Below, piece after piece: positions 1 to 64,000 of a stretch of 64,000 bases of DNA. Source of the stretch: Azonexus sp. (GTDB lineage Bacteria; Pseudomonadota; Gammaproteobacteria; Burkholderiales; Rhodocyclaceae); the NCBI GenBank assembly GCA_030691385.1, contig JAUYEI010000029.1, positions 1 through 64,000 of the forward strand, read 5' to 3'. Position numbers and translations under genes: made by a program. Below the pieces are notes generated by a model that was not told where the DNA came from, ran no database searches, and worked only from the letters and a program-made list of their open reading frames with translations. Position 1 is the stretch's first letter, and every line of letters begins with the position of its first letter.

Positions 1-212
1 GCCTTCGATGCTATTCACCCATTGGGTGACAGCGCTACGCAGCCGCTGGCACGTCTGGTCGGGCGTCCGGCTTTGTCGCTCCGCCTTGCAGGCATGAGCC
101 TGCCGCGTCCGCAAGGGATACCGATCCCTGCTGCGCAGGGACCATATTGTCGCTTCGCGCCGGCCATCCCGCCCAGACGCACCATCAGCAGCGTCCAACC
201 GAGGTTTCAAGG
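1..212. other. Non-coding or gene-end sequence with small hairpins
   Basis: No recognisable protein is seen. One frame is open from the window edge to 216, but its translation is low in identifiable motifs, so it may be chance or the tail of an unknown gene. Two short hairpins lie here: GCAGGC-atga-GCCTGC at 88-103 and AGGGAT-accg-ATCCCT at 114-129. The second, read on the minus strand, resembles the inner part of the palindromic repeat at 12781-12981 (shared CGGTATCCCTTG), so this may be a piece of a dispersed repeat. Confidence 0.4.
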
Positions 213-629
213 ATGACCGTTCTGCCTCGTCTGCTGCTGATTCACAAGCATGGGACCAGCGGCCGCGTCCGCTTCCTCTGTCTGGCTTCCGGCGTTGTCG
301 CCTTCAAGCCGCTGCCGGCCCTCTCGGCGCTGCGCGACGAAGACTATTCGCCGACCATCCAGTTTCACCCGACCGCCGCCGTGCGCGAGGCCGAGATTCA
401 TCTCGGCCTGCCCGAAGGTGCCATCGAGCCGGTGGCCGAGTTTCAGGCCTGGGTCGATACGGCGGAAGGCGACGTGCCGGTCTTGCTCGCCGCCTTCGCC
501 GGCATCGATCCGCCGTTCGCGGCGGCCGAGCGGACCCGCAGCCGCTTCATCGCGATCACCGAATCACGCCAGCTAAGCGAAGTCGAACGCAACCTGTTGC
601 GTCGGGCTTACGAACACGTTTTGGGGTGA
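213..629 (+). CDS. Unknown nif-linked protein, 138 aa
   Basis: I do not recognise this family. The protein is soluble, 138 residues, with no signal peptide or membrane segment; it opens MTVLPRLLLIHKHG and ends with a charged helix containing RSRFIAITESRQLS and RRAYEHVLG. The ATG at 213 follows the purine-rich run AAGG; an earlier in-frame start at 147 would add 22 unlikely residues. It ends two bases before a NifA site and directly upstream of nifU/nifS, so it probably belongs to the preceding nif transcription unit outside the window. A role in nitrogenase maturation is inferred only from position. Confidence 0.65.
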   Translation: MTVLPRLLLIHKHGTSGRVRFLCLASGVVAFKPLPALSALRDEDYSPTIQFHPTAAVREAEIHLGLPEGAIEPVAEFQAWVDTAEGDVPVLLAAFAGIDPPFAAAERTRSRFIAITESRQLSEVERNLLRRAYEHVLG

Positions 630-630
630 T

Positions 631-646
631 TGTCGCAAAAGCGACA
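631..646 (+). promoter_or_regulatory. NifA upstream activator sequence
   Basis: The sequence TGTCGCAAAAGCGACA matches the NifA consensus TGT-N10-ACA exactly and is itself a near-perfect inverted repeat. It sits 56 bp upstream of a canonical sigma54 promoter, a normal distance for an enhancer-binding protein. A weak IHF-like sequence (AGTCAATGAATTC, around 665-677) lies between them. Confidence 0.88.
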
Positions 647-702
647 AGGCACTTCGGTGCAACAAGTCAATGAATTCAGTTGGTTAAAGTGTTTTTCCGG
701 CA

Positions 703-717
703 TGGCACAGGGCTTGC
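703..717 (+). promoter_or_regulatory. Sigma54 (-24/-12) promoter of iscA-nifU-nifS
   Basis: TGGCAC-agggc-TTGC matches the sigma54 consensus TGGCAC-N5-TTGC at every fixed position. With the NifA site upstream, it predicts nitrogen- and oxygen-controlled expression of the genes starting at 751. Confidence 0.92.
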
Positions 718-750
718 GATGAATAGCCCATCTACTCTGGGAGAATCGCC

Positions 751-1074
751 ATGATCAATCTGACACCCGCCGCTGTTAAAGCCGTCCAACGTTTCATTCG
801 CGGTTCCGAAACCCCGGTTATCGGTCTGCGCCTGACTATCTCGGGTGGTGGCTGCTCCGGCCTGCAATACGGCATGAAGCTCGAAAACGAGAAGGCCGAT
901 GACGACTGGGAACTCGAAGTCGAAGGCGTCAAGGTGCTGGTCGATGCGATGACCATGCCGATGATCGACAACGTCACCGTCGATTTCGTCGACACCCTGA
1001 CCCACACCGGTTTCAAGTTCGACAACCCGAATGCCAGCGCCCAGTGTTCCTGCGGCTCTTCCTTCTCGGTCTAA
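751..1074 (+). CDS. iscA: IscA/HesB-type iron-sulfur carrier, nif-specific
   Basis: A 107-residue A-type iron-sulfur carrier. The family accepts Fe-S clusters (or iron) from a NifU/IscU scaffold and passes them to apoproteins, here probably nitrogenase maturation proteins. The three conserved cysteines are present: Cys35 in GGGCSG, and Cys99 and Cys101 in QCSCGSSF near the C-terminus. The ATG at 751 is preceded by GGGAGAA. It is the first gene behind the sigma54/NifA promoter, is 12 bp from nifU, and is the usual nif-linked paralogue (often called nif-IscA). The exact client protein cannot be read from sequence. Confidence 0.92.
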   Translation: MINLTPAAVKAVQRFIRGSETPVIGLRLTISGGGCSGLQYGMKLENEKADDDWELEVEGVKVLVDAMTMPMIDNVTVDFVDTLTHTGFKFDNPNASAQCSCGSSFSV

Positions 1075-1086
1075 GGAGCACACGTC

Positions 1087-1983
1087 ATGTGGGAATATTC
1101 AGACAAGGTTCGCGAACACTTCTTCAACCCGCGCAATTCCGGCCCGCTCGAAGAAGCGAATGGTATCGGTGACGTCGGTTCCATCCAGTGCGGTGACGCG
1201 CTGCGCCTGATGCTCAAGGTCGAGCCGGAAACCGAGGTCATCCTTGATGCGCATTTCCAGACTTTTGGCTGCGGCTCGGCCATCGCCTCGTCGTCAGCAC
1301 TGACCGAAATGGTCAAGGGCATGACGCTGGATCAGGCGCTGGAAGTCTCCAACCAGAACATCGCCGATTACCTCGACGGCCTGCCGCCGGAAAAGATGCA
1401 CTGCTCGGTGATGGGGCGCGAAGCCCTGCAGGCCGCCATCGCCAACTACCGTGGCGAGGAATGGTCCGACGACCACGAAGAAGGCGCGCTGATCTGCAAG
1501 TGTTTCGCCATCGATGCCGTGATGATCGAGGATGTGGTCAAGGCCAACAACCTCAACACGGTCGAGGAAGTCACCTTCTACACCAAGGCCGGCGGTGGTT
1601 GTGCTGCTTGTCACGAAGGCATCGAGGAAATTCTCGCCAAGGTCATGGCCGAACGCGCCGGCCCCGGCGAAGTCTCGCCGCCGCCCGCCTGCCCGGCCAC
1701 CCCGGATGCGCCGAAGCCGCCCGCGAAGAAGCTGTCGATCGTCGAGAAGATCAAGAAGATCGAGGAGGTGCTGGAATCCGTCCGCCCGATGCTGCAACGC
1801 GACCACGGCGACGTCGAACTGGCCGACGTTCAGGGCAAGAAGATCTACGTGCACCTGAAGGGCGCCTGCTCCGGCTGCATGATGGAAGCGGCCACCCTCG
1901 GCGGCATCCAGCAGAAGATGATCGAAGCCCTCGGCGAACTGGTCCAGGTGCTGCCATCGTCACACATGCCCGTAGAGGCTTGA
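1087..1983 (+). CDS. nifU: NifU iron-sulfur cluster scaffold
   Basis: A full-length modular NifU of 298 residues. The N-terminal IscU-like scaffold domain carries Cys35, Cys62 and Cys106. The central domain, which holds a permanent [2Fe-2S] cluster, has Cys137 and Cys139 (ICKCF) and the CAAC pair near 172-175. After a proline/alanine linker (about 200-215) comes the C-terminal Nfu domain with CSGC at about 261-264. NifU receives sulfur from NifS and assembles clusters for the nitrogenase Fe protein and NifB. A good ribosome site (AAGGAG) lies in the short gap after the iscA gene. All expected ligands are present. Confidence 0.97.
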
Positions 1984-1989
1984 TGATTC

Positions 1990-2081
1990 TCTCCTCCCCC
2001 TTCAAGGGGGAGGCCGGGAGGGGGATGGGTTGCCTCCCCCGAACCATCCCCACCCCAAACCACCCCTTGAAGGGGAGGGGG
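1990..2081. repeat. Palindromic repeat, C/G-run family, copy 1
   Basis: Two imperfect hairpins of opposite polarity occupy the nifU-nifS gap. The left arm CTCCCCCTTCAAGGGGGAG is a perfect inverted repeat; the right arm contains CCCCTTGAAGGGG, and GGGGGATGGG is mirrored by CCATCCCC. Related copies lie at 12781-12981 and 25375-25528. It separates two genes that otherwise appear co-transcribed and could attenuate or stabilise the message. Confidence 0.8.
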
Positions 2082-2100
2082 TAAAACAGAGGACTGCGCC

Positions 2101-3309
2101 ATGAAACCGATCTATCTGGACAACAACGCCACGACGCGGGTCGATCCCGCTGTGGTCGAAGCCATGCTGCCGTTCTTCACGGAGCATTTCGGCAACGCCT
2201 CGTCGATTCACGCCTTCGGCAGTGAAGTCGGCAAGGCGCTGAAGAAGGCCCGCAGTCAGGTTCAGGCGCTGCTCGGCGCCGAGCATGACTCGGAAATCAT
2301 CTTCACCTCCTGCGGCACCGAGTCCGACTCGACCGCCATCCTCTCAGCGCTCAAGGCCCAGCCGGAACGCAACACGGTGATCACCACCAACGTCGAGCAT
2401 CCGGCCATCCTGACGCTGTGCGACTGGCTGGAAAAGGAAGGCTACATCGTCCATAAGCTCAAGGTGGACAAGAAGGGCCGCATCGACATGGACGAGTACC
2501 GTTCGCTGCTCCATGACCGCGTCGCCATCGTTTCGGCGATGTGGGCCAACAACGAGACGGGGACCATTTTCCCGGTTGTTGAAATGGCTGAAATCGCCGC
2601 CGCCAAAGGCATCATGTTCCACACCGACGCCGTGCAGGCCGTCGGCAAGATTCCCATCGATCTCAAGAACACCAAGATCGACATGCTCTCGCTGTCCGGC
2701 CACAAGCTGCACGCCCCGAAGGGCATCGGCGTCCTTTACCTGCGTCGCGGCTGCCGCTTCCGTCCGCTGCTCCGTGGCGGTCATCAGGAACGCGGTCGTC
2801 GCGCCGGCACCGAGAACTCGGCGTCCATCGTCGGCCTCGGCATGGCCTGCGAACTCGCCATGCAGAAAATGGAATTCGAAAACACCGAAGTCCGCCGCCT
2901 GCGCGACAAGCTGGAGCTGGGGCTGCTCAGCCAGATCACGCATTGCTTCCCGACCGGTGACATCTCCAAGCGCCTGCCCAACACCAGCAACATCGCTTTC
3001 GAATACATCGAAGGCGAGGCCATCCTGCTGCTGTTGAACAAGATGGGCATCGCCGGCAGTTCAGGCTCGGCCTGTACCTCCGGCTCGCTCGAACCGTCGC
3101 ACGTCATGCGCGCCATGGGCATTCCCTACACCGCCGCGCACGGCACGATCCGCTTCTCGCTGTCGGTCTACAACACCGAAGAAGAAATCGATCGCGTCAT
3201 CGAAGCGGTTCCGCCCATCGTCGCGCAACTGCGCAAACTTTCGCCGTACTGGACCGACAAGGGCCCGGCCGCCAATCCCGAAGCGGCCTTCGCCCCGACC
3301 TACGCCTGA
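2101..3309 (+). CDS. nifS: NifS cysteine desulfurase
   Basis: A 402-residue PLP enzyme that converts cysteine to alanine and a protein-bound persulfide, supplying sulfur to NifU. The PLP lysine is Lys202 in SGHKLHAPKG, and the persulfide-forming catalytic cysteine is Cys325 in GSACTSG; these positions match the well-studied Azotobacter NifS numbering. The N-terminus YLDNNATT is typical of the family. It follows nifU after a palindromic repeat and is followed by a strong terminator at 3375, so it ends the operon. Confidence 0.97.
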   Translation: MKPIYLDNNATTRVDPAVVEAMLPFFTEHFGNASSIHAFGSEVGKALKKARSQVQALLGAEHDSEIIFTSCGTESDSTAILSALKAQPERNTVITTNVEHPAILTLCDWLEKEGYIVHKLKVDKKGRIDMDEYRSLLHDRVAIVSAMWANNETGTIFPVVEMAEIAAAKGIMFHTDAVQAVGKIPIDLKNTKIDMLSLSGHKLHAPKGIGVLYLRRGCRFRPLLRGGHQERGRRAGTENSASIVGLGMACELAMQKMEFENTEVRRLRDKLELGLLSQITHCFPTGDISKRLPNTSNIAFEYIEGEAILLLLNKMGIAGSSGSACTSGSLEPSHVMRAMGIPYTAAHGTIRFSLSVYNTEEEIDRVIEAVPPIVAQLRKLSPYWTDKGPAANPEAAFAPTYA

Positions 3310-3374
3310 CGGCAGCTCCGGCCGCAGGCCCTGCCTGCGACCGGAGGACCTCTCTCTCTGCAGCAACCTCGGTT

Positions 3375-3405
3375 TGCCCCGGAAGAAATTCCGGGGCATT
3401 TTTTT
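3375..3405 (+). terminator. Rho-independent terminator after nifS
   Basis: TGCCCCGG-aagaaatt-CCGGGGCA is a GC-rich perfect hairpin followed by seven T residues. It closes the iscA-nifU-nifS transcription unit before the dinB promoter. Confidence 0.92.
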
Positions 3406-3450
3406 GCTAGCTGGTCGTCTTGAGCAGAATCAACAACAACTGCTTTGATA

Positions 3451-3470
3451 TACTGTTCAAATGAACAGTA
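3451..3470 (+). promoter_or_regulatory. LexA operator overlapping the dinB start codon
   Basis: TACTGTTCAAATGAACAGTA is a perfect 20-bp palindrome that fits the LexA box CTGT-N8-ACAG. The ATG of dinB (3461) is its centre. A -10-like TATACT (3449-3454) overlaps its left half, so LexA binding would cover the RNA polymerase site. Confidence 0.9.
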
Positions 3471-4609
3471 TTCGTCGCATCGCCCATCTCGACATGGATG
3501 CCTTCTTCGCCTCGGTCGAGCTGCTACGCTATCCCGAGTTGCGCGGGCAGACTGTCGTGGTCGGCGGGCGGAGTGTTCTTCAGCCGCTGGTGCAGGCCGA
3601 CGGCGCCAGGCATTTTTCCCGTTTGCGCGAATACACGGGGCGGGGGGTGATTACCACCTCGACCTACGAGGCCCGGGCCTTGGGCGTGTTTTCCGGTATG
3701 GGGCTCATGAAGTCGGCGAAGCTGGCGCCGGAGGCCATTCTTCTGCCGGCCAACTTCGAGGCGTATCGTCACTATTCGCGGCTGTTCAAGGCGGCGGTCA
3801 GGGCGATTGCGCCGAATGTCGAGGACCGGGGAATCGACGAAATCTACATCGACCTCAGCGACATTCCGGAAGAAACCCGCGTCCTGGCTCAGCGCATCAA
3901 GGATGCAGTTTTTTCCGCAACCGGGCTGAGTTGTTCGATAGGCGTGACGCCTAATAAACTGCTGTCCAAAATTGCCTCGGATCTCGAGAAGCCGAATGGG
4001 TTGACGATCTTGTCGATGGAGGATGTTCCGACACGGATCTGGCCGTTGGTGGCAAAGAAAGTGAATGGGATCGGACCGAAGGCCAGCGAGCGTCTTGAAC
4101 GCCATGGCATTCGCACCATCGGCGAATTGGCGGCCACACCGCAGGAGTTCCTGGTCAGCAAATTTGGCCGGAGTGCCGGGCTGTGGATGCATCGCATCGC
4201 CCGTGGTATTGACGACCGGCCGGTGGTTACCGAGTCGGAGCCGAAATCGATTAGCCGGGAAACGACTTTCGAGCGGGATCTGCACGCCAGGGCGGATAGA
4301 TCCGAATTATCTGAAGTGTTTACCTCGCTATGCCTGCGCGTGGGTGACGACCTGGTGCGAAAAGGCTACGCTTGCCGGACGGTGGGTATCAAGATCCGAT
4401 ATTCGGATTTCAAGGCGGTTACCCGGGATGTGACCTTGCCGGTCGCCGTCAGCGATGGCGCCGCGATTCGCAAAGCGGCCGGCTTGTGCCTGAAGCGCGT
4501 GCCGCTGGAGCAGCGCATCCGCCTGCTCGGCGTTCGCGCCGGTGGCTTGGTGAAGGCAGGGGATGATGAAAGCGCGCCGTCAGCAATCCAGGCTGAACTG
4601 CCTTTGTAG
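3461..4609 (+). CDS. dinB: DNA polymerase IV (Y family), SOS-controlled
   Basis: A 382-residue error-prone translesion polymerase. Catalytic acidic residues are visible as Asp11 in HLDMDAFF and Asp126-Glu127 in GIDEIYID. The middle HhH region (NGIGPKASERL) and little finger follow. The last residues QAELPL fit the beta-clamp-binding motif. Compared with E. coli Pol IV the finger region has about 15 extra residues around 37-62. The chosen ATG lies inside the LexA operator and has no clear ribosome site; the next in-frame ATG would cut into the catalytic core, so this start is retained. Confidence 0.95.
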   Translation: MNSIRRIAHLDMDAFFASVELLRYPELRGQTVVVGGRSVLQPLVQADGARHFSRLREYTGRGVITTSTYEARALGVFSGMGLMKSAKLAPEAILLPANFEAYRHYSRLFKAAVRAIAPNVEDRGIDEIYIDLSDIPEETRVLAQRIKDAVFSATGLSCSIGVTPNKLLSKIASDLEKPNGLTILSMEDVPTRIWPLVAKKVNGIGPKASERLERHGIRTIGELAATPQEFLVSKFGRSAGLWMHRIARGIDDRPVVTESEPKSISRETTFERDLHARADRSELSEVFTSLCLRVGDDLVRKGYACRTVGIKIRYSDFKAVTRDVTLPVAVSDGAAIRKAAGLCLKRVPLEQRIRLLGVRAGGLVKAGDDESAPSAIQAELPL

Positions 4610-4855
4610 GTGCAGTGATCGAATTGCCGGGCCTGGCGCAATCAAGTGCCGGATTTCGTCATCTGGTCATGGTCTAGCCTCGGTGATGCAGCGAATGCGC
4701 CGGGGGTATTTGCGTTCCCTGAAGTCAATTTCCCGGCCATGCCTGAATTGTTGTCAATATTGTTGATTTTTGACTTTGGGGCGCAACGGATACTTCTGGA
4801 ATATCCCGCTGAATGGTGTAAAGTTATTCAGGAGTTCTCGTTTTGAGGTGAAGAA

Positions 4856-5056
4856 ATGGATATTCAATCAGTAACTTCCAGTATCAGTGCTTATACAAAC
4901 TCGAGCACTCAGGCGAGCCAGGCCCAGCAGGTACAACAGGCAGAGAAGCGTGAGCCGCGTCCGGAAGAGCGTGTCGAGCGCACGGAAGAGTCGCCGCGCC
5001 CGGTGAAGAATGCGCAGGGTCAGGAGACCGGTACATTGGTCAACGTGACGGCTTAG
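4856..5056 (+). CDS. Small unknown protein with C-terminal GTLVNVTA motif, 66 aa
   Basis: A 66-residue hydrophilic protein with no signal peptide. The N-terminal half is Ser/Thr/Gln-rich, the middle is strongly charged (KREPRPEERVERTEE), and the C-terminus reads GQETGTLVNVTA. The next gene ends in almost the same motif. AGGTGAAG precedes the ATG with good spacing. The 246 bp upstream of it hold no convincing gene. Function unknown; the charged, probably disordered body with a fixed tail suggests the tail is a recognition element, which is inference. Confidence 0.72.
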   Translation: MDIQSVTSSISAYTNSSTQASQAQQVQQAEKREPRPEERVERTEESPRPVKNAQGQETGTLVNVTA

Positions 5057-5092
5057 GCACAAACGGGTTCGTAACAGGCGATTGGTGACGAA

Positions 5093-5485
5093 ATGGCAGT
5101 AACGTCGGCATCAGGCGCTCAATCGGCCAGTGGTGGGCTTTGGGCGCAACTCCAGCTACAACAGGCGCGGCGAAATGCTGATCAGGCAGAGCAGCAGGCC
5201 GCGGCCTTGCAGGCTCAGGCACGGTCAGCGCAGAGTGTTGCCGACCGCGCGCAGGAAAATGCCCGTTCTCTACAGGTCCAGTCGCGACAGGCGCAGGGCG
5301 ACGCCAGCCAGGCAAGACTGAATCTGGCGACGCAGAGTTCGGTGGGTGAGGTGCAGAGCCAGCTAGGTGATCTCAGAACGCAAATCGCGGATGTGCTGCA
5401 ATCGGATATTCTGAGCACTAAGGCGGCCCCCGTCGTCAATACCTCCGGTCAGCAGACAGGAACGCTGGTCAACGTGACGGCCTGA
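5093..5485 (+). CDS. Unknown coiled-coil protein sharing the GTLVNVTA tail, 130 aa
   Basis: A 130-residue protein dominated by an Ala/Gln-rich region (about 18-95) with the heptad look of a long coiled coil, followed by GQQTGTLVNVTA at the very end. That tail is shared with the 66-residue protein 36 bp upstream, also at DNA level, which suggests descent from a common ancestor or selection on the tail. No signal peptide or membrane segment is seen. A terminator follows at 5512, so the two genes form a small unit. Family not recognised. Confidence 0.72.
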   Translation: MAVTSASGAQSASGGLWAQLQLQQARRNADQAEQQAAALQAQARSAQSVADRAQENARSLQVQSRQAQGDASQARLNLATQSSVGEVQSQLGDLRTQIADVLQSDILSTKAAPVVNTSGQQTGTLVNVTA

Positions 5486-5511
5486 CCCATTTGCACTGCA
5501 GATCAGCAACG

Positions 5512-5535
5512 AGGCGCTGCGGCGCCTGTTTTTTT
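5512..5535 (+). terminator. Terminator after the GTLVNVTA gene pair
   Basis: AGGCGC-tgcg-GCGCCT followed by G and seven T residues is a compact rho-independent terminator located 26 bp after the stop codon of the 130-residue protein. Confidence 0.85.
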
Positions 5536-5608
5536 GCCTGCGGTTCGGCGCCAGCTTTGGTATCGTTCTGTCTTATCCATATTGAATGACTTAAAAGGAA
5601 TCTGATTC

Positions 5609-5992
5609 GTGCTTGAAAATCATTGGTGCGCCTCCGTCGATGCGACCATTCAACTGCGTACCGGCTGCCATCCGCTCGAAAAACACGGGCCGCAGGCGGT
5701 GCTTGTCCATGCCGATGCCTGGGCGCCGATGGATGCCGTGACCGATCCGCACGATATTCGCCAGGTCGTCGATTACGAAGTGATCTTTCTGGCCATCCGC
5801 AAGCTCGAGGGCAATGCCCACTGCGAATGCCTGGAGTCGAGCATTCTCGAGGTCATGGATGCGATTTTCGGCATGGCCATCGTGACATCGGCTCATGTTT
5901 CGATGCACAAGCCGCATGTCTATAACGGCCAGGGGACGCCGGCCATTTCACTGTCCCTGACGCGCGAGCAGTGGGCCAAGAACAAGCGGTGA
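5609..5992 (+). CDS. folB: Dihydroneopterin aldolase family protein (FolB-like)
   Basis: A 127-residue single-domain protein resembling dihydroneopterin aldolase, the folate-pathway enzyme that cleaves 7,8-dihydroneopterin. The family pattern of a DY-x-x-I helix (VVDYEVIFLAI), a CLESSILEVMDAIF helix and a late lysine in MHKPHV is visible. The start is GTG at 5609 behind AAAGGAAT. It overlaps the dihydrofolate reductase gene by four bases (GTGA), implying coupled translation and a folate role. The family is divergent, so a related pteridine enzyme is possible. Confidence 0.75.
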   Translation: MLENHWCASVDATIQLRTGCHPLEKHGPQAVLVHADAWAPMDAVTDPHDIRQVVDYEVIFLAIRKLEGNAHCECLESSILEVMDAIFGMAIVTSAHVSMHKPHVYNGQGTPAISLSLTREQWAKNKR

Positions 5993-6528
5993 TCTCGGCC
6001 ATCGGTGCTGTCGCCAGCAACGGCATGCTCGGACTGGACGGCTGGCTGCCCTGGGATATTCCCGAGGAACTGGCCTACTTCGAGAAAATGGTGGACGGCG
6101 CGGCGCTGGTCATCGGTCGCCTGACTTACGAATCGATGGATGTGGTGCCGATCGATTCGTTTATCGTCAGTCGCCAGCCCGATCTCGCATTGCGCCCGGG
6201 TTGCATCCGCGTGGCCTCGGTGGAGGAGGGCTTGCAGGCCGCGCTGGCGACCGGCAAGCCGGTTTTCGTCATTGGCGGTGCATCGGTCTACGCGGCGGCC
6301 TGGCCTTACTGTCACCGTTTCTACCTGACCCGGATCGAGCGGGCATTTGATGGCGATTCGCTGTTTCCGGCCGAAATCCCGCTCGATCAATGGACTATCC
6401 ATGAAGAATCGGTCAAGGTTTTTCGCGAACGGCATGGCAACCTGGATGTGACCTGCCGCTTCCTGCAATACCGACAGCCCAGCCCGCGCCCGCTGCCGGC
6501 GCTGCATTGCAATTCGAATACCGTATGA
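5989..6528 (+). CDS. folA: Dihydrofolate reductase
   Basis: A 179-residue dihydrofolate reductase, which uses NADPH to regenerate tetrahydrofolate. The start VISAIGAVASNGMLGLDG and the substrate-site segment LPWDIPEEL are characteristic; Asp in the WDIPEE segment corresponds to the catalytic acid. The cofactor-binding region is seen in VFVIGGASVYAAA. The GTG at 5989 overlaps the stop of the FolB-like gene, and I prefer it to an ATG six codons upstream because it matches the family N-terminus. The C-terminal 20 residues look like an unconserved extension. Confidence 0.9.
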   Translation: MISAIGAVASNGMLGLDGWLPWDIPEELAYFEKMVDGAALVIGRLTYESMDVVPIDSFIVSRQPDLALRPGCIRVASVEEGLQAALATGKPVFVIGGASVYAAAWPYCHRFYLTRIERAFDGDSLFPAEIPLDQWTIHEESVKVFRERHGNLDVTCRFLQYRQPSPRPLPALHCNSNTV

Positions 6529-6570
6529 TCAGAATGGTTATTCGCGAGTTTGGCTAAGCCGCAGCGAGAC

Positions 6571-9500
6571 ATGGAGACAATGCCCGGAAAGAATGCCCGC
6601 AATGGGAATCACCTGTGGATCGCCCTGATTTCTCTGGCGCTCTGCGGGTTCGTTCTGCTTGGCTACGTATTGTGGTCTGCCTATCAGGAGGTCTGGGCCG
6701 AGGCCCGGTCGATGGCGAGCAGCCAGTCCGAGTTGCTCGAAGCGCGATTTGACTCCACCTTGCGGCGCATCGACATGACGCTCAACGAGCTGGCCGAACA
6801 CGTTCCGAAAGAGTCATTGCATGCCGAGGCTGCAGCCCGTTTTCGTCCTGACATCGAGAAGAAGCTCGCCCGCCTGCAGCGTGCCTTCCCCGAAATTGCC
6901 GGCTTTCGTGTGGTTGCCCCTGATGGAAACGTGCTCTACCTCTCGGGTGGGGGCGAGTATGTGAATTTGCTCGACCGCTCATACTTCAAGGTTGCCCGGA
7001 GTGGGACGGACGGGGCTATCGTTTTTTCGGAAGTGGTCAAGTCGCGCATTACCGGCCGCGATACGATTGCTGCGGCGCGGGCAATTCGCGCACCCGATGG
7101 GCGTTTCATCGGCATGGTCAGCGCAGCGATCGAAATTGATCATTTTGAGCAGTTGTTCAATGCCGCCCACCTGGGGGCTTCCGGTGCCGTAGCGATCCGG
7201 CACAGTGATACCCACGCTCTGGTTCTTCGCCAACCGCCGGTGCCGGCCGAGATCAACCGGCCACTCAATCCCTCCCATCCCCTCTATCAGTCGATCACGG
7301 CCGGAAAGCATCACGGCGTTCTTGAATTTGCTGCCCAGTCCGATGGCGTGAAACGGGTGTACGGCTACCGGGTGCTTGAACACTATCCGTTCTACGTGTT
7401 GGCCGGCCTGTCGGAATCGGACGTGATGGCGTCGTGGCGACAGCGGACTTTCATCGTTGGCGTGTTTGGCGCTGCCCTGCTGGCTTGTCTCCTTATCGTG
7501 CTCTATGAATTATTTCGCGCCCGGCGGCGGGAGCTGGCAGCGGCCATCAATTTGCGCCGCAATGGCGAACGACTGAGTGTGGCCCAGCGAATAGCCCAAC
7601 TCGGCAGTTGGGAGATCGACCTGGCGACGATGCAGGTAACGTGTTCCGACGAGCTTTACCGGATTTTCGAAATCCCCAGGGTCGAGGGCGCCGCGCCATA
7701 TGACGAATTGCTCGTGCAGATCCATCCCGAGGACCGCGCCATTGTCGACAGGACACTCAAGGAGTCGGTGGCCCAGGGCGGGCCGGACAGCCTGAAGCAC
7801 CGGCTGGAAATGCCCGATGGCCGGATCAAGTATGTGCTGGAGTGCTGGGAAACCGAGTATGGCAAGGATGGCGAGCCCTTGCGGCTGATCGGCACCTCGC
7901 AGGATGTCAGCGTCCAGCACGAGACCGAGGCGCAGATGCAGTTGCTGGCCAGTGCCGTGCAGCATAGCGGCGAGGCCATCCTGATTACCGATGTGCACAA
8001 CAACATCATTACGGTGAACCCCGCGTTTACGCGCCTGACGGGTTATTCCGCAGAGGAAGCGGCCGGGCGCAACCCGCGCTTTCTTTCAGCCGGGCGGACG
8101 ACGCCCGAAGAATATGCCCGGATGTGGGAAGGCATTACCGAGAAGGGTTTCTGGCAGGGCGAAATCTGGGATCGGCGCAAGGATGGGGGCATCTACCCGA
8201 AGTGGATTTCAATATCGGTCATTCGCGATGAAGAGGGGAAAATCCTCTACCACATCGCCCACTTTACCGATGTGTCGACCGAGCGCGCGACCGAGGAGCG
8301 CCTGCACCATATTGCCCACCATGACGTTCTGACCGGCCTGCTCAATCGCCTGAGCCTCAAGGGGCGGATGGATCAGGCGCTGGCGACGGCGCGCCGCGAT
8401 GGCTCGCGGGTCGCCGTGATGTTCATCGACCTCGATCGCTTCAAGGTGATCAACGATACGCTCGGACATCACATGGGCGATGAACTGCTCATCGAGGTCG
8501 CCAGGCGCCTGCGTGAAAGCGTGCGCGACAGCGACGTGGTGGCGCGGCTCGGGGGCGACGAGTTCGTCATCATGCTGTCTGGCGTCGACCACACGAGTTC
8601 GATAGCCCTGATCGCCGAAAAACTGGTGTTGAGCGTCGGGCATTCCTACCAGATCGGCGGCTACGATCTCTATACCTCGCCCAGTATCGGCATTGCCATT
8701 TTTCCGACCGATGGGCTCGACGGCGAAACATTGATGAAAAACGCCGATGCCGCCATGTATCACGCCAAGGCGGCCGGTCGGAACAACTTCCAGTTTTTTG
8801 ATGCCAAGATGAACGATGTGGCGCTCGATCGGCTGAAAACCGAGCACAGCCTGCGTCATGCTCTTTCCCGCGACGAGTTTCGCTTGCACTTCCAACCGAT
8901 CATCGACATGGCCAGCGGCAAGGTGGCGGCCGTCGAGGCACTGGTCCGCTGGCAGCACCCCGAGAGAGGGCTGCTGGCGCCCGGCAGTTTCATCGGCATC
9001 GCCGAGGAGACCGGGCTGATCCAGCCCTTGGGCGAATGGGTCTTGTGGGCGGCCTGCCGCCAATTGGCCGAGTTCTATGCGGCGGGACTTTCCGGCGTCA
9101 AGATGGGTATCAATATTTCGGCCATCCAGATGCGCAATGGCAATCTGCCTGTGCTGGCTCGCGGCATCATCCAGGCCTACGACCTCAATCCGGCTGACCT
9201 CATTTTCGAAATTACCGAGTCGGTGGCCATGGAACAGCCGCTCGAGACCGTGCGCATCCTCGATATCCTGCACAGCATGGGCATCGTTGTCGCCATCGAC
9301 GATTTCGGGACGGGCTATTCGTCGCTCGGCTACCTGCGCATGTTCCCGCTCAAGCACCTCAAGCTGGATCGTTCCTTCGTCGAGGAAATCGGTGAGGACA
9401 CCGATGGTTCGGTGATCTGCGACGCCACCATCGGGCTGGCCCACAACCTGGGCCTGAAAGTGGTGGCGGAGGGCGTCGAAACTGTCGAACAGCTTGACTA

Positions 9501-9600
9501 CCTGCGCAGCCGCGGCTGCGATCTGGTGCAGGGCTATCTCTATAGCCGGCCGGTGCCAGCGGCTGAAGTGATGGCCTTCATTCAGCAGCACAATTCCTGA
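6571..9600 (+). CDS. Membrane sensor with PAS, GGDEF and EAL domains
   Basis: A protein of about 1009 residues that probably both makes and degrades c-di-GMP. Order: membrane helix near 15-38, periplasmic Cache-like sensor region (to about 290), second helix near 298-315, a PAS-like segment (about 340-455), a PAS/PAC domain (about 460-575), GGDEF domain with intact ARLGGDEFVIML (near 665), then EAL domain with VEALVRWQHPERG (near 795) and DDFGTGYSSL. Both catalytic signatures look intact. ATG at 6571 or 6580 are both possible starts; the latter has GGAGA upstream. It stands alone between folA and the tetR gene. Confidence 0.93.
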   Translation: METMPGKNARNGNHLWIALISLALCGFVLLGYVLWSAYQEVWAEARSMASSQSELLEARFDSTLRRIDMTLNELAEHVPKESLHAEAAARFRPDIEKKLARLQRAFPEIAGFRVVAPDGNVLYLSGGGEYVNLLDRSYFKVARSGTDGAIVFSEVVKSRITGRDTIAAARAIRAPDGRFIGMVSAAIEIDHFEQLFNAAHLGASGAVAIRHSDTHALVLRQPPVPAEINRPLNPSHPLYQSITAGKHHGVLEFAAQSDGVKRVYGYRVLEHYPFYVLAGLSESDVMASWRQRTFIVGVFGAALLACLLIVLYELFRARRRELAAAINLRRNGERLSVAQRIAQLGSWEIDLATMQVTCSDELYRIFEIPRVEGAAPYDELLVQIHPEDRAIVDRTLKESVAQGGPDSLKHRLEMPDGRIKYVLECWETEYGKDGEPLRLIGTSQDVSVQHETEAQMQLLASAVQHSGEAILITDVHNNIITVNPAFTRLTGYSAEEAAGRNPRFLSAGRTTPEEYARMWEGITEKGFWQGEIWDRRKDGGIYPKWISISVIRDEEGKILYHIAHFTDVSTERATEERLHHIAHHDVLTGLLNRLSLKGRMDQALATARRDGSRVAVMFIDLDRFKVINDTLGHHMGDELLIEVARRLRESVRDSDVVARLGGDEFVIMLSGVDHTSSIALIAEKLVLSVGHSYQIGGYDLYTSPSIGIAIFPTDGLDGETLMKNADAAMYHAKAAGRNNFQFFDAKMNDVALDRLKTEHSLRHALSRDEFRLHFQPIIDMASGKVAAVEALVRWQHPERGLLAPGSFIGIAEETGLIQPLGEWVLWAACRQLAEFYAAGLSGVKMGINISAIQMRNGNLPVLARGIIQAYDLNPADLIFEITESVAMEQPLETVRILDILHSMGIVVAIDDFGTGYSSLGYLRMFPLKHLKLDRSFVEEIGEDTDGSVICDATIGLAHNLGLKVVAEGVETVEQLDYLRSRGCDLVQGYLYSRPVPAAEVMAFIQQHNS

Positions 9601-9644
9601 CGGCTAAAAAAGACTTGCCTTGGCCGAATGTTTTTCTTATGATT

Positions 9645-9658
9645 AAAACGAACGTATG
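9645..9658. promoter_or_regulatory. PsrA-type operator upstream of the TetR gene
   Basis: AAAACGAACGTATG is an imperfect copy of the inverted repeat CAAAC-N4-GTTTG that is seen in perfect form at 16264-16279. It lies 27 bp before the TetR start, consistent with autorepression. The PsrA consensus is known from Pseudomonas fatty-acid regulators; assignment here is by motif only. Confidence 0.55.
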
Positions 9659-9684
9659 AATCATACTAATAAAGAGGCCCCCCG

Positions 9685-10344
9685 ATGGAAACCCGTACTG
9701 TTGATACCCGCGAAAGAATTCTCGATGCCAGCGAGCGCCTGTTCATGGCGCATGGCTACGAAGGCACGTCGATGCGCCAGATTACCGGCGATGCCGGCGT
9801 CAATCTGGCGGCGGTGAATTATCACTTCGGCTCGAAAGAGTCCTTGATGCAGGAGGTTTTCCGGCGACGGCTGGACTGGCTCAACGAAGAGCGCATGCGC
9901 GTGCTCGATGCGCTGGAAGCCGAGGCGGCTGGCCAGGCCGTCAAGCCGTCGGCCATCGTCGATGCGTTTTTTGGCACCTTGCTGCGTATGGCCGGCGATG
10001 AGAATCGCGGCGGGATGACCTTCCTGCGTTTGCTCGGGCGGACGCTGACCGAGCCGTCCGAGTTCATCCGCGCTTTCCTGGCGCATGAATACAAGGAAGT
10101 CATGGATCGCTACAAGGAAGCGCTGTTCAAGGCGCTGCCCGAGGTGCCCAAGGCCGAGATTGTCTGGCGCTTTCATTTCATGCTCGGCGCCACGTCCTAC
10201 GCCATCGCCGGTACCGATGCCTTGCGTCTGGTCACCGACTGGCAGATCGAGGACGAGGATTCGACCGACCGTATGGATCGCCTGGTACCGCGCTTGATGA
10301 CCTTCCTGCTCGGCGGCTTGCGCGCCCAGTTGCCCCAGTTTTGA
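9685..10344 (+). CDS. TetR-family regulator, probable fatty-acid degradation repressor (PsrA-like)
   Basis: A 219-residue TetR regulator. The N-terminal helix-turn-helix (about 10-58) includes GTSMRQITGDAGVNLAAVNY and HFGSKESL, typical of the family. The C-terminal ligand domain (about 80-210) resembles PsrA/FadR-type acyl-CoA or fatty-acid sensors in length. It heads the fatty-acid gene locus, and CAAAC-N3/4-GTTTG sites occur before it, before fadL and before the 17816 gene, so it likely represses the whole locus until long-chain acyl-CoA binds. The ligand is inferred. Confidence 0.88.
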   Translation: METRTVDTRERILDASERLFMAHGYEGTSMRQITGDAGVNLAAVNYHFGSKESLMQEVFRRRLDWLNEERMRVLDALEAEAAGQAVKPSAIVDAFFGTLLRMAGDENRGGMTFLRLLGRTLTEPSEFIRAFLAHEYKEVMDRYKEALFKALPEVPKAEIVWRFHFMLGATSYAIAGTDALRLVTDWQIEDEDSTDRMDRLVPRLMTFLLGGLRAQLPQF

Positions 10345-10349
10345 TGACT

Positions 10350-10387
10350 GCCACGGTCAACGGCAAAAAACGACCAAAAATCAAAAA
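10350..10387 (+). repeat. Dispersed 35-bp element, copy 1
   Basis: GCCACGGTCAACGG followed by an A-rich stretch and CCAAAAATCAAAAA. It begins 6 bp after the TetR stop codon. It belongs to a nine-copy family in this window; here one C of the usual AACCGG is missing. Confidence 0.8.
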
Positions 10388-10408
10388 GACATAAAAGGAG
10401 ACAGCAGC

Positions 10409-12763
10409 ATGTTCGACAACCTTATCCCTCTGCTCGGGGCAGTCGCCCTGGTGGCTTTGGCCGGGTTGGTTTTGATTCGGCCCTTGCGCCGAAGCATCAT
10501 CACCCGGCCCATTTTTTCCACCTACCGCAAGGTGCTGCCGCAGATGTCGGATACCGAGCGCGATGCGCTCGAAGCCGGTAGCGTCTGGTGGGAAGGCGAG
10601 CTGTTCCGCGGCGCACCGGACTGGCAGAAATTGCACGCCTACCCGCAGCCGAAACTGACGCCGGCTGAACAGTCCTTCCTCGACAACGAGTGCGAGGAAG
10701 CCTGCCGCCTGGTCGATGACTGGAAAGTGACGCACGAACTCTACGACCTGCCCAACGAAGCCTGGCGCTACATCAAGGACAAGGGCTTCCTCGGCATGAT
10801 CATTCCGAAGAAGTACGGCGGGCTCGAGTTCTCGGCCTACGCCCATTCGCAGGTGGTGACCAAGCTGTCGACGCGTTCAAGCGCACTGTCGGTCTCGGTC
10901 ATGGTGCCCAACTCGCTCGGCCCGGCCGAACTGCTGCTGCACTACGGCACCGAGGCGCAGAAAAGCCACTACCTGCCGCGTCTGGCCAAGGGCATCGAGG
11001 TGCCGGCTTTTGCGCTGACCAGCCCGTGGGCGGGTTCCGATGCGGCGTCGATTCCCGATGCCGGCATCGTCTGCAAGGGCATCTATCAGGGCAAGGAAGT
11101 GCTTGGCATGCGCGTTAGCTGGGACAAGCGCTACATCACGCTGGCCCCGGTGTGCACGGTCTTCGGCCTGGCCTTCCACCTCTATGACCCGGACGGCCTG
11201 CTCGGCGACAAGAAGCACATCGGCATCACCTGCGCGCTGGTCCCTTACGACCATCCGGGCGTCGAAACCGGTCGTCGCCACTTCCCGCTCAACGCCATGT
11301 TCATGAATGGCCCGACGCGCGGCAAGGATGTGTTCATGCCGCTCGATTTCATCATCGGCGGTCCGGAAAAGGCCGGTCACGGCTGGCGGATGCTCATGGA
11401 ATGCCTGGCCGCTGGTCGCTCCATTTCGCTGCCCTCGTCGAACACCGGCATGGCCCAGATGACGGCGCGCGCCGTCGGCGGCTATGCCCGCGTGCGCAGC
11501 CAGTTCAAGATGGCGGTCGGCAAGTTCGAGGGCGTCGAAGAGGCGCTGACCCGCATCGGCGCCTACACCTACATGATGGACGCCGTGCGCAAGATGACGG
11601 CCGGCGCCGTCGATCTCGGCGAGAAGCCGTCGGTCGTCTCGGCCATCGCCAAATACCACGTCACGGAGCGCGCCCGTCAGGTGGTCAATGACGGCATGGA
11701 CGTCATCGGCGGCAAGGGCATCTGCCTCGGCCCGTCGAACTTCATGGGTCGCGCCTACCAGCAGGTGCCGATCGGCATCACGGTCGAAGGCGCCAACATT
11801 CTGACGCGCTCGCTGATCATCTTCGGCCAGGGGGCGATCCGCTGCCATCCGTATTTGCTGCCGGAAATGCAGGCAGCGCAGAACCCGGACCACAAGCAGG
11901 GTCTGGTCGATTTTGACAAGGCGCTGTTCGGCCATATCGGCTTCACCATCAGGAACGGCTTCCGTGCCCTGTGGCTGGGGATGACCGGGTCGCACTTCGC
12001 CGGAGTCAGTGTCGATACGGCGCCGGAAATGAAGCGCTACTACCAGCAACTGACGCGTTTCTCGGCGTCCTTCGCCTTCATGGCTGACATCTCGCTGCTG
12101 GTCTTGGGCGGTAGCGTCAAACGTCGGGAAAAGCTGTCGGCCCGCCTCGGCGACATCCTCGCCCAGATGTACCTGATCTCCTGCACCCTCAAGCGTTACG
12201 AGGAAGAGGGCCGCCAGGCTGAGGACGCGCCGCTCGCCCACTGGGCGATCTGGGATGCGATGTACAAGGCGCAGGAAGCCTTTGACGGCGTGATCGCCAA
12301 CTTCCCGGTGCGCTTCATCGCCGCCTTCCTGAACCGCTCGATCTTCCCGTGGGGCCATCCGTACGTCGTGCCATCCGACGATGTCGGCCACGAGGTCGCC
12401 AAGCTGCTGATCGCCCCGTCGGCCACGCGCGACCGGCTGACCGCCGAATGTTATTTGCCGCTGGTCGAAAGCGAACCGGTGGGTGCCATCGAGCTGGCCT
12501 TGAAGGCCACGCTGCTCGCCGAGCCGATCGAGGCGAGAATCCGCGAAGCCGAAAAGGCCGGCCGTTTCGACAACAACCCGCTGGCCAATGTGCGCGACAT
12601 CGCCGTCGCCGCCTTCGAGGCCGGGGTGATTTCGGCCGCCGATTACGAAATCATGAAGGCGCGCAATCATCTGCGTGACATCGTCGTCCATGTCGATGAT
12701 TTCCCGTTCGACTACGGCGTGGCGACTGCCAACAAGCCGGCCGAATGCCGGATGGCGGCGTGA
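10409..12763 (+). CDS. fadE: FadE-type acyl-CoA dehydrogenase
   Basis: A 784-residue acyl-CoA dehydrogenase of the long FadE class (E. coli FadE is about 814 residues), catalysing the first alpha,beta-oxidation of acyl-CoA with electrons passed to ETF. An N-terminal hydrophobic helix (about 5-25) suggests membrane association. The dehydrogenase core spans about 80-480, with AFALTSPWAGSDA matching the FAD/substrate motif, and a FadE-specific C-terminal domain follows. It has AAAGGAG before the ATG and is the first enzyme gene behind the TetR regulator, probably in one operon with it or the genes after 13000. Confidence 0.93.
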   Translation: MFDNLIPLLGAVALVALAGLVLIRPLRRSIITRPIFSTYRKVLPQMSDTERDALEAGSVWWEGELFRGAPDWQKLHAYPQPKLTPAEQSFLDNECEEACRLVDDWKVTHELYDLPNEAWRYIKDKGFLGMIIPKKYGGLEFSAYAHSQVVTKLSTRSSALSVSVMVPNSLGPAELLLHYGTEAQKSHYLPRLAKGIEVPAFALTSPWAGSDAASIPDAGIVCKGIYQGKEVLGMRVSWDKRYITLAPVCTVFGLAFHLYDPDGLLGDKKHIGITCALVPYDHPGVETGRRHFPLNAMFMNGPTRGKDVFMPLDFIIGGPEKAGHGWRMLMECLAAGRSISLPSSNTGMAQMTARAVGGYARVRSQFKMAVGKFEGVEEALTRIGAYTYMMDAVRKMTAGAVDLGEKPSVVSAIAKYHVTERARQVVNDGMDVIGGKGICLGPSNFMGRAYQQVPIGITVEGANILTRSLIIFGQGAIRCHPYLLPEMQAAQNPDHKQGLVDFDKALFGHIGFTIRNGFRALWLGMTGSHFAGVSVDTAPEMKRYYQQLTRFSASFAFMADISLLVLGGSVKRREKLSARLGDILAQMYLISCTLKRYEEEGRQAEDAPLAHWAIWDAMYKAQEAFDGVIANFPVRFIAAFLNRSIFPWGHPYVVPSDDVGHEVAKLLIAPSATRDRLTAECYLPLVESEPVGAIELALKATLLAEPIEARIREAEKAGRFDNNPLANVRDIAVAAFEAGVISAADYEIMKARNHLRDIVVHVDDFPFDYGVATANKPAECRMAA

Positions 12764-12780
12764 TGCTCGGCATGCTCGGT

Positions 12781-12981
12781 TCCTCCCCCTTTATGGCCCG
12801 CAGGGCCGGTATCCCTTGGGACAAGGGGGAGGTCAGGAGGGGGATGGGTCATTCGGACGTAACCTCTGTGCCGACCCATCCCCACCCCAGCCGGAGGGCT
12901 GGCTTTGCATAGCCAGCCCGTTCAGGCGGCGCAGAGCAGTGCTCTGCGAAACCCCGCCTTCACCCCCTTGAAGGGGGGAGT
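12781..12981. repeat. Composite palindromic repeat, copy 2
   Basis: A longer version of the repeat at 1990-2081. Its left hairpin (CTCCCCCTT ... AAGGGGGAGG) has an inserted GGCCCGCAGGGCC hairpin. Its right half carries two further hairpins: GGGCTGGCT-ttgcat-AGCCAGCCC-like (12896-12919) and CGCAGAGCAGTGCTCTGCG (12930-12948), before CCCCCTTGAAGGGGGG. The right-half segment recurs nearly unchanged at 25375-25480. It fills the gap between fadE and the thiolase gene. Confidence 0.85.
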
Positions 12982-12999
12982 TTTCGGAGCTGTTTCAGA

Positions 13000-14280
13000 A
13001 TGAAACCAATCTACATTATCGACGGCGCTCGTTCGCCGTTCCTCAAAGCGCAGAAAGGGCCGGGTGTCTTCGCCGCCTCCGACCTCGCCACGCAGGCCGG
13101 CCGGGCGCTCCTGCTGCGCCAGCCCTTCGAGCCGAGCGACCTCGACGAAGTCATCCTCGGCTGCGCCGCGCCGTCGGCGGACGAAACCAACATCGGCCGC
13201 ATGGTCGCCCTGCGCCTCGGCTGCGGCAAGAAGGTGCCGGGCTGGACGGTGATGCGCAACTGCGCTTCAGGCATGCAGTCCATCGACTCGGCCATCGCCA
13301 ACATCCAGTCCGGGCGTTCCGGACTGGTGCTGGCTGGCGGCGTCGATGCGCTCTCACGGGCGCCGCTGCTTTATTCGGACGCGATGGTGCGCTGGTTCGC
13401 CGGCATGATGTCCATGCGTACGGTGAACCAGAAATTTGGCCATTTTTTGAAATTGCCGCTGGCCGAGTTGCTCAAGCCGGTCATCGGCCTCATGAAGGGG
13501 CTGACCGATCCCGTGGTCGGCCTGCTCATGGGCCAGACGGCCGAAAACCTGGCCTGGAAATTCGGCATCAACCGCCAGCAGATGGACGAATTCGCCGTCA
13601 AAAGCCATTTGAAGGCGATGTCGGCTCGCGCCGCCGGCTATTTCGGCGAGATCGTCCCGGTCGTCGATGGCCAAGGCAAGGTCTACGCCGAGGATGACGG
13701 CGTGCGGGCCGACGCCAGCATGGCCGGCATGGCCAAGCTCCAGCCGTTCTTCGACAAGAAATACGGCAACATCACGGCGGCCAACAGCTCGCAGATCACC
13801 GACGGCGCCGCCTGGCTGATCCTCGCTTCGCAAGAGGCCGTGCAGAAATGGGGCCTCAAACCCATCGGCAAGATCATCGACAGCGAATGGGCCGGCCTCG
13901 ACCCGGCGCAGATGGGCCTTGGCCCGGTGCATGCCGCGACACCGATCCTGCAACGCCACGGCCTGGGGTTGAACGACATCGATTACTGGGAACTCAACGA
14001 AGCCTTCGCAGCGCAGGTGCTCGGCTGTCAGGCGGCGTGGAAATCCGACGACTACTGCCGCGAGCAGCTCGATCTGCCCGGCGCCCTGGGTAGCCTGGAC
14101 GACGACAAACTCAACGTGGACGGCGGCGCCATCGCCATCGGCCACCCGGTCGGCGCCTCGGGGGCGCGCATCGTGCTGCATCTGCTGAATGTGTTGCGCC
14201 GGAACAAGGCGAAGCGCGGGATTGCCACGATATGCATCGGGGGCGGCCTCGGTGGCGCCATGCTGGTTGAATCGCTATGA
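13000..14280 (+). CDS. Thiolase (3-ketoacyl-CoA/acetyl-CoA acyltransferase)
   Basis: A 426-residue thiolase, the last step of beta-oxidation, cleaving 3-ketoacyl-CoA with CoA. The acyl-accepting nucleophile is Cys88 in RNCASGMQS. The later catalytic elements NEAFAAQ, GHPVGASGA and CIGGGLG are present. Its length and the insert around 130-180 (hydrophobic, LKLPLAELLKPVIGLM) are like FadI-type thiolases that associate with FadJ partners. It pairs with the hydratase/dehydrogenase gene immediately downstream, probably forming a trifunctional complex. A second thiolase lies at 20293. Confidence 0.93.
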   Translation: MKPIYIIDGARSPFLKAQKGPGVFAASDLATQAGRALLLRQPFEPSDLDEVILGCAAPSADETNIGRMVALRLGCGKKVPGWTVMRNCASGMQSIDSAIANIQSGRSGLVLAGGVDALSRAPLLYSDAMVRWFAGMMSMRTVNQKFGHFLKLPLAELLKPVIGLMKGLTDPVVGLLMGQTAENLAWKFGINRQQMDEFAVKSHLKAMSARAAGYFGEIVPVVDGQGKVYAEDDGVRADASMAGMAKLQPFFDKKYGNITAANSSQITDGAAWLILASQEAVQKWGLKPIGKIIDSEWAGLDPAQMGLGPVHAATPILQRHGLGLNDIDYWELNEAFAAQVLGCQAAWKSDDYCREQLDLPGALGSLDDDKLNVDGGAIAIGHPVGASGARIVLHLLNVLRRNKAKRGIATICIGGGLGGAMLVESL

Positions 14281-14288
14281 AAAATAAT

Positions 14289-14323
14289 TTCAATTTTGGG
14301 CATTTTTTCCGGTTGACCGTAGC
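14289..14323 (-). repeat. Dispersed 35-bp element, copy 2
   Basis: On the minus strand it reads GCTACGGTCAACCGG, an A-run, then GCCCAAAATTGAA. It starts 9 bp after the thiolase stop and ends 25 bp before the next start codon. Confidence 0.85.
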
Positions 14324-14347
14324 AATCGGCCAGCGGAAGGAAAACGC

Positions 14348-16249
14348 ATGAAACACTGGCAACTAACCAGGGAAGAAAGCGGCATCGCCATCGCCGTCTT
14401 CGACAAGGCCGGCGAATCGGCCAACTCTCTGTCGGCCGACGTCATGGCCGAATTCGGTGAAATTCTCGACCAGCTCGACAAGCAGCCGCCCAAGGGACTG
14501 ATCGTCCGTTCCGGCAAGGAAGCGGGTTTCATCGCCGGCGCCGACATCGAGGAATTCTCGCAACTCGATTCCGCCGAAAAGGGCAGGGCGCTCGTCACGC
14601 GCGGCTGGAGCCTGTTCAACCGTCTGGCCGCCGTGCCCTACCCGACGCTGGCCCTGGTCCGCGGCCACTGCCTGGGCGGCGGCCTCGAACTGGCGCTGGC
14701 TTGCCGCTACCTGCTGGCCGTCGATGAATCCGGCACCAAGATGGGCCTGCCCGAAGTCATGCTCGGCATCTTCCCGGGCTGGGGCGGCATGCTGCGGCTG
14801 CCCAAACGCGTCGGCCCGGCAGCCGCGCTCGACATGATGCTGACCGGCAAGACGCTGGATGCCAAACGCGCCAGGAAAATGGGTCTGGCCGACGATTGCG
14901 TGCCGCCGCGCGTCATGGAAATGGCCGCCCGCCAACTGCTGCTCTCCGGCCAGCCGCGCCGGCCGCTGCCCTTCATGCAAGGCCTGCTCAACGGCCCGCT
15001 CAAGTTGGTTGCCGCCAACGGTGCCCGCAAGCAGGTGGCGAAAAAAGCGCGCCCGGAACATTACCCGGCGCCCTACGCCATCATCGACCTGTGGGCCAAG
15101 CACGACGGCAACGCGCTGGCTGCGCCGGAGGTCATCGACCGCATCATCACCTCGCCGACGGCACGCAATCTGGTCCGCGTCTATCACCTGCAGGAACGGC
15201 TCAAGGGCTTCGGCAAGTCGTCTGACTTCAAGGCCAAACGCGTCCACGTCATCGGCGCCGGTGTCATGGGCGGCGACATTGCCGCCTGGTGCGCCCTGCG
15301 CGGCATGACGGTCACCCTGCAGGACCAGACGCTGGAGCGCATTTCCCCGGCCCTCAAGCGCGCCCACGCCTTGTTCACCAAGCGCCTGCGCGAACCGCTC
15401 AAGATCCGCGACGCCTTCGACCGCCTGATTCCCGATCCGAACGGCGATGGCGTCGCCCACGCCGACGTGGTCATCGAAGCCATTTTCGAAAACGTCGAGG
15501 CCAAGCACGCGCTGTTCAAGTCGCTCGAACCGAAAATGAAACCGGGTGCCGTGCTCGCCACCAACACCTCCAGCCTCAAGCTCGAAGACCTGCGCACGGT
15601 TTTGAGCAAGCCGGAACGTCTCGTCGGCATCCATTTCTTCAACCCGGTGGCGATGATGCCGCTGGTCGAGGTCGTGGAAGCCGAGGGCGCCGACCCGGCC
15701 GCCGTGCAGGCAGCCTGTGCCTTCGTGAAACAGATCGACAAGCTGCCGCTGCCGGTCAGGAGCGAGCCGGGATTCCTGGTCAACGCCGTGCTCGCGCCCT
15801 ACATGCTGGCCGCCATGCGGGCGGTCGACGAGGGCGTTTCGCCGGAAACGGTCGATGAGGCGATGCTCGCCTTCGGCATGCCGATGGGGCCGATCGAACT
15901 GGTCGATACGGTAGGTTTGGACATCGCCATGGCCGCCGGCAAGCAACTGGCCGGCGGGGCCGACGCGCCGCGCTGCCTGATCGAGCGCGTCGAGAAAAAC
16001 CTGCTCGGCAAGAAAAGCGGGCAGGGCTTCTACGACTGGTCGTCGGGCAAGGCCGCCAAGGCTGCGGCGGGCAGCGTACCGGCCGGCCTGGCCGAACGAC
16101 TGATCACCCCGTTGATCGATCGGGTCGAAAAACTGGTCGCTGACAAGACCGTTGCCGACCCGGAACTGGCCGATGCCGGCGTGATCTTCGGCACCGGGTT
16201 CGCCCCTTTCACCGGCGGCCCCATGCACTTTCGGCGAAGCATGGAATAA
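14348..16249 (+). CDS. FadJ-like enoyl-CoA hydratase/3-hydroxyacyl-CoA dehydrogenase
   Basis: A 633-residue bifunctional beta-oxidation enzyme with hydratase first. The enoyl-CoA hydratase domain (about 1-200) has the oxyanion-hole segments AGFIAGADIEEF and GHCLGGGLELALACRY with the catalytic acid near LPEVMLGIFPGWGG. The NAD-binding motif VIGAGVMGGDIA begins near residue 300, with the dehydrogenase signature GIHFFNPVAMMPLVEVV. It is shorter than E. coli FadJ/FadB (over 710). It follows the thiolase at 13000, its likely beta-subunit partner. AAGGAAAAC lies before the ATG. Confidence 0.92.
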   Translation: MKHWQLTREESGIAIAVFDKAGESANSLSADVMAEFGEILDQLDKQPPKGLIVRSGKEAGFIAGADIEEFSQLDSAEKGRALVTRGWSLFNRLAAVPYPTLALVRGHCLGGGLELALACRYLLAVDESGTKMGLPEVMLGIFPGWGGMLRLPKRVGPAAALDMMLTGKTLDAKRARKMGLADDCVPPRVMEMAARQLLLSGQPRRPLPFMQGLLNGPLKLVAANGARKQVAKKARPEHYPAPYAIIDLWAKHDGNALAAPEVIDRIITSPTARNLVRVYHLQERLKGFGKSSDFKAKRVHVIGAGVMGGDIAAWCALRGMTVTLQDQTLERISPALKRAHALFTKRLREPLKIRDAFDRLIPDPNGDGVAHADVVIEAIFENVEAKHALFKSLEPKMKPGAVLATNTSSLKLEDLRTVLSKPERLVGIHFFNPVAMMPLVEVVEAEGADPAAVQAACAFVKQIDKLPLPVRSEPGFLVNAVLAPYMLAAMRAVDEGVSPETVDEAMLAFGMPMGPIELVDTVGLDIAMAAGKQLAGGADAPRCLIERVEKNLLGKKSGQGFYDWSSGKAAKAAAGSVPAGLAERLITPLIDRVEKLVADKTVADPELADAGVIFGTGFAPFTGGPMHFRRSME

Positions 16250-16261
16250 CAGTGTCGTTTG

Positions 16262-16317
16262 TTTCAAACGATCGTTTGAAATAGTGCATTTCAAACGGCG
16301 TTTCACACGCTTGTTTG
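16262..16317. promoter_or_regulatory. Three tandem PsrA-type operators upstream of fadL
   Basis: The first site TTTCAAACGATCGTTTGAAA (16262-16281) is a perfect 20-bp palindrome. Two more follow: CAAACGGCGTTTC (16292-16304) and CACACGCTTGTTTG (16304-16317). All fit CAAAC-N3/4-GTTTG. Multiple sites directly upstream of the fadL start region imply strong repression by a TetR/PsrA-type protein, most simply the one at 9685. Confidence 0.82.
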
Positions 16318-16382
16318 AGATTTAATCGTAGCAGCAGTGACGGGAGAATTCCTCCCAACATAACAAAACAGGAGACAAATCA

Positions 16383-17657
16383 ATGAGCAAAACCAATCTG
16401 CGCCTCATCCCGGCGCTTATCGCCATCGCTTTTTCCGGCAGCGCCGCCGCGGCCGGCTTTCAGTTGCAAAACCAGACGGGTTCCGGGAACGGTAATGCGT
16501 TTGCCGGTGCTGCGGCAGCGGCGGAAGATGCCGGTACAATATTTTTCAACCCGGCCGGTATGACCTATCTGGCCAAGGGGCACAACATTTCTGCTTCCGG
16601 TACGGTGCTCTATCGCGTCATCGATTACTCGGATACCGGGTCATCTGCAAGCGTTGCCTCCCTCGGAACGACCAACGGCGGTAATGCTGGCGGGTTCTCT
16701 CTGCTTCCGGCCTTGTATTGGGCTTATTCAGTGACGCCAACGGTCTCGGTTGGTCTCGGCATTTCTCCGACGTTTGGTAACCGGACGGAATACGATTTTG
16801 CCTTTGTTGGTCGCAACTCTGGTTACTTCGCCGAAATTGCCCAAATCAATATCAATCCATCGGTTGCCTGGAAAGTAAACGAGCAATTTTCGATCGGTGG
16901 CGGCATCAACATTGCACACAATGAAACCCATTTCCGGCAGGGTATGACCCTGGGTGGTTTTGCTGCGACAACCAACAATCTCGACGTCAAAGGCGATGCT
17001 TGGGCATTCGGTTACAACCTCGGCGCCATGTTCCAGATTACGCCAACGACCCGCCTTGGTCTGACCTATCGCTCGGAACTCAAGTTTGATCTTGAGGGGC
17101 AGCAGAAAGCCAGTATTGGCCCGGTTAATGGCGTTACGGGTTCGCAGGATATCAAGACTGTGTTGAAGACACCGGCAAGTGCGTCGCTGGCGCTTTCCCA
17201 GAAAGTAGGGGATCGCCTGGAACTGCTTGCCGACTATACGTGGACGAACTGGAGTGTCGTCGACGTGATTCAGTTGCAGAACAGGAACACAGGTGCAAAT
17301 CTGAGTGGACTCAGCTACAACTTCAAGGATACATGGCGCGTAGGCCTGGGCGCTAATTATCAGTACAACAAGGATCTCAAACTCAGGGTTGGTGTGGCCT
17401 ATGACCTGTCTCCGGTCAAATCCTCGGCAGATCGAAGCATGACCCTGCCTGACTCGGACCGTACCTGGATTTCGATTGGTGCCAAATACCAGCTTTCGCC
17501 AAGTGCTTCAGTCGATATCGGATACAGCCACATTTTCTTTGCCAAGGAAAATACGACACGTGATGTGATGTCGGGTGCGGTACCTATCCAGAGCATTCGT
17601 GGAGAGTGGAACAACAGCGTCGATATCATAGCGGCGCAGTTGAACTACAAGTTCTGA
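16383..17657 (+). CDS. fadL: FadL-type outer-membrane long-chain fatty acid transporter
   Basis: A 424-residue outer-membrane beta-barrel of the FadL/TodX family that lets hydrophobic compounds cross the outer membrane. A signal peptide ends near AAA-AGFQLQ (about residue 22); the mature N-terminus with NQTGSGNGNAFAGAAAAAEDA and FFNPAGMTYL is the family hallmark plug region. The barrel ends in aromatic LNYKF, as expected for BAM recognition. AGGAG precedes the ATG. It has its own operators upstream and a terminator downstream, so it is a single-gene unit inside the fad locus. Confidence 0.95.
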   Translation: MSKTNLRLIPALIAIAFSGSAAAAGFQLQNQTGSGNGNAFAGAAAAAEDAGTIFFNPAGMTYLAKGHNISASGTVLYRVIDYSDTGSSASVASLGTTNGGNAGGFSLLPALYWAYSVTPTVSVGLGISPTFGNRTEYDFAFVGRNSGYFAEIAQININPSVAWKVNEQFSIGGGINIAHNETHFRQGMTLGGFAATTNNLDVKGDAWAFGYNLGAMFQITPTTRLGLTYRSELKFDLEGQQKASIGPVNGVTGSQDIKTVLKTPASASLALSQKVGDRLELLADYTWTNWSVVDVIQLQNRNTGANLSGLSYNFKDTWRVGLGANYQYNKDLKLRVGVAYDLSPVKSSADRSMTLPDSDRTWISIGAKYQLSPSASVDIGYSHIFFAKENTTRDVMSGAVPIQSIRGEWNNSVDIIAAQLNYKF

Positions 17658-17681
17658 TTCCTGATTTGTTTGCCTGATCCA

Positions 17682-17708
17682 ATCCCCGGCCAGCCCGGGG
17701 ATTTTTTT
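17682..17708 (+). terminator. Terminator after fadL
   Basis: ATCCCCGG-ccagc-CCGGGGAT followed by seven T residues. The T-run abuts the next copy of the 35-bp element. Confidence 0.9.
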
Positions 17709-17742
17709 GATTTTGGGCCAAAAAACCGGTTGACCGTGGGAG
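17708..17742 (-). repeat. Dispersed 35-bp element, copy 3
   Basis: On the minus strand it reads CTCCCACGGTCAACCGG, then TTTTTTGG and CCCAAAATCA; the central homopolymer is T instead of A compared with most copies. It lies directly after the fadL terminator. Confidence 0.8.
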
Positions 17743-17758
17743 TCGCTGTTCTATAATT

Positions 17759-17772
17759 CAAACGTTCGTTTT
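17759..17772. promoter_or_regulatory. PsrA-type operator upstream of the 17816 gene
   Basis: CAAACGTTCGTTTT matches CAAAC-N4-GTTTG at nine of ten fixed positions and lies 43 bp before the start codon of the multifunctional enzyme gene. It is the third location of this motif in the fad locus. Confidence 0.7.
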
Positions 17773-17815
17773 ATATTAACGAAGCGGAAAATAAGAGACT
17801 TAAAAGGAGATGCAA

Positions 17816-20215
17816 TTGACCAAGTTGATCGTGAAGAAAGCCGCTGTGCTGGGCGCTGGCGTCATGGGAGCGCAGATTGCCGCGCACCTCGCCAATGCCA
17901 ACGTGCCGGTCGTGCTGTTTGACCTGCCGGCAAAAGAAGGCGACAAGAACGGCATCGTCAAAAAGGCCCTCGACGGCCTGAAGAAGCTCGACCCGGCCCC
18001 GTTGGCCAGCAAGGGCAAGCTGCAGTTCATCGATGCCGCCAATTACGACGAGCACCTGCCGCTGCTCGCCGAGTGCGATCTGGTCATCGAAGCCATCGCC
18101 GAGCGCATGGACTGGAAGAACGACCTCTACGCCAGGATCGCGCCGCACCTCGCGCCGAACGCCATCATCGCCTCGAACACCTCCGGCCTGTCGATGAATG
18201 CGCTGGCCCAAGGCTTGCCGGAAGCCGTCCGGCCGCGTTTCTGCGGCATCCACTTTTTCAACCCGCCGCGCTACATGCATCTGGTCGAGATCATCGGCAC
18301 GCAGAGTACCGACGGCAGCACGCTCGATGCGCTGGAAACCTGGCTGACCTCGCGTCTGGGCAAGGGCGTCATCCGCGCCCTCGATACGCCGAACTTCGTC
18401 GCCAACCGCATCGGTGTCATGTCGATTCTCGCCGTCATGCATCACACCCAGGCCTTCGGCCTCGGTTTCGACGAAGTCGATGCGCTGACCGGTCCGAAGA
18501 TCGGCCGCCCGAAGAGCGCCACCTACCGCACGGCCGATGTCGTCGGCCTCGACACGCTGGCTCACGTCGTCAAGACCATGCAGGACACGCTGCCGAATGA
18601 TCCGTGGCACCAGTACTTCACCAATCCGGCCTGGCTGCAGGCCCTGATTGCGCAGGGCGCGCTCGGCCAGAAGACCCGCTGCGGCATCTTCCGCAAGCAG
18701 GGCAAGGAAATCCAGGTGCTCGACCTGAAGGCTCAGGATTACCGCAAGTCCGCGGGCGAAGTGGCCGAGGAGGTTGCTGCCATCCTGAAGATGAGAAACC
18801 CGGCTGAAAAGTTCGCCGCGCTACGCGCCTCGGCGCATCCGCAGGCTGAATTCCTGTGGGCCATCTTCCGCGACATTTTCCACTATGCCGCCGTGCAACT
18901 GGAGAGCGTCGCCGACAACGCCCGCGACCTCGATTTCGCCATGCGCTGGGGCTTCGGCTGGGCGCAAGGGCCGTTCGAAACCTGGCAGGCCGCGGGCTGG
19001 AGCGACATTGCCAAAGCCATTGCCGTCGATATCGCCGCCGGCAAGACCATGAGCGCCACGCCGCTGCCGGCCTGGGTACTGGAGTCCGGGCGGACTGGCG
19101 TGCATACGGCGCAAGGTTCGTATTCGGCCAGCAAGAATGCCTATGTGACCCGTTCGATGTTGCCCGTCTATCAACGCCAGCTTTTCCCCGAGCGCGTGCT
19201 CGGCGAGGGTGGCGCGACGCCCGAGAAATCGGGTGAAACCTTGTTCGAGAACGACGGCGTGCGCCTGTGGAAATTGCCGGCGGTCGATGCCGGCATCGGC
19301 ATCCTGTCGATCAAGTCGAAGATGCACACCATCGGCGACGAGGTGCTCGACGGCGTCATCGCCGCCGTACGCCAGGCCGAAACGACGCTCGATGGCGTGG
19401 TGATCTGGCATGAAGCACCGTTTGCCGTCGGCGCCAATCTAGCGCAGGTGACCGAGGCTATCGCTGCCGGCCAGTTCGATCTGCTCGAAAAGACCGTCGA
19501 GAAGTTCCAGCGTGCCTCGCAAACGCTCAAGTACGCACAAGTCCCGACCGTTGCCGCAGTCCAGGGCATGGCGCTCGGTGGTGGCTGCGAATTCGTCATG
19601 CATGCCGGCAAGCGCGTCATGGCGCTGGAAAGCTATGTCGGGCTGGTCGAAGCCGGTGTCGGGCTTATCCCGGCGGGCGGCGGCTGCAAGGAGTTTGCCG
19701 TGCGCGCTGCCGACTGGGCGGCGCAATCGGCAACGCCGGGCGAGGTCTTCAACTTCCTGCAACCGGCCTTCATGACCATCGCCATGGCCAAGGTCGCCAA
19801 GAGCGCAGTCGAGGCGGTCGATTTTGGTTTTGCCAGGCCAACCGACACCATCCTGTTCAGCGCCAACGAACTGCTTTTCGTGGCCATTCGCGAAGCCCGC
19901 GCCATGGCTGAAGCCGGCTACGCGCCGCCGCCGATGCCGCGCGCCATTCCGGTCGCCGGCAAGAACGGCATCGCCACCTTCGAGATGATGCTGGTGAACA
20001 TGAAGGAGGGCGGCATGATTTCCGCGCACGACTACAAGGTTGCCAAGTTCGCTGCCATCGCCCTGTGCGGTGGCGAGGTCGAAACCGGCAGCCTGGTCGA
20101 TGAGGAATGGCTGATCACCGTCGAGCGCCGGCTGTTCGTCGAACTGCTGAAAACCCCCGAAACACAGGCCCGGATCAAGCACATGCTCGATACCGGCAAG
20201 GCTTTGAGGAATTAG
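17816..20215 (+). CDS. FadN-like 3-hydroxyacyl-CoA dehydrogenase/enoyl-CoA hydratase
   Basis: About 799 residues with the domain order reversed relative to FadB/FadJ: dehydrogenase first (AVLGAGVMGAQIAAHLANA near the N-terminus, GIHFFNPPRYMHLVEI near 145), then hydratase from about 490 (GMALGGGCEFVMHA, oxyanion hole). This is the FadN arrangement known from Bacillus (789 residues). I take the TTG at 17816 because AAAAGGAG is 6 bases away; the ATG two codons earlier touches the ribosome site. It is followed by its thiolase partner at 20293 and preceded by an operator. Confidence 0.93.
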   Translation: MTKLIVKKAAVLGAGVMGAQIAAHLANANVPVVLFDLPAKEGDKNGIVKKALDGLKKLDPAPLASKGKLQFIDAANYDEHLPLLAECDLVIEAIAERMDWKNDLYARIAPHLAPNAIIASNTSGLSMNALAQGLPEAVRPRFCGIHFFNPPRYMHLVEIIGTQSTDGSTLDALETWLTSRLGKGVIRALDTPNFVANRIGVMSILAVMHHTQAFGLGFDEVDALTGPKIGRPKSATYRTADVVGLDTLAHVVKTMQDTLPNDPWHQYFTNPAWLQALIAQGALGQKTRCGIFRKQGKEIQVLDLKAQDYRKSAGEVAEEVAAILKMRNPAEKFAALRASAHPQAEFLWAIFRDIFHYAAVQLESVADNARDLDFAMRWGFGWAQGPFETWQAAGWSDIAKAIAVDIAAGKTMSATPLPAWVLESGRTGVHTAQGSYSASKNAYVTRSMLPVYQRQLFPERVLGEGGATPEKSGETLFENDGVRLWKLPAVDAGIGILSIKSKMHTIGDEVLDGVIAAVRQAETTLDGVVIWHEAPFAVGANLAQVTEAIAAGQFDLLEKTVEKFQRASQTLKYAQVPTVAAVQGMALGGGCEFVMHAGKRVMALESYVGLVEAGVGLIPAGGGCKEFAVRAADWAAQSATPGEVFNFLQPAFMTIAMAKVAKSAVEAVDFGFARPTDTILFSANELLFVAIREARAMAEAGYAPPPMPRAIPVAGKNGIATFEMMLVNMKEGGMISAHDYKVAKFAAIALCGGEVETGSLVDEEWLITVERRLFVELLKTPETQARIKHMLDTGKALRN

Positions 20216-20292
20216 GGAATGGGAATTGGGAATTGGGTCGTTTCCCGGTTTGCCAATAACCAATCACTAATTACCAATTACGAGGTAACAAA

Positions 20293-21489
20293 ATGAGACA
20301 AATCCAAGACGCCTACATCGTCGCCGCCACCCGTCTGCCGGTGGCCAAGAAGAACGGCATGTTCAGGAACGTGCGGCCGGATGACATGCTGGCCCATGCC
20401 ATCAAATCGGTTGTCGCCCAGGTGCCGGGCATCGACCCGGCGCTGATCGGCGACGTCATCGTCGGCTGCGCCATGCCGGAAGCCGAGCAGGGCATGAACG
20501 TCGCCCGCATCGGCCTCTTGCTGGCCGGGCTGCCGATTACCGTGCCGGGCATCACGATCAACCGTTTCTGCTCCTCCGGGGTGCAGGCGGTGGCCGATGC
20601 CGCCAACCAGATCCGCCTCGGCCTGGCCGATGTGATGATCGCGGCCGGCACCGAGTCGATGAGCGTCATGCCGCAGATGATGGGCAACAAGATGTCGATG
20701 AACCCGGCCATCTTCGCCAGGGAAGAAAACCTTGGCATCGCCTACGGCATGGGCCTCACCGCCGAGAAGGTGGCGAACCAGTGGAAGGTCAGCCGCGAGG
20801 TGCAGGATGCTTTCGCCGTCGAATCGCATCGTCGGGCCTGTGCGGCGATTGTCGCCGGCCATTTCAAGGCGGAAATTTCGCCCTACACGATTCGCGAAAG
20901 CCTGCCCGATCTGGCCTCCGGCGAAATCCGCATCCGTGAGCGCGTCGCCGATACCGACGAAGGTCCACGTCCGGATTCGGCTCTCGACAAGCTGGCCAAA
21001 CTCAAGCCGGTTTTCCACGCGCGCGGTTCGGTGACGGCCGGCAACTCGTCGCAGATGTCCGACGGCGCCGGTGCCGTCATGCTGGTTTCCGAGAAGATCC
21101 TGCGCGAGCACAACCTGACGCCGCTCGCCCGCTTCGCCGGCTACGCCGTCGGTGGCGTGGCGCCGGAGATCATGGGTATCGGCCCCGTCGCGGCGATTCC
21201 CAAGGTGCTGGCGCAAGTCGGCATCAGGCAGGATCAGCTGGACTGGATCGAACTCAACGAAGCCTTCGCCGCCCAGTCGATTGCCGTCATGCAGGAACTC
21301 GGCATCGATCCGAGCAAGGTCAATCCGCTCGGTGGCGCCATCGCCCTCGGCCACCCGCTTGGCGCCACCGGCGCCATCCGTATCGCCACCGTCGTGCATG
21401 GACTCCAGCGCACCGGCGGCAAGTACGGCATGGTGACGATGTGCATCGGCACGGGGATGGGCGCTGCCGGCATCATCGAGCGAATTTGA
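20293..21489 (+). CDS. fadA: Thiolase (FadA-like acetyl-CoA acyltransferase)
   Basis: A 398-residue thiolase of the standard FadA/FadI length. The nucleophilic cysteine lies in RFCSSGVQ (near residue 93), and NEAFAAQ, GHPLGATGA and CIGTGMGAAG complete the active site. It cleaves 3-ketoacyl-CoA and likely partners with the FadN-like enzyme upstream. The 77-bp gap before it is unusually A/T-rich and contains short repeats of the type GGGAATTGGGAATTGGG and their complements, which may form a weak hairpin. ACGAGGTAAC provides a ribosome site. Confidence 0.94.
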   Translation: MRQIQDAYIVAATRLPVAKKNGMFRNVRPDDMLAHAIKSVVAQVPGIDPALIGDVIVGCAMPEAEQGMNVARIGLLLAGLPITVPGITINRFCSSGVQAVADAANQIRLGLADVMIAAGTESMSVMPQMMGNKMSMNPAIFAREENLGIAYGMGLTAEKVANQWKVSREVQDAFAVESHRRACAAIVAGHFKAEISPYTIRESLPDLASGEIRIRERVADTDEGPRPDSALDKLAKLKPVFHARGSVTAGNSSQMSDGAGAVMLVSEKILREHNLTPLARFAGYAVGGVAPEIMGIGPVAAIPKVLAQVGIRQDQLDWIELNEAFAAQSIAVMQELGIDPSKVNPLGGAIALGHPLGATGAIRIATVVHGLQRTGGKYGMVTMCIGTGMGAAGIIERI

Positions 21490-21616
21490 TGAAATCCACA
21501 GGAGCAAGCCATCTCCGTCGTTGCGCAGTGCTCACCAGCTCGCCTACCTCAAGGTATGTCTCGCTTGTTGCGCGCTGGGCGCCTCGGATCTGGCCCACTC
21601 CTGTGAATTTCGCGAT

Positions 21617-21653
21617 TCCCACGGTCAACCGGAAAAAACGGCCAAAATTGAAA
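21617..21653 (+). repeat. Dispersed 35-bp element, copy 4
   Basis: TCCCACGGTCAACCGG, AAAAAACGG, CCAAAATTGAAA: the best match to the family consensus. It ends two bases before the ATG of the thioesterase gene, so it occupies the position where a ribosome site would be expected. Confidence 0.9.
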
Positions 21654-21655
21654 TC

Positions 21656-22168
21656 ATGAAACCCGCCTGGCTGGCCAAACTTTCTCCGATCTGGCGAGCG
21701 CGCATGGTGCGTCTCGGCTTCAATTTCCACCCGGCCTTTCGCGGCACGGGGGGCAGGGTGACGCATGTGGCGAAGGACTTGCGCCACATCCGGGTTTCCC
21801 TGCCGCTGAACTGGAAGACGAAAAACATCGTCGGCTCGCTCTACGGTGGTTCGCTCTTCGCGATCACCGACGGGGCGCATCCGATGATGCTCATGGCGGC
21901 GCTCGGTGACGGTTATATCGTCTGGGACAAGGCAGCGAGCATTCGTTACCGCAAGCCCGGATTTTCAACGCTGTATGCCGATTTTGTGTTGAGTGACGAG
22001 GAAGTGGCCGAAATCCGGTCCGAACTGGCAAAGAATCCGGAGCTTGAGCGGACTTATGAGGTCGAATTGAAAGACCAGCATGGCACCGTGCATACCGTCG
22101 TCGAACGCACGGTGTACATCGCCGACAAACATTACTACCGACAAAAGAGCGGTGGAGGAGACAAATGA
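21656..22168 (+). CDS. Hot-dog fold thioesterase-like protein (DUF4442 type)
   Basis: A 170-residue protein resembling the DUF4442/PaaI hot-dog superfamily, which hydrolyses or binds acyl-CoA thioesters. The central helix segment NIVGSLYGGSLFAITDGAHPMML is typical of the fold. The ATG at 21656 starts at MKPAWLAKLSPIW; an earlier start would read through the dispersed repeat and is unlikely. It overlaps the next gene by four bases, so it is translated in concert with it. In this locus it may release CoA from stalled intermediates, which is inference. Confidence 0.82.
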   Translation: MKPAWLAKLSPIWRARMVRLGFNFHPAFRGTGGRVTHVAKDLRHIRVSLPLNWKTKNIVGSLYGGSLFAITDGAHPMMLMAALGDGYIVWDKAASIRYRKPGFSTLYADFVLSDEEVAEIRSELAKNPELERTYEVELKDQHGTVHTVVERTVYIADKHYYRQKSGGGDK

Positions 22169-22743
22169 TGATTACATCGACAAGCGTCCGGCGGGCAGCG
22201 CTCATTGCCGCCTTGCTGGCCGTTCCCGGGTTGCATGCGGCGGAAGTGGCCGGGGTGAAGGTGGACGACACTATCCGCGTCGGCAACAGCGATCTGGTGC
22301 TCAACGGCGCCGGTCTGCGCAGCAGGCTGTTCATCAAGGTTTACGTCGGCGCGCTCTACGTTGGCCAGAAGTCGACGACGCCGACGGCAATCTATGACAG
22401 CCCGCAGCCCCGTCGCATGGTCATGCGCCTGATGCGCGATCTCGATGCCGATACGCTGAGCTCGGCGCTCGACGAAGGCCTGAAGAGCAACCACAGCCCG
22501 GCCGAACTGGCCGAGCTGAAAACGCAGGCCGACCAACTGGGCGGCATCATGAAGGGTATCGGCAAGGCCCGCGAAGGCGATACCATCGCCATCGACTTCT
22601 CCGCCGACGGCGTCGCTGTCAGCCTGAACGGGGAAGCACGCGGCAAGGTGGCCGGAGCCAGCTTCGCGAAAGCGTTGCTCAAGGTCTGGCTCGGTGACAA
22701 GCCGGTGGACGCCTCACTCAAGAAGGCGCTGCTCGGCTCTTAG
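22165..22743 (+). CDS. Chalcone isomerase-fold periplasmic protein
   Basis: A 192-residue protein with a signal peptide (cleavage near LHAAEV, residue 26) and the chalcone-isomerase-like pattern: [28 protein letters not shown], then [12 protein letters not shown] and a C-terminal [25 protein letters not shown]. Bacterial relatives are not flavonoid enzymes; plant relatives of the same fold bind fatty acids. Its place between a thioesterase and FadD suggests fatty-acid binding in the periplasm. ATG at 22165 overlaps the upstream stop, with GGAGGAG ahead of it. Confidence 0.88.
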
Positions 22744-22766
22744 ATTGGCTAATGGAGGAGAAAATC

Positions 22767-24425
22767 ATGGAAAAAATCTGGCTACAAAGCTATCCGAATG
22801 GCGTGCCGGCCAACATCGACATCGACCACATCCCGTCGCTCGTCGCGCTCTTTGAAAAAGCCTGCGCGACCTTCGCCGACAAGGTCGCCTACATCAGCAT
22901 GGACAAGGCGATGACCTATCGCCAGCTCGACGAGGAGAGCAAGGCCTTCGCCGGCTGGCTGCAGGCCAAGGGACTCAAGAAGGGCGACCGCGTCGCGCTG
23001 ATGATGCCCAACCTCCTGCAATATCCGGTGGCGCTGTTCGGCACCCTGCGTGCCGGCTGCGTCGTGGTCAATTGCAACCCGCTCTACACGCCACGCGAGC
23101 TCGAACACCAGCTCAAGGATTCCGGCGCGACAGCCATCGTCATCGTCGAGAACTTTGCCCACACGCTCGATCAGGTCGTCGCCCACACGGCGATCAAGCA
23201 CGTCATCGTCACGCCGATGGGCGAAATGCTCGGCCTCAAGGGCATCATCGTCAATTTCGTCGTGCGTCATGTGAAAAAGCTCGTGCCGGCCTGGAATCTG
23301 CCCGGTTCCATCGGCTTCAACAGCGCCCTGGCCACCGGCCGCAGCCACGGCTGGCAGCCGGTGCCGCTGACCCAGGACGACATCGCCTTCCTGCAATACA
23401 CGGGCGGCACGACCGGCGTTTCCAAGGGCGCCATGCTGACCCACGCCAACATCGCCGCCAACGTCACGCAGGCCTATAGCTGGATCAAGCCGGTCATTCG
23501 CGAGGGCGAGGAATTCATCATTACCGCGCTGCCGCTCTATCACATCTTCGCGCTGACGGCGAACTGCCTGACCTTCCTGATGATCGGCGCGCGCAACCTG
23601 CTGATCGCCAATCCGCGCGACATCCCGGGCTTCGTCAAGGAGTGGGCCAAGTACCCGGTCACCGTGGTGACCGGCGTCAACACGCTGTTCAATGCCTTGC
23701 TCAACAACGAAAATTTTTCCAAACTGGATTTCTCGACCATGCGCGTTACCCTGGGCGGCGGCATGGCCGTGCAGGGGCCGGTCGCCGAAAAGTGGAAGAA
23801 AGTGACCGGCACGCCGCTGCTGCAGGCTTACGGCCTGACCGAAACCTCGCCGGCGGCGACGATCAATCCGCTCGACATGGGCGATTTCAACGGCTCCATC
23901 GGCCTGCCGATTTCATCGACTGAGGTTTCAATTCGCGATGATTACAGCAACGAGGTACCGCAGGGCCAGATCGGCGAAATCTGCATCCGCGGCCCGCAGG
24001 TCATGAAAGGCTACTGGCAGCGCCAGGATGAAACGGACCTTGCTTTCTATCCGGACCGTTTCCTGCGCACCGGCGACATGGGCTACGTCGACAAGAAAGG
24101 CTTCGTTTTCCTGGTCGACCGCAAGAAGGACATGATCCTCGTCTCCGGCTTCAACGTTTATCCGAACGAAGTCGAGGAAGTCGTCGCCATGCACCCCGGC
24201 GTGCGCGATGTCGCGGCCATCGGCGTGGTCGACGAGAACTCCGGCGAAGCGGTCAAGATCTTCGTCGTCCGCAAGGACCCGGCCGTCACCGAGCGCATGC
24301 TGATCGATCACTGCCGCGGCCTGCTCACCGGCTACAAGATTCCGAAACATGTCGAATTCCGCGACGACCTGCCGCGTACCAACGTCGGCAAGATCCTGCG
24401 TCGCGCCCTGAAAGAGGGGGCTTGA
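22767..24425 (+). CDS. fadD: Long-chain fatty-acid--CoA ligase
   Basis: A 552-residue AMP-forming acyl-CoA synthetase that activates imported fatty acids. The ATP-binding signature [14 protein letters not shown] lies near residue 210, AYGLTETSP near 355, and the hinge/adenylate motifs [20 protein letters not shown] and [11 protein letters not shown] near 435-470; the C-terminal catalytic lysine is in [13 protein letters not shown] prefer ATG 22767 over an ATG five codons earlier, because GGAGGAG lies at the right distance. It overlaps the following gene by one base (TGATG). Confidence 0.94.
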
Positions 24426-25372
24426 TGCCGATCCCGGAATCACTGAACCGGAACCTCGCGCTGCCGGTGCTCTGCGCGCCGATGTTCATCGTCTCCAACC
24501 CCGAGCTTGTCATCGCCCAGTGCAAGGGCGGCCTGATCGGCTCCTTCCCGGCCCTCAACGCCCGGCCGATGGAGTTGCTCGACGAGTGGCTGACGCGCAT
24601 CAAGGCCGAACTGGCCGCCGACCCCAATGCCGCGCCGTTCGCCGTCAACCAGATCATCCACCCCTCCAACGAGCGGCTGGAACACGACATGGCGCTGTGC
24701 ATCAAGCACGAGGTGCCGCTCATCATTACCAGCCTGTCGGCCCCGACGCAGATCGTGCCGCCCGTGCATGCCTACGGCGGCAAGGTCTTCCACGACGTGA
24801 TCAGCGTGCGCCATGCTGAAAAGGCCTTGGAGGCGGGCGTCGATGGCCTGATCCTGGTCTGCTGCGGGGCCGGCGGCCATGCCGGCACACTGAGCCCCTT
24901 CGCGCTGGTCGGCGAAATCCGCAAGTTCTACGACGGCCCGATTGCGCTCTCCGGCTCGATCACCAACGGCAGCGCCATTCTTTCGACACAAGCCATGGGC
25001 GCCGACTTCGCCTACATCGGCACGCGCTTCATCGCCACCGACGAAGCGCGTGCCGCCGAAGCCTACAAGCAGGCCATCGTCGATTCGGATGCCAAGGATG
25101 TGGTCTACACGCCTTACTTCACCGGCGTGCATGGCAACTACCTGAGCAAAAGCATCATCGCCGCCGGCCTCGATCCGGCCAATCTGCCCGAGAAGGACAA
25201 AACGTCGATGAATTTTGGCGGCGCGACGGCGGCCAAGGCCTGGAAAGACATCTGGGGCGCCGGGCAGGGCGTCGGCACCATCGCCGACGTGCTGCCGACG
25301 GCCGAACTGATCGCCCGCCTCAAGCAGGAGTACCGCGCCGCGAAGACGGCGTTGTGCAGCAGTCCGTTTTAG
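24425..25372 (+). CDS. Nitronate monooxygenase/2-nitropropane dioxygenase family flavoprotein
   Basis: A 315-residue FMN-dependent TIM-barrel enzyme of the nitronate monooxygenase family. Visible features are the N-terminal LPVLCAPMFIVSNPELV, the phosphate-binding CCGAGGHAGTLSPFALVGEI, and GADFAYIGTRFIATDEA. The family includes true nitronate oxidases and enoyl reductase-like members, so the substrate is uncertain; in a beta-oxidation operon it may handle unusual acyl-CoA or remove toxic nitronates. The start codon overlaps the fadD stop. Confidence 0.87.
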   Translation: MPIPESLNRNLALPVLCAPMFIVSNPELVIAQCKGGLIGSFPALNARPMELLDEWLTRIKAELAADPNAAPFAVNQIIHPSNERLEHDMALCIKHEVPLIITSLSAPTQIVPPVHAYGGKVFHDVISVRHAEKALEAGVDGLILVCCGAGGHAGTLSPFALVGEIRKFYDGPIALSGSITNGSAILSTQAMGADFAYIGTRFIATDEARAAEAYKQAIVDSDAKDVVYTPYFTGVHGNYLSKSIIAAGLDPANLPEKDKTSMNFGGATAAKAWKDIWGAGQGVGTIADVLPTAELIARLKQEYRAAKTALCSSPF

Positions 25373-25374
25373 CA

Positions 25375-25528
25375 GCCCATCCCCACCCCGGCCGGAGGGC
25401 TGGCTTTGCATAGCCAGCCCGTTCAGGCGGCGCAGAGCAGTGCTCTGCGAAACCCCGCCTTCACCCCCTTGAAGGGGAGGGGCGATTTTCTCCTCCCCCT
25501 TCAAGGGGGAGCCGGAGGGGGGATGGGT
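25375..25528. repeat. Composite palindromic repeat, copy 3
   Basis: It shares about 100 bp with 12876-12978, including the GGGCTGGCT/AGCCAGCCC hairpin (25397-25421) and CGCAGAGCAGTGCTCTGCG (25431-25449), then continues with CCCCCTTGAAGGGG and a second outer hairpin CTCCCCCTTCAAGGGGGAG. The order of left and right arms is swapped relative to copy 2. Confidence 0.85.
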
Positions 25529-25564
25529 CAATCAATAATCTGAAACAAAGAGGAGACCAACAAA

Positions 25565-27358
25565 ATGAGTGACTACCGTGCGCCCGTAAAAGACATGCGT
25601 TTCGTCATGGACGAACTGGCCGGCTTCAGGGAACTGAGCCAGATCGCCGGCTACGAAGACGCCACGCCCGACCTCGCCGACGCCATTCTCGACGAAGCTG
25701 CCAAGTTCACCGGCGAAGTCCTCGCCCCGCTCAACCGCATTGGCGACCAGCAGGGCTGCAAGCTCACGCCCAACGGCGTCACCACCCCACCCGGCTGGAA
25801 AGAAGCCTACAAGGCCTTCTGCGAAGCGGGCTGGAACGGTATTTCCTCGCCCGCCGATTTCGGCGGCCAGGGCCTGCCCGATACCTTGGGCGTCGCTGTC
25901 AAGGAAATGGTCTGCTCAGCCAACCTGTCGTTTTCGCTCGGCCCCTTGCTCACCACGGGCGCCGTCGAGGCGCTCATCACCTGCGCCAGCGACGAACTGA
26001 AAGCCATCTACCTCGAAAAAATGATCACCGGCCAATGGACCGGCACGATGAACCTGACCGAGCCGCAGGCTGGCTCCGACCTCGCGCTGATTCGCAGCCG
26101 AGCCGAACCGCAGGCCGACGGCAGCTACCGCGTCTTCGGGCAAAAGATTTTCATCACCTCCGGCGAGCACGACATGACGGACAACATCGTCCACCTCGTG
26201 CTCGCCCGTCTGCCCGACGCACCGGCCGGCGTGAAGGGCATCTCGATGTTCCTGGTGCCCAAGTTCCTCGTGAACGCCGACGGTTCGCTCGGTGCCCGCA
26301 ACGACGCCCATTGTGTCTCCATCGAACACAAGCTCGGCATCCATGCCAGTCCGACCTGCGTCATGGCCTATGGTGACAACGGCGGTGCTGTCGGCTACCT
26401 GCTCGGCGAAGCCAACCGCGGCCTCGAATACATGTTCATCATGATGAACGAAGCCCGCCTCGGCGTCGGCCTGCAAGGCATCGCCCTCGGCGAACGCGCC
26501 TACCAGCAGGCCCTCGGCTATGCCCGCGAACGCAAGCAGGGCCGCGATGCGCTGACCGGCGAAGCCCTCGTCACGCTCGACCGTCACCCCGACATCCGGC
26601 GCATGCTCATGCTCATGAAATGCCGTGTCGAAGCCTGCCGCGCCATGGCCTACTACGCCTCCGGCCTGCTCGACCGTGCCCACGCGGCGACCGATGCCGA
26701 CGAGAAAAAGCGCCAGCTCTACCTCGCCGAATTCATGATCCCCATCGTCAAGGGCGGCGGTACCGAAATGGGTATCGAAGTCACCTCACTCGGCATCCAG
26801 ATCTACGGCGGCATGGGCTTCATCGAAGAAACCGGCGCCGCCCAGCACTGGCGCGACTCGCGCATCACCACCATCTACGAAGGCACCACCGGCATCCAGG
26901 CCAACGACCTGCTGTTCCGCAAACTCATGCGCGACCAGGGCGCCACCGCCAAAGTCGTCTTCGGCGAGATCTACGCCACCGCCAAGGCATTGGGCGCTTC
27001 CGGCAAACCCGAACTGCAAGCCATCGGCCAACGCCTAGGCACCGCCCTCAAGGCCTGGACGGATGCCACCGAATGGCTGGCCGCCAACGCCAAAACCGGC
27101 CTCTCCGGCGTGTTGACCGCAGCCGTTCCCTACCTGCACCTCGCCGTCACCGTCTGCGGTGGGTGGTTCATGGGCAAGGCGGCGCTGGCTGCTACCGGCT
27201 ATCTCGACAGGGAAGAGGGTGACCAGATTTTCTACCGGGCCAAGATTGCTACCGCCCGCTTCTATGCCGATCAGATGCTGCCGCAGGCAACGGCCTACGG
27301 TGAAACGGTCAGGGCAGGGGATGCAGCCTTGGCCGGCGTGGGCGACGAGGTTTTCTAG
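25565..27358 (+). CDS. Acyl-CoA dehydrogenase with C-terminal extension
   Basis: A 597-residue acyl-CoA dehydrogenase of the type with a C-terminal helical domain (residues about 470-590), as in DmdC-like and related long-chain enzymes. The FAD/substrate motifs MNLTEPQAGSDL (near 163) and QIYGGMGFIEETGAAQHWRD (near 415) are present; the catalytic glutamate is expected in YEGTTGIQANDL. AGAGGAG precedes the ATG. It is the last gene of the fad locus, followed by a strong terminator, and differs from FadE at 10409 in class, so the two probably serve different chain lengths. Confidence 0.92.
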   Translation: MSDYRAPVKDMRFVMDELAGFRELSQIAGYEDATPDLADAILDEAAKFTGEVLAPLNRIGDQQGCKLTPNGVTTPPGWKEAYKAFCEAGWNGISSPADFGGQGLPDTLGVAVKEMVCSANLSFSLGPLLTTGAVEALITCASDELKAIYLEKMITGQWTGTMNLTEPQAGSDLALIRSRAEPQADGSYRVFGQKIFITSGEHDMTDNIVHLVLARLPDAPAGVKGISMFLVPKFLVNADGSLGARNDAHCVSIEHKLGIHASPTCVMAYGDNGGAVGYLLGEANRGLEYMFIMMNEARLGVGLQGIALGERAYQQALGYARERKQGRDALTGEALVTLDRHPDIRRMLMLMKCRVEACRAMAYYASGLLDRAHAATDADEKKRQLYLAEFMIPIVKGGGTEMGIEVTSLGIQIYGGMGFIEETGAAQHWRDSRITTIYEGTTGIQANDLLFRKLMRDQGATAKVVFGEIYATAKALGASGKPELQAIGQRLGTALKAWTDATEWLAANAKTGLSGVLTAAVPYLHLAVTVCGGWFMGKAALAATGYLDREEGDQIFYRAKIATARFYADQMLPQATAYGETVRAGDAALAGVGDEVF

Positions 27359-27381
27359 TCCTTCGTTTCCTGCCGTTCAAA

Positions 27382-27419
27382 CGCAAAAAAGCCGCCCGGT
27401 TCGAGGCGGCTTTTTTGCG
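27382..27419. terminator. Bidirectional terminator between convergent genes
   Basis: CGCAAAAAAGCCGCC-cggttcga-GGCGGCTTTTTTGCG gives a hairpin with an A-run on one side and a T-run on the other, so it can end both the fad genes (+) and the YceI genes (-). Confidence 0.93.
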
Positions 27420-27433
27420 GCTTGCTGACGGGA

Positions 27434-28003
27434 TTACTGCTTGATGGCTTCGATGGCGATGTCGATGGTCACGTCGTCGCCGACGTAGGGCGCGTACTTG
27501 CCCATGTTGAAATCGGTGCGCTTGACGGTGACGGTGGCGTTGCCGCCGATGGCGTCCTTCTTGACCATCGGGTGCGGCATGGCCTGGTAGCCGGTGACTT
27601 TCAGGGTAACCGGCTTGGTCACGCCCTTGAGGGTCAGCTTGCCTTCGATGCTGGCCGGCTTGTCGCCTTCGAAGACGACCTTGGTCGACTTGAAGGTGGC
27701 GGTCGGGTGCTTGGCGGTGTCGAGGAAATCCTCGCCCTGGATGTGCTCGTTGAAAGTGGCCGAGCCGGTGCTGACCGACCTGGTGTCGATGACGATGTCG
27801 ACGACTGCGGTCTTGGCGGCCTTGTCGAGGACGATGGTGCCGGTGGTCTTGTCGAAGCGGCTCATCTGGATCGAGTAGCCGAAGTGGTTGTACGAGAAGC
27901 GCGGGAAGCTGTGCGTGCCGTCGAGCGTGAAGGTTTCCGGTGCAGCCAGGGCCTGGGTGGCGGCGGCGAGGGCGAGGGCGAGGGAGGCGAGTTGCTTTTT
28001 CAT
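27434..28003 (-). CDS. YceI family periplasmic protein (first)
   Basis: A 189-residue secreted lipocalin-like protein of the YceI family; members bind isoprenoid or other amphipathic lipids. The signal peptide is MKKQLASLALALAAATQALA. Family features: YTLDGTHS-like start (FTLDGTHSFPRFSYNHFGYS), a central IDTRSVSTGSATFNEHIQGEDFLD, and KADFNMG-type ending (RTDFNMGKYAPYVGDDVTIDI). It lies downstream of a second YceI gene and cytochrome b561, a frequent trio. AGGAGAATCACC precedes the ATG. Confidence 0.93.
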   Translation of the reverse strand: MKKQLASLALALAAATQALAAPETFTLDGTHSFPRFSYNHFGYSIQMSRFDKTTGTIVLDKAAKTAVVDIVIDTRSVSTGSATFNEHIQGEDFLDTAKHPTATFKSTKVVFEGDKPASIEGKLTLKGVTKPVTLKVTGYQAMPHPMVKKDAIGGNATVTVKRTDFNMGKYAPYVGDDVTIDIAIEAIKQ

Positions 28004-28030
28004 GGTGATTCTCCTGTGGTGGGTTGGGGT

Positions 28031-28585
28031 TTATTTCGTTGAAGCGGTGATGCGGAACTTGATCTGGACGTCGTTGGCGACAATGTCGAACTTGGCCCAG
28101 CTACCTTCGCCGATGGAAAAATCGGCCCGGCGGATGGTGAAGTTGCCGTCGAAGACGCCTGTGTTGCCTTGCGCCGTGAAAGTGGCGGGGACGATGACAT
28201 CCTGCGTCTTGCCCTTGATGCTGAGCTGGCCGGCGACTTCATATTTGTTGCCGCCAAGCGCCTTGACGGCGCCGGAAACGAACCTGGCGGTCGGGAAGGC
28301 CTTGGTGTTGAACCACGGCTTGCCGGCGACTTCCTGGTCGCCTTCCGGGGCGCCGGTATCGACGCTGCCGAGTTCGACATCGAAGCTGGCCTTGGCAGCG
28401 GTCGGTTTGGCCGGGTCGAAATTGAGCTGGCTGGAAAACTTCTTGAATTTCCCGTCGACCGCGACGCCCATCTGCTTATAGACAAAATTGATGGTGCTCT
28501 TGTCGGGCTGGACCTGGATGTATTCGACGGCATGGACGGCGGGAATCAGTGCCGCGAAGGCGAGGGCGAAGGCGAGGCGTTTCAT
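28031..28585 (-). CDS. YceI family periplasmic protein (second)
   Basis: A 184-residue secreted YceI protein with signal peptide MKRLAFALAFAALIPAVHA. YceI hallmarks are VQPDKSTINFVYKQMG, the SVDTGAPEGDQEVAGKPWFN region and RRADFSIGEGSWAKFDIVAND. An ATG two codons earlier (28591) overlaps the cytochrome b561 stop, but the AAGGAG ribosome site is better spaced for the ATG at 28585. It sits between the b561 gene and the other YceI gene in one operon; together they may move or protect a lipid-soluble redox compound at the membrane. Confidence 0.92.
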   Translation of the reverse strand: MKRLAFALAFAALIPAVHAVEYIQVQPDKSTINFVYKQMGVAVDGKFKKFSSQLNFDPAKPTAAKASFDVELGSVDTGAPEGDQEVAGKPWFNTKAFPTARFVSGAVKALGGNKYEVAGQLSIKGKTQDVIVPATFTAQGNTGVFDGNFTIRRADFSIGEGSWAKFDIVANDVQIKFRITASTK

Positions 28586-28587
28586 GT

Positions 28588-29133
28588 TCATTTCTCCTTG
28601 GCGTGGCGGGGGGCCATGCGAATCAGGATGTCGTCCTTGTCGATGAAGTGGTGTTTGAGGGCGGCGCCGATGTGGCCGGCCAGCACGGCGACGAAGAGCA
28701 GGTTGAGGCTCATGTGGACGGTTTGCAGCAGGTCGCCGAGCTCCTTGTTTTTCTCAAGCAGGTCGGGGATGGGCAGGACGCCGAAATAAACGGTCTGGAA
28801 ACCCTTGGCCGAACTCATGAGCCAGCCGGATAGCGGGATGGCGAGCATCAGCCCGTAGAGCGCCAGATGGCCGGCGTGGGCGGCGAACTGCATGATCTTC
28901 GGCATGCTGTCGGGCAGCGCCGGCGGGCGATGCGTGAAGCGCCAGAGCAGGCGAAAACCGAGGAGCAGGAAGGCCGTTACGCCAGCCCACTTGTGCCAGG
29001 AATAGAGCTTGAGCTTGTCCGGTGACAGCGGCAGGTCATGCATGTAGAAACCGAGCGCCAGCAGGCCGAAGAGCAGGATGGCCATGAGCCAGTGCAGAGC
29101 CTTGGCGGTAGCGGTGTAATGTTTGACTTCCAC
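28588..29133 (-). CDS. Cytochrome b561
   Basis: A membrane di-haem b-type cytochrome of about 181 residues with four transmembrane helices (about 12-30, 50-68, 88-106, 140-160). Candidate haem ligands are histidines in KALHW, YSWHKW, AHAGHLALYG and VLAGHIGAA. It transfers electrons across the membrane, often with superoxide or quinone. I choose GTG 29133: the minus-strand sequence AAAGGAGG is 6 bases away, whereas an overlapping TTG (29139) touches the ribosome site. The start region lies within a copy of the 35-bp element. Confidence 0.92.
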   Translation of the reverse strand: MEVKHYTATAKALHWLMAILLFGLLALGFYMHDLPLSPDKLKLYSWHKWAGVTAFLLLGFRLLWRFTHRPPALPDSMPKIMQFAAHAGHLALYGLMLAIPLSGWLMSSAKGFQTVYFGVLPIPDLLEKNKELGDLLQTVHMSLNLLFVAVLAGHIGAALKHHFIDKDDILIRMAPRHAKEK

Positions 29134-29164
29134 GGTCAACCTCCTTTTTTGCCCAAAAATGAAA
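29129..29164 (+). repeat. Dispersed 35-bp element, copy 5, inside coding sequence
   Basis: TCCACGGTCAACC, then TCCTTTTTTG and CCCAAAAATGAAA. On the minus strand it encodes the last residues and the stop codon of the LigB-type dioxygenase and also provides the AAAGGAGG ribosome site and start of cytochrome b561. It is the only copy seen inside reading frames. Confidence 0.75.
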
Positions 29165-29939
29165 AGGCGTCCATGGCGATGACGTAGTCGTCGATGCCGG
29201 CATGGAAGCGTCGGACTTCGGCCTTCTCGCCGCCAGCTCCGAGTGCGACATAAAGTGGCAGCAAATGTTCATCGCTGGGGTGCGCCTGCACGCCGCCCGG
29301 CGCTTGCCGGCGGTAGTCGAGCAGGGCCGGGACGTCGTTTTCGGCCAGCCGGCCAGCGATCCACTCCGAAAATTCGCGGACGTAGGCCGGCGTCCGGCCG
29401 CCATTGCGCGCTGCCATCTGGTAGTCGCGCAGGCTGTGCGTGATGTTGCCCGAGGCAATGACGAGAAAGCCTTTTTCCGTAAGCGGCGCCAGCGCCCGGC
29501 CCAGCCGGTAGGCCTGTTCCGGACCGCCGCGGCTTTGGATGGAGAGCGGAATGACCGGCACCTCGGCATCGGGGAACATCAGACGCAGCGGCACCCAGGC
29601 GCCGTGGTCGAGGCCTTGTCCGGCATCGCTGGCGACGGGCAGGCCGGCGGTTTCGATGGCGGCGACGACTTCGGCAGAAGCCTCCGGGCAACCGGTAGCC
29701 GGATAGCGGATTTCGTACAGTTCATCCGGGAAACCCCAGAAATCGTGGATCGTTTCCGGGCGCTCGGCGAAACCGACGGTCGGCACCGCCGTATCCCAGT
29801 GGGCGCTGACAATGACGATGGCGCGCGGCAGGGCCAGCGATCCGGCCATGGCCGACAACGCAGCGCCGGCCGCACCCGGGCGCAGCGCGAAAGTCGGCGC
29901 GCCGTGCGGAACGAAAAGGGCGGGTTGAATCTGTGTCAT
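29136..29939 (-). CDS. LigB-type extradiol dioxygenase (DODA/YgiD family)
   Basis: A 267-residue class III extradiol ring-cleavage dioxygenase. Metal-binding histidines are visible at His12 (FVPHGAP), His47 (VSAHWD) and near 222 (SDEHLLPL), with His112 (GLDHGAW) as a likely catalytic residue. Family members such as E. coli YgiD act on catechol-type substrates like DOPA; the natural substrate is unknown here. A divergent LysR gene starts 95 bp away and probably regulates it. Its stop codon overlaps the cytochrome b561 start region. Confidence 0.92.
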   Translation of the reverse strand: MTQIQPALFVPHGAPTFALRPGAAGAALSAMAGSLALPRAIVIVSAHWDTAVPTVGFAERPETIHDFWGFPDELYEIRYPATGCPEASAEVVAAIETAGLPVASDAGQGLDHGAWVPLRLMFPDAEVPVIPLSIQSRGGPEQAYRLGRALAPLTEKGFLVIASGNITHSLRDYQMAARNGGRTPAYVREFSEWIAGRLAENDVPALLDYRRQAPGGVQAHPSDEHLLPLYVALGAGGEKAEVRRFHAGIDDYVIAMDAFSFLGKKGG

Positions 29940-30034
29940 TGCGGCAACTCCTCTGTCGATGAACGCACTTTAGGCCTGTTATTTGGATCGAAATAGCCGA
30001 CAATGTGCAAATTACTATTGCTGGAGTTGCAACA

Positions 30035-30922
30035 ATGGATCGCCTCGACGCCATGCATCTCTTCGTTCGGGTGGCCGAACTCGGCAGCTTCGCTGCGGTG
30101 GCGCAGCAGCTAGGCATCGCCCGCTCGGTCGTGACACGGCAGATCGCCGCGCTCGAAACGCATCTCGGCGTCAAGCTCATGGCGCGCAGCACGCGCCGCC
30201 TGGCGCTGACCTCGGGCGGTACGGCCTACCTGGAGAAATGCCGGGTCATCCTCAACCTTGTCGAAGCAGCCGAAACCGGCGTCGCCGAGGAGCGCCTGAC
30301 GCCGCGCGGCAATATCCGCATCAGCCTGCCGCTCAGTTACGGCATGAAACGGCTGGCGCCCATCCTGCTCGATTTCTCGCAACGCTACCCGGAAGTCTCG
30401 CTCGACATGGATTACAGCGACCGGCGCGTGAACCTGATCGAGGAGGGCATCGACCTGTCGATCCGCATCACCCGGCGCCTCGAATCGGGCGATGTGGCGC
30501 GCAAGATCGGCGCCAGCCGCATGCTGGTCGTCGCCGCGCCGGACTATCTCGACCGCCACGGTAGACCGGAAAAACCGGCCGAATTGGCAAACCACCTTTG
30601 TCTCGGCTACACCAACGCCGGCAGCAGCCAGCTCTGGCAATTCATGGTCGACGGGCAACTCGAAAGCTTCCATGTCCGCAGTCGCCTCAATGCCAACAAC
30701 GGCGACGTGCTGACCGAAGCGACGGCGCAGGGGCTGGGCATCAGCTGCCAGCCGGACTTCATCGCCGAAAGCTATCTGGCCAGCGGCCGGGTCGAGGAAA
30801 TCCTCACCGCCTTCCCGATGCCCGAACTCGGCATCTACGCCATGCTCCCCAGCAATCGCCATGTCCCGTACCGGGTCAGGGTCTTGATGGATACGCTGGC
30901 CGAGCGCCAGGTTTTGCCGTAA
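30035..30922 (+). CDS. LysR-family transcriptional regulator
   Basis: A 295-residue LysR regulator. The N-terminal winged helix-turn-helix covers about 1-60 (MDRLDAMHLFVRVAELGSFA, then RSVVTRQIAALE). The effector-binding domain spans about 90-290 with the usual GYTNAG and LGISCQPDFIAE segments. ATG 30035 follows CTGGAGTTGCAACA. It is divergent from the dioxygenase gene across 95 bp, the typical arrangement for a LysR protein and its target; the shared interval contains GCAA and TTGC half-sites around 30007-30031. Confidence 0.94.
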   Translation: MDRLDAMHLFVRVAELGSFAAVAQQLGIARSVVTRQIAALETHLGVKLMARSTRRLALTSGGTAYLEKCRVILNLVEAAETGVAEERLTPRGNIRISLPLSYGMKRLAPILLDFSQRYPEVSLDMDYSDRRVNLIEEGIDLSIRITRRLESGDVARKIGASRMLVVAAPDYLDRHGRPEKPAELANHLCLGYTNAGSSQLWQFMVDGQLESFHVRSRLNANNGDVLTEATAQGLGISCQPDFIAESYLASGRVEEILTAFPMPELGIYAMLPSNRHVPYRVRVLMDTLAERQVLP

Positions 30923-31044
30923 GCGACCGCGGCACAATTCTTTACCGATCCGTGCCAACCGTCATTATCGTCACGCGTTAATATTCGAATGGCAAGCAGT
31001 CATTGCCACCTGACATCCTGCGTGATCGGAAAGGACTTCGAATA

Positions 31045-31299
31045 ATGGGAATCGTGTGGACCATCCTGGTTGGCCTCGTCGTTGGCGTCATCGCCAAGTT
31101 TCTGCACCCCGGCAAGGACAACATGGGCTTCATCGCCACCGTGCTGCTCGGCATCGGCGGCTCCTTCCTGGCCGGTGTGCTCGGGCAGGCCATGGGCTGG
31201 TATCGGGCCGGCGAAGGCGCCGGTTTTGTCGCCTCTGTCGTTGTCGCCATCGTCCTGCTGGTCATTTACGGTCGCCTGCGCGACGGGGATCTGAAATGA
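31045..31299 (+). CDS. GlsB/YeaQ/YmgE family small membrane protein
   Basis: An 84-residue inner-membrane protein of the transglycosylase-associated (YeaQ/YmgE) family. Three hydrophobic helices are seen: about 2-18 (IVWTILVGLVVGVIAKF), 28-48 with glycine repeats (GFIATVLLGIGGSFLAGVLG) and 57-78. The family is often stress-induced but has no established reaction. It overlaps the next gene by four bases (ATGA), so the two are probably co-translated. Confidence 0.9.
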   Translation: MGIVWTILVGLVVGVIAKFLHPGKDNMGFIATVLLGIGGSFLAGVLGQAMGWYRAGEGAGFVASVVVAIVLLVIYGRLRDGDLK

Positions 31300-31970
31300 A
31301 CCGGTGCCTGACAACCCTGCTCGCCGGCGTTTTTCTTGCCGCAACTGCCCGCGCCGGCACCCTCGTCGATCTCGCCGCCGAGGCCAGCCGTCCGGCCGCC
31401 AACGACATGGTGCGCGCCAGCGTCTTCAGCGAAGCGAGCGGCAAGAGCCCGGCCGAACTGGCACAACGCGTCAATGCCGACATCGCCGAAGCGCTCAAGC
31501 TCATTCGCACCAAGTCCGGTATCTCGGTCAAAAGCGGCCAGCAGTCGACCTACCCCATTTACAGCCAGGGCCAGAAAATCGATGGCTGGCGCATGCGCAG
31601 CGAACTGGTGCTCGAATCCAAGGATCAAGGCAGCGTTTCCGAACTGCTCGGCAAGCTGCAGCAAATGCGTCTGGCCGTCGGCGACGTCAGCCTGCTGCCC
31701 TCGCCGGAAACCCGGCGCAAGGTCGAGGACGAAGCGACGCGCGAGGCCATCCAGGCCTTCCAGAGCCGTGCCGCAGTCATTGCCGGGCAACTTGGCAAGG
31801 ACTGGAAGATCAAGCAGCTCAGCGTCCAGCAGGGGGGCGGCAGGCCGATGCCCATGATGCGCGCCGCCCGTGGCGTGATGATGACGGCAGAAGCAGCGCC
31901 GGCGCCGCTCGAAGCCGGCGAGAGCCTGGTGACGACCAACGTCAGCGGGCAGATCGAACTGGCCGACTGA
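31296..31970 (+). CDS. SIMPL-domain (DUF541) periplasmic protein
   Basis: A 224-residue secreted protein with signal peptide ending near ATARA-GTL. It shows the SIMPL pattern: ASGKSPAELAQRVNADIAEALKLI, SGQQSTYPIYSQGQKIDGWRMRSELVLESKD and an internal helix EATREAIQAFQSRAAVIAGQLG. Members such as E. coli YggE act in the envelope, with links to oxidative stress, but no enzyme activity is established. It is translationally coupled to the YeaQ-like gene. Confidence 0.9.
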   Translation: MNRCLTTLLAGVFLAATARAGTLVDLAAEASRPAANDMVRASVFSEASGKSPAELAQRVNADIAEALKLIRTKSGISVKSGQQSTYPIYSQGQKIDGWRMRSELVLESKDQGSVSELLGKLQQMRLAVGDVSLLPSPETRRKVEDEATREAIQAFQSRAAVIAGQLGKDWKIKQLSVQQGGGRPMPMMRAARGVMMTAEAAPAPLEAGESLVTTNVSGQIELAD

Positions 31971-32015
31971 ATGGAGTCACATTGAACTTGAGGCGCAGCC
32001 CCTTTCAGGGCTGTT

Positions 32016-32052
32016 GCTACGGTCAACCGGAAATTTCGCCCGAATTTGAAAT
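32016..32052 (+). repeat. Dispersed 35-bp element, copy 6
   Basis: GCTACGGTCAACCGG, AAATTTCG, CCCGAATTTGAAAT. It lies 46 bp after the SIMPL gene stop. The centre and 3' part are more diverged than in other copies. Confidence 0.75.
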
Positions 32053-32215
32053 GTCATGCCGTGGCCGGCCGGCTTGGCCAAAAGCCCTTGTCGCGTAAGG
32101 GTTTTGCGCGCGGAGGCAATAAATTTTTCTGGCTGGTAATGCACCGTGAATTTGTTCACAGACGCTTCAGGGTACGCAAGGCAGAATGAATCCATCGACC
32201 CAGAAAGGCAGGAAA

Positions 32216-32416
32216 ATGTCCCTCTCCAGCATCAAGGCAACTCCATCACAAACTGGCAGCAAAGTTGCCGGCAAGGGGAGTGCACAGGCTGGCGAGATCG
32301 ACATGTCGGTATTCAACTTGCGCGATACCTTGAGCAACATCACGGTTCGCGAAGCAAACTTCAGCGAGTTTCTCTCGGCGCTCAAGCTGTTTGGCTCACC
32401 CGCTATGAAGCAGTAA
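32216..32416 (+). CDS. Possible small protein, 66 aa
   Basis: A 66-residue reading frame starting MSLSSIKATPSQTG with AAAGGCAGGAAA upstream; an in-frame ATG ten codons earlier is also possible. The first half is Gly/Ser/Lys-rich and the second half (SVFNLRDTLSNITVREANFSEFLSALKLFG) could form an amphipathic helix. No family recognised. It is isolated between the SIMPL gene and a tRNA on the opposite strand. Confidence 0.45.
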   Translation: MSLSSIKATPSQTGSKVAGKGSAQAGEIDMSVFNLRDTLSNITVREANFSEFLSALKLFGSPAMKQ

Positions 32417-32444
32417 GTTCGCCGGGCGGCGAGGGCAAGCGGGG

Positions 32445-32519
<75 letters not shown>

Positions 32520-32826
32520 AACCTGGTGCTCCTGACGGGGTCAAAGTAACGGCTCTATTGGCCGTGACTACGTTGTTTTTTCTGATTCGATCTTTTGGAT
32601 ACCGTCAGAAATGCTGTCAGTTGCTATGCGCTTGGGTGCCCAAATAATTTCTGGATACCTGTAACGCGACTGGTGATCACGTTCAAGCGGGGCGCATTGT
32701 AACAGCGTAGCGGCCGCCGTGTTCGGCAAATTTAATGTTTGAAACGCTATGTTGCGTAAGGGAAAATTGCGCGTAGCACCTTGTTGCTCTCTTTAACCTT
32801 GAAACCAAATATTGCAAGGAGCCCGC
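32520..32826. other. Intergenic stretch without a recognisable gene
   Basis: The 307 bp between the tRNA and the carbonic anhydrase gene contain no convincing reading frame. The tRNA promoter on the minus strand must lie in its left part, and the promoter for the 32827 gene in its right part, but I cannot place either with confidence. No strong hairpin was seen. Confidence 0.5.
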
Positions 32827-33348
32827 ATGCCCCTCTTCCGCCTCGGTGACAAACAGCCCCAGCTCGGCGCCAACGCCTGGATTGCCGCCAACGCCACGGT
32901 CATCGGCGACGTCCGCCTCGGCGCCAACAGCTCGATCTGGTGGAACGCCACGCTGCGCGGCGACAACGACCCGATCCACATCGGCGACAACACTAACATC
33001 CAGGACGGCTCGGTGCTGCATACCGACGAAGGCGTGCCGATGCACATCGGCAACAACGTCACCGTCGGCCACCTCGTCATGCTGCACGGCTGCACGGTCG
33101 GCGACGGCAGCCTGATCGGCATCGGCTCGGTGATCCTCAACCGGGCGGTGATCGGCCAGGGCTGCATCGTCGGCGCCAATACGCTGATCCCCGAAGGCAA
33201 GGTCTTCCCGGATCGCGTACTGATCGTCGGCTCGCCGGGCAAGGTCGTGCGCGAACTGAGCGAACAGGATGTCGCCAACCTGCAGAAATCAGCCGAGCAC
33301 TACGTCGCCAACGCCCAACGCTATCGCGACACGCTCAAGCTGCTGTAA
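32827..33348 (+). CDS. Gamma carbonic anhydrase family protein
   Basis: A 173-residue left-handed beta-helix protein with hexapeptide repeats from about residue 10 to 130 (such as [21 protein letters not shown]). Metal-ligand histidines of the gamma class are visible in VLHTDEG and [19 protein letters not shown]. Bacterial YrdA/PaaY-type homologues bind zinc, and some hydrate CO2 weakly. The ATG at 32827 has AAGGAGCC upstream. C-terminal residues 145-173 form an alpha-helical tail, as expected. Confidence 0.93.
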
Positions 33349-33360
33349 ACCGGCCAGCCG

Positions 33361-34026
33361 ATGCGTTTCCTGCTCATTCTGCCCCTGCTGCTCATCGCCG
33401 GCCCGAGCCGGGCCGGCCCGTGCGACGAGTTGCCGAAACCCTCGGTCACGATCAAGCGCATCGAAGAACGCATCAGCACCAACACCGAGTACAGCTACAA
33501 GTCGCTGACCAACATCGGCGCCTCGCTGGCCCGCCCCGGCAAACAGGTGCTCGGCCTGACCCGCGGCAACGCGACAGTCGGTTTCGCCTCGAACACGCCG
33601 TCCATCATCGACCCGACCGGGCGCTGGGAATGCACCAGCCCGCAGATCACGCTGAGCTTCGGCTTCAGCCCGATCACTGTCTACGTCGCCCGCGAATTTC
33701 CGAAAGGCAGCTGCGCCTACAAGGAAATCCACGAACACGAAATGCGCCACGTCGAGGCCTACCGTGCGCATATCGCCAGCATCGAGAAGGAACTGACTGA
33801 AACGCTGAACGTCCGCTTTGCCACCGGCGCCGTGTGGCGTGGCCCGGTCGGCCAGACCGCCGCCCGGCTGCGGCAGGAACTCGATGCGCGCTGGGCGCCC
33901 TACGTCCAGCGGCAGATCAAGCGCGTCGACGAAGCCCAGGCCAAAATCGATACCGCCGAAGAATACGATCGCGTCGCCAATGCCTGTGGCGGCGAAATCA
34001 GCAAAGTGCTGCGCGGCAAGTCATGA
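33361..34026 (+). CDS. Secreted protein with HExxH-like motif, 221 aa
   Basis: A 221-residue exported protein (signal peptide to about residue 18, ending PSRAGP). A metal-binding-like segment EIHEHEMRHVEAYRAH near 121-136 contains HEMRH followed by Glu, as in zinc peptidases. Four cysteines (Cys20, one near 83, one near 119 and a late one) could form disulfides. It may belong to a DUF922-like putative zinc protease group, but I am not certain. It lies 12 bp after the carbonic anhydrase gene and overlaps the alkD remnant, so it is co-transcribed with the former. Confidence 0.75.
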   Translation: MRFLLILPLLLIAGPSRAGPCDELPKPSVTIKRIEERISTNTEYSYKSLTNIGASLARPGKQVLGLTRGNATVGFASNTPSIIDPTGRWECTSPQITLSFGFSPITVYVAREFPKGSCAYKEIHEHEMRHVEAYRAHIASIEKELTETLNVRFATGAVWRGPVGQTAARLRQELDARWAPYVQRQIKRVDEAQAKIDTAEEYDRVANACGGEISKVLRGKS

Positions 34027-34166
34027 GCGACTTTGCGGCCCGGGTTCAGGATACGCTGCAACCCTTGGCCGACGCCGGCAGGGCCAAGGCGATGGCCGCC
34101 TACATGAACCTTGAAACCTCAGTTGACCGCTTATCCATCCCAGAACCGATAGTGGCTTTCCGCTGA
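34023..34166 (+). pseudogene. Remnant of an AlkD-like DNA alkylation repair gene
   Basis: The first 28 codons read MSDFAARVQDTLQPLADAGR then AKAMAAYM, which resembles the N-terminus of AlkD-family DNA glycosylases (helical repeats that remove N3/N7-alkylpurines). After AAYM the frame shifts to unrelated residues and stops at codon 48, whereas AlkD proteins have over 220 residues. The ATG overlaps the stop of the preceding gene (ATGA), the relic of a working operon. A deletion endpoint near 34108 is inferred. Confidence 0.6.
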
Positions 34167-34179
34167 GAATGAAAACGCG

Positions 34180-34623
34180 TTAGACGGCGCTCGCCAGATT
34201 CGACAGCGTGATGTTCGGGCGCATGTTTTCCATGACCTTCTGCAAACCGACTCGTGCCTTGGTATTGATCAGCAGCGGGGCGCGCAGATTTGGCGTGATC
34301 GCCGCCTTGCCGCCTTCGTCCTGCTTGAACAGGACCTGCATGACCACCACATCCTCTGTGGCAGGCGACTGCAGCAGGGCATTTTCTGGATCGCTCAGTT
34401 CCAGTTCGTAGTTGAAGCCCAGTGTCGTTGGGTCAACAATCTGGAAAGCCAGCGTTGGGTCGTCGAGCGACTGCAGCGTAAAGCTGGCCGGGTGTTCCCT
34501 GCCTTCTTCATGCGCCAGCATGAAACGCTTGTTCTGCTCAAAGCCAACCAGACCACTCGGGAAATTGATGACTTTTTCCGGGCTAACCTCAACGGCGCCA
34601 AACAAATAGGTTTCAATTTTCAT
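34180..34623 (-). CDS. fliW: Flagellar assembly factor FliW
   Basis: A 147-residue FliW protein. FliW binds flagellin and, in many bacteria, antagonises the RNA-binding regulator CsrA to balance flagellin synthesis. Typical features are the start [29 protein letters not shown] (a beta-rich opening), [12 protein letters not shown], and the ending [19 protein letters not shown]. No csrA or flagellin gene is nearby in this window. AGGAGAACAAGA lies before the ATG on the minus strand. It is divergent from tex. Confidence 0.95.
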
Positions 34624-34742
34624 TCTTGTTCTCCTCTCATATGGAATATATCTGCCACGTCCTACACCATGCGGTGATGGTTGTATTTTCCACCACTATT
34701 GCGCATAGTGCACCCCCCCATTTTTGCTGCGCTGCCGCACCC

Positions 34743-37109
34743 ATGCTGCCACCCATCGAACATCGCATTGCCGCCGAACTCGGCGTCCGCCCGGCCCAGG
34801 TCAACGCCGCCATTGCCCTGCTCGACGAAGGCGCTACCGTGCCCTTCATCTCGCGCTACCGCAAGGAAGCGACCGATGGCCTCGACGACACCCAACTGCG
34901 CAATCTCGAAGAGCGCCTGACCTACCTGCGCGACCTCGAAGAACGGCGCACCGCCATCCTGGCCAGCATCGACGAACAGGGCAAGCTGACGCCGGAACTC
35001 AAGGCCGAGATCAGCGATGCCGAAACGAAGCAGCGCCTCGAAGATCTCTACCTCCCCTACAAGCAGAAGCGCCGCACCAAGGCGCAGATCGCCCGCGAAG
35101 CCGGCATCGAGCCGCTCGCCCTCGGCCTGCTTGAGAATCCCAACCTGACACCGGAAGACGAAGCCGAGAAATATCTGAACGCCGAGGCCGGCCCTTCGGC
35201 AGAGCTCAGGACAGGCTTTGCCGATGTCCGTGCCGTGCTCGATGGCGCCCGCCAGATCCTCATGGAAAAATTCGCCGAGGATGCCGAACTGCTCGGCGGC
35301 CTGCGCGCCTACCTCAGCGAACACGGTCACGTTCGCTCCACCGTCGTCGAAGGCAAGGAAACCGAAGGCGCCAAGTTCCGCGACTGGTTCGACTTCGCCG
35401 AGCCGATAGCGACGATGCCCTCGCACCGCGCCCTGGCCCTGCTCCGCGGCCGCAACGAGGGCATGCTGTCGGTAGCGCTGGTTCTCGACTCGGAACTCGA
35501 TCCTTCGACAAGCTCAGGACAGGTCCAAGCCGTCAAACCTGGCACCCAGAACCCCTGCGAACAGCGCATCGCCGTCCGTTTCGGCATCAAGCCGCAGGGC
35601 CGCCCGGCCGACAAATGGCTGGCCGACACCGTGCGCTGGACCTGGAAGGTCAAGGTTTACACCCACCTCGAACTCGAGCTCATGAATGAGTTGCGCGAAC
35701 GTGCCGAGGAAGAAGCCATCCGCGTCTTCGGGCGTAACCTGAAAGACCTGCTGCTCGCCGCCCCGGCCGGCCAGCACGTGACCATGGGCATCGACCCCGG
35801 CATCCGCACCGGCTGCAAGATCGCCATCGTCGACGCCACCGGCAAGATGCTCGACCACGCCACCATCTATCCGCATGAGCCGCGCTGCGACTGGGATGGT
35901 GCTATCGCCACCATCGGCCGCCTGGCCGCCAGGCACCAGGTCAGCCTGGTCGCCATCGGCAACGGCACGGCCAGCCGCGAAACCGACAAGCTCGTGCAGG
36001 ACGTCATGAAGCGTTATCCGGAAGCGCGGCTGACCAAAATTGTGGTTTCCGAAGCCGGTGCCTCGGTCTATTCGGCCTCCGAATTCGCTGCCAAGGAATT
36101 CCCCGACCTCGACGTTTCGATCCGCGGTGCCGTCTCGATTGCCCGCCGCCTGCAGGACCCGCTGGCCGAGCTGGTCAAGATCGACCCCAAATCCATTGGC
36201 GTCGGCCAGTACCAGCACGACGTGTCGCAAACCAAGCTGGCGCGCAACCTCGATGCTGTCGTCGAGGACTGCGTCAATGCCGTCGGCGTCGACGTCAATA
36301 CCGCCTCGGTGCCGCTGCTCGCCCGCATTTCCGGCCTGACGGCAGGGCTGGCCGCCAACATCGTGAGCTATCGCGATGCCAACGGCGCCTTCAAAAGCCG
36401 CGATGTCCTGAAGAAAGTCCCGCGCCTCGGCGACAAGACCTTCGAGCAGGCCGCCGGCTTCCTGCGCGTGCCGAACGGCGACAACCCGCTCGACAGCTCG
36501 TCGGTGCACCCGGAAGCCTACCCGGTGGTCGAAAAAATCATTGTCGACCTCAACAAGTCGATCAAGGAAATCCTCGGCGACAGTCGCGCACTCAAGGGTT
36601 TGAACCCGGCGAAATACACCGACGAGCGCTTCGGCCTGCCGACCGTCCAGGACATCTTCAAGGAACTGGAAAAACCCGGCCGCGACCCGCGCCCCGAGTT
36701 CAAGACGGCGACCTTCGCCGACGGCGTCGAAAAGGTCGGCGACCTGCGCCCGGGCATGATCCTCGAAGGCGTCGTCACCAACGTGGCCGCCTTCGGCGCG
36801 TTCGTGGATATCGGCGTCCATCAGGATGGCCTGGTACACGTCTCGGCGCTGTCCAACACTTTCGTCAAGGATCCGCATACCGTCGTCAAGGCCGGCCAGA
36901 TCGTCAAGGTCAAGGTGCTCGAAGTGGACCTGCAGCGCCAGCGTATCGCGCTGACCATGCGCATGGGTGACGAGCCGAGCCAGGCCAAGCGCCACGACAA
37001 CGCCCCGACCGGGCGCGGCAATGCGCCCAGCCGGCCACAACCACGCAGCACCGGCCCGGCGCCGGCCGGCAACGCAATGGCTTCGGCCTTCGCCAAGCTG
37101 CGCAAGTGA
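34743..37109 (+). CDS. tex: Tex-like RNA-binding transcription accessory protein
   Basis: A 788-residue Tex protein: helical N-terminal region, YqgF/RuvC-like domain ([21 protein letters not shown] near 345), helix-hairpin-helix region (about 515-570) and a C-terminal S1 RNA-binding domain (about 665-740: [21 protein letters not shown]). It affects transcription and RNA handling. Two in-frame insertions of a short DNA repeat are visible at residues about 150-158 and 253-261. The ATG at 34743 fits the family start [10 protein letters not shown]; upstream codons are not conserved-looking. A dispersed 35-bp element follows the stop codon. Confidence 0.94.
35192..35215 (+). repeat. Short repeat inserted in tex, copy A
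   Basis: CCCTTCGGCAGAGCTCAGG then ACAGG. It adds residues PSAELRTG in frame. It is a variant of the second copy at 35501 and of a sequence (CTTCGACAGGCTCAGG type) known to be dispersed in many proteobacterial genomes. Confidence 0.75.
35501..35524 (+). repeat. Short repeat inserted in tex, copy B
   Basis: TCCTTCGACAAGCTCAGG then ACAGGT. It encodes DPSTSSGQV in frame, in a surface-like region between the helical N-terminus and the RuvC-like domain. Confidence 0.8.
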
Positions 37110-37111
37110 TT

Positions 37112-37166
37112 GCCACGGTCAACCGGGAAAAAGGGCCAAAATTGAAAAGGCGGCTGCGAAGCCGCC
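37112..37166 (+). repeat. Dispersed 35-bp element, copy 7, plus hairpin
   Basis: GCCACGGTCAACCGGG, AAAAAGGG, CCAAAATTGAAAAG (37112-37148) begins 2 bp after the tex stop. It is followed by GGCGGCT-gcga-AGCCGCC (37149-37166), a hairpin that in the sister copy at 48311 has a T-run and is a terminator; here the T-run is degraded (CTATTACTTT). The remaining 197 bp to the next gene hold nothing recognisable. Confidence 0.85.
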
Positions 37167-37363
37167 CTATTACTTTCTGGTGCTCGCTGTAGATTTGCAG
37201 CCGCGATCACTCTCGCTCCATTGCCTGCTGCCTACGTCATGAAGGCTTCTGCCGACTGCTGACCGCCGCCATCTGAGCGAATTCGGCATCAGTCGTTACT
37301 GACAATAATTTTCAGTACCTTCTCCTTTGCGGCGTTGCCAACGACCTCATCGAGAGCAATTTG

Positions 37364-38533
37364 TCAGTGCGCTCGGATAATCTTCATATCAGGCCCAAGA
37401 CGCCCTGCCCACAGTTCACTGGATTGACGCACCACTTCTTCCAGTAAGCCCTCGCTCGCATAACTCGCGCGTATCTCGCTTGCCCCGTTTCGCGCTTGCA
37501 ACACCTCAGTGCGGAGCAGATTGAGTGCTTCGGTTGCCCCCAGATCGTAGGCATGCATCTCGATGGCGGCCATGGTTCGAATGATGTCGTCTCCGATGTT
37601 GCGTTGCTCGGCGGAACCCGGGATGACCAGAGTACCGTCGTATCCGAAGCGGCAGGCTTGAAAGCGGTTGAAGGTGTAGACCAGATAATCGTCTTCGCGT
37701 GGTTCTGTCGGTCTTTCTTCGAGCAGATAGCGAGCCAGGGCCTGGGCATATGCCGCAATTTGTGCAGCGCGCTCGACTGTCCGGGGGGTATCCATCACGC
37801 GTAGCTCGATGGTGCCAAACTCGGGTTTGGGACGAATGTCCCAGTAAAAATCCTTCATGCTCTTGACCACCCCGGTAGCGATCATCTTGCGGTAATAGCC
37901 ATTGAAGTCGTCCCAGTTCAAGACGAAAGGCGCCCTGCCGCTCAGCGGGAAGGCAAAGACCGAATTGAGCCGCGCCGACTGGAATCCGGTGTCGATCCCC
38001 TGAACGAAGGGTGATGCGGCCGATAGTGCGATGAGGTGGGGAATGTAGCGGTTGAAGGCGTGCAGCAGCCAGAGCGCCCGATCCGGACAGGCGCAGCCGA
38101 TATGAACATGCTGGCCGAAGATGGTGAATTGCTTGGCCAGATAACCGTAGAGTTGCGACAGGAGGTGAAAGCGCGGCGCATCGAAAATGGCCTGCTTCCC
38201 CCAGTGTTGAAAAGGGTGGGTGCCGCCGCCCGACAGCAGGATTCCCAAGCGGTCGGCCTGATGAACCAGTTCGTTGCGAATGCTGCGCAACTGGCTCAAG
38301 GCATCCTTGTAGTCGCGACAGATGCCGGTCGATAACTCGATCATCGAGTCGGTTATTTCCGGCTTGACATCGCCGGGATGCTCACGACCCGTCATTTCCC
38401 GCAGCAGGTCCGGGGCAGCACCGATCAGGTTGTAATCCTGGCCACCGATAATCTGCAATTCCAGTTCGATGCCGAGGGTCAGTGCTTCCGATTTCGAAAA
38501 CTCGGGCAGTTCATATTCGCTCTCGTTATTCAC
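37364..38533 (-). CDS. GCS2-family carboxylate-amine ligase (YbdK-like)
   Basis: A 389-residue ATP-dependent ligase of the GCS2 family, whose members include weak gamma-glutamylcysteine ligases (E. coli YbdK). Characteristic segments are [14 protein letters not shown] at the N-terminus, [31 protein letters not shown], and [16 protein letters not shown]. The GTG at 38533 gives the conserved start [12 protein letters not shown] and has GGAG upstream; it overlaps the end of the antiporter gene by eight bases. The two genes are therefore co-translated. The true substrate pair is unknown. Confidence 0.9.
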
Positions 38534-39740
38534 GACGTTCTCCGCTCCATTTGAGGCAAAGCGCCACAATGATCGGGCCGACCAGTTCCATGATTGCCGC
38601 AGCGCTCATGGCGACCGGCATCAAGGTTCCTTGCAGTTGGGGGTACAACTGCCCGAGATCGGCGGCAGCGACCATGACCGGCCCGGCGGCTGGCGACAAC
38701 GCAACGCCGAGCAGCAGGCCCTGGCGCCAGCTGATGCCTGCGGGACGAGCGAATAACAGTACGCCGCAAAGCTTGGCCAGGCTGCGCGCCCCAATCAACA
38801 GCAAGGCCAGGATGCCACCGGTCACTAAATGCTCAATCTTGATCTGGATCCCGACGACCAGAAACAACAGCACGACCAGGACACCGCCGACCGAGCCAAA
38901 ATGCTCCGGAAAGACCCAGGCACGGAGTTCGCCATTGCGCAGGACAATGCCGGCGAAGAGCATGCAAAGCGTTACCGGCAAGCGCAATGCTTCGATCAGG
39001 CCGATGGTCATCAGAATCAGGCTCAACAGGATGATTGAAGCGTATTCGTCATGCAGAGTCAGCCAGTGACGCAGCCGACTGACAGTCATGGCCAGCAGCT
39101 TGCCGACAATCAGACCGACACCGACCAGATAAAGTGGATGCGAAATCGCCAGCACCCAATCCCCACTGTAACGCTGGTGCAGCACCCCCATGACCAGATG
39201 CACCGCCATGACCGAATAAATTGTATTCAATGCAGTCAGCACGAGCAGACGGGTACTCACTTGCCCCTGGGCATTGCTCTCCGTGACCACCCTCATGATG
39301 ACAGCGGGCGATGTGGACATGCCAATTGCAGCCAACAGGGCGGCTGGTTCCGGCGCGATACCAAGATAGCGGCTGATCGCAAATACGGCACCAAAAGCGG
39401 CCAGTGACTCGCCGAGGCTGGTCACCAGCAGCCATCGATTGTGCCGTAGCCAACGCAGATCGACGCGGCTACCCAGCTCAAAGAGCAGCAAGGCGAGTGC
39501 CACATTGAGCCCCCAATGCAGCCATTCATCATGTTCCGCGACCAGACGGTCACCAGCAACAGCCGCCACCAGCATGCCAACTACCGGGTAAGCCGTAATT
39601 CTGGGAAGCCCGAGATAACGACGCACCCACTCGCCAGCCAGCGCTGCAGAGGCAACGGCAAGGGCAATCCACAGCAGCGGGCTCAGTGCGAGAGGCCAGG
39701 CAGGCAAGAAGAAAGCGAGAGGTTCATTCAGTAATTCCAT
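38526..39740 (-). CDS. CPA2-type cation:proton antiporter
   Basis: A 404-residue membrane protein with about 12 hydrophobic helices, matching the Na+/H+ exchanger/KefB domain (CPA2). The family motif region [17 protein letters not shown] and [15 protein letters not shown] are visible, and [10 protein letters not shown] in the middle. There is no C-terminal RCK or glutathione-binding domain as in KefB/KefC, so gating would need another partner. It overlaps the GCS2 ligase and is divergent from an amidotransferase gene. The transported ion cannot be assigned from sequence. Confidence 0.9.
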
Positions 39741-39828
39741 ATTGAACGCATCCTGAATTAGTCTCGTCTACTGCCTGGCAAGCATAGATTTCCAGACACG
39801 CTGCACCCGTTCGGGCAGGGAGAATCGC

Positions 39829-40611
39829 ATGAAACGCACGCTCAAAATCGGATTATCCGCACGCTTGTCATATCCGAGACCCGAAGCCAGGGGCCTGGAA
39901 AGCAAGACGCTCCAGTACCTGGAGCAATCCGTGGCGCAGTGGATCATGGCACGAGGTGTCGTGGTCTTCATGGTTCCCTCCATTACACAGGATGGAATAC
40001 TCGATCGTAGTGCGGTTCGCCTAAGCGATTATGCCCAGCATCTGGATGGTCTTGTCTTGCAGGGTGGTGCCGACGTCAATCCGATGGCCTACGGTGAAAC
40101 GGCGATACGTCCCGAATGGGCCGGTGATCGGACCAGAGATATGTATGAGATGGAATTGCTGCATGAGTTCCTTGAAAGTCGAAAGCCGGTCCTTGGGATT
40201 TGCCGCGGCGCCCAACTGATTAATGTGGCGATGGGTGGGTCGCTCTATCAGGATATCGAGACGCAAATTCCGGATTCCATCGTGCACGTCGCCGACACCT
40301 ACGATCGTCACATGCACGAACTGGTACTCGAAGAAGGCGGCTTGCTGGAAAAGCTGCTAGGGAGTGCCCCCCAGCGGAAAGTGATTTCCATCCATCACCA
40401 GTGCATTAGAACCCTGGGACGTGAACTCGCCGTAGAAGCTCGCGCCGCTGGCGACGGTATGATCGAGGCGATTCGCGGCACCGGGCGGGGATTTTTGCTT
40501 GGTCTGCAATGGCACCCGGAATTTCGTCGCCCCTGCGACGAGGATGTCCTCGACTGCCTCCCGCTGCTGGAGAGTTTTCTTGAGGCCAGCCGTTCAGGCA
40601 ACTGGATCTAG
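39829..40611 (+). CDS. Class I glutamine amidotransferase-like gamma-glutamyl hydrolase (PuuD type)
   Basis: A 260-residue peptidase C26-family protein. The catalytic cysteine is Cys125 in LGICRGAQLINVAMGG, and the catalytic histidine-glutamate pair is in LQWHPEF near 225-229. PuuD-type enzymes hydrolyse gamma-glutamyl amides such as gamma-glutamyl-GABA. GGGAGAATCGC precedes the ATG. It is divergent from the antiporter and GCS2 ligase genes across 88 bp, so one enzyme may make and the other break a gamma-glutamyl compound. Confidence 0.92.
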   Translation: MKRTLKIGLSARLSYPRPEARGLESKTLQYLEQSVAQWIMARGVVVFMVPSITQDGILDRSAVRLSDYAQHLDGLVLQGGADVNPMAYGETAIRPEWAGDRTRDMYEMELLHEFLESRKPVLGICRGAQLINVAMGGSLYQDIETQIPDSIVHVADTYDRHMHELVLEEGGLLEKLLGSAPQRKVISIHHQCIRTLGRELAVEARAAGDGMIEAIRGTGRGFLLGLQWHPEFRRPCDEDVLDCLPLLESFLEASRSGNWI

Positions 40612-40745
40612 CCAAACCGACATGGGCGCCAGGTGTGACCTGGCCAATCCACGAAAACTCAGACATAGCCGTCAGCGACCTATGGAACATTCCGGGATTT
40701 CCTGTATTCCCAAGCGTTTTCGAGGAGAACGTGCGGGCCAAGCAC

Positions 40746-42419
40746 TCATGTATGGGTAGCACCATCCCTTGCGAAAAGGCAGAACTTTCCACCACCGCTT
40801 CGTTTGGCTTCATACATTGCGATATCAGCGTTGTGGATTAGCGTTTCTATCGAGTCTCCATCGTCCGGAAAGATGCTTATGCCTATACTGGGCAATACCT
40901 TGACTTTACGTTTGCCCAGCGCAAAGGGTTGGCTCAGCGTTTCAAGGCATTCCGTCGCCGCCCGGGTGACATCCTTGAATCCGGAAATTTCGCTGAGCAC
41001 CGCGACGAATTCATCGCCGCCCAGGCGACCGACCAAATCCTCGGCCCGCAAGCTGTGGGCGATTCGTTGCGCCGCCTCCTGGAGGACGCGGTCCCCGGCC
41101 TTGTGACCATAGGTATCGTTGACCGCCTTGAAACGATCCAGATCGAGAAACAGCACCGCGACCTTGCCGTGCTGGCGGCGGGCGCTGCTCATCACGTGCT
41201 CGGCGAATTCGTGAACAAGCGAGCGGTTGGGCAAACCGGTCAATGAATCATGGCTGGCCACATAGTCGAGATGGGCCGCCTCCTCCTTGACGCTGGTCAC
41301 ATCGAGATGGGTCACCGCGAAGCTCGGGCCGCCATTTCCATCCTCGGGCAACGCCATCCAGCGGGCACTGATCCAGCGGTACCCCCCATCCTTGTGCGCC
41401 AGTCGGTACTCCATTTCAAAATCGGCGGCCGGCTGCCTGACCGCTCTTGCCACCTGCTGCAGCACATGCTTCCGGTCATCCGGATGCAGGCGACGTTTCC
41501 ACTCCTCGATCCGGTTGGGCAACTCGGCGTCCGCATAACCCAACTGCTTTTTCCATTCCGGCGAAAAATACACCGCCCCTTTGGCCGGCTGCCATTCCCA
41601 GAACCCCAGCATCGCCATCTCGCTGGCCGTCCGAAAACGGTCCAGCGCCTCGCGCAGTCGGCGTTCGACCTGTTTGCGTCGCGAAATGTCGGCCGAGATG
41701 ATCACGGCCCCATCGTCGGTCGGAAAAACTCGTGTTTCGAACCAGCACGAATGAACCTTGCTGAAGTACTCGAAGCGCACTGGCGCATGGCCCCGGGCGG
41801 CTCGCGACAGGCTCTCTTGCACCATTTGGCCAACTTCGCCAGGAAAGATGGCAGTCAGCTCCCGGCCGATGAACTCGTCTTTCGTCCGCTTGACGCGTTG
41901 CGGCGCCAGTCGGTTCAAGTAGGTAATCCGGCCGCTGCTCGAAACATCGACGACCACGTCGCTGACGCTCTCCAGTACGCCTTCCAGCCGGGATTTTTCA
42001 GCCTCGACCTGGCGTCGCAACAGGCGCTCGCGGCGCGCCGGTTCGGTCGGAGGCGCCTGCCTGGCCGGGGTGGTCTTCGCCGCACGGGGGGCCGTCGATG
42101 CGCCGCGGGGAGGCGCCGCATTCGCCTGGCGCAGGCGTTTTTTCAGGATGGCTATTTCCTTTTGGCGGAGGATCAGCTCATTCGCCAAGCGCTGGCGATC
42201 ATCAATCTCGGGGGCCAGCCGATACTGACGCCAGGCCTTTCGGAACTGCACCTCATCCAGCTTGCCGGCCTGACTTGAATCGAGGCTCTCAAAAAATCGA
42301 TCGAAGCCTGTCAAGGCCTTGATATCGGCCTTTGTGACCTGGCCGCGACCGGCGGCATCGAGAATCCTGAATACCGACCCCGCGCTTTGGGACGTGATGA
42401 CTTGCTTTGGCTTGGTCAT
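40746..42419 (-). CDS. Diguanylate cyclase with EF-hand-like and PAS domains
   Basis: A 557-residue cytoplasmic protein. The first 60 residues contain two EF-hand-like loops (LDAAGRGQVTKADI and LDSSQAGKLDEVQF), which may be degenerate. A coiled coil (about 75-150) follows, then PAS-like segments (about 150-250 and 265-385) and a GGDEF domain (about 390-550) with intact GRLGGDEFVAVL; an inhibitory RxxD motif is not clear. It makes c-di-GMP. An ATG at 42419 is used, with only a weak ribosome site. The adjacent EAL-type gene starts upstream on the same strand. Confidence 0.88.
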   Translation of the reverse strand: MTKPKQVITSQSAGSVFRILDAAGRGQVTKADIKALTGFDRFFESLDSSQAGKLDEVQFRKAWRQYRLAPEIDDRQRLANELILRQKEIAILKKRLRQANAAPPRGASTAPRAAKTTPARQAPPTEPARRERLLRRQVEAEKSRLEGVLESVSDVVVDVSSSGRITYLNRLAPQRVKRTKDEFIGRELTAIFPGEVGQMVQESLSRAARGHAPVRFEYFSKVHSCWFETRVFPTDDGAVIISADISRRKQVERRLREALDRFRTASEMAMLGFWEWQPAKGAVYFSPEWKKQLGYADAELPNRIEEWKRRLHPDDRKHVLQQVARAVRQPAADFEMEYRLAHKDGGYRWISARWMALPEDGNGGPSFAVTHLDVTSVKEEAAHLDYVASHDSLTGLPNRSLVHEFAEHVMSSARRQHGKVAVLFLDLDRFKAVNDTYGHKAGDRVLQEAAQRIAHSLRAEDLVGRLGGDEFVAVLSEISGFKDVTRAATECLETLSQPFALGKRKVKVLPSIGISIFPDDGDSIETLIHNADIAMYEAKRSGGGKFCLFARDGATHT

Positions 42420-42446
42420 GATCAACGCCAGCGCGCTAAAATTCGC

Positions 42447-43061
42447 TCAACTAATGGCCGGGGCAGCAACCGGCGGATCAAAGTGGTAACCCTGGAACAG
42501 GTCGAACTGCAATTCCACGCAGCGTTGGGCGCACTGCTTCGAGTCGACCTTTTCAGCCAGAAGTTGAAGCGGAAACTGGCGTAGCTCCCTGACCAGGGCT
42601 TCGAGATGCTCGTCGTCGAGGCTCGGCAGATCCACCTTCACAATGTCGGCCAACTGGAGCAACGGCGTGTACTCGTCCCGGCAATCGCAGACGTCGTCGA
42701 GGGCGAGATGGAAACCCCGGCGCTTCAGATCGGCACAGCGGCAAATGACGCGCTCGTCGACCTGCACCGTTTCGAGCAGCTCCAACACGACCCGCCGGCT
42801 CGGCAAGGACTCGATCCGCGAGGAAAACAGCATCTCGGCGTCGACATTGATGAAGCCCGGCAGGCCTTGCAACATCTGCTCGCCCTGCCCGCCATTGTCG
42901 TAGACGAGACGAATGACATCATCGGTGGCCAAGGCATCGTCCGTGATCTGGGCGGCGATGGCGTCGCCATGGCGATGGAGCAATTCGAAAGCAGCCACTC
43001 GGGATTTCAGGTTACGGATAGGCTGCGGCGACACCCGAATTTCATTGGTCTTGATGGACAT
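42447..43061 (-). CDS. EAL-like domain protein (YuxH/HDOD-type) without HDOD half
   Basis: A 204-residue protein matching only the N-terminal EAL-like half of the YuxH/CdgJ family, which normally has a C-terminal HDOD domain (total about 400). Signs are PQPIRNLKSRVAAFELLHRHG, LPGFINVDAEML, RRVVLELLETVQVDERV and DIVKVDLPSLDDEHL. The usual EAL triad is FEL here, so catalysis is doubtful and it may be a c-di-GMP or protein-binding domain. It ends right after the LFQGYHFDPP strand, a clean domain boundary. ATG 43061 follows AAAAGGAGCAATC, a strong ribosome site. Confidence 0.8.
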   Translation of the reverse strand: MSIKTNEIRVSPQPIRNLKSRVAAFELLHRHGDAIAAQITDDALATDDVIRLVYDNGGQGEQMLQGLPGFINVDAEMLFSSRIESLPSRRVVLELLETVQVDERVICRCADLKRRGFHLALDDVCDCRDEYTPLLQLADIVKVDLPSLDDEHLEALVRELRQFPLQLLAEKVDSKQCAQRCVELQFDLFQGYHFDPPVAAPAIS

Positions 43062-43186
43062 GATTGCTCCTTTTCTGGGTTGGAATCGGATGAATTGCCT
43101 AAAAACTTCCGCGACAGGTTTGCCGGGAGTCACTTTCATCATATGAACCCCACCTGCGACTTACTGTCGGAAGCAACTGAAACGGC

Positions 43187-43204
43187 TGTAGGACTGATCC
43201 TGCG
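43187..43204. promoter_or_regulatory. Palindromic operator TGNAGGA-N4-TCCTNCA, copy 1
   Basis: TGTAGGACTGATCCTGCG. It differs from the palindrome only at the last base. It lies 126 bp upstream of the EAL-type gene. Two other copies are at 44486 and 47064. Confidence 0.6.
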
Positions 43205-43307
43205 TTCCGAACCGCAGCAGGCCCATCCGCTGGTCGCGGCGGCGTGGTGACAGAATCGACTGACAGCCGATTGCACAGGCCAACAACTGCTTGGCACCTG
43301 GCGTAGG

Positions 43308-43336
43308 CAAAAAGAACCCCGCCAACAATGGCGGGG
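43308..43336 (-). terminator. Terminator of the lipoprotein gene (minus strand)
   Basis: On the minus strand CCCCGCCA-ttgt-TGGCGGGG is followed by TTCTTTTTG. It lies about 60 bp after the lipoprotein stop codon. Confidence 0.8.
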
Positions 43337-43397
43337 CAGGAGATGAGGAGAAAATCGGCAGGACTGACCGGTTCGGGCAGCCCTGCAGCCATCTCGT

Positions 43398-43670
43398 TCA
43401 GTAGGCTTTTTTCGTTCCGTCCGGCTGGGCCGCCGGTGAGGAATTGTCTGGCGACGGAACGGCCGACTGGGGAACGGGTGTCGCCGACGGCTCAGTGGCA
43501 ACACCCGGCATTCCGGCGGCGGGCGGCGCGCTCTCCAGGGCTTTGTCCGGGGTCATAGCCTGCTTTTCCTGATTTGGCACCGCGGCGGTAGGCGACTGCT
43601 CGGCCCGGTCACAGGCCAGCAACAGCAACGGAAGAGCGAGAATAGCGGCAAGCGTGGTTTGGTTTCGCAT
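43398..43670 (-). CDS. Small Pro/Ala-rich lipoprotein, 90 aa
   Basis: A 90-residue exported lipoprotein with lipobox LLLLAC (Cys near residue 20). The mature part is proline-, alanine- and serine-rich and probably unstructured. AAGGAGTATTCACC precedes the ATG. It is in the same direction as the MlaC-like gene upstream and has its own terminator downstream. No family recognised; a periplasmic linker or envelope-stress protein is plausible. Confidence 0.75.
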   Translation of the reverse strand: MRNQTTLAAILALPLLLLACDRAEQSPTAAVPNQEKQAMTPDKALESAPPAAGMPGVATEPSATPVPQSAVPSPDNSSPAAQPDGTKKAY

Positions 43671-43722
43671 GGTGAATACTCCTTGGTTGAGTGGTGATTC
43701 GGATTTTCCCCCTAACCCTCCC

Positions 43723-44352
43723 TCAGGCTGCGGGTGGTTGATTGGTGAGGCCTTTCCGGTTTTTCTCCTGCAAAGCCTTGAGCAAGCCCGCGATGCCGCC
43801 CTTTTCGACTTCACTGGCGAAACTGCTGCGGTAGTTGGTCACCAGGCTGATGCTGGCGACCGCCACGTCAAACACCTGCCAGCGATCGCCGGTCTTGGCC
43901 AGGCTGTAGTCCAGCGCGATCGGCTGGGCGCCCGGCTTGTTGATCTGGCTGCGCACGAGCACCTCGTCGCCGCCGGCCGGTTTGGCTGACGGCTTGAAGC
44001 TGACGGTCTGGTCACGATAGGCGGTCAGCGAGTTGGCGTAAGTGCGGACGAGCAGGGTATGAAATTCGCTGATCAGCGCCTCGCGCTGTTTGGCATCGGC
44101 CTGCTGCCAGGCCCGCCCGACGGCCAGACTGGTCATCCGGGAGAAGTCGAAATGCGGTGCCACCTTCTTCTCGATCAGGGCCATCGCCCGTTGCGTGTTG
44201 CCCGACTGAATTCCCTGGTCCTGACGGAGGATGGTCAGCACCTCCTCGGTCACTCCCTTGACCAACGCATCGGGAGCAACATTCCCGGCCCGGCCAGCGC
44301 CCGGAAGCAGGAAGAAAACTGGCAGGAGCCAAAACAGACATTTTCGGATCAT
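43723..44352 (-). CDS. MlaC/Ttg2D-family phospholipid-binding periplasmic protein
   Basis: A 209-residue secreted protein of the MlaC family, which shuttles phospholipids between outer and inner membranes for the Mla ABC system. Signal peptide ends near GAGRA-GNVA. Family features are VAPHFDFSRMTSLAVGRAW, EALISEFHTLLVRTYANSL and DRWQVFDVAVASISLVTNYR. No mlaFEDB genes are beside it, so it is an orphan copy. AAGGAGGACACC precedes the ATG, and it is divergent from a response-regulator gene. Confidence 0.9.
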   Translation of the reverse strand: MIRKCLFWLLPVFFLLPGAGRAGNVAPDALVKGVTEEVLTILRQDQGIQSGNTQRAMALIEKKVAPHFDFSRMTSLAVGRAWQQADAKQREALISEFHTLLVRTYANSLTAYRDQTVSFKPSAKPAGGDEVLVRSQINKPGAQPIALDYSLAKTGDRWQVFDVAVASISLVTNYRSSFASEVEKGGIAGLLKALQEKNRKGLTNQPPAA

Positions 44353-44485
44353 GGTGTCCTCCTTGGTTGTCGCCCCGCGGGTGGAGCGGGAATCGCCCCG
44401 CCGCCGCACACTGGGCGGAACCCGCGGGTTGATTTCATCCTAGCCGGACGAGCGGACGAAAAATGTCGGCGGTGGACGATTTGCT

Positions 44486-44503
44486 TGTAGGAGGAGTCCT
44501 GCA
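44486..44503. promoter_or_regulatory. Palindromic operator TGNAGGA-N4-TCCTNCA, copy 2
   Basis: TGTAGGAGGAGTCCTGCA, a full match to the palindrome. It is between the divergent MlaC-like (134 bp away) and response-regulator (87 bp away) genes, so it can serve either. Confidence 0.65.
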
Positions 44504-44589
44504 CGACGATTCCGACGGGTCTGCGATGAATTTTCCGGCGATCCACGGCTCTAATCGTCAGCGAAAGGTGCAGGAAGAGAGGATTCGCC

Positions 44590-45225
44590 ATGATTAATGT
44601 CGCCATCGTCGATGATCACGAAATTGTCCGGGCCGGGCTGCGCGAAATTCTCGCCAACGAATTGGGGATTGCCATCGCCTTCGAAGCCGCCTCCGGGGAA
44701 GAGGCGCTATCCCGCCTTCAGGAAAGCCCCTGTGACGTGCTGCTCCTCGACCTCGCCCTGCCTGGCCAAAGCGGTGTCGATGTGCTGCGCACCTTGCGTC
44801 AGCGCTACCCGGACCTGCGGGTGCTGGTGCTGACCGGCTACCCCGAAGAACGTTACGCCCTGGCCATGCTCCGCCACGGCGCCGACGGCTACTTGTGCAA
44901 GGAATGCGGCCAGGACGAATTGCTCCGGGCCATACGCACCCTGGCCCAGGGGCACCGCTACCTGTCGCCGCGGATGGCCGAACTGCTTGCCGACGAGGTT
45001 GCCGGCAACGGCGCCGGAGCCGCCCACGATCAGCTTTCCGAGCGCGAACTGCAGGTATTCCTGCATCTCGCCCGCGGGCAGTCGGTTTCCGAAATCGGCA
45101 AGGCACTGCATTTGAGCATCAAGACGGTAAGCACCTATCGCTCCCGCCTGCTCGACAAGTTGGGGGTCGCCAGCAATGCCGAGCTTGCCACCTATGCCCT
45201 GCGCAATGGCCTGATGGCCGACTGA
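44590..45225 (+). CDS. NarL/FixJ-type response regulator
   Basis: A 211-residue two-domain regulator: receiver domain (about 1-120) with acidic pocket VDDHE, phospho-acceptor Asp54 (LLLDLALPG) and conserved Lys near 102 in YLCKECG; then a LuxR-type helix-turn-helix (about 145-205, LSERELQVFLHLARGQSVSE and LSIKTVSTYRSRLLDKLGV). It probably pairs with the HisKA_3 kinase at 45610 and is a candidate for binding the palindromes nearby. AAGAGAGGA lies before the ATG. Confidence 0.95.
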   Translation: MINVAIVDDHEIVRAGLREILANELGIAIAFEAASGEEALSRLQESPCDVLLLDLALPGQSGVDVLRTLRQRYPDLRVLVLTGYPEERYALAMLRHGADGYLCKECGQDELLRAIRTLAQGHRYLSPRMAELLADEVAGNGAGAAHDQLSERELQVFLHLARGQSVSEIGKALHLSIKTVSTYRSRLLDKLGVASNAELATYALRNGLMAD

Positions 45226-45229
45226 TCGC

Positions 45230-45637
45230 ATGGCCGCCCTGCCCGAAAACACCCTGCAAGCCCCACTGACAGTCATCCTGATCGAGGATTCGCCACTGCT
45301 GCGGCAGACCCTCGGCACCCTGCTCGACGAACTGGCCGGGGTCGCGGTGGTGGGCGAAGCAGAGGACGAAAGCTCGGCCCTTGAACTGTTACAGCGCCAG
45401 CAACCCAGGCTCGCCATCGTCGACCTGGAACTGAAGACGGGTAGCGGCCTTGGCGTCCTCCAGGCGATTTCCCGGGAGCCGGATCGCTTCGGCCATCCGC
45501 GGGCGGTGGTTTTTTCCAGCCACGGTCATCCCGTGATCCGCGAACGCTGCTTCGCCCTCGGCGTGGAACGTTTTTTCGACAAGGCGACCCAGTTCGACGA
45601 CTTGCTCGCCTATGTCCGGCAGGCCTCACCTTGCTGA
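45230..45637 (+). CDS. Single-domain response regulator
   Basis: A 135-residue receiver-only protein: acidic pocket LIEDSP, phospho-acceptor Asp65 in IVDLELKTG, and Lys near 118 in FFDKATQF. It has no output domain, so it may act as a phosphate sink or connector for the same kinase. The start codon is 4 bp after the upstream regulator stop, and the 3' end overlaps the convergent kinase gene by 28 bp, unusual for an operon of this kind. Confidence 0.9.
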   Translation: MAALPENTLQAPLTVILIEDSPLLRQTLGTLLDELAGVAVVGEAEDESSALELLQRQQPRLAIVDLELKTGSGLGVLQAISREPDRFGHPRAVVFSSHGHPVIRERCFALGVERFFDKATQFDDLLAYVRQASPC

Positions 45638-47019
45638 GCACCGTCGGTCACAATCGATGCGGCGCCAGGCAACGGAATGCTGATCGCGACCCGGGTTCCG
45701 GCGCCGGGCTGACTGGTCAGCGAGAAATCCCCGGCACACATCTGGACCCGGTGCTTCATGCCGGCCAGCCCATGATGCCGGCCACGCCCCCAGCCGGTCT
45801 TGAACCCCTTGCCGTCGTCTTCGACGACCAGTTCGAGGCGCCCTTCCTTGACCCGCATGGCCAGTTTTACCCGCTTGGCCTCGGCGTGCTTGCGGATATT
45901 GGTCAGTGCCTCCTGGGCAATGCGAAACATGGCCAGGGCGGTGGCCGGCGCCAGCAACAGGTCTTCCATCGGCAATTCCAGTTGCAACGCCGGGTTCCCT
46001 TCCCCCTCGGCGAATTCTTCGCCGAGGATACGCAAGGTGTTGACCAGGCCTAGTTCTTCGAGCAGCGGTGGGCGCAGGTCGTCGATAATCCGCCGCTTCA
46101 ACGCAATGCCGCTGTCGAGCAGGTTTTCCAGCCGCGCCAGGCGTTCGCGGCAAGCTTCGCCGGCCGAACCATCGAGTTGGCGCGCGACCCAACCGGATTC
46201 CATCTTGGCGGCGGTCAGCAGCGCCCCCAGTTCGTCGTGCAGCTCCCGTGCCAGTCGCGCTTTCTCGGACTCGCGGGCATTGGTCAAATAGCTCGCCAGA
46301 TCGCTCAATTCATCCGTACGCTCCTGGACCAGCGCGTCGAGACGCTGGTTTTCGCTCTGCAGGAGATCGGCCAATTGCTCGCGCAGCTTGAATTGGCGCT
46401 CAACGACGAAAAACAGGCCGAGCAGGAGCACCAAGGCGCTGGCCGCCTGAATGGCGACCACCCAGCGGGTCCGTTCGACATGCAGGGTCGAACGCGCGAA
46501 GGAGTCCTCCGCCTCTGCCCCCAGCTGCGCCTTCAGACCGAGGATACGTTCGCGAATGCGATCGGTGTAGCGCTTGCCCTGGATCCGGGATTCTTCACCG
46601 GCCATGCCGCGCTCGACCGCCAGGTCCAGGCTGCGCAGCTTGATCGCGACCAGGCCGGAGAGATCGGCCAGGGCCTCATCGTTGCCGGCGCGCGTGGCCA
46701 GGTCGAGCCGGATTTCTTCCAGCGTCGAACCGATTGTCGCCCGGCTTTTGTCATAAGGTTCGAGATGGGTGCGATTGCCGCTCAGCAGATAGCCCCGCAC
46801 TGCGCTTTCGGCATCCATCAACTGGATCAGCAGGCTATCGAGATTCTCGACCCGGGCCGCCTGCTGGCGCAAATCGCCGAGCGCCCGCAGGCTGGCTGTT
46901 CCCTGCCATTGGCTGGAGGCCAACAGCAGCACCACGAAGGCGCCGCCCAGGGCGAGCAGCAGATGATGCCACTTGCGCGCCAAGCGACCGCTATAGCGCT
47001 CCAGAAAAGGTTCGGGCAT
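45610..47019 (-). CDS. Membrane histidine kinase with CHASE3-like sensor (HisKA_3)
   Basis: A 469-residue NarX/DegS-class kinase. Membrane helices lie near 17-37 and 185-206, flanking a periplasmic CHASE3-like all-helical sensor domain. A coiled coil (about 208-245) leads to the HisKA_3 phospho-acceptor His261 (RLARELHDELG), with the HATPase domain (about 350-455) containing NIRKHAEAKRV and DDGKGFKTG. It is convergent with two response regulators, its likely partners, and has a palindromic operator 45 bp upstream of its start. Confidence 0.94.
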   Translation of the reverse strand: MPEPFLERYSGRLARKWHHLLLALGGAFVVLLLASSQWQGTASLRALGDLRQQAARVENLDSLLIQLMDAESAVRGYLLSGNRTHLEPYDKSRATIGSTLEEIRLDLATRAGNDEALADLSGLVAIKLRSLDLAVERGMAGEESRIQGKRYTDRIRERILGLKAQLGAEAEDSFARSTLHVERTRWVVAIQAASALVLLLGLFFVVERQFKLREQLADLLQSENQRLDALVQERTDELSDLASYLTNARESEKARLARELHDELGALLTAAKMESGWVARQLDGSAGEACRERLARLENLLDSGIALKRRIIDDLRPPLLEELGLVNTLRILGEEFAEGEGNPALQLELPMEDLLLAPATALAMFRIAQEALTNIRKHAEAKRVKLAMRVKEGRLELVVEDDGKGFKTGWGRGRHHGLAGMKHRVQMCAGDFSLTSQPGAGTRVAISIPLPGAASIVTDGAQQGEACRT

Positions 47020-47063
47020 GGAGTTCGTCCTTCGATTGGCAGGCGTGGATGCCGGCCTGGATA

Positions 47064-47081
47064 TGCAGGAGTCGTCCTACA
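47064..47081. promoter_or_regulatory. Palindromic operator TGNAGGA-N4-TCCTNCA, copy 3
   Basis: TGCAGGAGTCGTCCTACA is a full match. It lies between the kinase gene (start 47019, minus) and the EF-hand gene (start 47192, plus). Confidence 0.65.
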
Positions 47082-47191
47082 GGCGTTTCAGTCGGGTCTG
47101 ACAGCAAACCAGACGACCGGTTCCTAAGATGAAACCACCTCCGGGCCAATTCGACCGGGGGAACATTTTCCGATAGCCAAGGAGTACAAGC

Positions 47192-47506
47192 ATGAAATTC
47201 AAAACCACCATCGCCCCGCTATTTCTTCTCGTCGCCCTGCCTCTCGGGGCAATCGCTGCCGAACCGACGCAGCCCCCGTCTTCTGGCCCGGCGGCCAAGG
47301 AAGCCGCGCCCGCCCCAGCACCGGCGGCAAAGGATGAACCGATGCCGTTGTTCAAGGAACTGGACACCAATCGCGACAACTTCGTGACCAAGGACGAGGC
47401 CAAGCGTTCGGCCGAAGTCCTGGCTCGCTTCAAGGAACTCGACACCGACCGTGACGGCAAGATTTCCGGAGCGGAGTTCAAAAAAGGCATGCAGCCCAAG
47501 TACTAA
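47192..47506 (+). CDS. Periplasmic EF-hand protein, 104 aa
   Basis: A 104-residue secreted protein. Signal peptide ends near AIAA-EPT. After a Pro/Ala-rich linker there are two EF-hand loops, DTNRDNFVTKDE and DTDRDGKISGAE, both with intact calcium ligands at positions 1, 3, 5, 7 and 12. Likely a calcium-binding periplasmic protein of unknown role. AAGGAGTACAAGC precedes the ATG. It is probably co-regulated with the kinase gene by the operator at 47064. Confidence 0.9.
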   Translation: MKFKTTIAPLFLLVALPLGAIAAEPTQPPSSGPAAKEAAPAPAPAAKDEPMPLFKELDTNRDNFVTKDEAKRSAEVLARFKELDTDRDGKISGAEFKKGMQPKY

Positions 47507-47582
47507 GCGTCCCAACGGCCAAGCCTGATCACCCGGCGAACCGGCGATTCGACTTGGCCGTGACCCCTGGAAAGGAATAATC

Positions 47583-47897
47583 ATGCGGAACAGCAAATAC
47601 GGCATCGCCACCCTGCTGCTGCTGGCCACCCTCACCGCCTGCGGCGGTAGCCCGACCAAGGAAAGTACGGGCGAATTCATCGACGACACCACGATCACCA
47701 CCAAGGTCAAAGCGTCTTTCGTCGCCAGCAAGGAAGTCAAGGCCGGCAATATCCAGGTCGAGACCTTCAAGGGCAATGTCCAGCTTTCTGGCTTTGCCGA
47801 TAGTCACACCGAGATCGAACGGGCGGCGCAGATCGCCGCCAAGGTGGCTGGCGTCAAGGCGGTACGCAACGATATCCGCCTGAAATCTGCCCAATGA
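47583..47897 (+). CDS. BON-domain lipoprotein
   Basis: A 104-residue lipoprotein (lipobox LTAC, Cys near residue 20) with one BON domain: [32 protein letters not shown] and [15 protein letters not shown] proteins such as OsmY/DolP bind membranes or protect the envelope under stress. AAGGAATAATC lies before the ATG. It follows the EF-hand gene by 76 bp without a clear terminator between, so co-transcription is plausible. Confidence 0.92.
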
Positions 47898-47898
47898 C

Positions 47899-48267
47899 AT
47901 GTCGGTTGCGATAAGAGAACAGGCGTTCGAACAGCGCCCGGGCATGATCCTCGAAGGCGTCGTCACCAACGTCGCCGCCTTCGGCGCCTTTGTCGACATC
48001 GGCGTGCACCAGGACGGCCTGGTGCACGTCTCGGCGCTCTTCAACACCCTCGTCAAGGTCAAGGTGCTCGAAGTTGACCTGCAACGCCAGCGCATCGCGC
48101 TGACCATGCGCATGGGTGACGAAGTTGACAAAAGCGGGGGCAAAGGCCGCAGCGCCGAGGCCGGCAACCAGCGTGGTGCCCCGGTCAGCCGCCAGCAAGC
48201 CCGCCGCAACGCCCCGCCGCCGGCCGGTAACGCCATGGCGAACGCCTTCGCCAAGTTGCGGAAGTAA
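47899..48267 (+). pseudogene. Partial duplicate of the tex S1-domain end
   Basis: Codons 14-122 nearly repeat the C-terminal 120 residues of Tex (compare 36747-37109), with the same ending GNAMA-x-AFAKLRK. The copy lacks 13 residues ([13 protein letters not shown]) through an exact 39-bp in-frame deletion bounded by GTCAAGG repeats, which removes part of the S1 barrel. It has no ribosome site; the first 12 codons are unrelated. It may be a relic, or a free S1-like peptide if translated through coupling with the BON gene, whose stop is one base upstream. Confidence 0.85.
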
Positions 48268-48272
48268 CCCAC

Positions 48273-48333
48273 TCCCACGGTCAACCGGAAAAAACGGCCA
48301 AAATTGAAAAGGCGGCTGCAAAGCCGCCTTTTT
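48273..48333 (+). terminator. Dispersed 35-bp element, copy 8, with terminator
   Basis: CTCCCACGGTCAACCGG, AAAAAACGG, CCAAAATTGAAAAG (48273-48310) followed by GGCGGCT-gcaa-AGCCGCC and TTTTT (48311-48333), a rho-independent terminator. The same element plus hairpin follows tex at 37112-37166, so this block was duplicated together with the tex end. Confidence 0.9.
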
Positions 48334-48478
48334 GCTGGCTGGCCCGAAGAGCGAATGATCGATGCGTGCAGATCACGCACCTCTTCGTTGAACAAATAGC
48401 GACCTGACATGTCGACTGGTTACCGGAGACACGACGTTCCGTCGCGTTTTCGCCAATCCAACCCGCGAGGAGAATCCC

Positions 48479-48814
48479 ATGAAAAAACCACTCTGGCTGC
48501 TGCTGACGCTGACCACCTTGCCTCTGATGGTGCAGGCCGACGCCGGTTCGGTGACAATTGTTTCACCGGCCGACAATGCCACGCTCAGTGCGAAGGCCGA
48601 AAACAAGATCACCTACGACGTCGCCCCCGGCCCGCAAGGCGACCACACCCACCTTTATGTCAATGGCAAGGAGGTCGCGATACTGCGCCAATTGAAGGGC
48701 AGCCACGCGCTGGCGTCCCTGGCACCAGGCGCCCACGAAATATGCATCAAGGTGGTCAACAAGAACCACACGCCGATCGGTATAGAGAAATGCATCAAGG
48801 TGAAGGTTGAATGA
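48479..48814 (+). CDS. Secreted Ig-like/DUF4399-like protein, 111 aa
   Basis: A 111-residue periplasmic protein with signal peptide MKKPLWLLLTLTTLPLMVQA. The mature part is beta-rich with alternating strands (VTIVSPADNATLSAKAENKI, HTHLYVNGKEVAILRQLKG, PGAHEICIKVVNKNHTPIG) and one cysteine pair (near 88 and 104). It resembles small DUF4399/Ig-fold proteins, but that is a fold-level guess. CGCGAGGAGAATCCC lies before the ATG. It is followed 9 bp later by a membrane protein gene. Confidence 0.8.
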   Translation: MKKPLWLLLTLTTLPLMVQADAGSVTIVSPADNATLSAKAENKITYDVAPGPQGDHTHLYVNGKEVAILRQLKGSHALASLAPGAHEICIKVVNKNHTPIGIEKCIKVKVE

Positions 48815-48823
48815 TCGCTTGCC

Positions 48824-49237
48824 GTGGATACGCAGAATCTTTCCTACGCGCTGGTACAACTCGCACATAATTTTGGCGCCGTGGCGGTGACCGGTGGGGC
48901 CGTAGCCGGCTGGCTGGCGCAGCGCAGCGACGCGCTGCCGCCGAGCGCGCTGGTCTGGCTGGTGCTGGCCGGATGGATAGTGCAGACGGCCAGCGGCGCG
49001 GGATTCGGGCTGATCAGCCTGGCCTACTACGGGCAGTTCCCCGATCTTCACGGGGTGGCCGTCGCTGCCTTGGTGGTCAAGTTGAGTTGCGCGACCGCCG
49101 CGTTGATATTGAGCATGCTCCTCCTCAAGTTCGCCGGCGCCTGGTCGGCAGCGCGCCGCTGTAATGCCTGGAGCCTGCTCGTCGGCTTGGCTGCGACGGC
49201 CCTTTCGGCAGCCGCCTTCCTGCGCTGGTTTGCCTGA
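48824..49237 (+). CDS. Unknown four-helix membrane protein, 137 aa
   Basis: A 137-residue integral membrane protein with four predicted helices (about 10-30, 40-62, 75-98, 108-132). The start is GTG at 48824. It may be a membrane partner of the secreted protein just upstream. No enzyme motif is visible, and the family is not recognised. Confidence 0.75.
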   Translation: MDTQNLSYALVQLAHNFGAVAVTGGAVAGWLAQRSDALPPSALVWLVLAGWIVQTASGAGFGLISLAYYGQFPDLHGVAVAALVVKLSCATAALILSMLLLKFAGAWSAARRCNAWSLLVGLAATALSAAAFLRWFA

Positions 49238-49663
49238 GGCGGATAGCGGAGGAGCGAAGCACAAATTTCCGGAACTCTTCCCGGTTCCCATTGCCTGAAT
49301 GTAACCAGCAAGGTAATTCGAATGAATCCATGTGTTTGGCTGAAACACTCTGCGGAGTGGGTGCATGGATGATGAATCGAGTTAGCTTCTGGCAAGGCCC
49401 TTGGTTTGGTGTATAGCCCCGAGGGCCTTCTTCTTGTCGCCAGTGGTTTTGGCCGGCGGCTCGGCCCCTTGGGCCGCAATTCGAATTCCCTGCAATTTTC
49501 CGTCCCGCCGCGGCGGGGTGTGAGCTTCGATGGCATTGAATCCGGCTACTGACGCTGGTGGTGCTGCGGCGCGACCATATCTGTGTCCGCGCTGCGAGGC
49601 ATTGGCGCAAAAACTGGGATAATCGCGCCAATTCGTCACAAACAGCACCATCGGAGAATGACC
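49238..49663. other. Intergenic region without a recognised gene
   Basis: The 426-bp interval has no convincing gene. A minus-strand frame (49382-49651) ends with a lysine-rich tail and might be the relic of a small gene, but its codon use and start are unconvincing. GC-rich inverted sequences such as CCCGCCGCGGCGGG (49503-49516) are present. Confidence 0.4.
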
Positions 49664-50014
49664 ATGCCCGCCATCCGTGTCTATGGCATCAAGAACTGCG
49701 ACACCATGAAAAAAGCCATGAACTGGCTAGCTGAAAATGGTGTCGCCTACGAATTCATCGACTACAAGAAGGCCGGCGTCGCCGAGGCCAATCTGCCCGA
49801 CTGGAACGCCCGGGCCGGCTGGGAGAAGCTGCTCAACACGCGCGGCCTGATGTGGAAGAAGCTCAGCGACGAGGAGCGTTCCGCGGTCGACGAGCCCAAA
49901 GCCCTCAAATTGATGGCGCAATATCCGAGCCTCATCAAACGCCCGGTGCTCGACACGGGCAGCCAGCTCATCGTCGGATTCGCGCCGGAAAACTATGCGG
50001 AAAAGCTGAAGTGA
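49664..50014 (+). CDS. ArsC/Spx-family protein (YffB-like)
   Basis: A 116-residue thioredoxin-fold ArsC/Spx-like protein. The catalytic-site region is YGIKNCDTMKKA, with a single Cys near residue 12 and no CxxC second cysteine; the conserved LIKRPVL near 88-94 is present. YffB-like members are probably glutathione-dependent thiol reductases, not arsenate reductases. GGAGAATGACC precedes the ATG at 49664. It overlaps the hslO start (GTGA). Confidence 0.92.
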   Translation: MPAIRVYGIKNCDTMKKAMNWLAENGVAYEFIDYKKAGVAEANLPDWNARAGWEKLLNTRGLMWKKLSDEERSAVDEPKALKLMAQYPSLIKRPVLDTGSQLIVGFAPENYAEKLK

Positions 50015-50892
50015 GCGGCAGTTACGTTCAGCGCTTCATTTTCGAAGGCCTCGACATTCGCGGCGCCGTCGTCCATCTCGGCGACGCCTGGCAACAGATG
50101 CAAGCCGGCCGCGACTATCAGCCGACCGTCGCCCAATTGCTCGGCGAGACGGCGGCCGTCACGGCGCTGATTGCCGGCCAGCTCAAGCAACCCGGCCGCC
50201 TGACCCTGCAACTGCGCGGCAACGGCCCGGTCCAGTTGCTGGTCATGGACTGCAACGAACTGCTGCAGATGCGCGGCATGGCGCGCAGCAACCCGGTCGT
50301 GCTGGCTGCGCCGGTGCCGGAACTGCTCGGCGCCCATCAGGGCGGCCAGCTCATGATGAGCCTCGACATGCCGGAAGCCCGCCAGCCCTATCAAAGCTAC
50401 GTGCCGATGGTCGGCGACAGCATCGCGGCGATCTTCGAGCATTACCTCGAACAGTCCGAACAGCAGCCGTCGCGCCTGTTTGCTGCGTGCTGCCCGGAGG
50501 CAGCGACCTGCCTGTTCCTGCAAAAGCTGCCGGCCGCCGACCACCACGACCAGGATGGCTGGCAACGCATCACCCAGCTGGCGGCCACGGTCAAGCCGGC
50601 CGAGTTGCTCGAACTCGACACGGAAAGCCTGCTCGGCCGCCTCTTCCACGAAGACATGGCGGCACACGGCATCCGCCTCTACGACCCGCGCCCGGTGGCT
50701 TACCACTGCCCGGAAGACCGCAACAAGGTCGCCGACATGATCCGCAGCCTGGGCCATGCCGATGCCGAGGCGATCCTTGCTGAACACGGCGAAATCGTCA
50801 TCCGCGACGACATCTGCAACCGCGACTATCACTTCAGCGCCGACGATGTCGCCGCGCTGTTCGCCATCAGCGAAGGCAAGGCGCTGCATTGA
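50011..50892 (+). CDS. hslO: Hsp33-family redox chaperone, two zinc cysteines missing
   Basis: A 293-residue Hsp33 homologue, an ATP-independent holdase activated by oxidation. The fold is clear ([51 protein letters not shown]). However, the C-terminal zinc switch normally has CxC and CxxC; here only Cys233 (YHCPEDRNK) and Cys269 ([10 protein letters not shown]) remain. The redox switch is therefore altered or lost, and the protein may be constitutively active or use another trigger. GTG start overlaps the ArsC-like stop. Confidence 0.9.
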
Positions 50893-52226
50893 CGGAACCC
50901 TTCGTCCTCGGCCGAAGAGTCGAACTGCTCTATCGAAATGTCCTGCTCGGGCAGATTGTTTCGCTCATCAATGCCTCGGTGCTGACCTGGGTTGCCACGT
51001 CTCTGATCGACAATACGGCCATTTATGGCTGGTGGCTGGCCGCCATCGTGATAGCCGGCATACGGATCAACCAGGCCATCATCTACCGGCGAGAAACCCC
51101 GGCGAAAAGGGCGGCCGATGCCTTCAAGTGGCACCGGCGAGCCCGCCTGAGCGCAACCGCGGCGGGCATCGTCTGGGCCGGCGGCGCCCTTTTGCTCATG
51201 TCGCAAGGCAATACCCAGCTGCAACTGTTTGTCGGCTTCGTGATGTCCGGCATGATCGCCGGCGCCGTGCCCATCCTGGCCGCCGACCGACTCATTTTCC
51301 GCAGCTACGCGTGGCCGGTCGCCCTTGCCGTGGCTTTCGGCGCCTTCGGCCGCGACCCGTTGCACATCGCATTCACCGTCATGTCGCTCCTGTTCCTGCT
51401 GGCCGTAACGCGCAGCGTCGACTTCTTCCACAGCACGCTGCAGGATACCTTCCAGCTCGAGCATGAAAAAGATGGCTTGCTCGACAATCTCGACCATGCC
51501 CGCGAACTGGCCGAACGTTCCGACCGCGCCAAGACCGAGTTCCTGGCCAATATCAGCCATGAATTACGGACCCCCATGAACGGCATCATGGGCTTGTCGG
51601 AGCTGCTTGACCTTGAGCCGCTGACCGAGCAACAGCGTGAGTTGCTGACCCCTTTGCGCGAGTCAGCCAGCGATTTGCTATTGCTGATCAACGATCTGAT
51701 TCAACTTTCGGCGCTGGAGGCCGGGCACATCAAGCCAAATCCGACGCCTTTTGCCCTGAGCGACCTGGGCGCCAGCCTGCATGCCATCTACTTCAATGCC
51801 TGCACGACCAAAGGTCTGGATTTGCTGGAACAATTCGACGAGAACCTGCCGCAGGTCGTCAAAGGCGACATCTCGCTGCTGCAGCAGACTTTCGCGCAAC
51901 TGGCCGACAATGCGATCAAATTCACGGAACGCGGCCACATCACGCTGACCGCCCGCATTCATGAGCAATCCTCAAGCACGGTCAACATCGAGTTCGCGAT
52001 CAGCGACACCGGCCCCGGCATCCCGGCCGAAAAAATCGCCGTGCTCGATGGTCTTTTCGTTCAGGCGGACGGCTCGGCTACCCGGCGCCATGGCGGCACC
52101 GGCATCGGCCTGCCGATCGCCCGCAAGCTGGTCGAATTGATGGGTGGCAAGCTCAGGATAAAAAGCGAAGTCGGTATCGGCAGCCGCTTCAGTTTCATCG
52201 TTCCCTTCGGGCTGGCGGACGTCTGA
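50889..52226 (+). CDS. Membrane histidine kinase (HisKA class)
   Basis: A 445-residue kinase. Membrane segments lie in about 15-185 (several helices, including 20-38, 48-64, 88-105, 113-132, 145-175). The phospho-acceptor His224 is in [17 protein letters not shown], followed by HATPase motifs [19 protein letters not shown] and [13 protein letters not shown]. No receiver domain is attached and no response regulator is adjacent. The start is TTG at 50889, overlapping the hslO stop (TTGA), so it may be co-translated with the chaperone. Signal unknown. Confidence 0.93.
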
Positions 52227-52236
52227 ACCGGCAGCC

Positions 52237-53628
52237 TCAGAGCAGCTTGCCGGGATTCATCAGACCGCGCGGATCGAGCGCCTGCTTGAGCGAACGCATG
52301 AGCGCCATCTCGACCTCGCTCTTGTAGCGCCGGATTTCCTCACGCTTCAACTGGCCGATGCCATGCTCGGCCGAAATCGAGCCGTTCAGCGCATGCACCG
52401 TGTCATGAACAAGGTGATGCACCTCGGGCTCGCTGGCGAGGAAGGCTTCGTTGTCGTGGGCATCGGCCTTCGACAGGTTGTAATGCAGGTTGCCATCGCC
52501 AACATGGCCGAAAGCGACCACGCGGATGCCGGGGAAAGCCCTGGCCAGCACCGCATCGGCCGTCGCCAGGAACTCCGGGATACCCGATACCGGCACCGAA
52601 ACGTCATGCTTGATGCTGATGCCCTCGATTTTCTGTGCCTCGGAAATGTTTTCGCGCAACGCCCACAGCTTTTTCGCCTGCGTTTCCGATTGCGCGACGA
52701 CGCCGTCGCTGACCTCGGCCGCTGCCAGACGGTCGGCCAGCCAGGCTTCGACGGCGGCCGGATCGGCCTCCGAGAGCTCGGCCAGCACGTACCAAGCTGA
52801 GCTGGCACTTGGCCGGACGGTAGCGGGGATGTTCTTGAGGACCAGTTCGAGGGCCGTTTCCGAAACCAGCTCGAAGGCCGTCAGTTGGGCGTCGAAACCG
52901 GTTTTGGCCGAATTCAGCAGGTCGACAGCAGCAGCCGGCGAAACGACATTGAGCCAGCAGGTAACCTGCCTTTTGGGCAGCGGAAAGAGCTTGAGCACGG
53001 CGCCGGTGATGATGCCCAGCGTGCCCTCGGCGCCGATGAACAACTGCTTGAGATCGTAGCCGGTGTTGTCCTTGCGCAGGCCGCGCAGGCCGTTCCAGAT
53101 GTCGCCATTGGCGAGAACCACTTCCAGACCCAGCGTCAGTTCACGCATGTTGCCGTAGCGCAGCACCTGCACGCCGCCGGCATTGGTCGACAGATTGCCG
53201 CCGATCTGGCACGTCCCTTCCGACGCCAGCGCCAGCGGAAACAGCCGGTCGGCGGCGCGCGCCGCGTCCTGGACGGCAGCCAGCGTGCAGCCGGCCTCTA
53301 CTGAAATCGTGCTGTTTTTCCGGTCGACCGTGAGAATGCGATTCAGGCGGCTCAGACTGACGACCACCGCCCCACCCGAGTCGTCCGGCGTTGCCGCGCC
53401 GCACAGGCTGGTGTTGCCACCCTGCGGCACGATGGCCACGCCGGCCGCGACGCAGGCCTTGACGATGGCCGCCACCTCGGCGGTGTTGCCGGGGCGGACG
53501 ACGCACTGGGCTGCACCACGGTAGCGGCCGCGCCAGTCGGTGACGAAGGGCGTAATGTCGGCCGGCTCGGTCAGCACCTGGGCCGCGCCGACGAGGGCGG
53601 TGAGTTGATCGATCAAGGAATCAGTCAT
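52237..53628 (-). CDS. FAD-linked oxidase/2-hydroxyacid dehydrogenase (GlcD-like)
   Basis: A 463-residue vanillyl-alcohol-oxidase-fold flavoprotein. The PP-loop FAD-binding region is PQGGNTSLCGAATPD, with NLSTNAGGVQVLRYGNMREL and NTGYDLKQLFIGAEGTLGII; the C-terminal FAD-oxidase domain has HVGDGNLHYN and SISAEHGIG. Members oxidise D-lactate, D-2-hydroxyglutarate or glycolate; the substrate is not determined by sequence. ATG 53628 is used. It lies 7 bp from the patatin gene on the same strand. Confidence 0.92.
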   Translation of the reverse strand: MTDSLIDQLTALVGAAQVLTEPADITPFVTDWRGRYRGAAQCVVRPGNTAEVAAIVKACVAAGVAIVPQGGNTSLCGAATPDDSGGAVVVSLSRLNRILTVDRKNSTISVEAGCTLAAVQDAARAADRLFPLALASEGTCQIGGNLSTNAGGVQVLRYGNMRELTLGLEVVLANGDIWNGLRGLRKDNTGYDLKQLFIGAEGTLGIITGAVLKLFPLPKRQVTCWLNVVSPAAAVDLLNSAKTGFDAQLTAFELVSETALELVLKNIPATVRPSASSAWYVLAELSEADPAAVEAWLADRLAAAEVSDGVVAQSETQAKKLWALRENISEAQKIEGISIKHDVSVPVSGIPEFLATADAVLARAFPGIRVVAFGHVGDGNLHYNLSKADAHDNEAFLASEPEVHHLVHDTVHALNGSISAEHGIGQLKREEIRRYKSEVEMALMRSLKQALDPRGLMNPGKLL

Positions 53629-53635
53629 TGCGTTT

Positions 53636-54502
53636 TCAATCGAGCAGCGAGTGCAGCAGCGGCAGCATGTGCTCGGTGGCCTTGCGCCCGGCAGCAATGG
53701 CTTCGCCAGCACGATGGTAGTCGAGCAGGTTGAGTTGCCCGAGACGCGGCGTGATCAGCACGTCGGCCGGTTCGCCGGCCTGGCGCGAACGCGAGATGCG
53801 GCCCTGCATGATGGCAAGGCTGTTGCTCACCACATCGGCCAGCGAAGGCAGGACCGGCGTGGCCTCGCCGCCGCCAAACCAGCGACCGACGGCATTGCGC
53901 CAGCCGCCGCCGGCCACCGCCGGCTTGCCGTTGCGCCGCTGCAGCGTGGTCAGCATGTCCATGCCGAGATCGACGGCGATCACCACTTCGGCGTCGAGCA
54001 CCCGGCACAGCGAAACCGGTACCGGATTGACCAGACCACCATCGACGAGGAAACGCCCGTCGAGCAATTGCGGTGAAAACAGGCCGGGCAGTGCGATCGA
54101 AGCGCGTACCGCATCGGCGACCGATCCCTCGCGCAACCAGATTTCGCGCCCCGTCGCCAGATCGGTGGCGACACAGGCGAAAGGTCGGTCGAGATCGGCA
54201 AAGGTGTTATCGAGGAAGGAGGTCGAGGCAAAATCGAGCAGCTTCGCCCCCTTGATCAACCCGCCAGTCAGGCTGACATCGAAGAAGCCGAGTACGTCGC
54301 CCCGGCTGAGTCCGCCTGCCCAGGCCTCAAGCTTGTCGAGATCGCCGGAGGCGTAGGCGGCGCCGACGAAGGCGCCGATCGAGGTGCCGCAGACGACATC
54401 CGGCTCGATGCCGGCCTCCTGCAGGGCGCGCAACACGCCGATATGCGCCCAGCCGCGCGCCGAGCCGGAGCCGAGGGCGATGCCGAGACGCGGCCGGGCC
54501 AC
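53636..54502 (-). CDS. Patatin-like phospholipase (RssA type)
   Basis: A 288-residue serine hydrolase. The oxyanion glycine-rich loop is GSGSARGWAHIGVLRAL, the nucleophile Ser41 lies in GTSIGAF, and the catalytic Asp is in DGGLVNPVP (Ser-Asp dyad). Homologues such as E. coli RssA have unclear substrates but probable phospholipase or esterase activity. The start is GTG at 54502; the upstream rimO gene ends 6 bp away, suggesting one operon. Confidence 0.92.
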   Translation of the reverse strand: MARPRLGIALGSGSARGWAHIGVLRALQEAGIEPDVVCGTSIGAFVGAAYASGDLDKLEAWAGGLSRGDVLGFFDVSLTGGLIKGAKLLDFASTSFLDNTFADLDRPFACVATDLATGREIWLREGSVADAVRASIALPGLFSPQLLDGRFLVDGGLVNPVPVSLCRVLDAEVVIAVDLGMDMLTTLQRRNGKPAVAGGGWRNAVGRWFGGGEATPVLPSLADVVSNSLAIMQGRISRSRQAGEPADVLITPRLGQLNLLDYHRAGEAIAAGRKATEHMLPLLHSLLD

Positions 54503-54508
54503 GACAGA

Positions 54509-55840
54509 TCAGCCCGGCCCGACCGGCTGGGCGTAGAGATCGTGGTGATCGGCGTCGATGACCTTGACCATCAGGAAGTCACCCGGCTCGGCATCGAAAT
54601 GGCCATCGATGTAAACCACACCGTCGATTTCCGGCGCATCAGCCTTGGAGCGGGCAATCGTGCCCTCTTCATCAACCGCATCGACCAACACCTGGATGAC
54701 CGTGTCGATCTTGGCTTCGAGCTTGGCGGCGGAAATGTCTTCCTGCACCTGCATGAGCCAGCGCCGACGGTCTTCGCGCACGTCCTCGGGCGGCAGACCG
54801 GCGAGTTCGTTGGCCTTGGCGCCTTCGACCGGCGAGTAGGCAAAGGCACCGACACGATCCAGTTTCGCGTCTTCCAGGAACTGGATCAGCTGGTCGAAAT
54901 CCTCATCAGTCTCACCCGGGAAGCCGGTGATGAAGGTCGAGCGGATGACGATTTCCGGGCAGATCTCGCGCCACTTGGCGATGCGCTCCAGCGTGTTCTC
55001 GGCCGAAGCCGGACGTTTCATCGCTTTCAAAATGGTCGGGCTGGCGTGCTGAAAAGGCACGTCGAGGTAAGGCAGGATCTTGCCCTCGGCCATCAGCGGG
55101 ATGACATCGTCGACCGACGGGTACGGATAAACGTAATGCAGGCGGACCCAGATGCCGAAGCTGGCCAGCGCCTCGCACAGCTCCTTCAGGCGCGACTTGA
55201 CCGGCTTGCCGCCCCAGAAGGCGGTGCGGTACTTGAGGTCGACGCCGTAGGCGCTGGTGTCCTGCGAAATGACCAGGATTTCCTTGACCCCGGCGCGGGC
55301 CAGGTTTTCGGCTTCGGCCAGCACGTCGCCGACCGGCCGCGAGACGAGCGGGCCGCGTAGCGAGGGGATGATGCAGAAGGTACAGCTATGGTTGCAGCCT
55401 TCGGAAATCTTCAGGTAGGCAAAGTGGTCCGGCGTCAGGCGGACGCCCTGCGGCGGCACGAGGTCGGAATACGGGTCGTGCGGTTTCGGCAGGTGGGCAT
55501 GGACGTAGCCCATGACCTCGTCGGCGGCATGCGGGCCGGTCACGGCCAGCACGGCCGGGTGCGTCGATTGCACGATGTCGCCCTTGGCGCCAAGACAGCC
55601 GGTGACGATGACCTTGCCATTCTCGTTGAGCGCCTCGCCGATGGCGTCGAGCGACTCTTCAACAGCGGCATCGATGAAGCCGCAGGTATTGACGATGACG
55701 AGATCGGAATTGTCGTAGCTCGGCGAAATCTCGTAGCCTTCGGCGCGCAGCTTGGTCAGGATGCGCTCGGCATCGGAACTGGCTTTCGGACAGCCCAGGG
55801 AAACGAAGCCGACGGTCGGCACTTTTTGCTGAATACTCAT
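54509..55840 (-). CDS. rimO: Ribosomal protein S12 methylthiotransferase RimO
   Basis: A 443-residue radical-SAM enzyme that methylthiolates an aspartate of ribosomal protein S12. The N-terminal UPF0004 cluster cysteines are Cys17, Cys53 and Cys82; the radical SAM CxxxCxxC is Cys149, Cys153 and Cys156 (CNHSCTFC); a C-terminal TRAM domain covers about 370-443. The full domain set and length match the family. Confidence 0.96.
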
Positions 55841-55897
55841 GCGATGGAAACCTTATCCGGACTGGCCGGCAATCAAAGGGCGTATTTTACGGGGGAA

Positions 55898-57271
55898 TCA
55901 GTTTGGCAGGCGGGCAAGTGCCTGTTTCAGCGCGTCAAAACATTTCGCGTCGATGGCCGTGCCGACATTCTCGGCCATGATTTCGAGCGTTTTGGGAATC
56001 GGCACAGCACCGCGATAAGGGCGTTCGGCGGTGATCGCATCGAAAATATCGGCCGTCGTGATGATCCGCGTTTCGAGGCAGATTTCCTTGGCAGTGACGC
56101 CGCGCGGGTAGCCCTTGCCGTCGAAGCGCTCGTGATGGGCGGCCGACACTTGCGCCAGTTCGCCAAAGGCGTCGATACGCGAGAGGATGGTCTCGGTATA
56201 CATCGCATGCGCCTTGACCGCCTCCCACTCTTCATCATCCAGCTTGCCGGGCTTGTCGAGCACGCTGTTGCTGACGCCGAGCTTGCCGACATCGTGGAGC
56301 AGCGCGCCACGCTTGAGCCAGCGCCGACGGTCCGCCGCCAGACCGAGCGTTTCGGCGATCAGGTCGGCGTAGAGCGCAACCCGCGTGCTGTGCCCGCTGG
56401 TGTAGGGGCTTTTCGAGTCGACAACCTGACCGAAGGCGGCCGCGATGTCGTCGAGATAATCGTCGTCGAGCGCCACAACATGTCCGGCCGGCTCGAGCGC
56501 CAGAACCGCCGTAATGACGTCGGGCGAAGCCAGTATTTTCCAGAATGCGTCGTCCCCCTCCAGTTGCTCGAATGCTGTTACCAGCGCGGGATCGAACCAG
56601 CCGCCAACGCGCCGCCGAACCTCGTCAAAAGCCGCCTGCGGTCCACCGGAGGTATGAAAAACATCAATGACCTGAGCCAGCAGCGCAATGCGCGAATAGA
56701 GCGGAATGGCCTTGCCAGCCAGCCCATGCGGCTTGCCCTGACCGTTGAAATGCTCGTCCAGACTGTAGATGCCGGCCGACACGCTCTCGGGGAAACGCAG
56801 CAGGCGGGCGATTTCGGCACCCCGCTGGCAGCGGGTGGCGATCAACTCGGTGGCGATCTGTTCGCCATCGCGCATGATCGTCATGACGTTGCGGAAACGC
56901 TCGGCCAGCGGCGCCCTCAGGCCGGTATGGCCGAGCACGAACTGGAGCACCCGGGGCAGGCTGTCGCCGACCTTCTTGAAATCGCGTTTGAAGCTCAGGT
57001 CGTCGGTCAGGTACAACTCGCAGATGCGCGCGGCGTTGCTGCTGCAACCGAGATCCTTGAGCAGCAAGGTGTAGTAGAGATTCCACAGATCGTCGTCGCC
57101 AAGCCCGATACGGCGGCCGATGTGCATGCCGATCCAGCAACAACGCACGCAGTGGCCTTCTGGCTGACCTTCTGTAATGTCGAGCGCGTGACTGAGCGCC
57201 GAGATCAATTCGGAGAGCTTCAAGCCAGCCAGGGCGGGCAAGGTAAATTGAACAGGAGAATTTGCAGGCAT
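55898..57271 (-). CDS. HD-GYP domain phosphodiesterase with degenerate first HD domain
   Basis: A 457-residue protein with two HD-type domains. The C-terminal HD-GYP domain (about 275-450) has intact HDVGKLG and HHERFDGKGYPRG, the c-di-GMP phosphodiesterase signature. The N-terminal one (about 25-190) has lost the HD pair (LLKDLGCSSNAARI) and has HFNGQGKPHG in place of GYP. ATG 57271 gives MPANSPVQF; an earlier start is possible. No sensor domain is evident, so it is probably cytoplasmic. Confidence 0.9.
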   Translation of the reverse strand: MPANSPVQFTLPALAGLKLSELISALSHALDITEGQPEGHCVRCCWIGMHIGRRIGLGDDDLWNLYYTLLLKDLGCSSNAARICELYLTDDLSFKRDFKKVGDSLPRVLQFVLGHTGLRAPLAERFRNVMTIMRDGEQIATELIATRCQRGAEIARLLRFPESVSAGIYSLDEHFNGQGKPHGLAGKAIPLYSRIALLAQVIDVFHTSGGPQAAFDEVRRRVGGWFDPALVTAFEQLEGDDAFWKILASPDVITAVLALEPAGHVVALDDDYLDDIAAAFGQVVDSKSPYTSGHSTRVALYADLIAETLGLAADRRRWLKRGALLHDVGKLGVSNSVLDKPGKLDDEEWEAVKAHAMYTETILSRIDAFGELAQVSAAHHERFDGKGYPRGVTAKEICLETRIITTADIFDAITAERPYRGAVPIPKTLEIMAENVGTAIDAKCFDALKQALARLPN

Positions 57272-57403
57272 CGGCTCGTAGATTACCAACAATCAACGTT
57301 TTTCTCTCGCTTCATGATGAGATCAGAACGGCGGGCTCGAGCACAATAACAGCCTGAACGACCACGAAAATTTGCCCCGAAACAATCACCATCATTCAGA
57401 ACT

Positions 57404-57432
57404 CTGACGCAAAATACTTTATTCGTTATAAT
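57404..57432 (+). promoter_or_regulatory. Promoter of tRNA-Val(TAC)
   Basis: CTGACG (57404-57409) and TATAAT (57427-57432) with 17 bp spacing form a near-consensus sigma70 promoter ten bases before the tRNA. The -10 box is a perfect consensus. Confidence 0.7.
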
Positions 57433-57442
57433 ACCCGCCCCA

Positions 57443-57518
57443 GCGTTCTTAGCTCAGTTGGTAGAGCGTCTGCCTTACACGCAGAATGTCGGCGGTTCGA
57501 GCCCGTCAGGACGCACCA
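57443..57518 (+). tRNA. tRNA-Val (anticodon TAC)
   Basis: Acceptor GCGTTCT/AGGACGC with A-CCA, D-arm GCTCAGTTGGTAGAGC, anticodon stem-loop TCTGC-CTTACAC-GCAGA (anticodon TAC) and T-arm GGCGG-TTCGAGC-CCGTC. It decodes GUA/GUG (and perhaps other Val codons). Confidence 0.96.
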
Positions 57519-57905
57519 ATTTGATACATGTCTGGGCACTCCAATATTGGGATTCCCTTGGCGCCATCCAGAGATGGCGCCAGCCATATCGACATTACTT
57601 CCTTTCATGCTTCCTTCCGAGGAACCAATGCGAACTTCCGATACGATGGTTCGGAGATAGCTTTTCGCGTACTTGCTGCCAGGGGCCAGTATTTCACTCC
57701 GAATGGCAGTTGCAAATCCTTCTCTATCGCCCTCAATTGCAGTTCCGAAAATCCTGCCTCTGCAATAACGGGTTTCGTTTTTTGATATTCAGGTGCAATC
57801 ACCCTGAGCCAAACGGCCTAATATTTCCAAGGGCTTGCACCACCATGTTGTCATATTCCATGCGTATATTTCCTGATTCGCGCCATCAAGGGGGCAGGGG
57901 AAAGC
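57519..57905. other. Lower-GC intergenic region with a strong hairpin
   Basis: After the tRNA comes a perfect 10-bp stem, TGGCGCCATC-caga-GATGGCGCCA (57559-57582), perhaps a terminator or processing signal without a T-run. The rest has visibly lower GC than its neighbours and contains a possible broken gene on the minus strand (57605-57861). It looks like foreign or decayed DNA. Confidence 0.6.
57605..57861 (-). pseudogene. Possible small foreign gene, broken into two frames
   Basis: On the minus strand a 20-codon frame starts at 57861 (MEYDNMVVQALGN...) behind AGGAAATATACGC and ends in TGA that overlaps a GTG (57802) opening a 65-codon frame (VIAPEYQKTKPVIAEAGF, ending at 57605). The second peptide has normal-looking amino acid composition. 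One frameshift could have split an originally continuous protein. Family not recognised. Confidence 0.3.
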
Positions 57906-58544
57906 ATGCGCCACACAGGTTGGACAATCACTCAAACCATTCACGAGATTGATCGATTTTTTGTTGAGTGCAGACGAGTTTCTCCGTCATTACCGTTTCT
58001 GACCATCTTGTGCATCCTTGCCGTTGTGCTAGTGACGCCCGGTCAATCATGGGCAGCGGCGAGCCCCTACCTCTCACCTGCAACCAGTGCCACTCAATGG
58101 CTCTCTGGTCATCAAAATGGTGATGGCAGTTGGGGAAGTCGATCAGACGTCAAGCTGGTATATACGGCTGAAGCGGTACAAGCAATGGCTGCCGCCAATG
58201 AGCGTGGAGCAGCCTATTGGCGCGGCATCGCCTGGCTACAGAATCAGGCTGTCGGCAACATCGATCACGCGTCGAGGAGAATCCTGGCCCTTGCTTCCCA
58301 CGGCGACAATTTAGCCGATGACCTTGCCTACCTTCAGCAGGTGCAGAATTTGACGGCGCCGGCAACGGGGGCTTGGGGACTGACGGAAATGTATGAAAGC
58401 GGGGCTCTTGACACGGCTTTGGCCTATACCGCCTTCGGGGAAACCCTGGCAACGACCGGGACGCCGGTGGGAAGACTGAAATATACCGGGCGGGAGGCGG
58501 AGCCGTCCGCGAGCAAAAAACCGGGACAGACCACGAATAAATAG
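57906..58544 (+). CDS. Secreted alpha-toroid protein fused to an RHS core tail
   Basis: A 212-residue chimera. A membrane anchor or signal segment lies near 28-51 (LPFLTILCILAVVLVTPG then QSWA). Residues about 55-170 resemble an alpha/alpha toroid repeat (WLSGHQNGDGSWGSRSD, YWRGIAWLQNQA) as in N-terminal parts of some RHS-type proteins. At about residue 170 the frame enters LAYTAFGETLATTGTPVG, a copy of the RHS core end found at 59925 in the next gene. The junction DNA is nearly identical over about 75 bp. It probably arose by deletion within a larger toroid-RHS gene. Confidence 0.65.
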   Translation: MRHTGWTITQTIHEIDRFFVECRRVSPSLPFLTILCILAVVLVTPGQSWAAASPYLSPATSATQWLSGHQNGDGSWGSRSDVKLVYTAEAVQAMAAANERGAAYWRGIAWLQNQAVGNIDHASRRILALASHGDNLADDLAYLQQVQNLTAPATGAWGLTEMYESGALDTALAYTAFGETLATTGTPVGRLKYTGREAEPSASKKPGQTTNK

Positions 58545-58580
58545 CCATCGACATCAACGCCCCAAACCGACCGTGCCGAT

Positions 58581-58614
58581 TTCAATTTTGACCAAAATTT
58601 CCGGTTGACCGTAG
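58581..58614 (-). repeat. Dispersed 35-bp element, copy 9
   Basis: On the minus strand GCTACGGTCAACCGG, AAATTTTGG, TCAAAATTGAA. It lies 37 bp after the chimeric gene stop and overlaps the apparent 5' end of the RHS fragment. Confidence 0.85.
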
Positions 58615-60134
58615 CAATGTGCTCAAGACACCTGATGACCTTCCGGCTCACCGGCGAAACCGACTTTGCCGGCCAAAGCACCGCCTACGCCCGCGACCAG
58701 GCCGGCAACGCCTGGCAGGTCACCAACCGCATCAACGAAGTCACCCGGACCACCTTTGACCCGCTCAATCGCCCGACCCGCCTCGACTATCTCAAGGACG
58801 GCACGGCCGAAACCTTCGCCTACGATGCCGCCGGCAATCTCGCCAGCGCCGTCAATGGCACGGTCAGCTACGGCTTCCAGTACGACACCCTGAACCGCCT
58901 GCAAAGCAAGACCGACAGCCGGGGAAGAAGCCTCGCCTTCACCTGGGACAAAGCCGGCCGCCTGCTGACCAAGACCACCTACCAGGGCAGCACGACCAGT
59001 TACACCTACGACGGCGCCGGCACCCTGGTGGCGCTGAGCAACCCCGACTACCTCGCCGTCAACTACCAGTACGCCGCCGCCGGGCGGCTCCTCACCCGCA
59101 TCATGAGTTCGGGCGCCAAGAGCCTGTACACCTACGATGCCGGCGGCTGGCTGGCCAGCCTGACCCACACCGATGCCGTCGGTTCTCCCGTCGTCGCCCA
59201 GGGCTACAGCCGCGACCGGGTCGGCAACATCACCGCCCTCGGTGTCACCCTCGGCCCCAACGCCGGCACGACCAGCTACACGCTGGATGCCCGCTATCGG
59301 CTGACCGCCGTCGATGCGCCGGGTACGGCGAACGACGAAGCCTTCTCCTACGATCATCTCGGCAACCGGCTGACGGCCACCCGGGGCGGTACCAGCATCG
59401 GTGCAGCGGGCAGCACGACGAAATACGTGATCTACCACCCGGCGACACAGACCGGTAGCCCTGGCTACACGGCAACCAACAACAACCGCCTCAAGGAAAT
59501 CCGCCTCGGCAGCCTGACCGGCACCATCGACAGCCGCTTCACCTTTGACAACGAAGGCCGGCTGACCAGCCAGACCGGCAGCACCCCGCGCAACCTGACC
59601 TGGGACGCCAAGAACCGACTGAAAACCCTGACCCAAGGCGGGAGCACCGAAACCTACCGCTACGACCCGAGCAATCACCGCATCGGCAGAAGCGGCGGTG
59701 CCTTGGGCAACCTCGACTACTACCTCGAAGGCGAACACCTCGAATCGGTCGAACAATCCGGCACCCTTCAGGAAAAATACTTCCGCGGCAGCACGGTCGA
59801 CGAACTGGTCGCCGGCTACCTCAACCAGAACGGCAAGCTCACCCCGGTCTTCTTCCAGCACGACCACGTGATGAGCACGGTGGCCCAGACCAAACCGAAC
59901 GGCGGGACGCAGGCCAGCCTGGCCTATACCGCCTTCGGGGAAACCCTGGCAACGACCGGGTCGCCGGTCGGGCGGTTGAAATTTACTGGGCGGGAAGCGG
60001 ATGGGAACGGGTGCTACTACTACCGGGCACGCTACTACTGTACGGGGATGGACCAGTTCATTTCGGAGGACCCGTTGAAGAAATACGTGGGGGTTCGAGG
60101 CCCTTCCTGGAGACCATTTTCAGCACCTCGCTGA
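58605..60134 (+). CDS. RHS-repeat protein fragment
   Basis: About 509 codons of an RHS/YD-repeat protein. Many YD repeats are visible (such as YDAAGNLASAVNG, YDTLNRLQSK, YDGAGTLVALSN), and the C-terminal core region has GREADGNGCYYYRARYYCTG then MDQFISEDPL. The 5' end lacks a signal peptide, and the only start codon is a TTG inside the dispersed repeat, so the N-terminus is missing. The tail after the core is short (about 17 residues) and antisense to the DHH gene, with no toxin domain. A truncated remnant is most likely. Confidence 0.7.
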   Translation: MTVAMCSRHLMTFRLTGETDFAGQSTAYARDQAGNAWQVTNRINEVTRTTFDPLNRPTRLDYLKDGTAETFAYDAAGNLASAVNGTVSYGFQYDTLNRLQSKTDSRGRSLAFTWDKAGRLLTKTTYQGSTTSYTYDGAGTLVALSNPDYLAVNYQYAAAGRLLTRIMSSGAKSLYTYDAGGWLASLTHTDAVGSPVVAQGYSRDRVGNITALGVTLGPNAGTTSYTLDARYRLTAVDAPGTANDEAFSYDHLGNRLTATRGGTSIGAAGSTTKYVIYHPATQTGSPGYTATNNNRLKEIRLGSLTGTIDSRFTFDNEGRLTSQTGSTPRNLTWDAKNRLKTLTQGGSTETYRYDPSNHRIGRSGGALGNLDYYLEGEHLESVEQSGTLQEKYFRGSTVDELVAGYLNQNGKLTPVFFQHDHVMSTVAQTKPNGGTQASLAYTAFGETLATTGSPVGRLKFTGREADGNGCYYYRARYYCTGMDQFISEDPLKKYVGVRGPSWRPFSAPR

Positions 60135-61098
60135 AAAATTGGTCAGCAGGCATCCGGAAGCCGGCCGCATTCGGATGACCACCGCCACCGTAACGCGTGG
60201 CGATCACCGAAACATCGAGGGTCTTGCCCTTCGAACGCAGCGAAGCCTTCACCTCGCCATCTCCCGACAGTTGCCAGATCAGCCCGAAGCTGCCGCTTTG
60301 CTCGGCCAGCGAATTGCCCAGTTCCGAGGCGAACAGCGCGTTGGCGTTGATGGCAATGCCGGAAACGGCCAGCCAGGCCAGGTCATCATGGGTAACGATC
60401 GCTTGACCGTGGCGCTGCGCTTGCAATGCATCGACCGGTTCGCCGCGCAGTTGGGCTGGCATGCGGAGCGCACTGAGCGCCAGCCGCGCAATTTCCTGCT
60501 GAAAAAACTGCTCGATAGCTCCACCTTGCACGAGCATGTCAAGGTAGCGCGGGGCGCTTTCATTCGGCGTGTCGAGCACCAGTTGATGCCAGATCGGGAA
60601 GTCGAAAGGCAGCAGGCGTAAGGCGCGGCAGAACGGACGCGTGCCCGCGGTAAAGCGCCACACGTCCTGCTCTTCGACGTGCCGGAGCACCAGCGATGTC
60701 GGCGTGCCGGGGTGAAAATGCTCCCACGCCAGTCGGGCGCCGGATTTTTCCAGATCGAACACGACGCGCAGGGGCAGGCTCGGGTGCTGGTAGCTGCGCA
60801 GGCCGTTGTCGCCAGCCTGCAATTTGTCGCCCCAGGCCTTCAGTGCCGAGGCATGATGGTCGATCTGGGTGACCGAGGCAGCAACGGCCGCCATCGTTTC
60901 GAGAAACTCAGGCGGAAACGAGAAGTCGAGGATGAAAACCGCGTGGCCGGCAACGTCGGCCAGCGCCCAAGGCTCGCCGTGATGCATCGGCCGAAAGCTT
61001 GCTGCATCGCCGAAATGGCGCCAGGCAGCATAAGCTGCTCCGAAGCCATCGAGGCAGTCGGCGTGGTAAATAACAAAAACCGGGGGCTGAGCCGACAT
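60058..61098 (-). CDS. DHH-family phosphoesterase
   Basis: A 346-residue DHH/DHHA1 protein. The family motifs are DCLDGFGAAYA (metal/phosphate region near 13-24), QIDHHASALK (DHH motif) and GGGGHPNAAGF near the C-terminus (DHHA1). Members hydrolyse nanoRNA, cyclic dinucleotides or 3'-phosphoadenosine compounds. The last 17 residues (VSRKGLEPPRISSTGPPK) look unlike the family and are antisense to the RHS tail, so the 3' end was changed at the junction. It starts 2 bp upstream of the slyX stop. Confidence 0.85.
   Translation of the reverse strand: MSAQPPVFVIYHADCLDGFGAAYAAWRHFGDAASFRPMHHGEPWALADVAGHAVFILDFSFPPEFLETMAAVAASVTQIDHHASALKAWGDKLQAGDNGLRSYQHPSLPLRVVFDLEKSGARLAWEHFHPGTPTSLVLRHVEEQDVWRFTAGTRPFCRALRLLPFDFPIWHQLVLDTPNESAPRYLDMLVQGGAIEQFFQQEIARLALSALRMPAQLRGEPVDALQAQRHGQAIVTHDDLAWLAVSGIAINANALFASELGNSLAEQSGSFGLIWQLSGDGEVKASLRSKGKTLDVSVIATRYGGGGHPNAAGFRMPADQFFSEVLKMVSRKGLEPPRISSTGPPK
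60089..60116 (+). other. tRNA 3'-end-like sequence at the RHS/DHH junction
   Basis: GGGGG-TTCGAGG-CCCTT forms a T-arm-like stem-loop (with two G-T pairs) followed by CCTGGAG, A and CCA, exactly the spacing of a tRNA 3' end. No matching 5' half lies upstream, so it is not an intact tRNA. It may be an attachment-site relic of an integration event, or a coincidence. Confidence 0.35.
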
Positions 61099-61100
61099 GC

Positions 61101-61301
61101 TCAGTAGTGCGGCGGAAGATCGTCGCGCAGATTGCGCTGTTCTTGCGGCTGGGCATTTTGTGCCTGTTCGCGCAAGGCACGAATTTCACGGAAGAGCAGA
61201 TCGATCTGCTCCTGCTGGCGGAAAACCAGGCGATTCAATTCCTCGACGAGGTCTTCGGTATAGCTGATCTTGATTTCAAGTTCGGTGATGCGCGATTCCA
61301 C
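61101..61301 (-). CDS. slyX: SlyX family protein
   Basis: A 66-residue SlyX protein, a short coiled-coil protein (MESRITELEIKISYTEDLVE then LNRLVFRQQEQIDLLFREI) ending in the characteristic DLPPHY. Function unknown; the name comes from association with slyD in E. coli. It is 2 bp from the DHH gene and 9 bp from the small membrane protein gene upstream, forming a compact three-gene unit. Confidence 0.95.
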   Translation of the reverse strand: MESRITELEIKISYTEDLVEELNRLVFRQQEQIDLLFREIRALREQAQNAQPQEQRNLRDDLPPHY

Positions 61302-61310
61302 AGAGTGTCC

Positions 61311-61451
61311 TTATTTTTCGCTGCGCCAGTCGCGCAGAGTTTCCTTGGGTGGTGACGGGGGCATGTCGTTACGTGGCGGCCGGATCAGCGGCAAGGCGCC
61401 ACCGAGCACGACAATCAGACAGATGCCGAGAATAATCCAGCCTTCGTTCAT
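61311..61451 (-). CDS. Small membrane protein, 46 aa
   Basis: A 46-residue reading frame: MNEGWIILGICLIVVLGG followed by ALPLIRPPRNDMPPSPPKET and a charged C-terminus ending RDWRSEK. One membrane helix (about 5-24). CGGAGAAAGCC precedes the ATG with good spacing. It lies 9 bp upstream of slyX on the same strand. Family not recognised, but the clean signal-anchor layout and ribosome site support a real gene. Confidence 0.75.
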   Translation of the reverse strand: MNEGWIILGICLIVVLGGALPLIRPPRNDMPPSPPKETLRDWRSEK

Positions 61452-61512
61452 GGCTTTCTCCGTTGCATAAGCAGCAAGTGTACTTGGCTTCGCAAAAATT
61501 CGCGAAGGGCTG

Positions 61513-61540
61513 TTGACATCGGCTTTTACGTCTGTAAAAT
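61513..61540 (+). promoter_or_regulatory. Promoter of tRNA-Val(GAC)
   Basis: TTGACA (61513-61518) and TAAAAT (61535-61540) with 16 bp spacing, close to the sigma70 consensus, 13 bp before the tRNA. Confidence 0.85.
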
Positions 61541-61552
61541 GCGCGCTTCTTT

Positions 61553-61629
61553 AGGCGGTTAGCTCAGTTGGTTAGAGCGCCACGTTGACATCGTGGAGGT
61601 CGTTGGTTCGATTCCAATACCGCCTACCA
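61553..61629 (+). tRNA. tRNA-Val (anticodon GAC)
   Basis: Acceptor AGGCGGT/ACCGCCT with A-CCA, D-arm GCTCAGTTGGTTAGAGC, anticodon stem-loop CCACG-TTGACAT-CGTGG (anticodon GAC) and T-arm GTTGG-TTCGATT-CCAAT. It decodes GUC/GUU. Confidence 0.97.
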
Positions 61630-61719
61630 AAATTCCTGACGGAGTTGAATTTGATGATTTTCCGAACTTGCACCGCAGTTCAGAAACACTGATCGAGTCA
61701 GCCTTCGTTTGACCAAAAA

Positions 61720-61747
61720 AGTGCGGCTCACCCCCGCACTTTTTTTT
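61720..61747 (+). terminator. Terminator between tRNA-Val and thrS
   Basis: AGTGCGG-ctcaccc-CCGCACT followed by seven T residues. It is only 17 bp before the thrS start, so thrS transcription must begin within or pass through it; it could also act as an attenuator of thrS. Confidence 0.85.
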
Positions 61748-61763
61748 CGCCTGGATATTTGCC

Positions 61764-63680
61764 ATGCCTGATATCAAACTGCCCGATGGTTCCATCCGCT
61801 CTTTTGAACAGCCGGTAACAATCGCCGAAGTGGCGGCCAGCATCGGCGCCGGTCTGGCGCGCGCGGCATTGGGCGGCAAGGTTGATGGCAATCTCGTTGA
61901 TACCTCGTATCTGATCGAGAAAAATGTCGATCTGGCCATCATCACCGAGCGTGATCCCGAAGGCCTCGAACTGATCCGCCATTCGACCGCCCACTTGCTG
62001 GCCTTTGCCGTCAAGGAACTGTTCCCCGAGGCGCAGGTCACCATCGGCCCGGTCATCGAAAACGGCTTCTATTACGACTTCGCCTACAAGCGCCCGTTCA
62101 CCCCGGAAGACCTGGTGGCCATCGAAAAGCGCATGGCTGAGTTGGCCAAGAAGGATATTCCGGTAACACGCGAAGTCTGGGCGCGCGACGATGCGGTCAA
62201 GTTCTTTCTCGACCTCGGCGAAAAGTACAAGGCAGAACTGATTGGCGCCATTCCGGCCGACCAGCAGGTTTCGCTCTATCGCGAAGGTGATTTCATCGAC
62301 CTTTGCCGTGGCCCGCACGTGCCGACCACGGCCAAACTCAAGGTTTTCAAACTCATGAAGGTGGCCGGCGCCTACTGGCGTGGTGACCATCGCAACGAAC
62401 AGTTGCAGCGCATCTACGGCACGGCCTGGGCCAAGAAGGAAGACCTTGATGCCTATCTGCACATGCTGGAAGAGGCTGAAAAGCGTGATCACCGCCGCCT
62501 CGGCAAGCAATTCGACCTGTTTCACATGCAGGACGAAGCGCCGGGTCTGGTCTTCTGGCACCCGAAGGGCTGGGCGATCTGGCAGGAAATCGAAAGCTAC
62601 ATGCGCGCTGTCTACCGCAACAACGGTTACCAGGAAGTGCGCTGCCCGCAAATTCTCGACAAGGCCCTGTGGGAAAAGTCGGGCCATTGGGAGCACTACA
62701 AGGACAACATGTTCACGACCTCGTCGGAAAATCGCGATTACGCGGTCAAGCCGATGAACTGTCCGGGGCATGTGCAAGTCTTCAATGCTGGCCTGCGTTC
62801 CTATCGCGAACTGCCGCTGCGTTATGGCGAGTTTGGCTCTTGCCATCGCAACGAACCGGCTGGTGCCTTGCATGGCCTGATGCGTGTGCGCGGCTTCGTG
62901 CAGGATGACGGTCACATCTTCTGTACCGAAGACCAGATCGAATCCGAAGTGACGGCCTTCAATGCGCTGGTCAAGAAGGTTTATACCGATTTCGGCTTCA
63001 ACGACGTGGCCGTCAAGTTGGCCTTGCGTCCGGATAGCCGCGTCGGCTCTGACGAGGTTTGGGACAAGGCCGAGGATGCGTTGCGTCAGGGGCTGCGTGC
63101 TTCCGGCCTGGAGTGGACGGAACTGCCGGGCGAGGGTGCCTTCTATGGTCCGAAGATCGAATTTCACATTCGGGACGCCATCGGCCGTTCCTGGCAGTGC
63201 GGCACCATGCAGGTTGACTTCTCGATGCCAGGCCGTCTCGGCGCGGAATATGTCGGTGCCGACGATACGCGCAAGGTCCCGGTCATGCTGCACCGCGCGA
63301 TCCTCGGCTCGCTCGAGCGCTTTATCGGCATCCTGATCGAAAATTTCTCCGGAGCCTTGCCGCTGTGGCTGGCGCCAGTTCAGCTAGTTGTCCTGAATAT
63401 TTCAGAAAAGCAGGCCGATTACGCCGCCGATGTTGCACAAAAGCTGCATCAGGCAGGCTTCCGGGCCGAGTCGGATTTGCGTAACGAGAAAATTACCTAT
63501 AAAATTCGGGAACATAGCTTGAGCCGGCTGCCTTATCAGCTCGTTGTGGGCGATAAGGAAAAAGCGGACGGACTGGTGGCCGTGCGTACTCGCGGTGGTC
63601 AGGATCTCGGACAAATGTCCGTGGGTGATCTGATCAGGCATCTTCAGAACGAAGTTGCTGCGCGGAGTGGCACGGCTTAA
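61764..63680 (+). CDS. thrS: Threonyl-tRNA synthetase
   Basis: A 638-residue class II aminoacyl-tRNA synthetase. N-terminal TGS and editing domains (about 1-225), a catalytic core with zinc-binding residues in [10 protein letters not shown] (near 332) and the later histidines, and a C-terminal anticodon-binding domain (about 535-638). The length is typical. A terminator-like hairpin with T-run directly precedes the start and may regulate expression. infC follows after 26 bp, a conserved thrS-infC arrangement. Confidence 0.97.
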
Positions 63681-63706
63681 TTTTTGTTGTTTTCGGGGGT
63701 TTCACC

Positions 63707-64000
63707 ATAGCTCAGAACAAGGCGCATCGCCTCAACGAAGAAATTACGGTTCCGGAGATTCGTCTCCAGGGTGCAGAAGGTGAACAGCTTGGCATCGTCA
63801 GCATTCGCGAGGCCTTGCACATGGCTGAAGAAGCCGGGGTTGATCTGGTTGAGATCGCACCGACCGCCAAGCCACCGGTCTGTCGCATCATGGACTACGG
63901 CAAGTTCAAGTACCAGGAACAGAAGCGCGCTCACGAAGCCAAGTTGAAGCAGAAGCAGGTACAGGTCAAGGAAATCAAGCTGCGCCCGGGTACCGACGAA
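63707..64000 (+). CDS. infC: Translation initiation factor IF-3, 5' part
   Basis: The first 98 codons of IF-3, cut by the window end. The protein opens [20 protein letters not shown], typical of IF-3, and continues with the N-terminal domain and linker ([36 protein letters not shown]). The start codon is ATA at 63707, 7 bases after GGGGG; there is no ATG, GTG or TTG in frame upstream. A rare start codon fits IF-3 autoregulation known for the ATT start of E. coli infC. Confidence 0.93.

What the first reader, a model, noticed from the sequence alone, without database searches (positions are those of the whole stretch)
10350..58614. A nine-copy ~35-bp dispersed element placed at gene ends
The core CCACGGTCAACCGG, an A- or T-rich centre, and CCAAAATTGAAA occur at 10350, 14289, 17708, 21617, 29129, 32016, 37112, 48273 and 58581, in both orientations and with different degrees of divergence. 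Each copy lies within about 50 bp of a stop codon. The half CGGTCAACCG is itself a short inverted repeat. Such density (one per about 7 kb) argues for a genome-wide element with a function in 3' ends, RNA processing or chromosome organisation, or for a non-autonomous mobile repeat.
Basis: seen in the sequence. Interest (0 to 1): 0.78.

Follow-up and report, generated by a model that had tools for sequence, protein, structure and literature searches.

The report
Candidate DNA-uptake tag in Dechloromonas relatives
A 38-letter DNA word scattered hundreds of times through the genomes of a group of water bacteria looks like the tags that some competent bacteria use to recognise and import DNA of their own kind, a trait so far described in only two other bacterial families.

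Summary
The repeat is real and genome-wide: 380 exact copies of its 11-bp core against 18 of the backwards control, and 87 copies in 464 kb where reversed DNA gives one hit of 1.0 bit. Consensus TnCCACGGTCAACCGGAAAWWWnGGCCAAAAWTGAAAT: a GC core followed by A/T tracts 11 bp apart. Intergenic copies do cluster after stop codons, but 42-46% lie inside called genes, in all six frames. It is not a mobile repeat: coding copies align with homologues without an insertion. Orientation is even, replication polarity absent, no fold conserved. Eleven species of one Azonexaceae (Dechloromonas-like) genus are rich in it; four further species carry altered dialects; 393 genomes of other genera in the order show none above background. 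The layout matches Pasteurellaceae uptake signal sequences. comEC is intact; the nearest element-poor relative has a frameshifted comEC, and a 33-kb element inside comEC of an element-rich species holds no copy. Best reading: a self-recognition sequence for natural transformation in a third family (0.78). Uptake was not tested and the receptor is unknown.

The parts
10349..10386 (+). element copy, 4 bp after a stop codon; orthologous place shared by element-rich relatives
   Evidence: 44.4 bits
13416..13453 (+). weak element-like copy inside a gene (13000-14280)
   Evidence: 10.6 bits
14287..14324 (-). element copy between two + genes, opposite orientation
   Evidence: 64.4 bits
17704..17741 (-). 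element copy with T-rich second segment
   Evidence: 41.1 bits
21617..21654 (+). near-consensus element copy
   Evidence: 67.8 bits
29128..29165 (+). diverged copy over the 3' end of a - strand gene
   Evidence: 31.5 bits
30554..30591 (+). coding copy in a LysR-type regulator gene (30035-30922); peptide aligns with solved homologues without a gap
   Evidence: 27.1 bits
32015..32052 (+). element copy, AAATTT second segment
   Evidence: 55.3 bits
37111..37148 (+). element copy between a stop codon and a GC-rich inverted repeat
   Evidence: 59.7 bits
48273..48310 (+). near-consensus copy between a stop codon and a GC-rich inverted repeat
   Evidence: 65.7 bits
53298..53335 (-). weaker coding copy (gene 52237-53628)
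   Evidence: 18.5 bits
58579..58616 (-). element copy
   Evidence: 58.7 bits

Best explanation
The element is a DNA uptake (self-recognition) sequence for natural transformation in a clade of Azonexaceae. Shown: its anatomy, abundance, even orientation, origin by point substitution in coding DNA and in at least one intergenic site, clade-limited spread with dialects, and an intact comEC with type IV pilins in the genome. Inferred: a surface DNA receptor, probably a minor pilin of the transformation pilus, prefers the core plus the phased A/T tracts; fragments that carry it are imported and recombined more often, and this bias (molecular drive) builds up copies wherever they do little harm, above all just after stop codons and, with a weaker consensus, inside genes.
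For: 380 cores against 18 control. Core plus A/T segments 11 bp apart, as in USS, with Apl segment 3 AAAATTTTGCAAAT against AAAATTGAAAT here (PMC1626085 passages). Copies with A/T tracts: 48 with a perfect core, 22 with one mismatch, 8 with two. Even orientation and no polarity: 44 leading, 38 lagging, p 0.58. In coding DNA in all six frames (26 copies). No insertion at 9 of 9 coding copies with an element-poor homologue nor in 5 PDB alignments that span a copy. Dialects. comEC intact, frameshifted in the nearest element-poor species. No copy in a 33-kb insert (P about 0.001).
Against: No uptake assay. Density is one copy in about 5-6 kb, not about one per kb as in classic cases. Raw core counts do not by themselves show a strong consensus: 49 perfect against 60 singly mismatched, of which 44 are expected from reversed DNA. 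Spacing is regular in the own genome and one arm of G068 but not in the other. Most element-poor congeners also have comEC, so comEC does not explain the distribution. FimT, the pilin tested, does not track the motif. ComEA, DprA and PilQ were not searched. At the 14287 slot two element-poor relatives have no spacer, so substitution is not shown there.
Confidence: 0.78

Rival explanations
1. Binding site of an abundant intracellular protein that organises, segregates or protects the chromosome (nucleoid-associated, SlmA-, MatP- or Noc-like), kept by selection at hundreds of places.
For: Origin by substitution, dialects and clade limits would also fit coevolution of a DNA-binding protein with its sites.
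Against: No strand polarity. Selection would have to hold some 600 sites of 38 bp, many inside genes; the core-plus-two-A/T-tract layout is that of USS.
Confidence: 0.13
2. A 3'-end, terminator or RNA-processing element.
For: Intergenic copies cluster within 50 bp of stop codons (27 of 44 and 30 of 44); window copies 37111 and 48273 sit between a stop and a GC-rich hairpin sequence.
Against: Both orientations equally common in tandem gaps. No conserved pairing with compensatory change; the only Rfam matches in the window are three tRNAs. Copies inside genes on either strand.
Confidence: 0.05
3. A non-autonomous mobile repeat (MITE- or REP-like).
For: Sharp edges and a strong consensus over about 38 bp; at the 14287 slot the spacer is missing in two element-poor relatives.
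Against: 9 of 9 coding copies have no insertion against element-poor homologues, 5 of 5 spanning PDB alignments none of about 13 residues. An intergenic slot aligns base for base with element-poor species.
Confidence: 0.02

Closest known systems
Pasteurellaceae uptake signal sequences (USS), Hin and Apl types
   Same: Short GC core with a CGGT(C) element, followed on one side by two A/T segments about one helical turn apart; both orientations; preference for non-coding DNA with many coding copies; origin by substitution; subclade types (PMC1626085, passages and section 7).
   Different: Core ACGGTCAACCGG instead of AAGTGCGGT or ACAAGCGGT; G+C-rich betaproteobacterial host; one copy in about 5-6 kb; uptake not shown.
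Neisseriaceae DNA uptake sequences (DUS)
   Same: Betaproteobacterial lineage by older taxonomy (recalled), hundreds of copies, several dialects within a family (PMC3630211 passages).
   Different: DUS is a 10-12-mer around GCCGTCTGAA without flanking A/T motifs and shares no core with this element.
REP/MITE-type dispersed repeats (recalled)
   Same: Hundreds of short, often extragenic copies.
   Different: No insertion signature, frequent coding copies, no palindromic fold.
KOPS, SlmA or Noc-type chromosome motifs (recalled)
   Same: Genome-wide short protein-binding words.
   Different: Much longer motif; no polarity as for KOPS; no protein known.

Membership tests
DNA uptake sequences (USS/DUS kind) | Competent cells take up DNA with the motif in preference | not testable with these tools
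   needs an uptake assay
DNA uptake sequences (USS/DUS kind) | Strong over-representation in the genome | tested here: met
   380 against 18 control
[quoted passage not shown]
   48 against 22 among copies with A/T tracts; raw 49 against 60 with 44 expected from reversed DNA
DNA uptake sequences (USS/DUS kind) | Arises by substitution, not insertion | tested here: met
   9 of 9 testable coding copies out of 59; 5 spanning PDB alignments out of 8 queries
DNA uptake sequences (USS/DUS kind) | No orientation bias; enriched in non-coding DNA with many coding copies | tested here: met
DNA uptake sequences (USS/DUS kind) | More regular spacing than random | tested here: inconclusive
   P 0.006 in the own genome; 0.024 and 0.72 in two arms of G068
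DNA uptake sequences (USS/DUS kind) | Transformation machinery present | tested here: inconclusive
   comEC and 16 prepilin-type matches found; other genes not searched
DNA uptake sequences (USS/DUS kind) | About one copy per kb (typical, not defining; H. ducreyi has 199 cores in 1.76 Mb) | tested here: not met
   one per 5-6 kb
Pasteurellaceae USS (as one family) | Core with ANNNGCGGT | tested here: not met
   consensus ACGGTCAACCGG; the G034 dialect has GCGGTC at 6 of 8 fetched loci, but not the full core
MITE/REP mobile repeat | Insertion relative to homologues without it | tested here: not met
KOPS-like polar chromosome motif | Strand switches with replication direction | tested here: not met
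   23+/14- at GC skew +0.033, 24+/21- at skew -0.046

The most novel reading that the evidence does not exclude
A third, independent origin of sequence-specific DNA uptake, in environmental Azonexaceae, with at least three dialects in one genus, that has converged on the core-plus-phased-A/T-tract layout of the Pasteurellaceae USS. This would suggest that DNA shape or bending, not only base contacts, is what uptake receptors select.
Probability: 0.62. Interest if true: 0.88.

Novelty: new variant of a known kind. Interest (0 to 1): 0.77.

Why it matters
A 2020 paper on H. influenzae still names two families, Pasteurellaceae and Neisseriaceae, with strong uptake preferences (PMC7811141, passages). 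A third gives an independent replicate for the old question of why uptake specificity evolves and whether motif build-up is selected or a by-product. One genus of 76 held species that ranges from none to over 450 core copies offers gain, change of dialect and loss on one tree. It also predicts that a named strain, Dechloromonas sp. Dech2017, prefers its own dialect, which would help the genetics of these water and sludge bacteria.

Tried and rejected
Mobile repeat: contradicted by the gap tests. RNA element: no fold, no Rfam match but tRNAs, no orientation. KOPS-like polarity: none. FimT as the receptor: the own FimT-like pilin is 80% identical to that of the dialect genome G034 but only 26-48%, over part of its length, to the best matches in the ten element-rich sisters. 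The covariance-model search of the own genome scored only 150 candidates, so counts rest on patterns and on my own weight matrix. That matrix was trained on loci L001-L110, some of which are the same places as in the test stretches. PDB searches without an alignment over the element. One scan of viral contigs gave one matching contig, not followed. Literature, held library only: no paper holds Rhodocyclaceae, Betaproteobacteria and 'DNA uptake sequence' together; none Azonexaceae with natural transformation; one unrelated listing for Dechloromonas with natural competence; CGGTCAACCGG as text gave three papers, by title unrelated; searches listed nothing on uptake sequences in this family by title and abstract. 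The D. aromatica paper was seen in passages, the ComN paper in abstract and outline. A look for the MAG name DEC001 in PMC8630035 found nothing.
Full report
Observation. The nine copies are real and at the stated coordinates. The window lies in contig C118 of a 3.45-Mb genome in 129 contigs; the 11-bp core CGGTCAACCGG occurs 209 times on one strand and 171 on the other, the pattern read backwards 7 and 11 times. A 38-column weight matrix was trained on 116 copies from loci L001-L110, some of which are the same places as in the test stretches. In 464 kb (window plus 20 stretches of 20 kb) it gives 87 hits of 8 bits or more and 76 of 20 or more; the reversed sequence gives one positive hit, of 1.0 bit. 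So there is about one copy in 5-6 kb.

Anatomy. In 164 distinct aligned copies from the own genome and relatives (chosen by an exact core, so the core columns are invariant by selection) conservation runs over about 38 positions: a T at -4, CCA, CGGTCAACCGG, AAA plus three A/T positions, a GC block (nGGCC), AAAAWT, S, AAAT. Outside these edges conservation drops. The two A/T segments begin 11 bp apart. RNAalifold pairs three columns without any compensatory change, and the only Rfam matches in the window are three tRNAs. A pattern of the 3' third alone, GSCCAAAAWTSAAAT, finds 89 copies in the own genome and no backwards control in any of 76 genus genomes, so the A/T part belongs to the element as much as the core.

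Consensus strength. In the 464 kb there are 49 perfect cores and 60 with one mismatch; reversed DNA gives 1 and 44. Among those followed by A/T tracts (13 of 16 positions or more) the numbers are 48 perfect, 22 with one mismatch and 8 with two. A consensus this strong is noted as anomalous for regulatory sites and typical of uptake sequences (PMC1626085 passages).

Where copies lie. With a gene caller of my own, 44 of 76 copies in the own genome are intergenic and 32 coding; in 400 kb of a second, closed genome (G068) 44 and 38 of 82. Copies are 7.4 and 5.3 times denser in intergenic DNA. Intergenic copies favour stop codons: 27 of 44 and 30 of 44 within 50 bp, against 26% and 18% of random intergenic points; starts are near chance (15 and 11 of 44, random 29% and 20%). 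In tandem gaps 14 point with the genes and 14 against, in G068 14 and 13. Strands in G068 do not follow the replication skew: 44 leading, 38 lagging, p 0.58. Coding copies use all six frames (26 copies of 24 bits or more) and keep the core with weaker A/T segments. Spacing is more regular than random in the own genome (P 0.006) and in one G068 arm (P 0.024), not in the other (P 0.72).

Not an insertion. Inserted copies in genes should show a gap of about 13 residues against homologues that lack the element, the test used for Haemophilus USS (PMC1626085 section 7). Of 59 coding copies in held sequence of element-rich species, 9 had a homologue in held sequence of element-poor congeners; all 9 align without a gap at the element in at least one homologue, and none of 31 pairs has 10 or more gap residues. 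One example at 93% identity reads AFTVNRKKPRILIL with the element and AFAMPRKKPRLLVL without. Against solved structures, GatA, aminopeptidase N, a MurU-like nucleotidyltransferase, a LysR regulator and an F-box-only-protein-22-like protein show gaps of at most two residues there; three further queries gave no alignment over the element. Between window genes 9685-10344 and 10409-12763, the element-poor G035 and G005 align over all 38 bases of the window copy with 26 and 29 matches. Of 29 intergenic copies compared (about six gene pairs by my reading), 20 have at least 30 of 38 bases aligned in some element-poor genome. Against: at the 14287 slot two element-poor relatives have no spacer and others carry an extra 950 bp, so that slot does not show substitution.

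Who has it. Among 120 genomes (own and relatives) the exact core is at 158-476 copies in ten genomes of the genus, intermediate in G034 (97), G017 (73) and G005 (53), and at 0-42 elsewhere. The broad pattern CGGTCNNSNNNAAAWWWNNSNCAAA over 76 genus genomes gives 86-374 hits in eleven (G000, G122, G043, G003, G068, G002, G012, G052, G053, G055, G062), 124-163 in G034, G029, G069 and G123, and 0-38 in the other 61; the control gives 4 hits in all. By a conserved window protein the ten element-rich sisters are the nearest kin of the own genome, 89-95% identical, followed by the element-poor G035 at 88%. Outside the genus 393 genomes of the order give 6 hits against 11 control hits.

Dialects. At 22 loci of G029, G069 and G123 found through segment 3, no core reads GGTCAA, 16 read GGTCGG and 16 have AATGCTA upstream. 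At 8 such loci of G034, 6 read GCGGTC, none ACGGTC, and 2 show no core. Because the loci were found through segment 3, its constancy is partly by selection. The parallel is with the Hin and Apl types of USS and the eight neisserial dialects (PMC3630211 passages).

Machinery. ComEC is found in 71 of 76 genus genomes and is intact in the own genome with DUF4131, Competence and Lactamase_B domains. The own comEC carries a copy of the element, and G002 has one at the same place. Sixteen prepilin-type matches are present, with a cluster that holds a FimT-like pilin, a PilV and others. The nearest element-poor species, G035, has comEC split over two frames. The element-rich G002 has comEC interrupted by about 33 kb with a large serine recombinase and a tyrosine integrase; the insert holds no element where about seven are expected (P about 0.001). 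Most element-poor congeners also have comEC, so that gene alone does not explain the distribution. The FimT-like pilin does not track the motif.

Mechanism. Best supported is a self-recognition sequence for natural transformation. Shown: abundance, layout, substitution origin, strong consensus in copies with A/T tracts, even orientation, dialects, comEC. Inferred: a receptor at the pilus binds the core and senses the A/T tracts; preferred fragments recombine and carry the motif along, so that it accumulates where it does least harm. The gene-end preference then reflects tolerance, not a 3'-end function. I give this 0.78 and the chief rival, an intracellular chromosome-binding protein, 0.13.

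Novelty. Uptake sequences were stated to be known from two families in 2006 (PMC1626085 passages) and again in 2020 (PMC7811141 passages). My searches of the held library found no report for this family; most subscription papers and preprints are not held. It works like a USS; by core sequence it is not a member of the Pasteurellaceae USS; membership in the wider kind awaits an uptake assay.

Noticed in passing
L297 + L298 (G002:C33, about 109.6-143.3 kb) and L299 + L300 (G044:C1, about 2218.7-2251.2 kb): comEC is interrupted after its N-terminal part by about 33 kb with a large serine recombinase, a tyrosine integrase and further genes; the two inserts share stretches at 80-92% identity. It looks like an integrative element that targets comEC and would switch off transformation. 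G019 has comEC split over two contigs.
   Followed up: partly
L302 (G035 comEC): comEC of the nearest element-poor species lies in two overlapping open frames (547 and 512 codons), as after a frameshift.
   Followed up: partly
L301 4140-4177 (G000 comEC) and L297 1137-1174 (G002): comEC itself carries a copy of the element at the same place in two species.
   Followed up: no
L226 and L227 (FimT-like loci of G000 and G034): The FimT-like minor pilin of G000 is 80% identical to that of distant G034 but 26-48% to the best matches in its sisters, as if the pilin locus had been exchanged.
   Followed up: no
window 36729-37180 and 47917-48342: Two gene ends about 11.2 kb apart share stretches at 79-96% identity, each followed by an element copy and a similar GC-rich hairpin sequence.
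   Followed up: no
window 58420-58501 and 59920-60001: 82-nt repeat at 89% identity 1.5 kb apart, with a peptide that recalls YD/Rhs repeats (recalled, not tested).
   Followed up: no
window 12875-12976 and 25376-25477: Two 102-nt copies at 99% identity 12.5 kb apart, just upstream of genes; not the uptake element.
   Followed up: no
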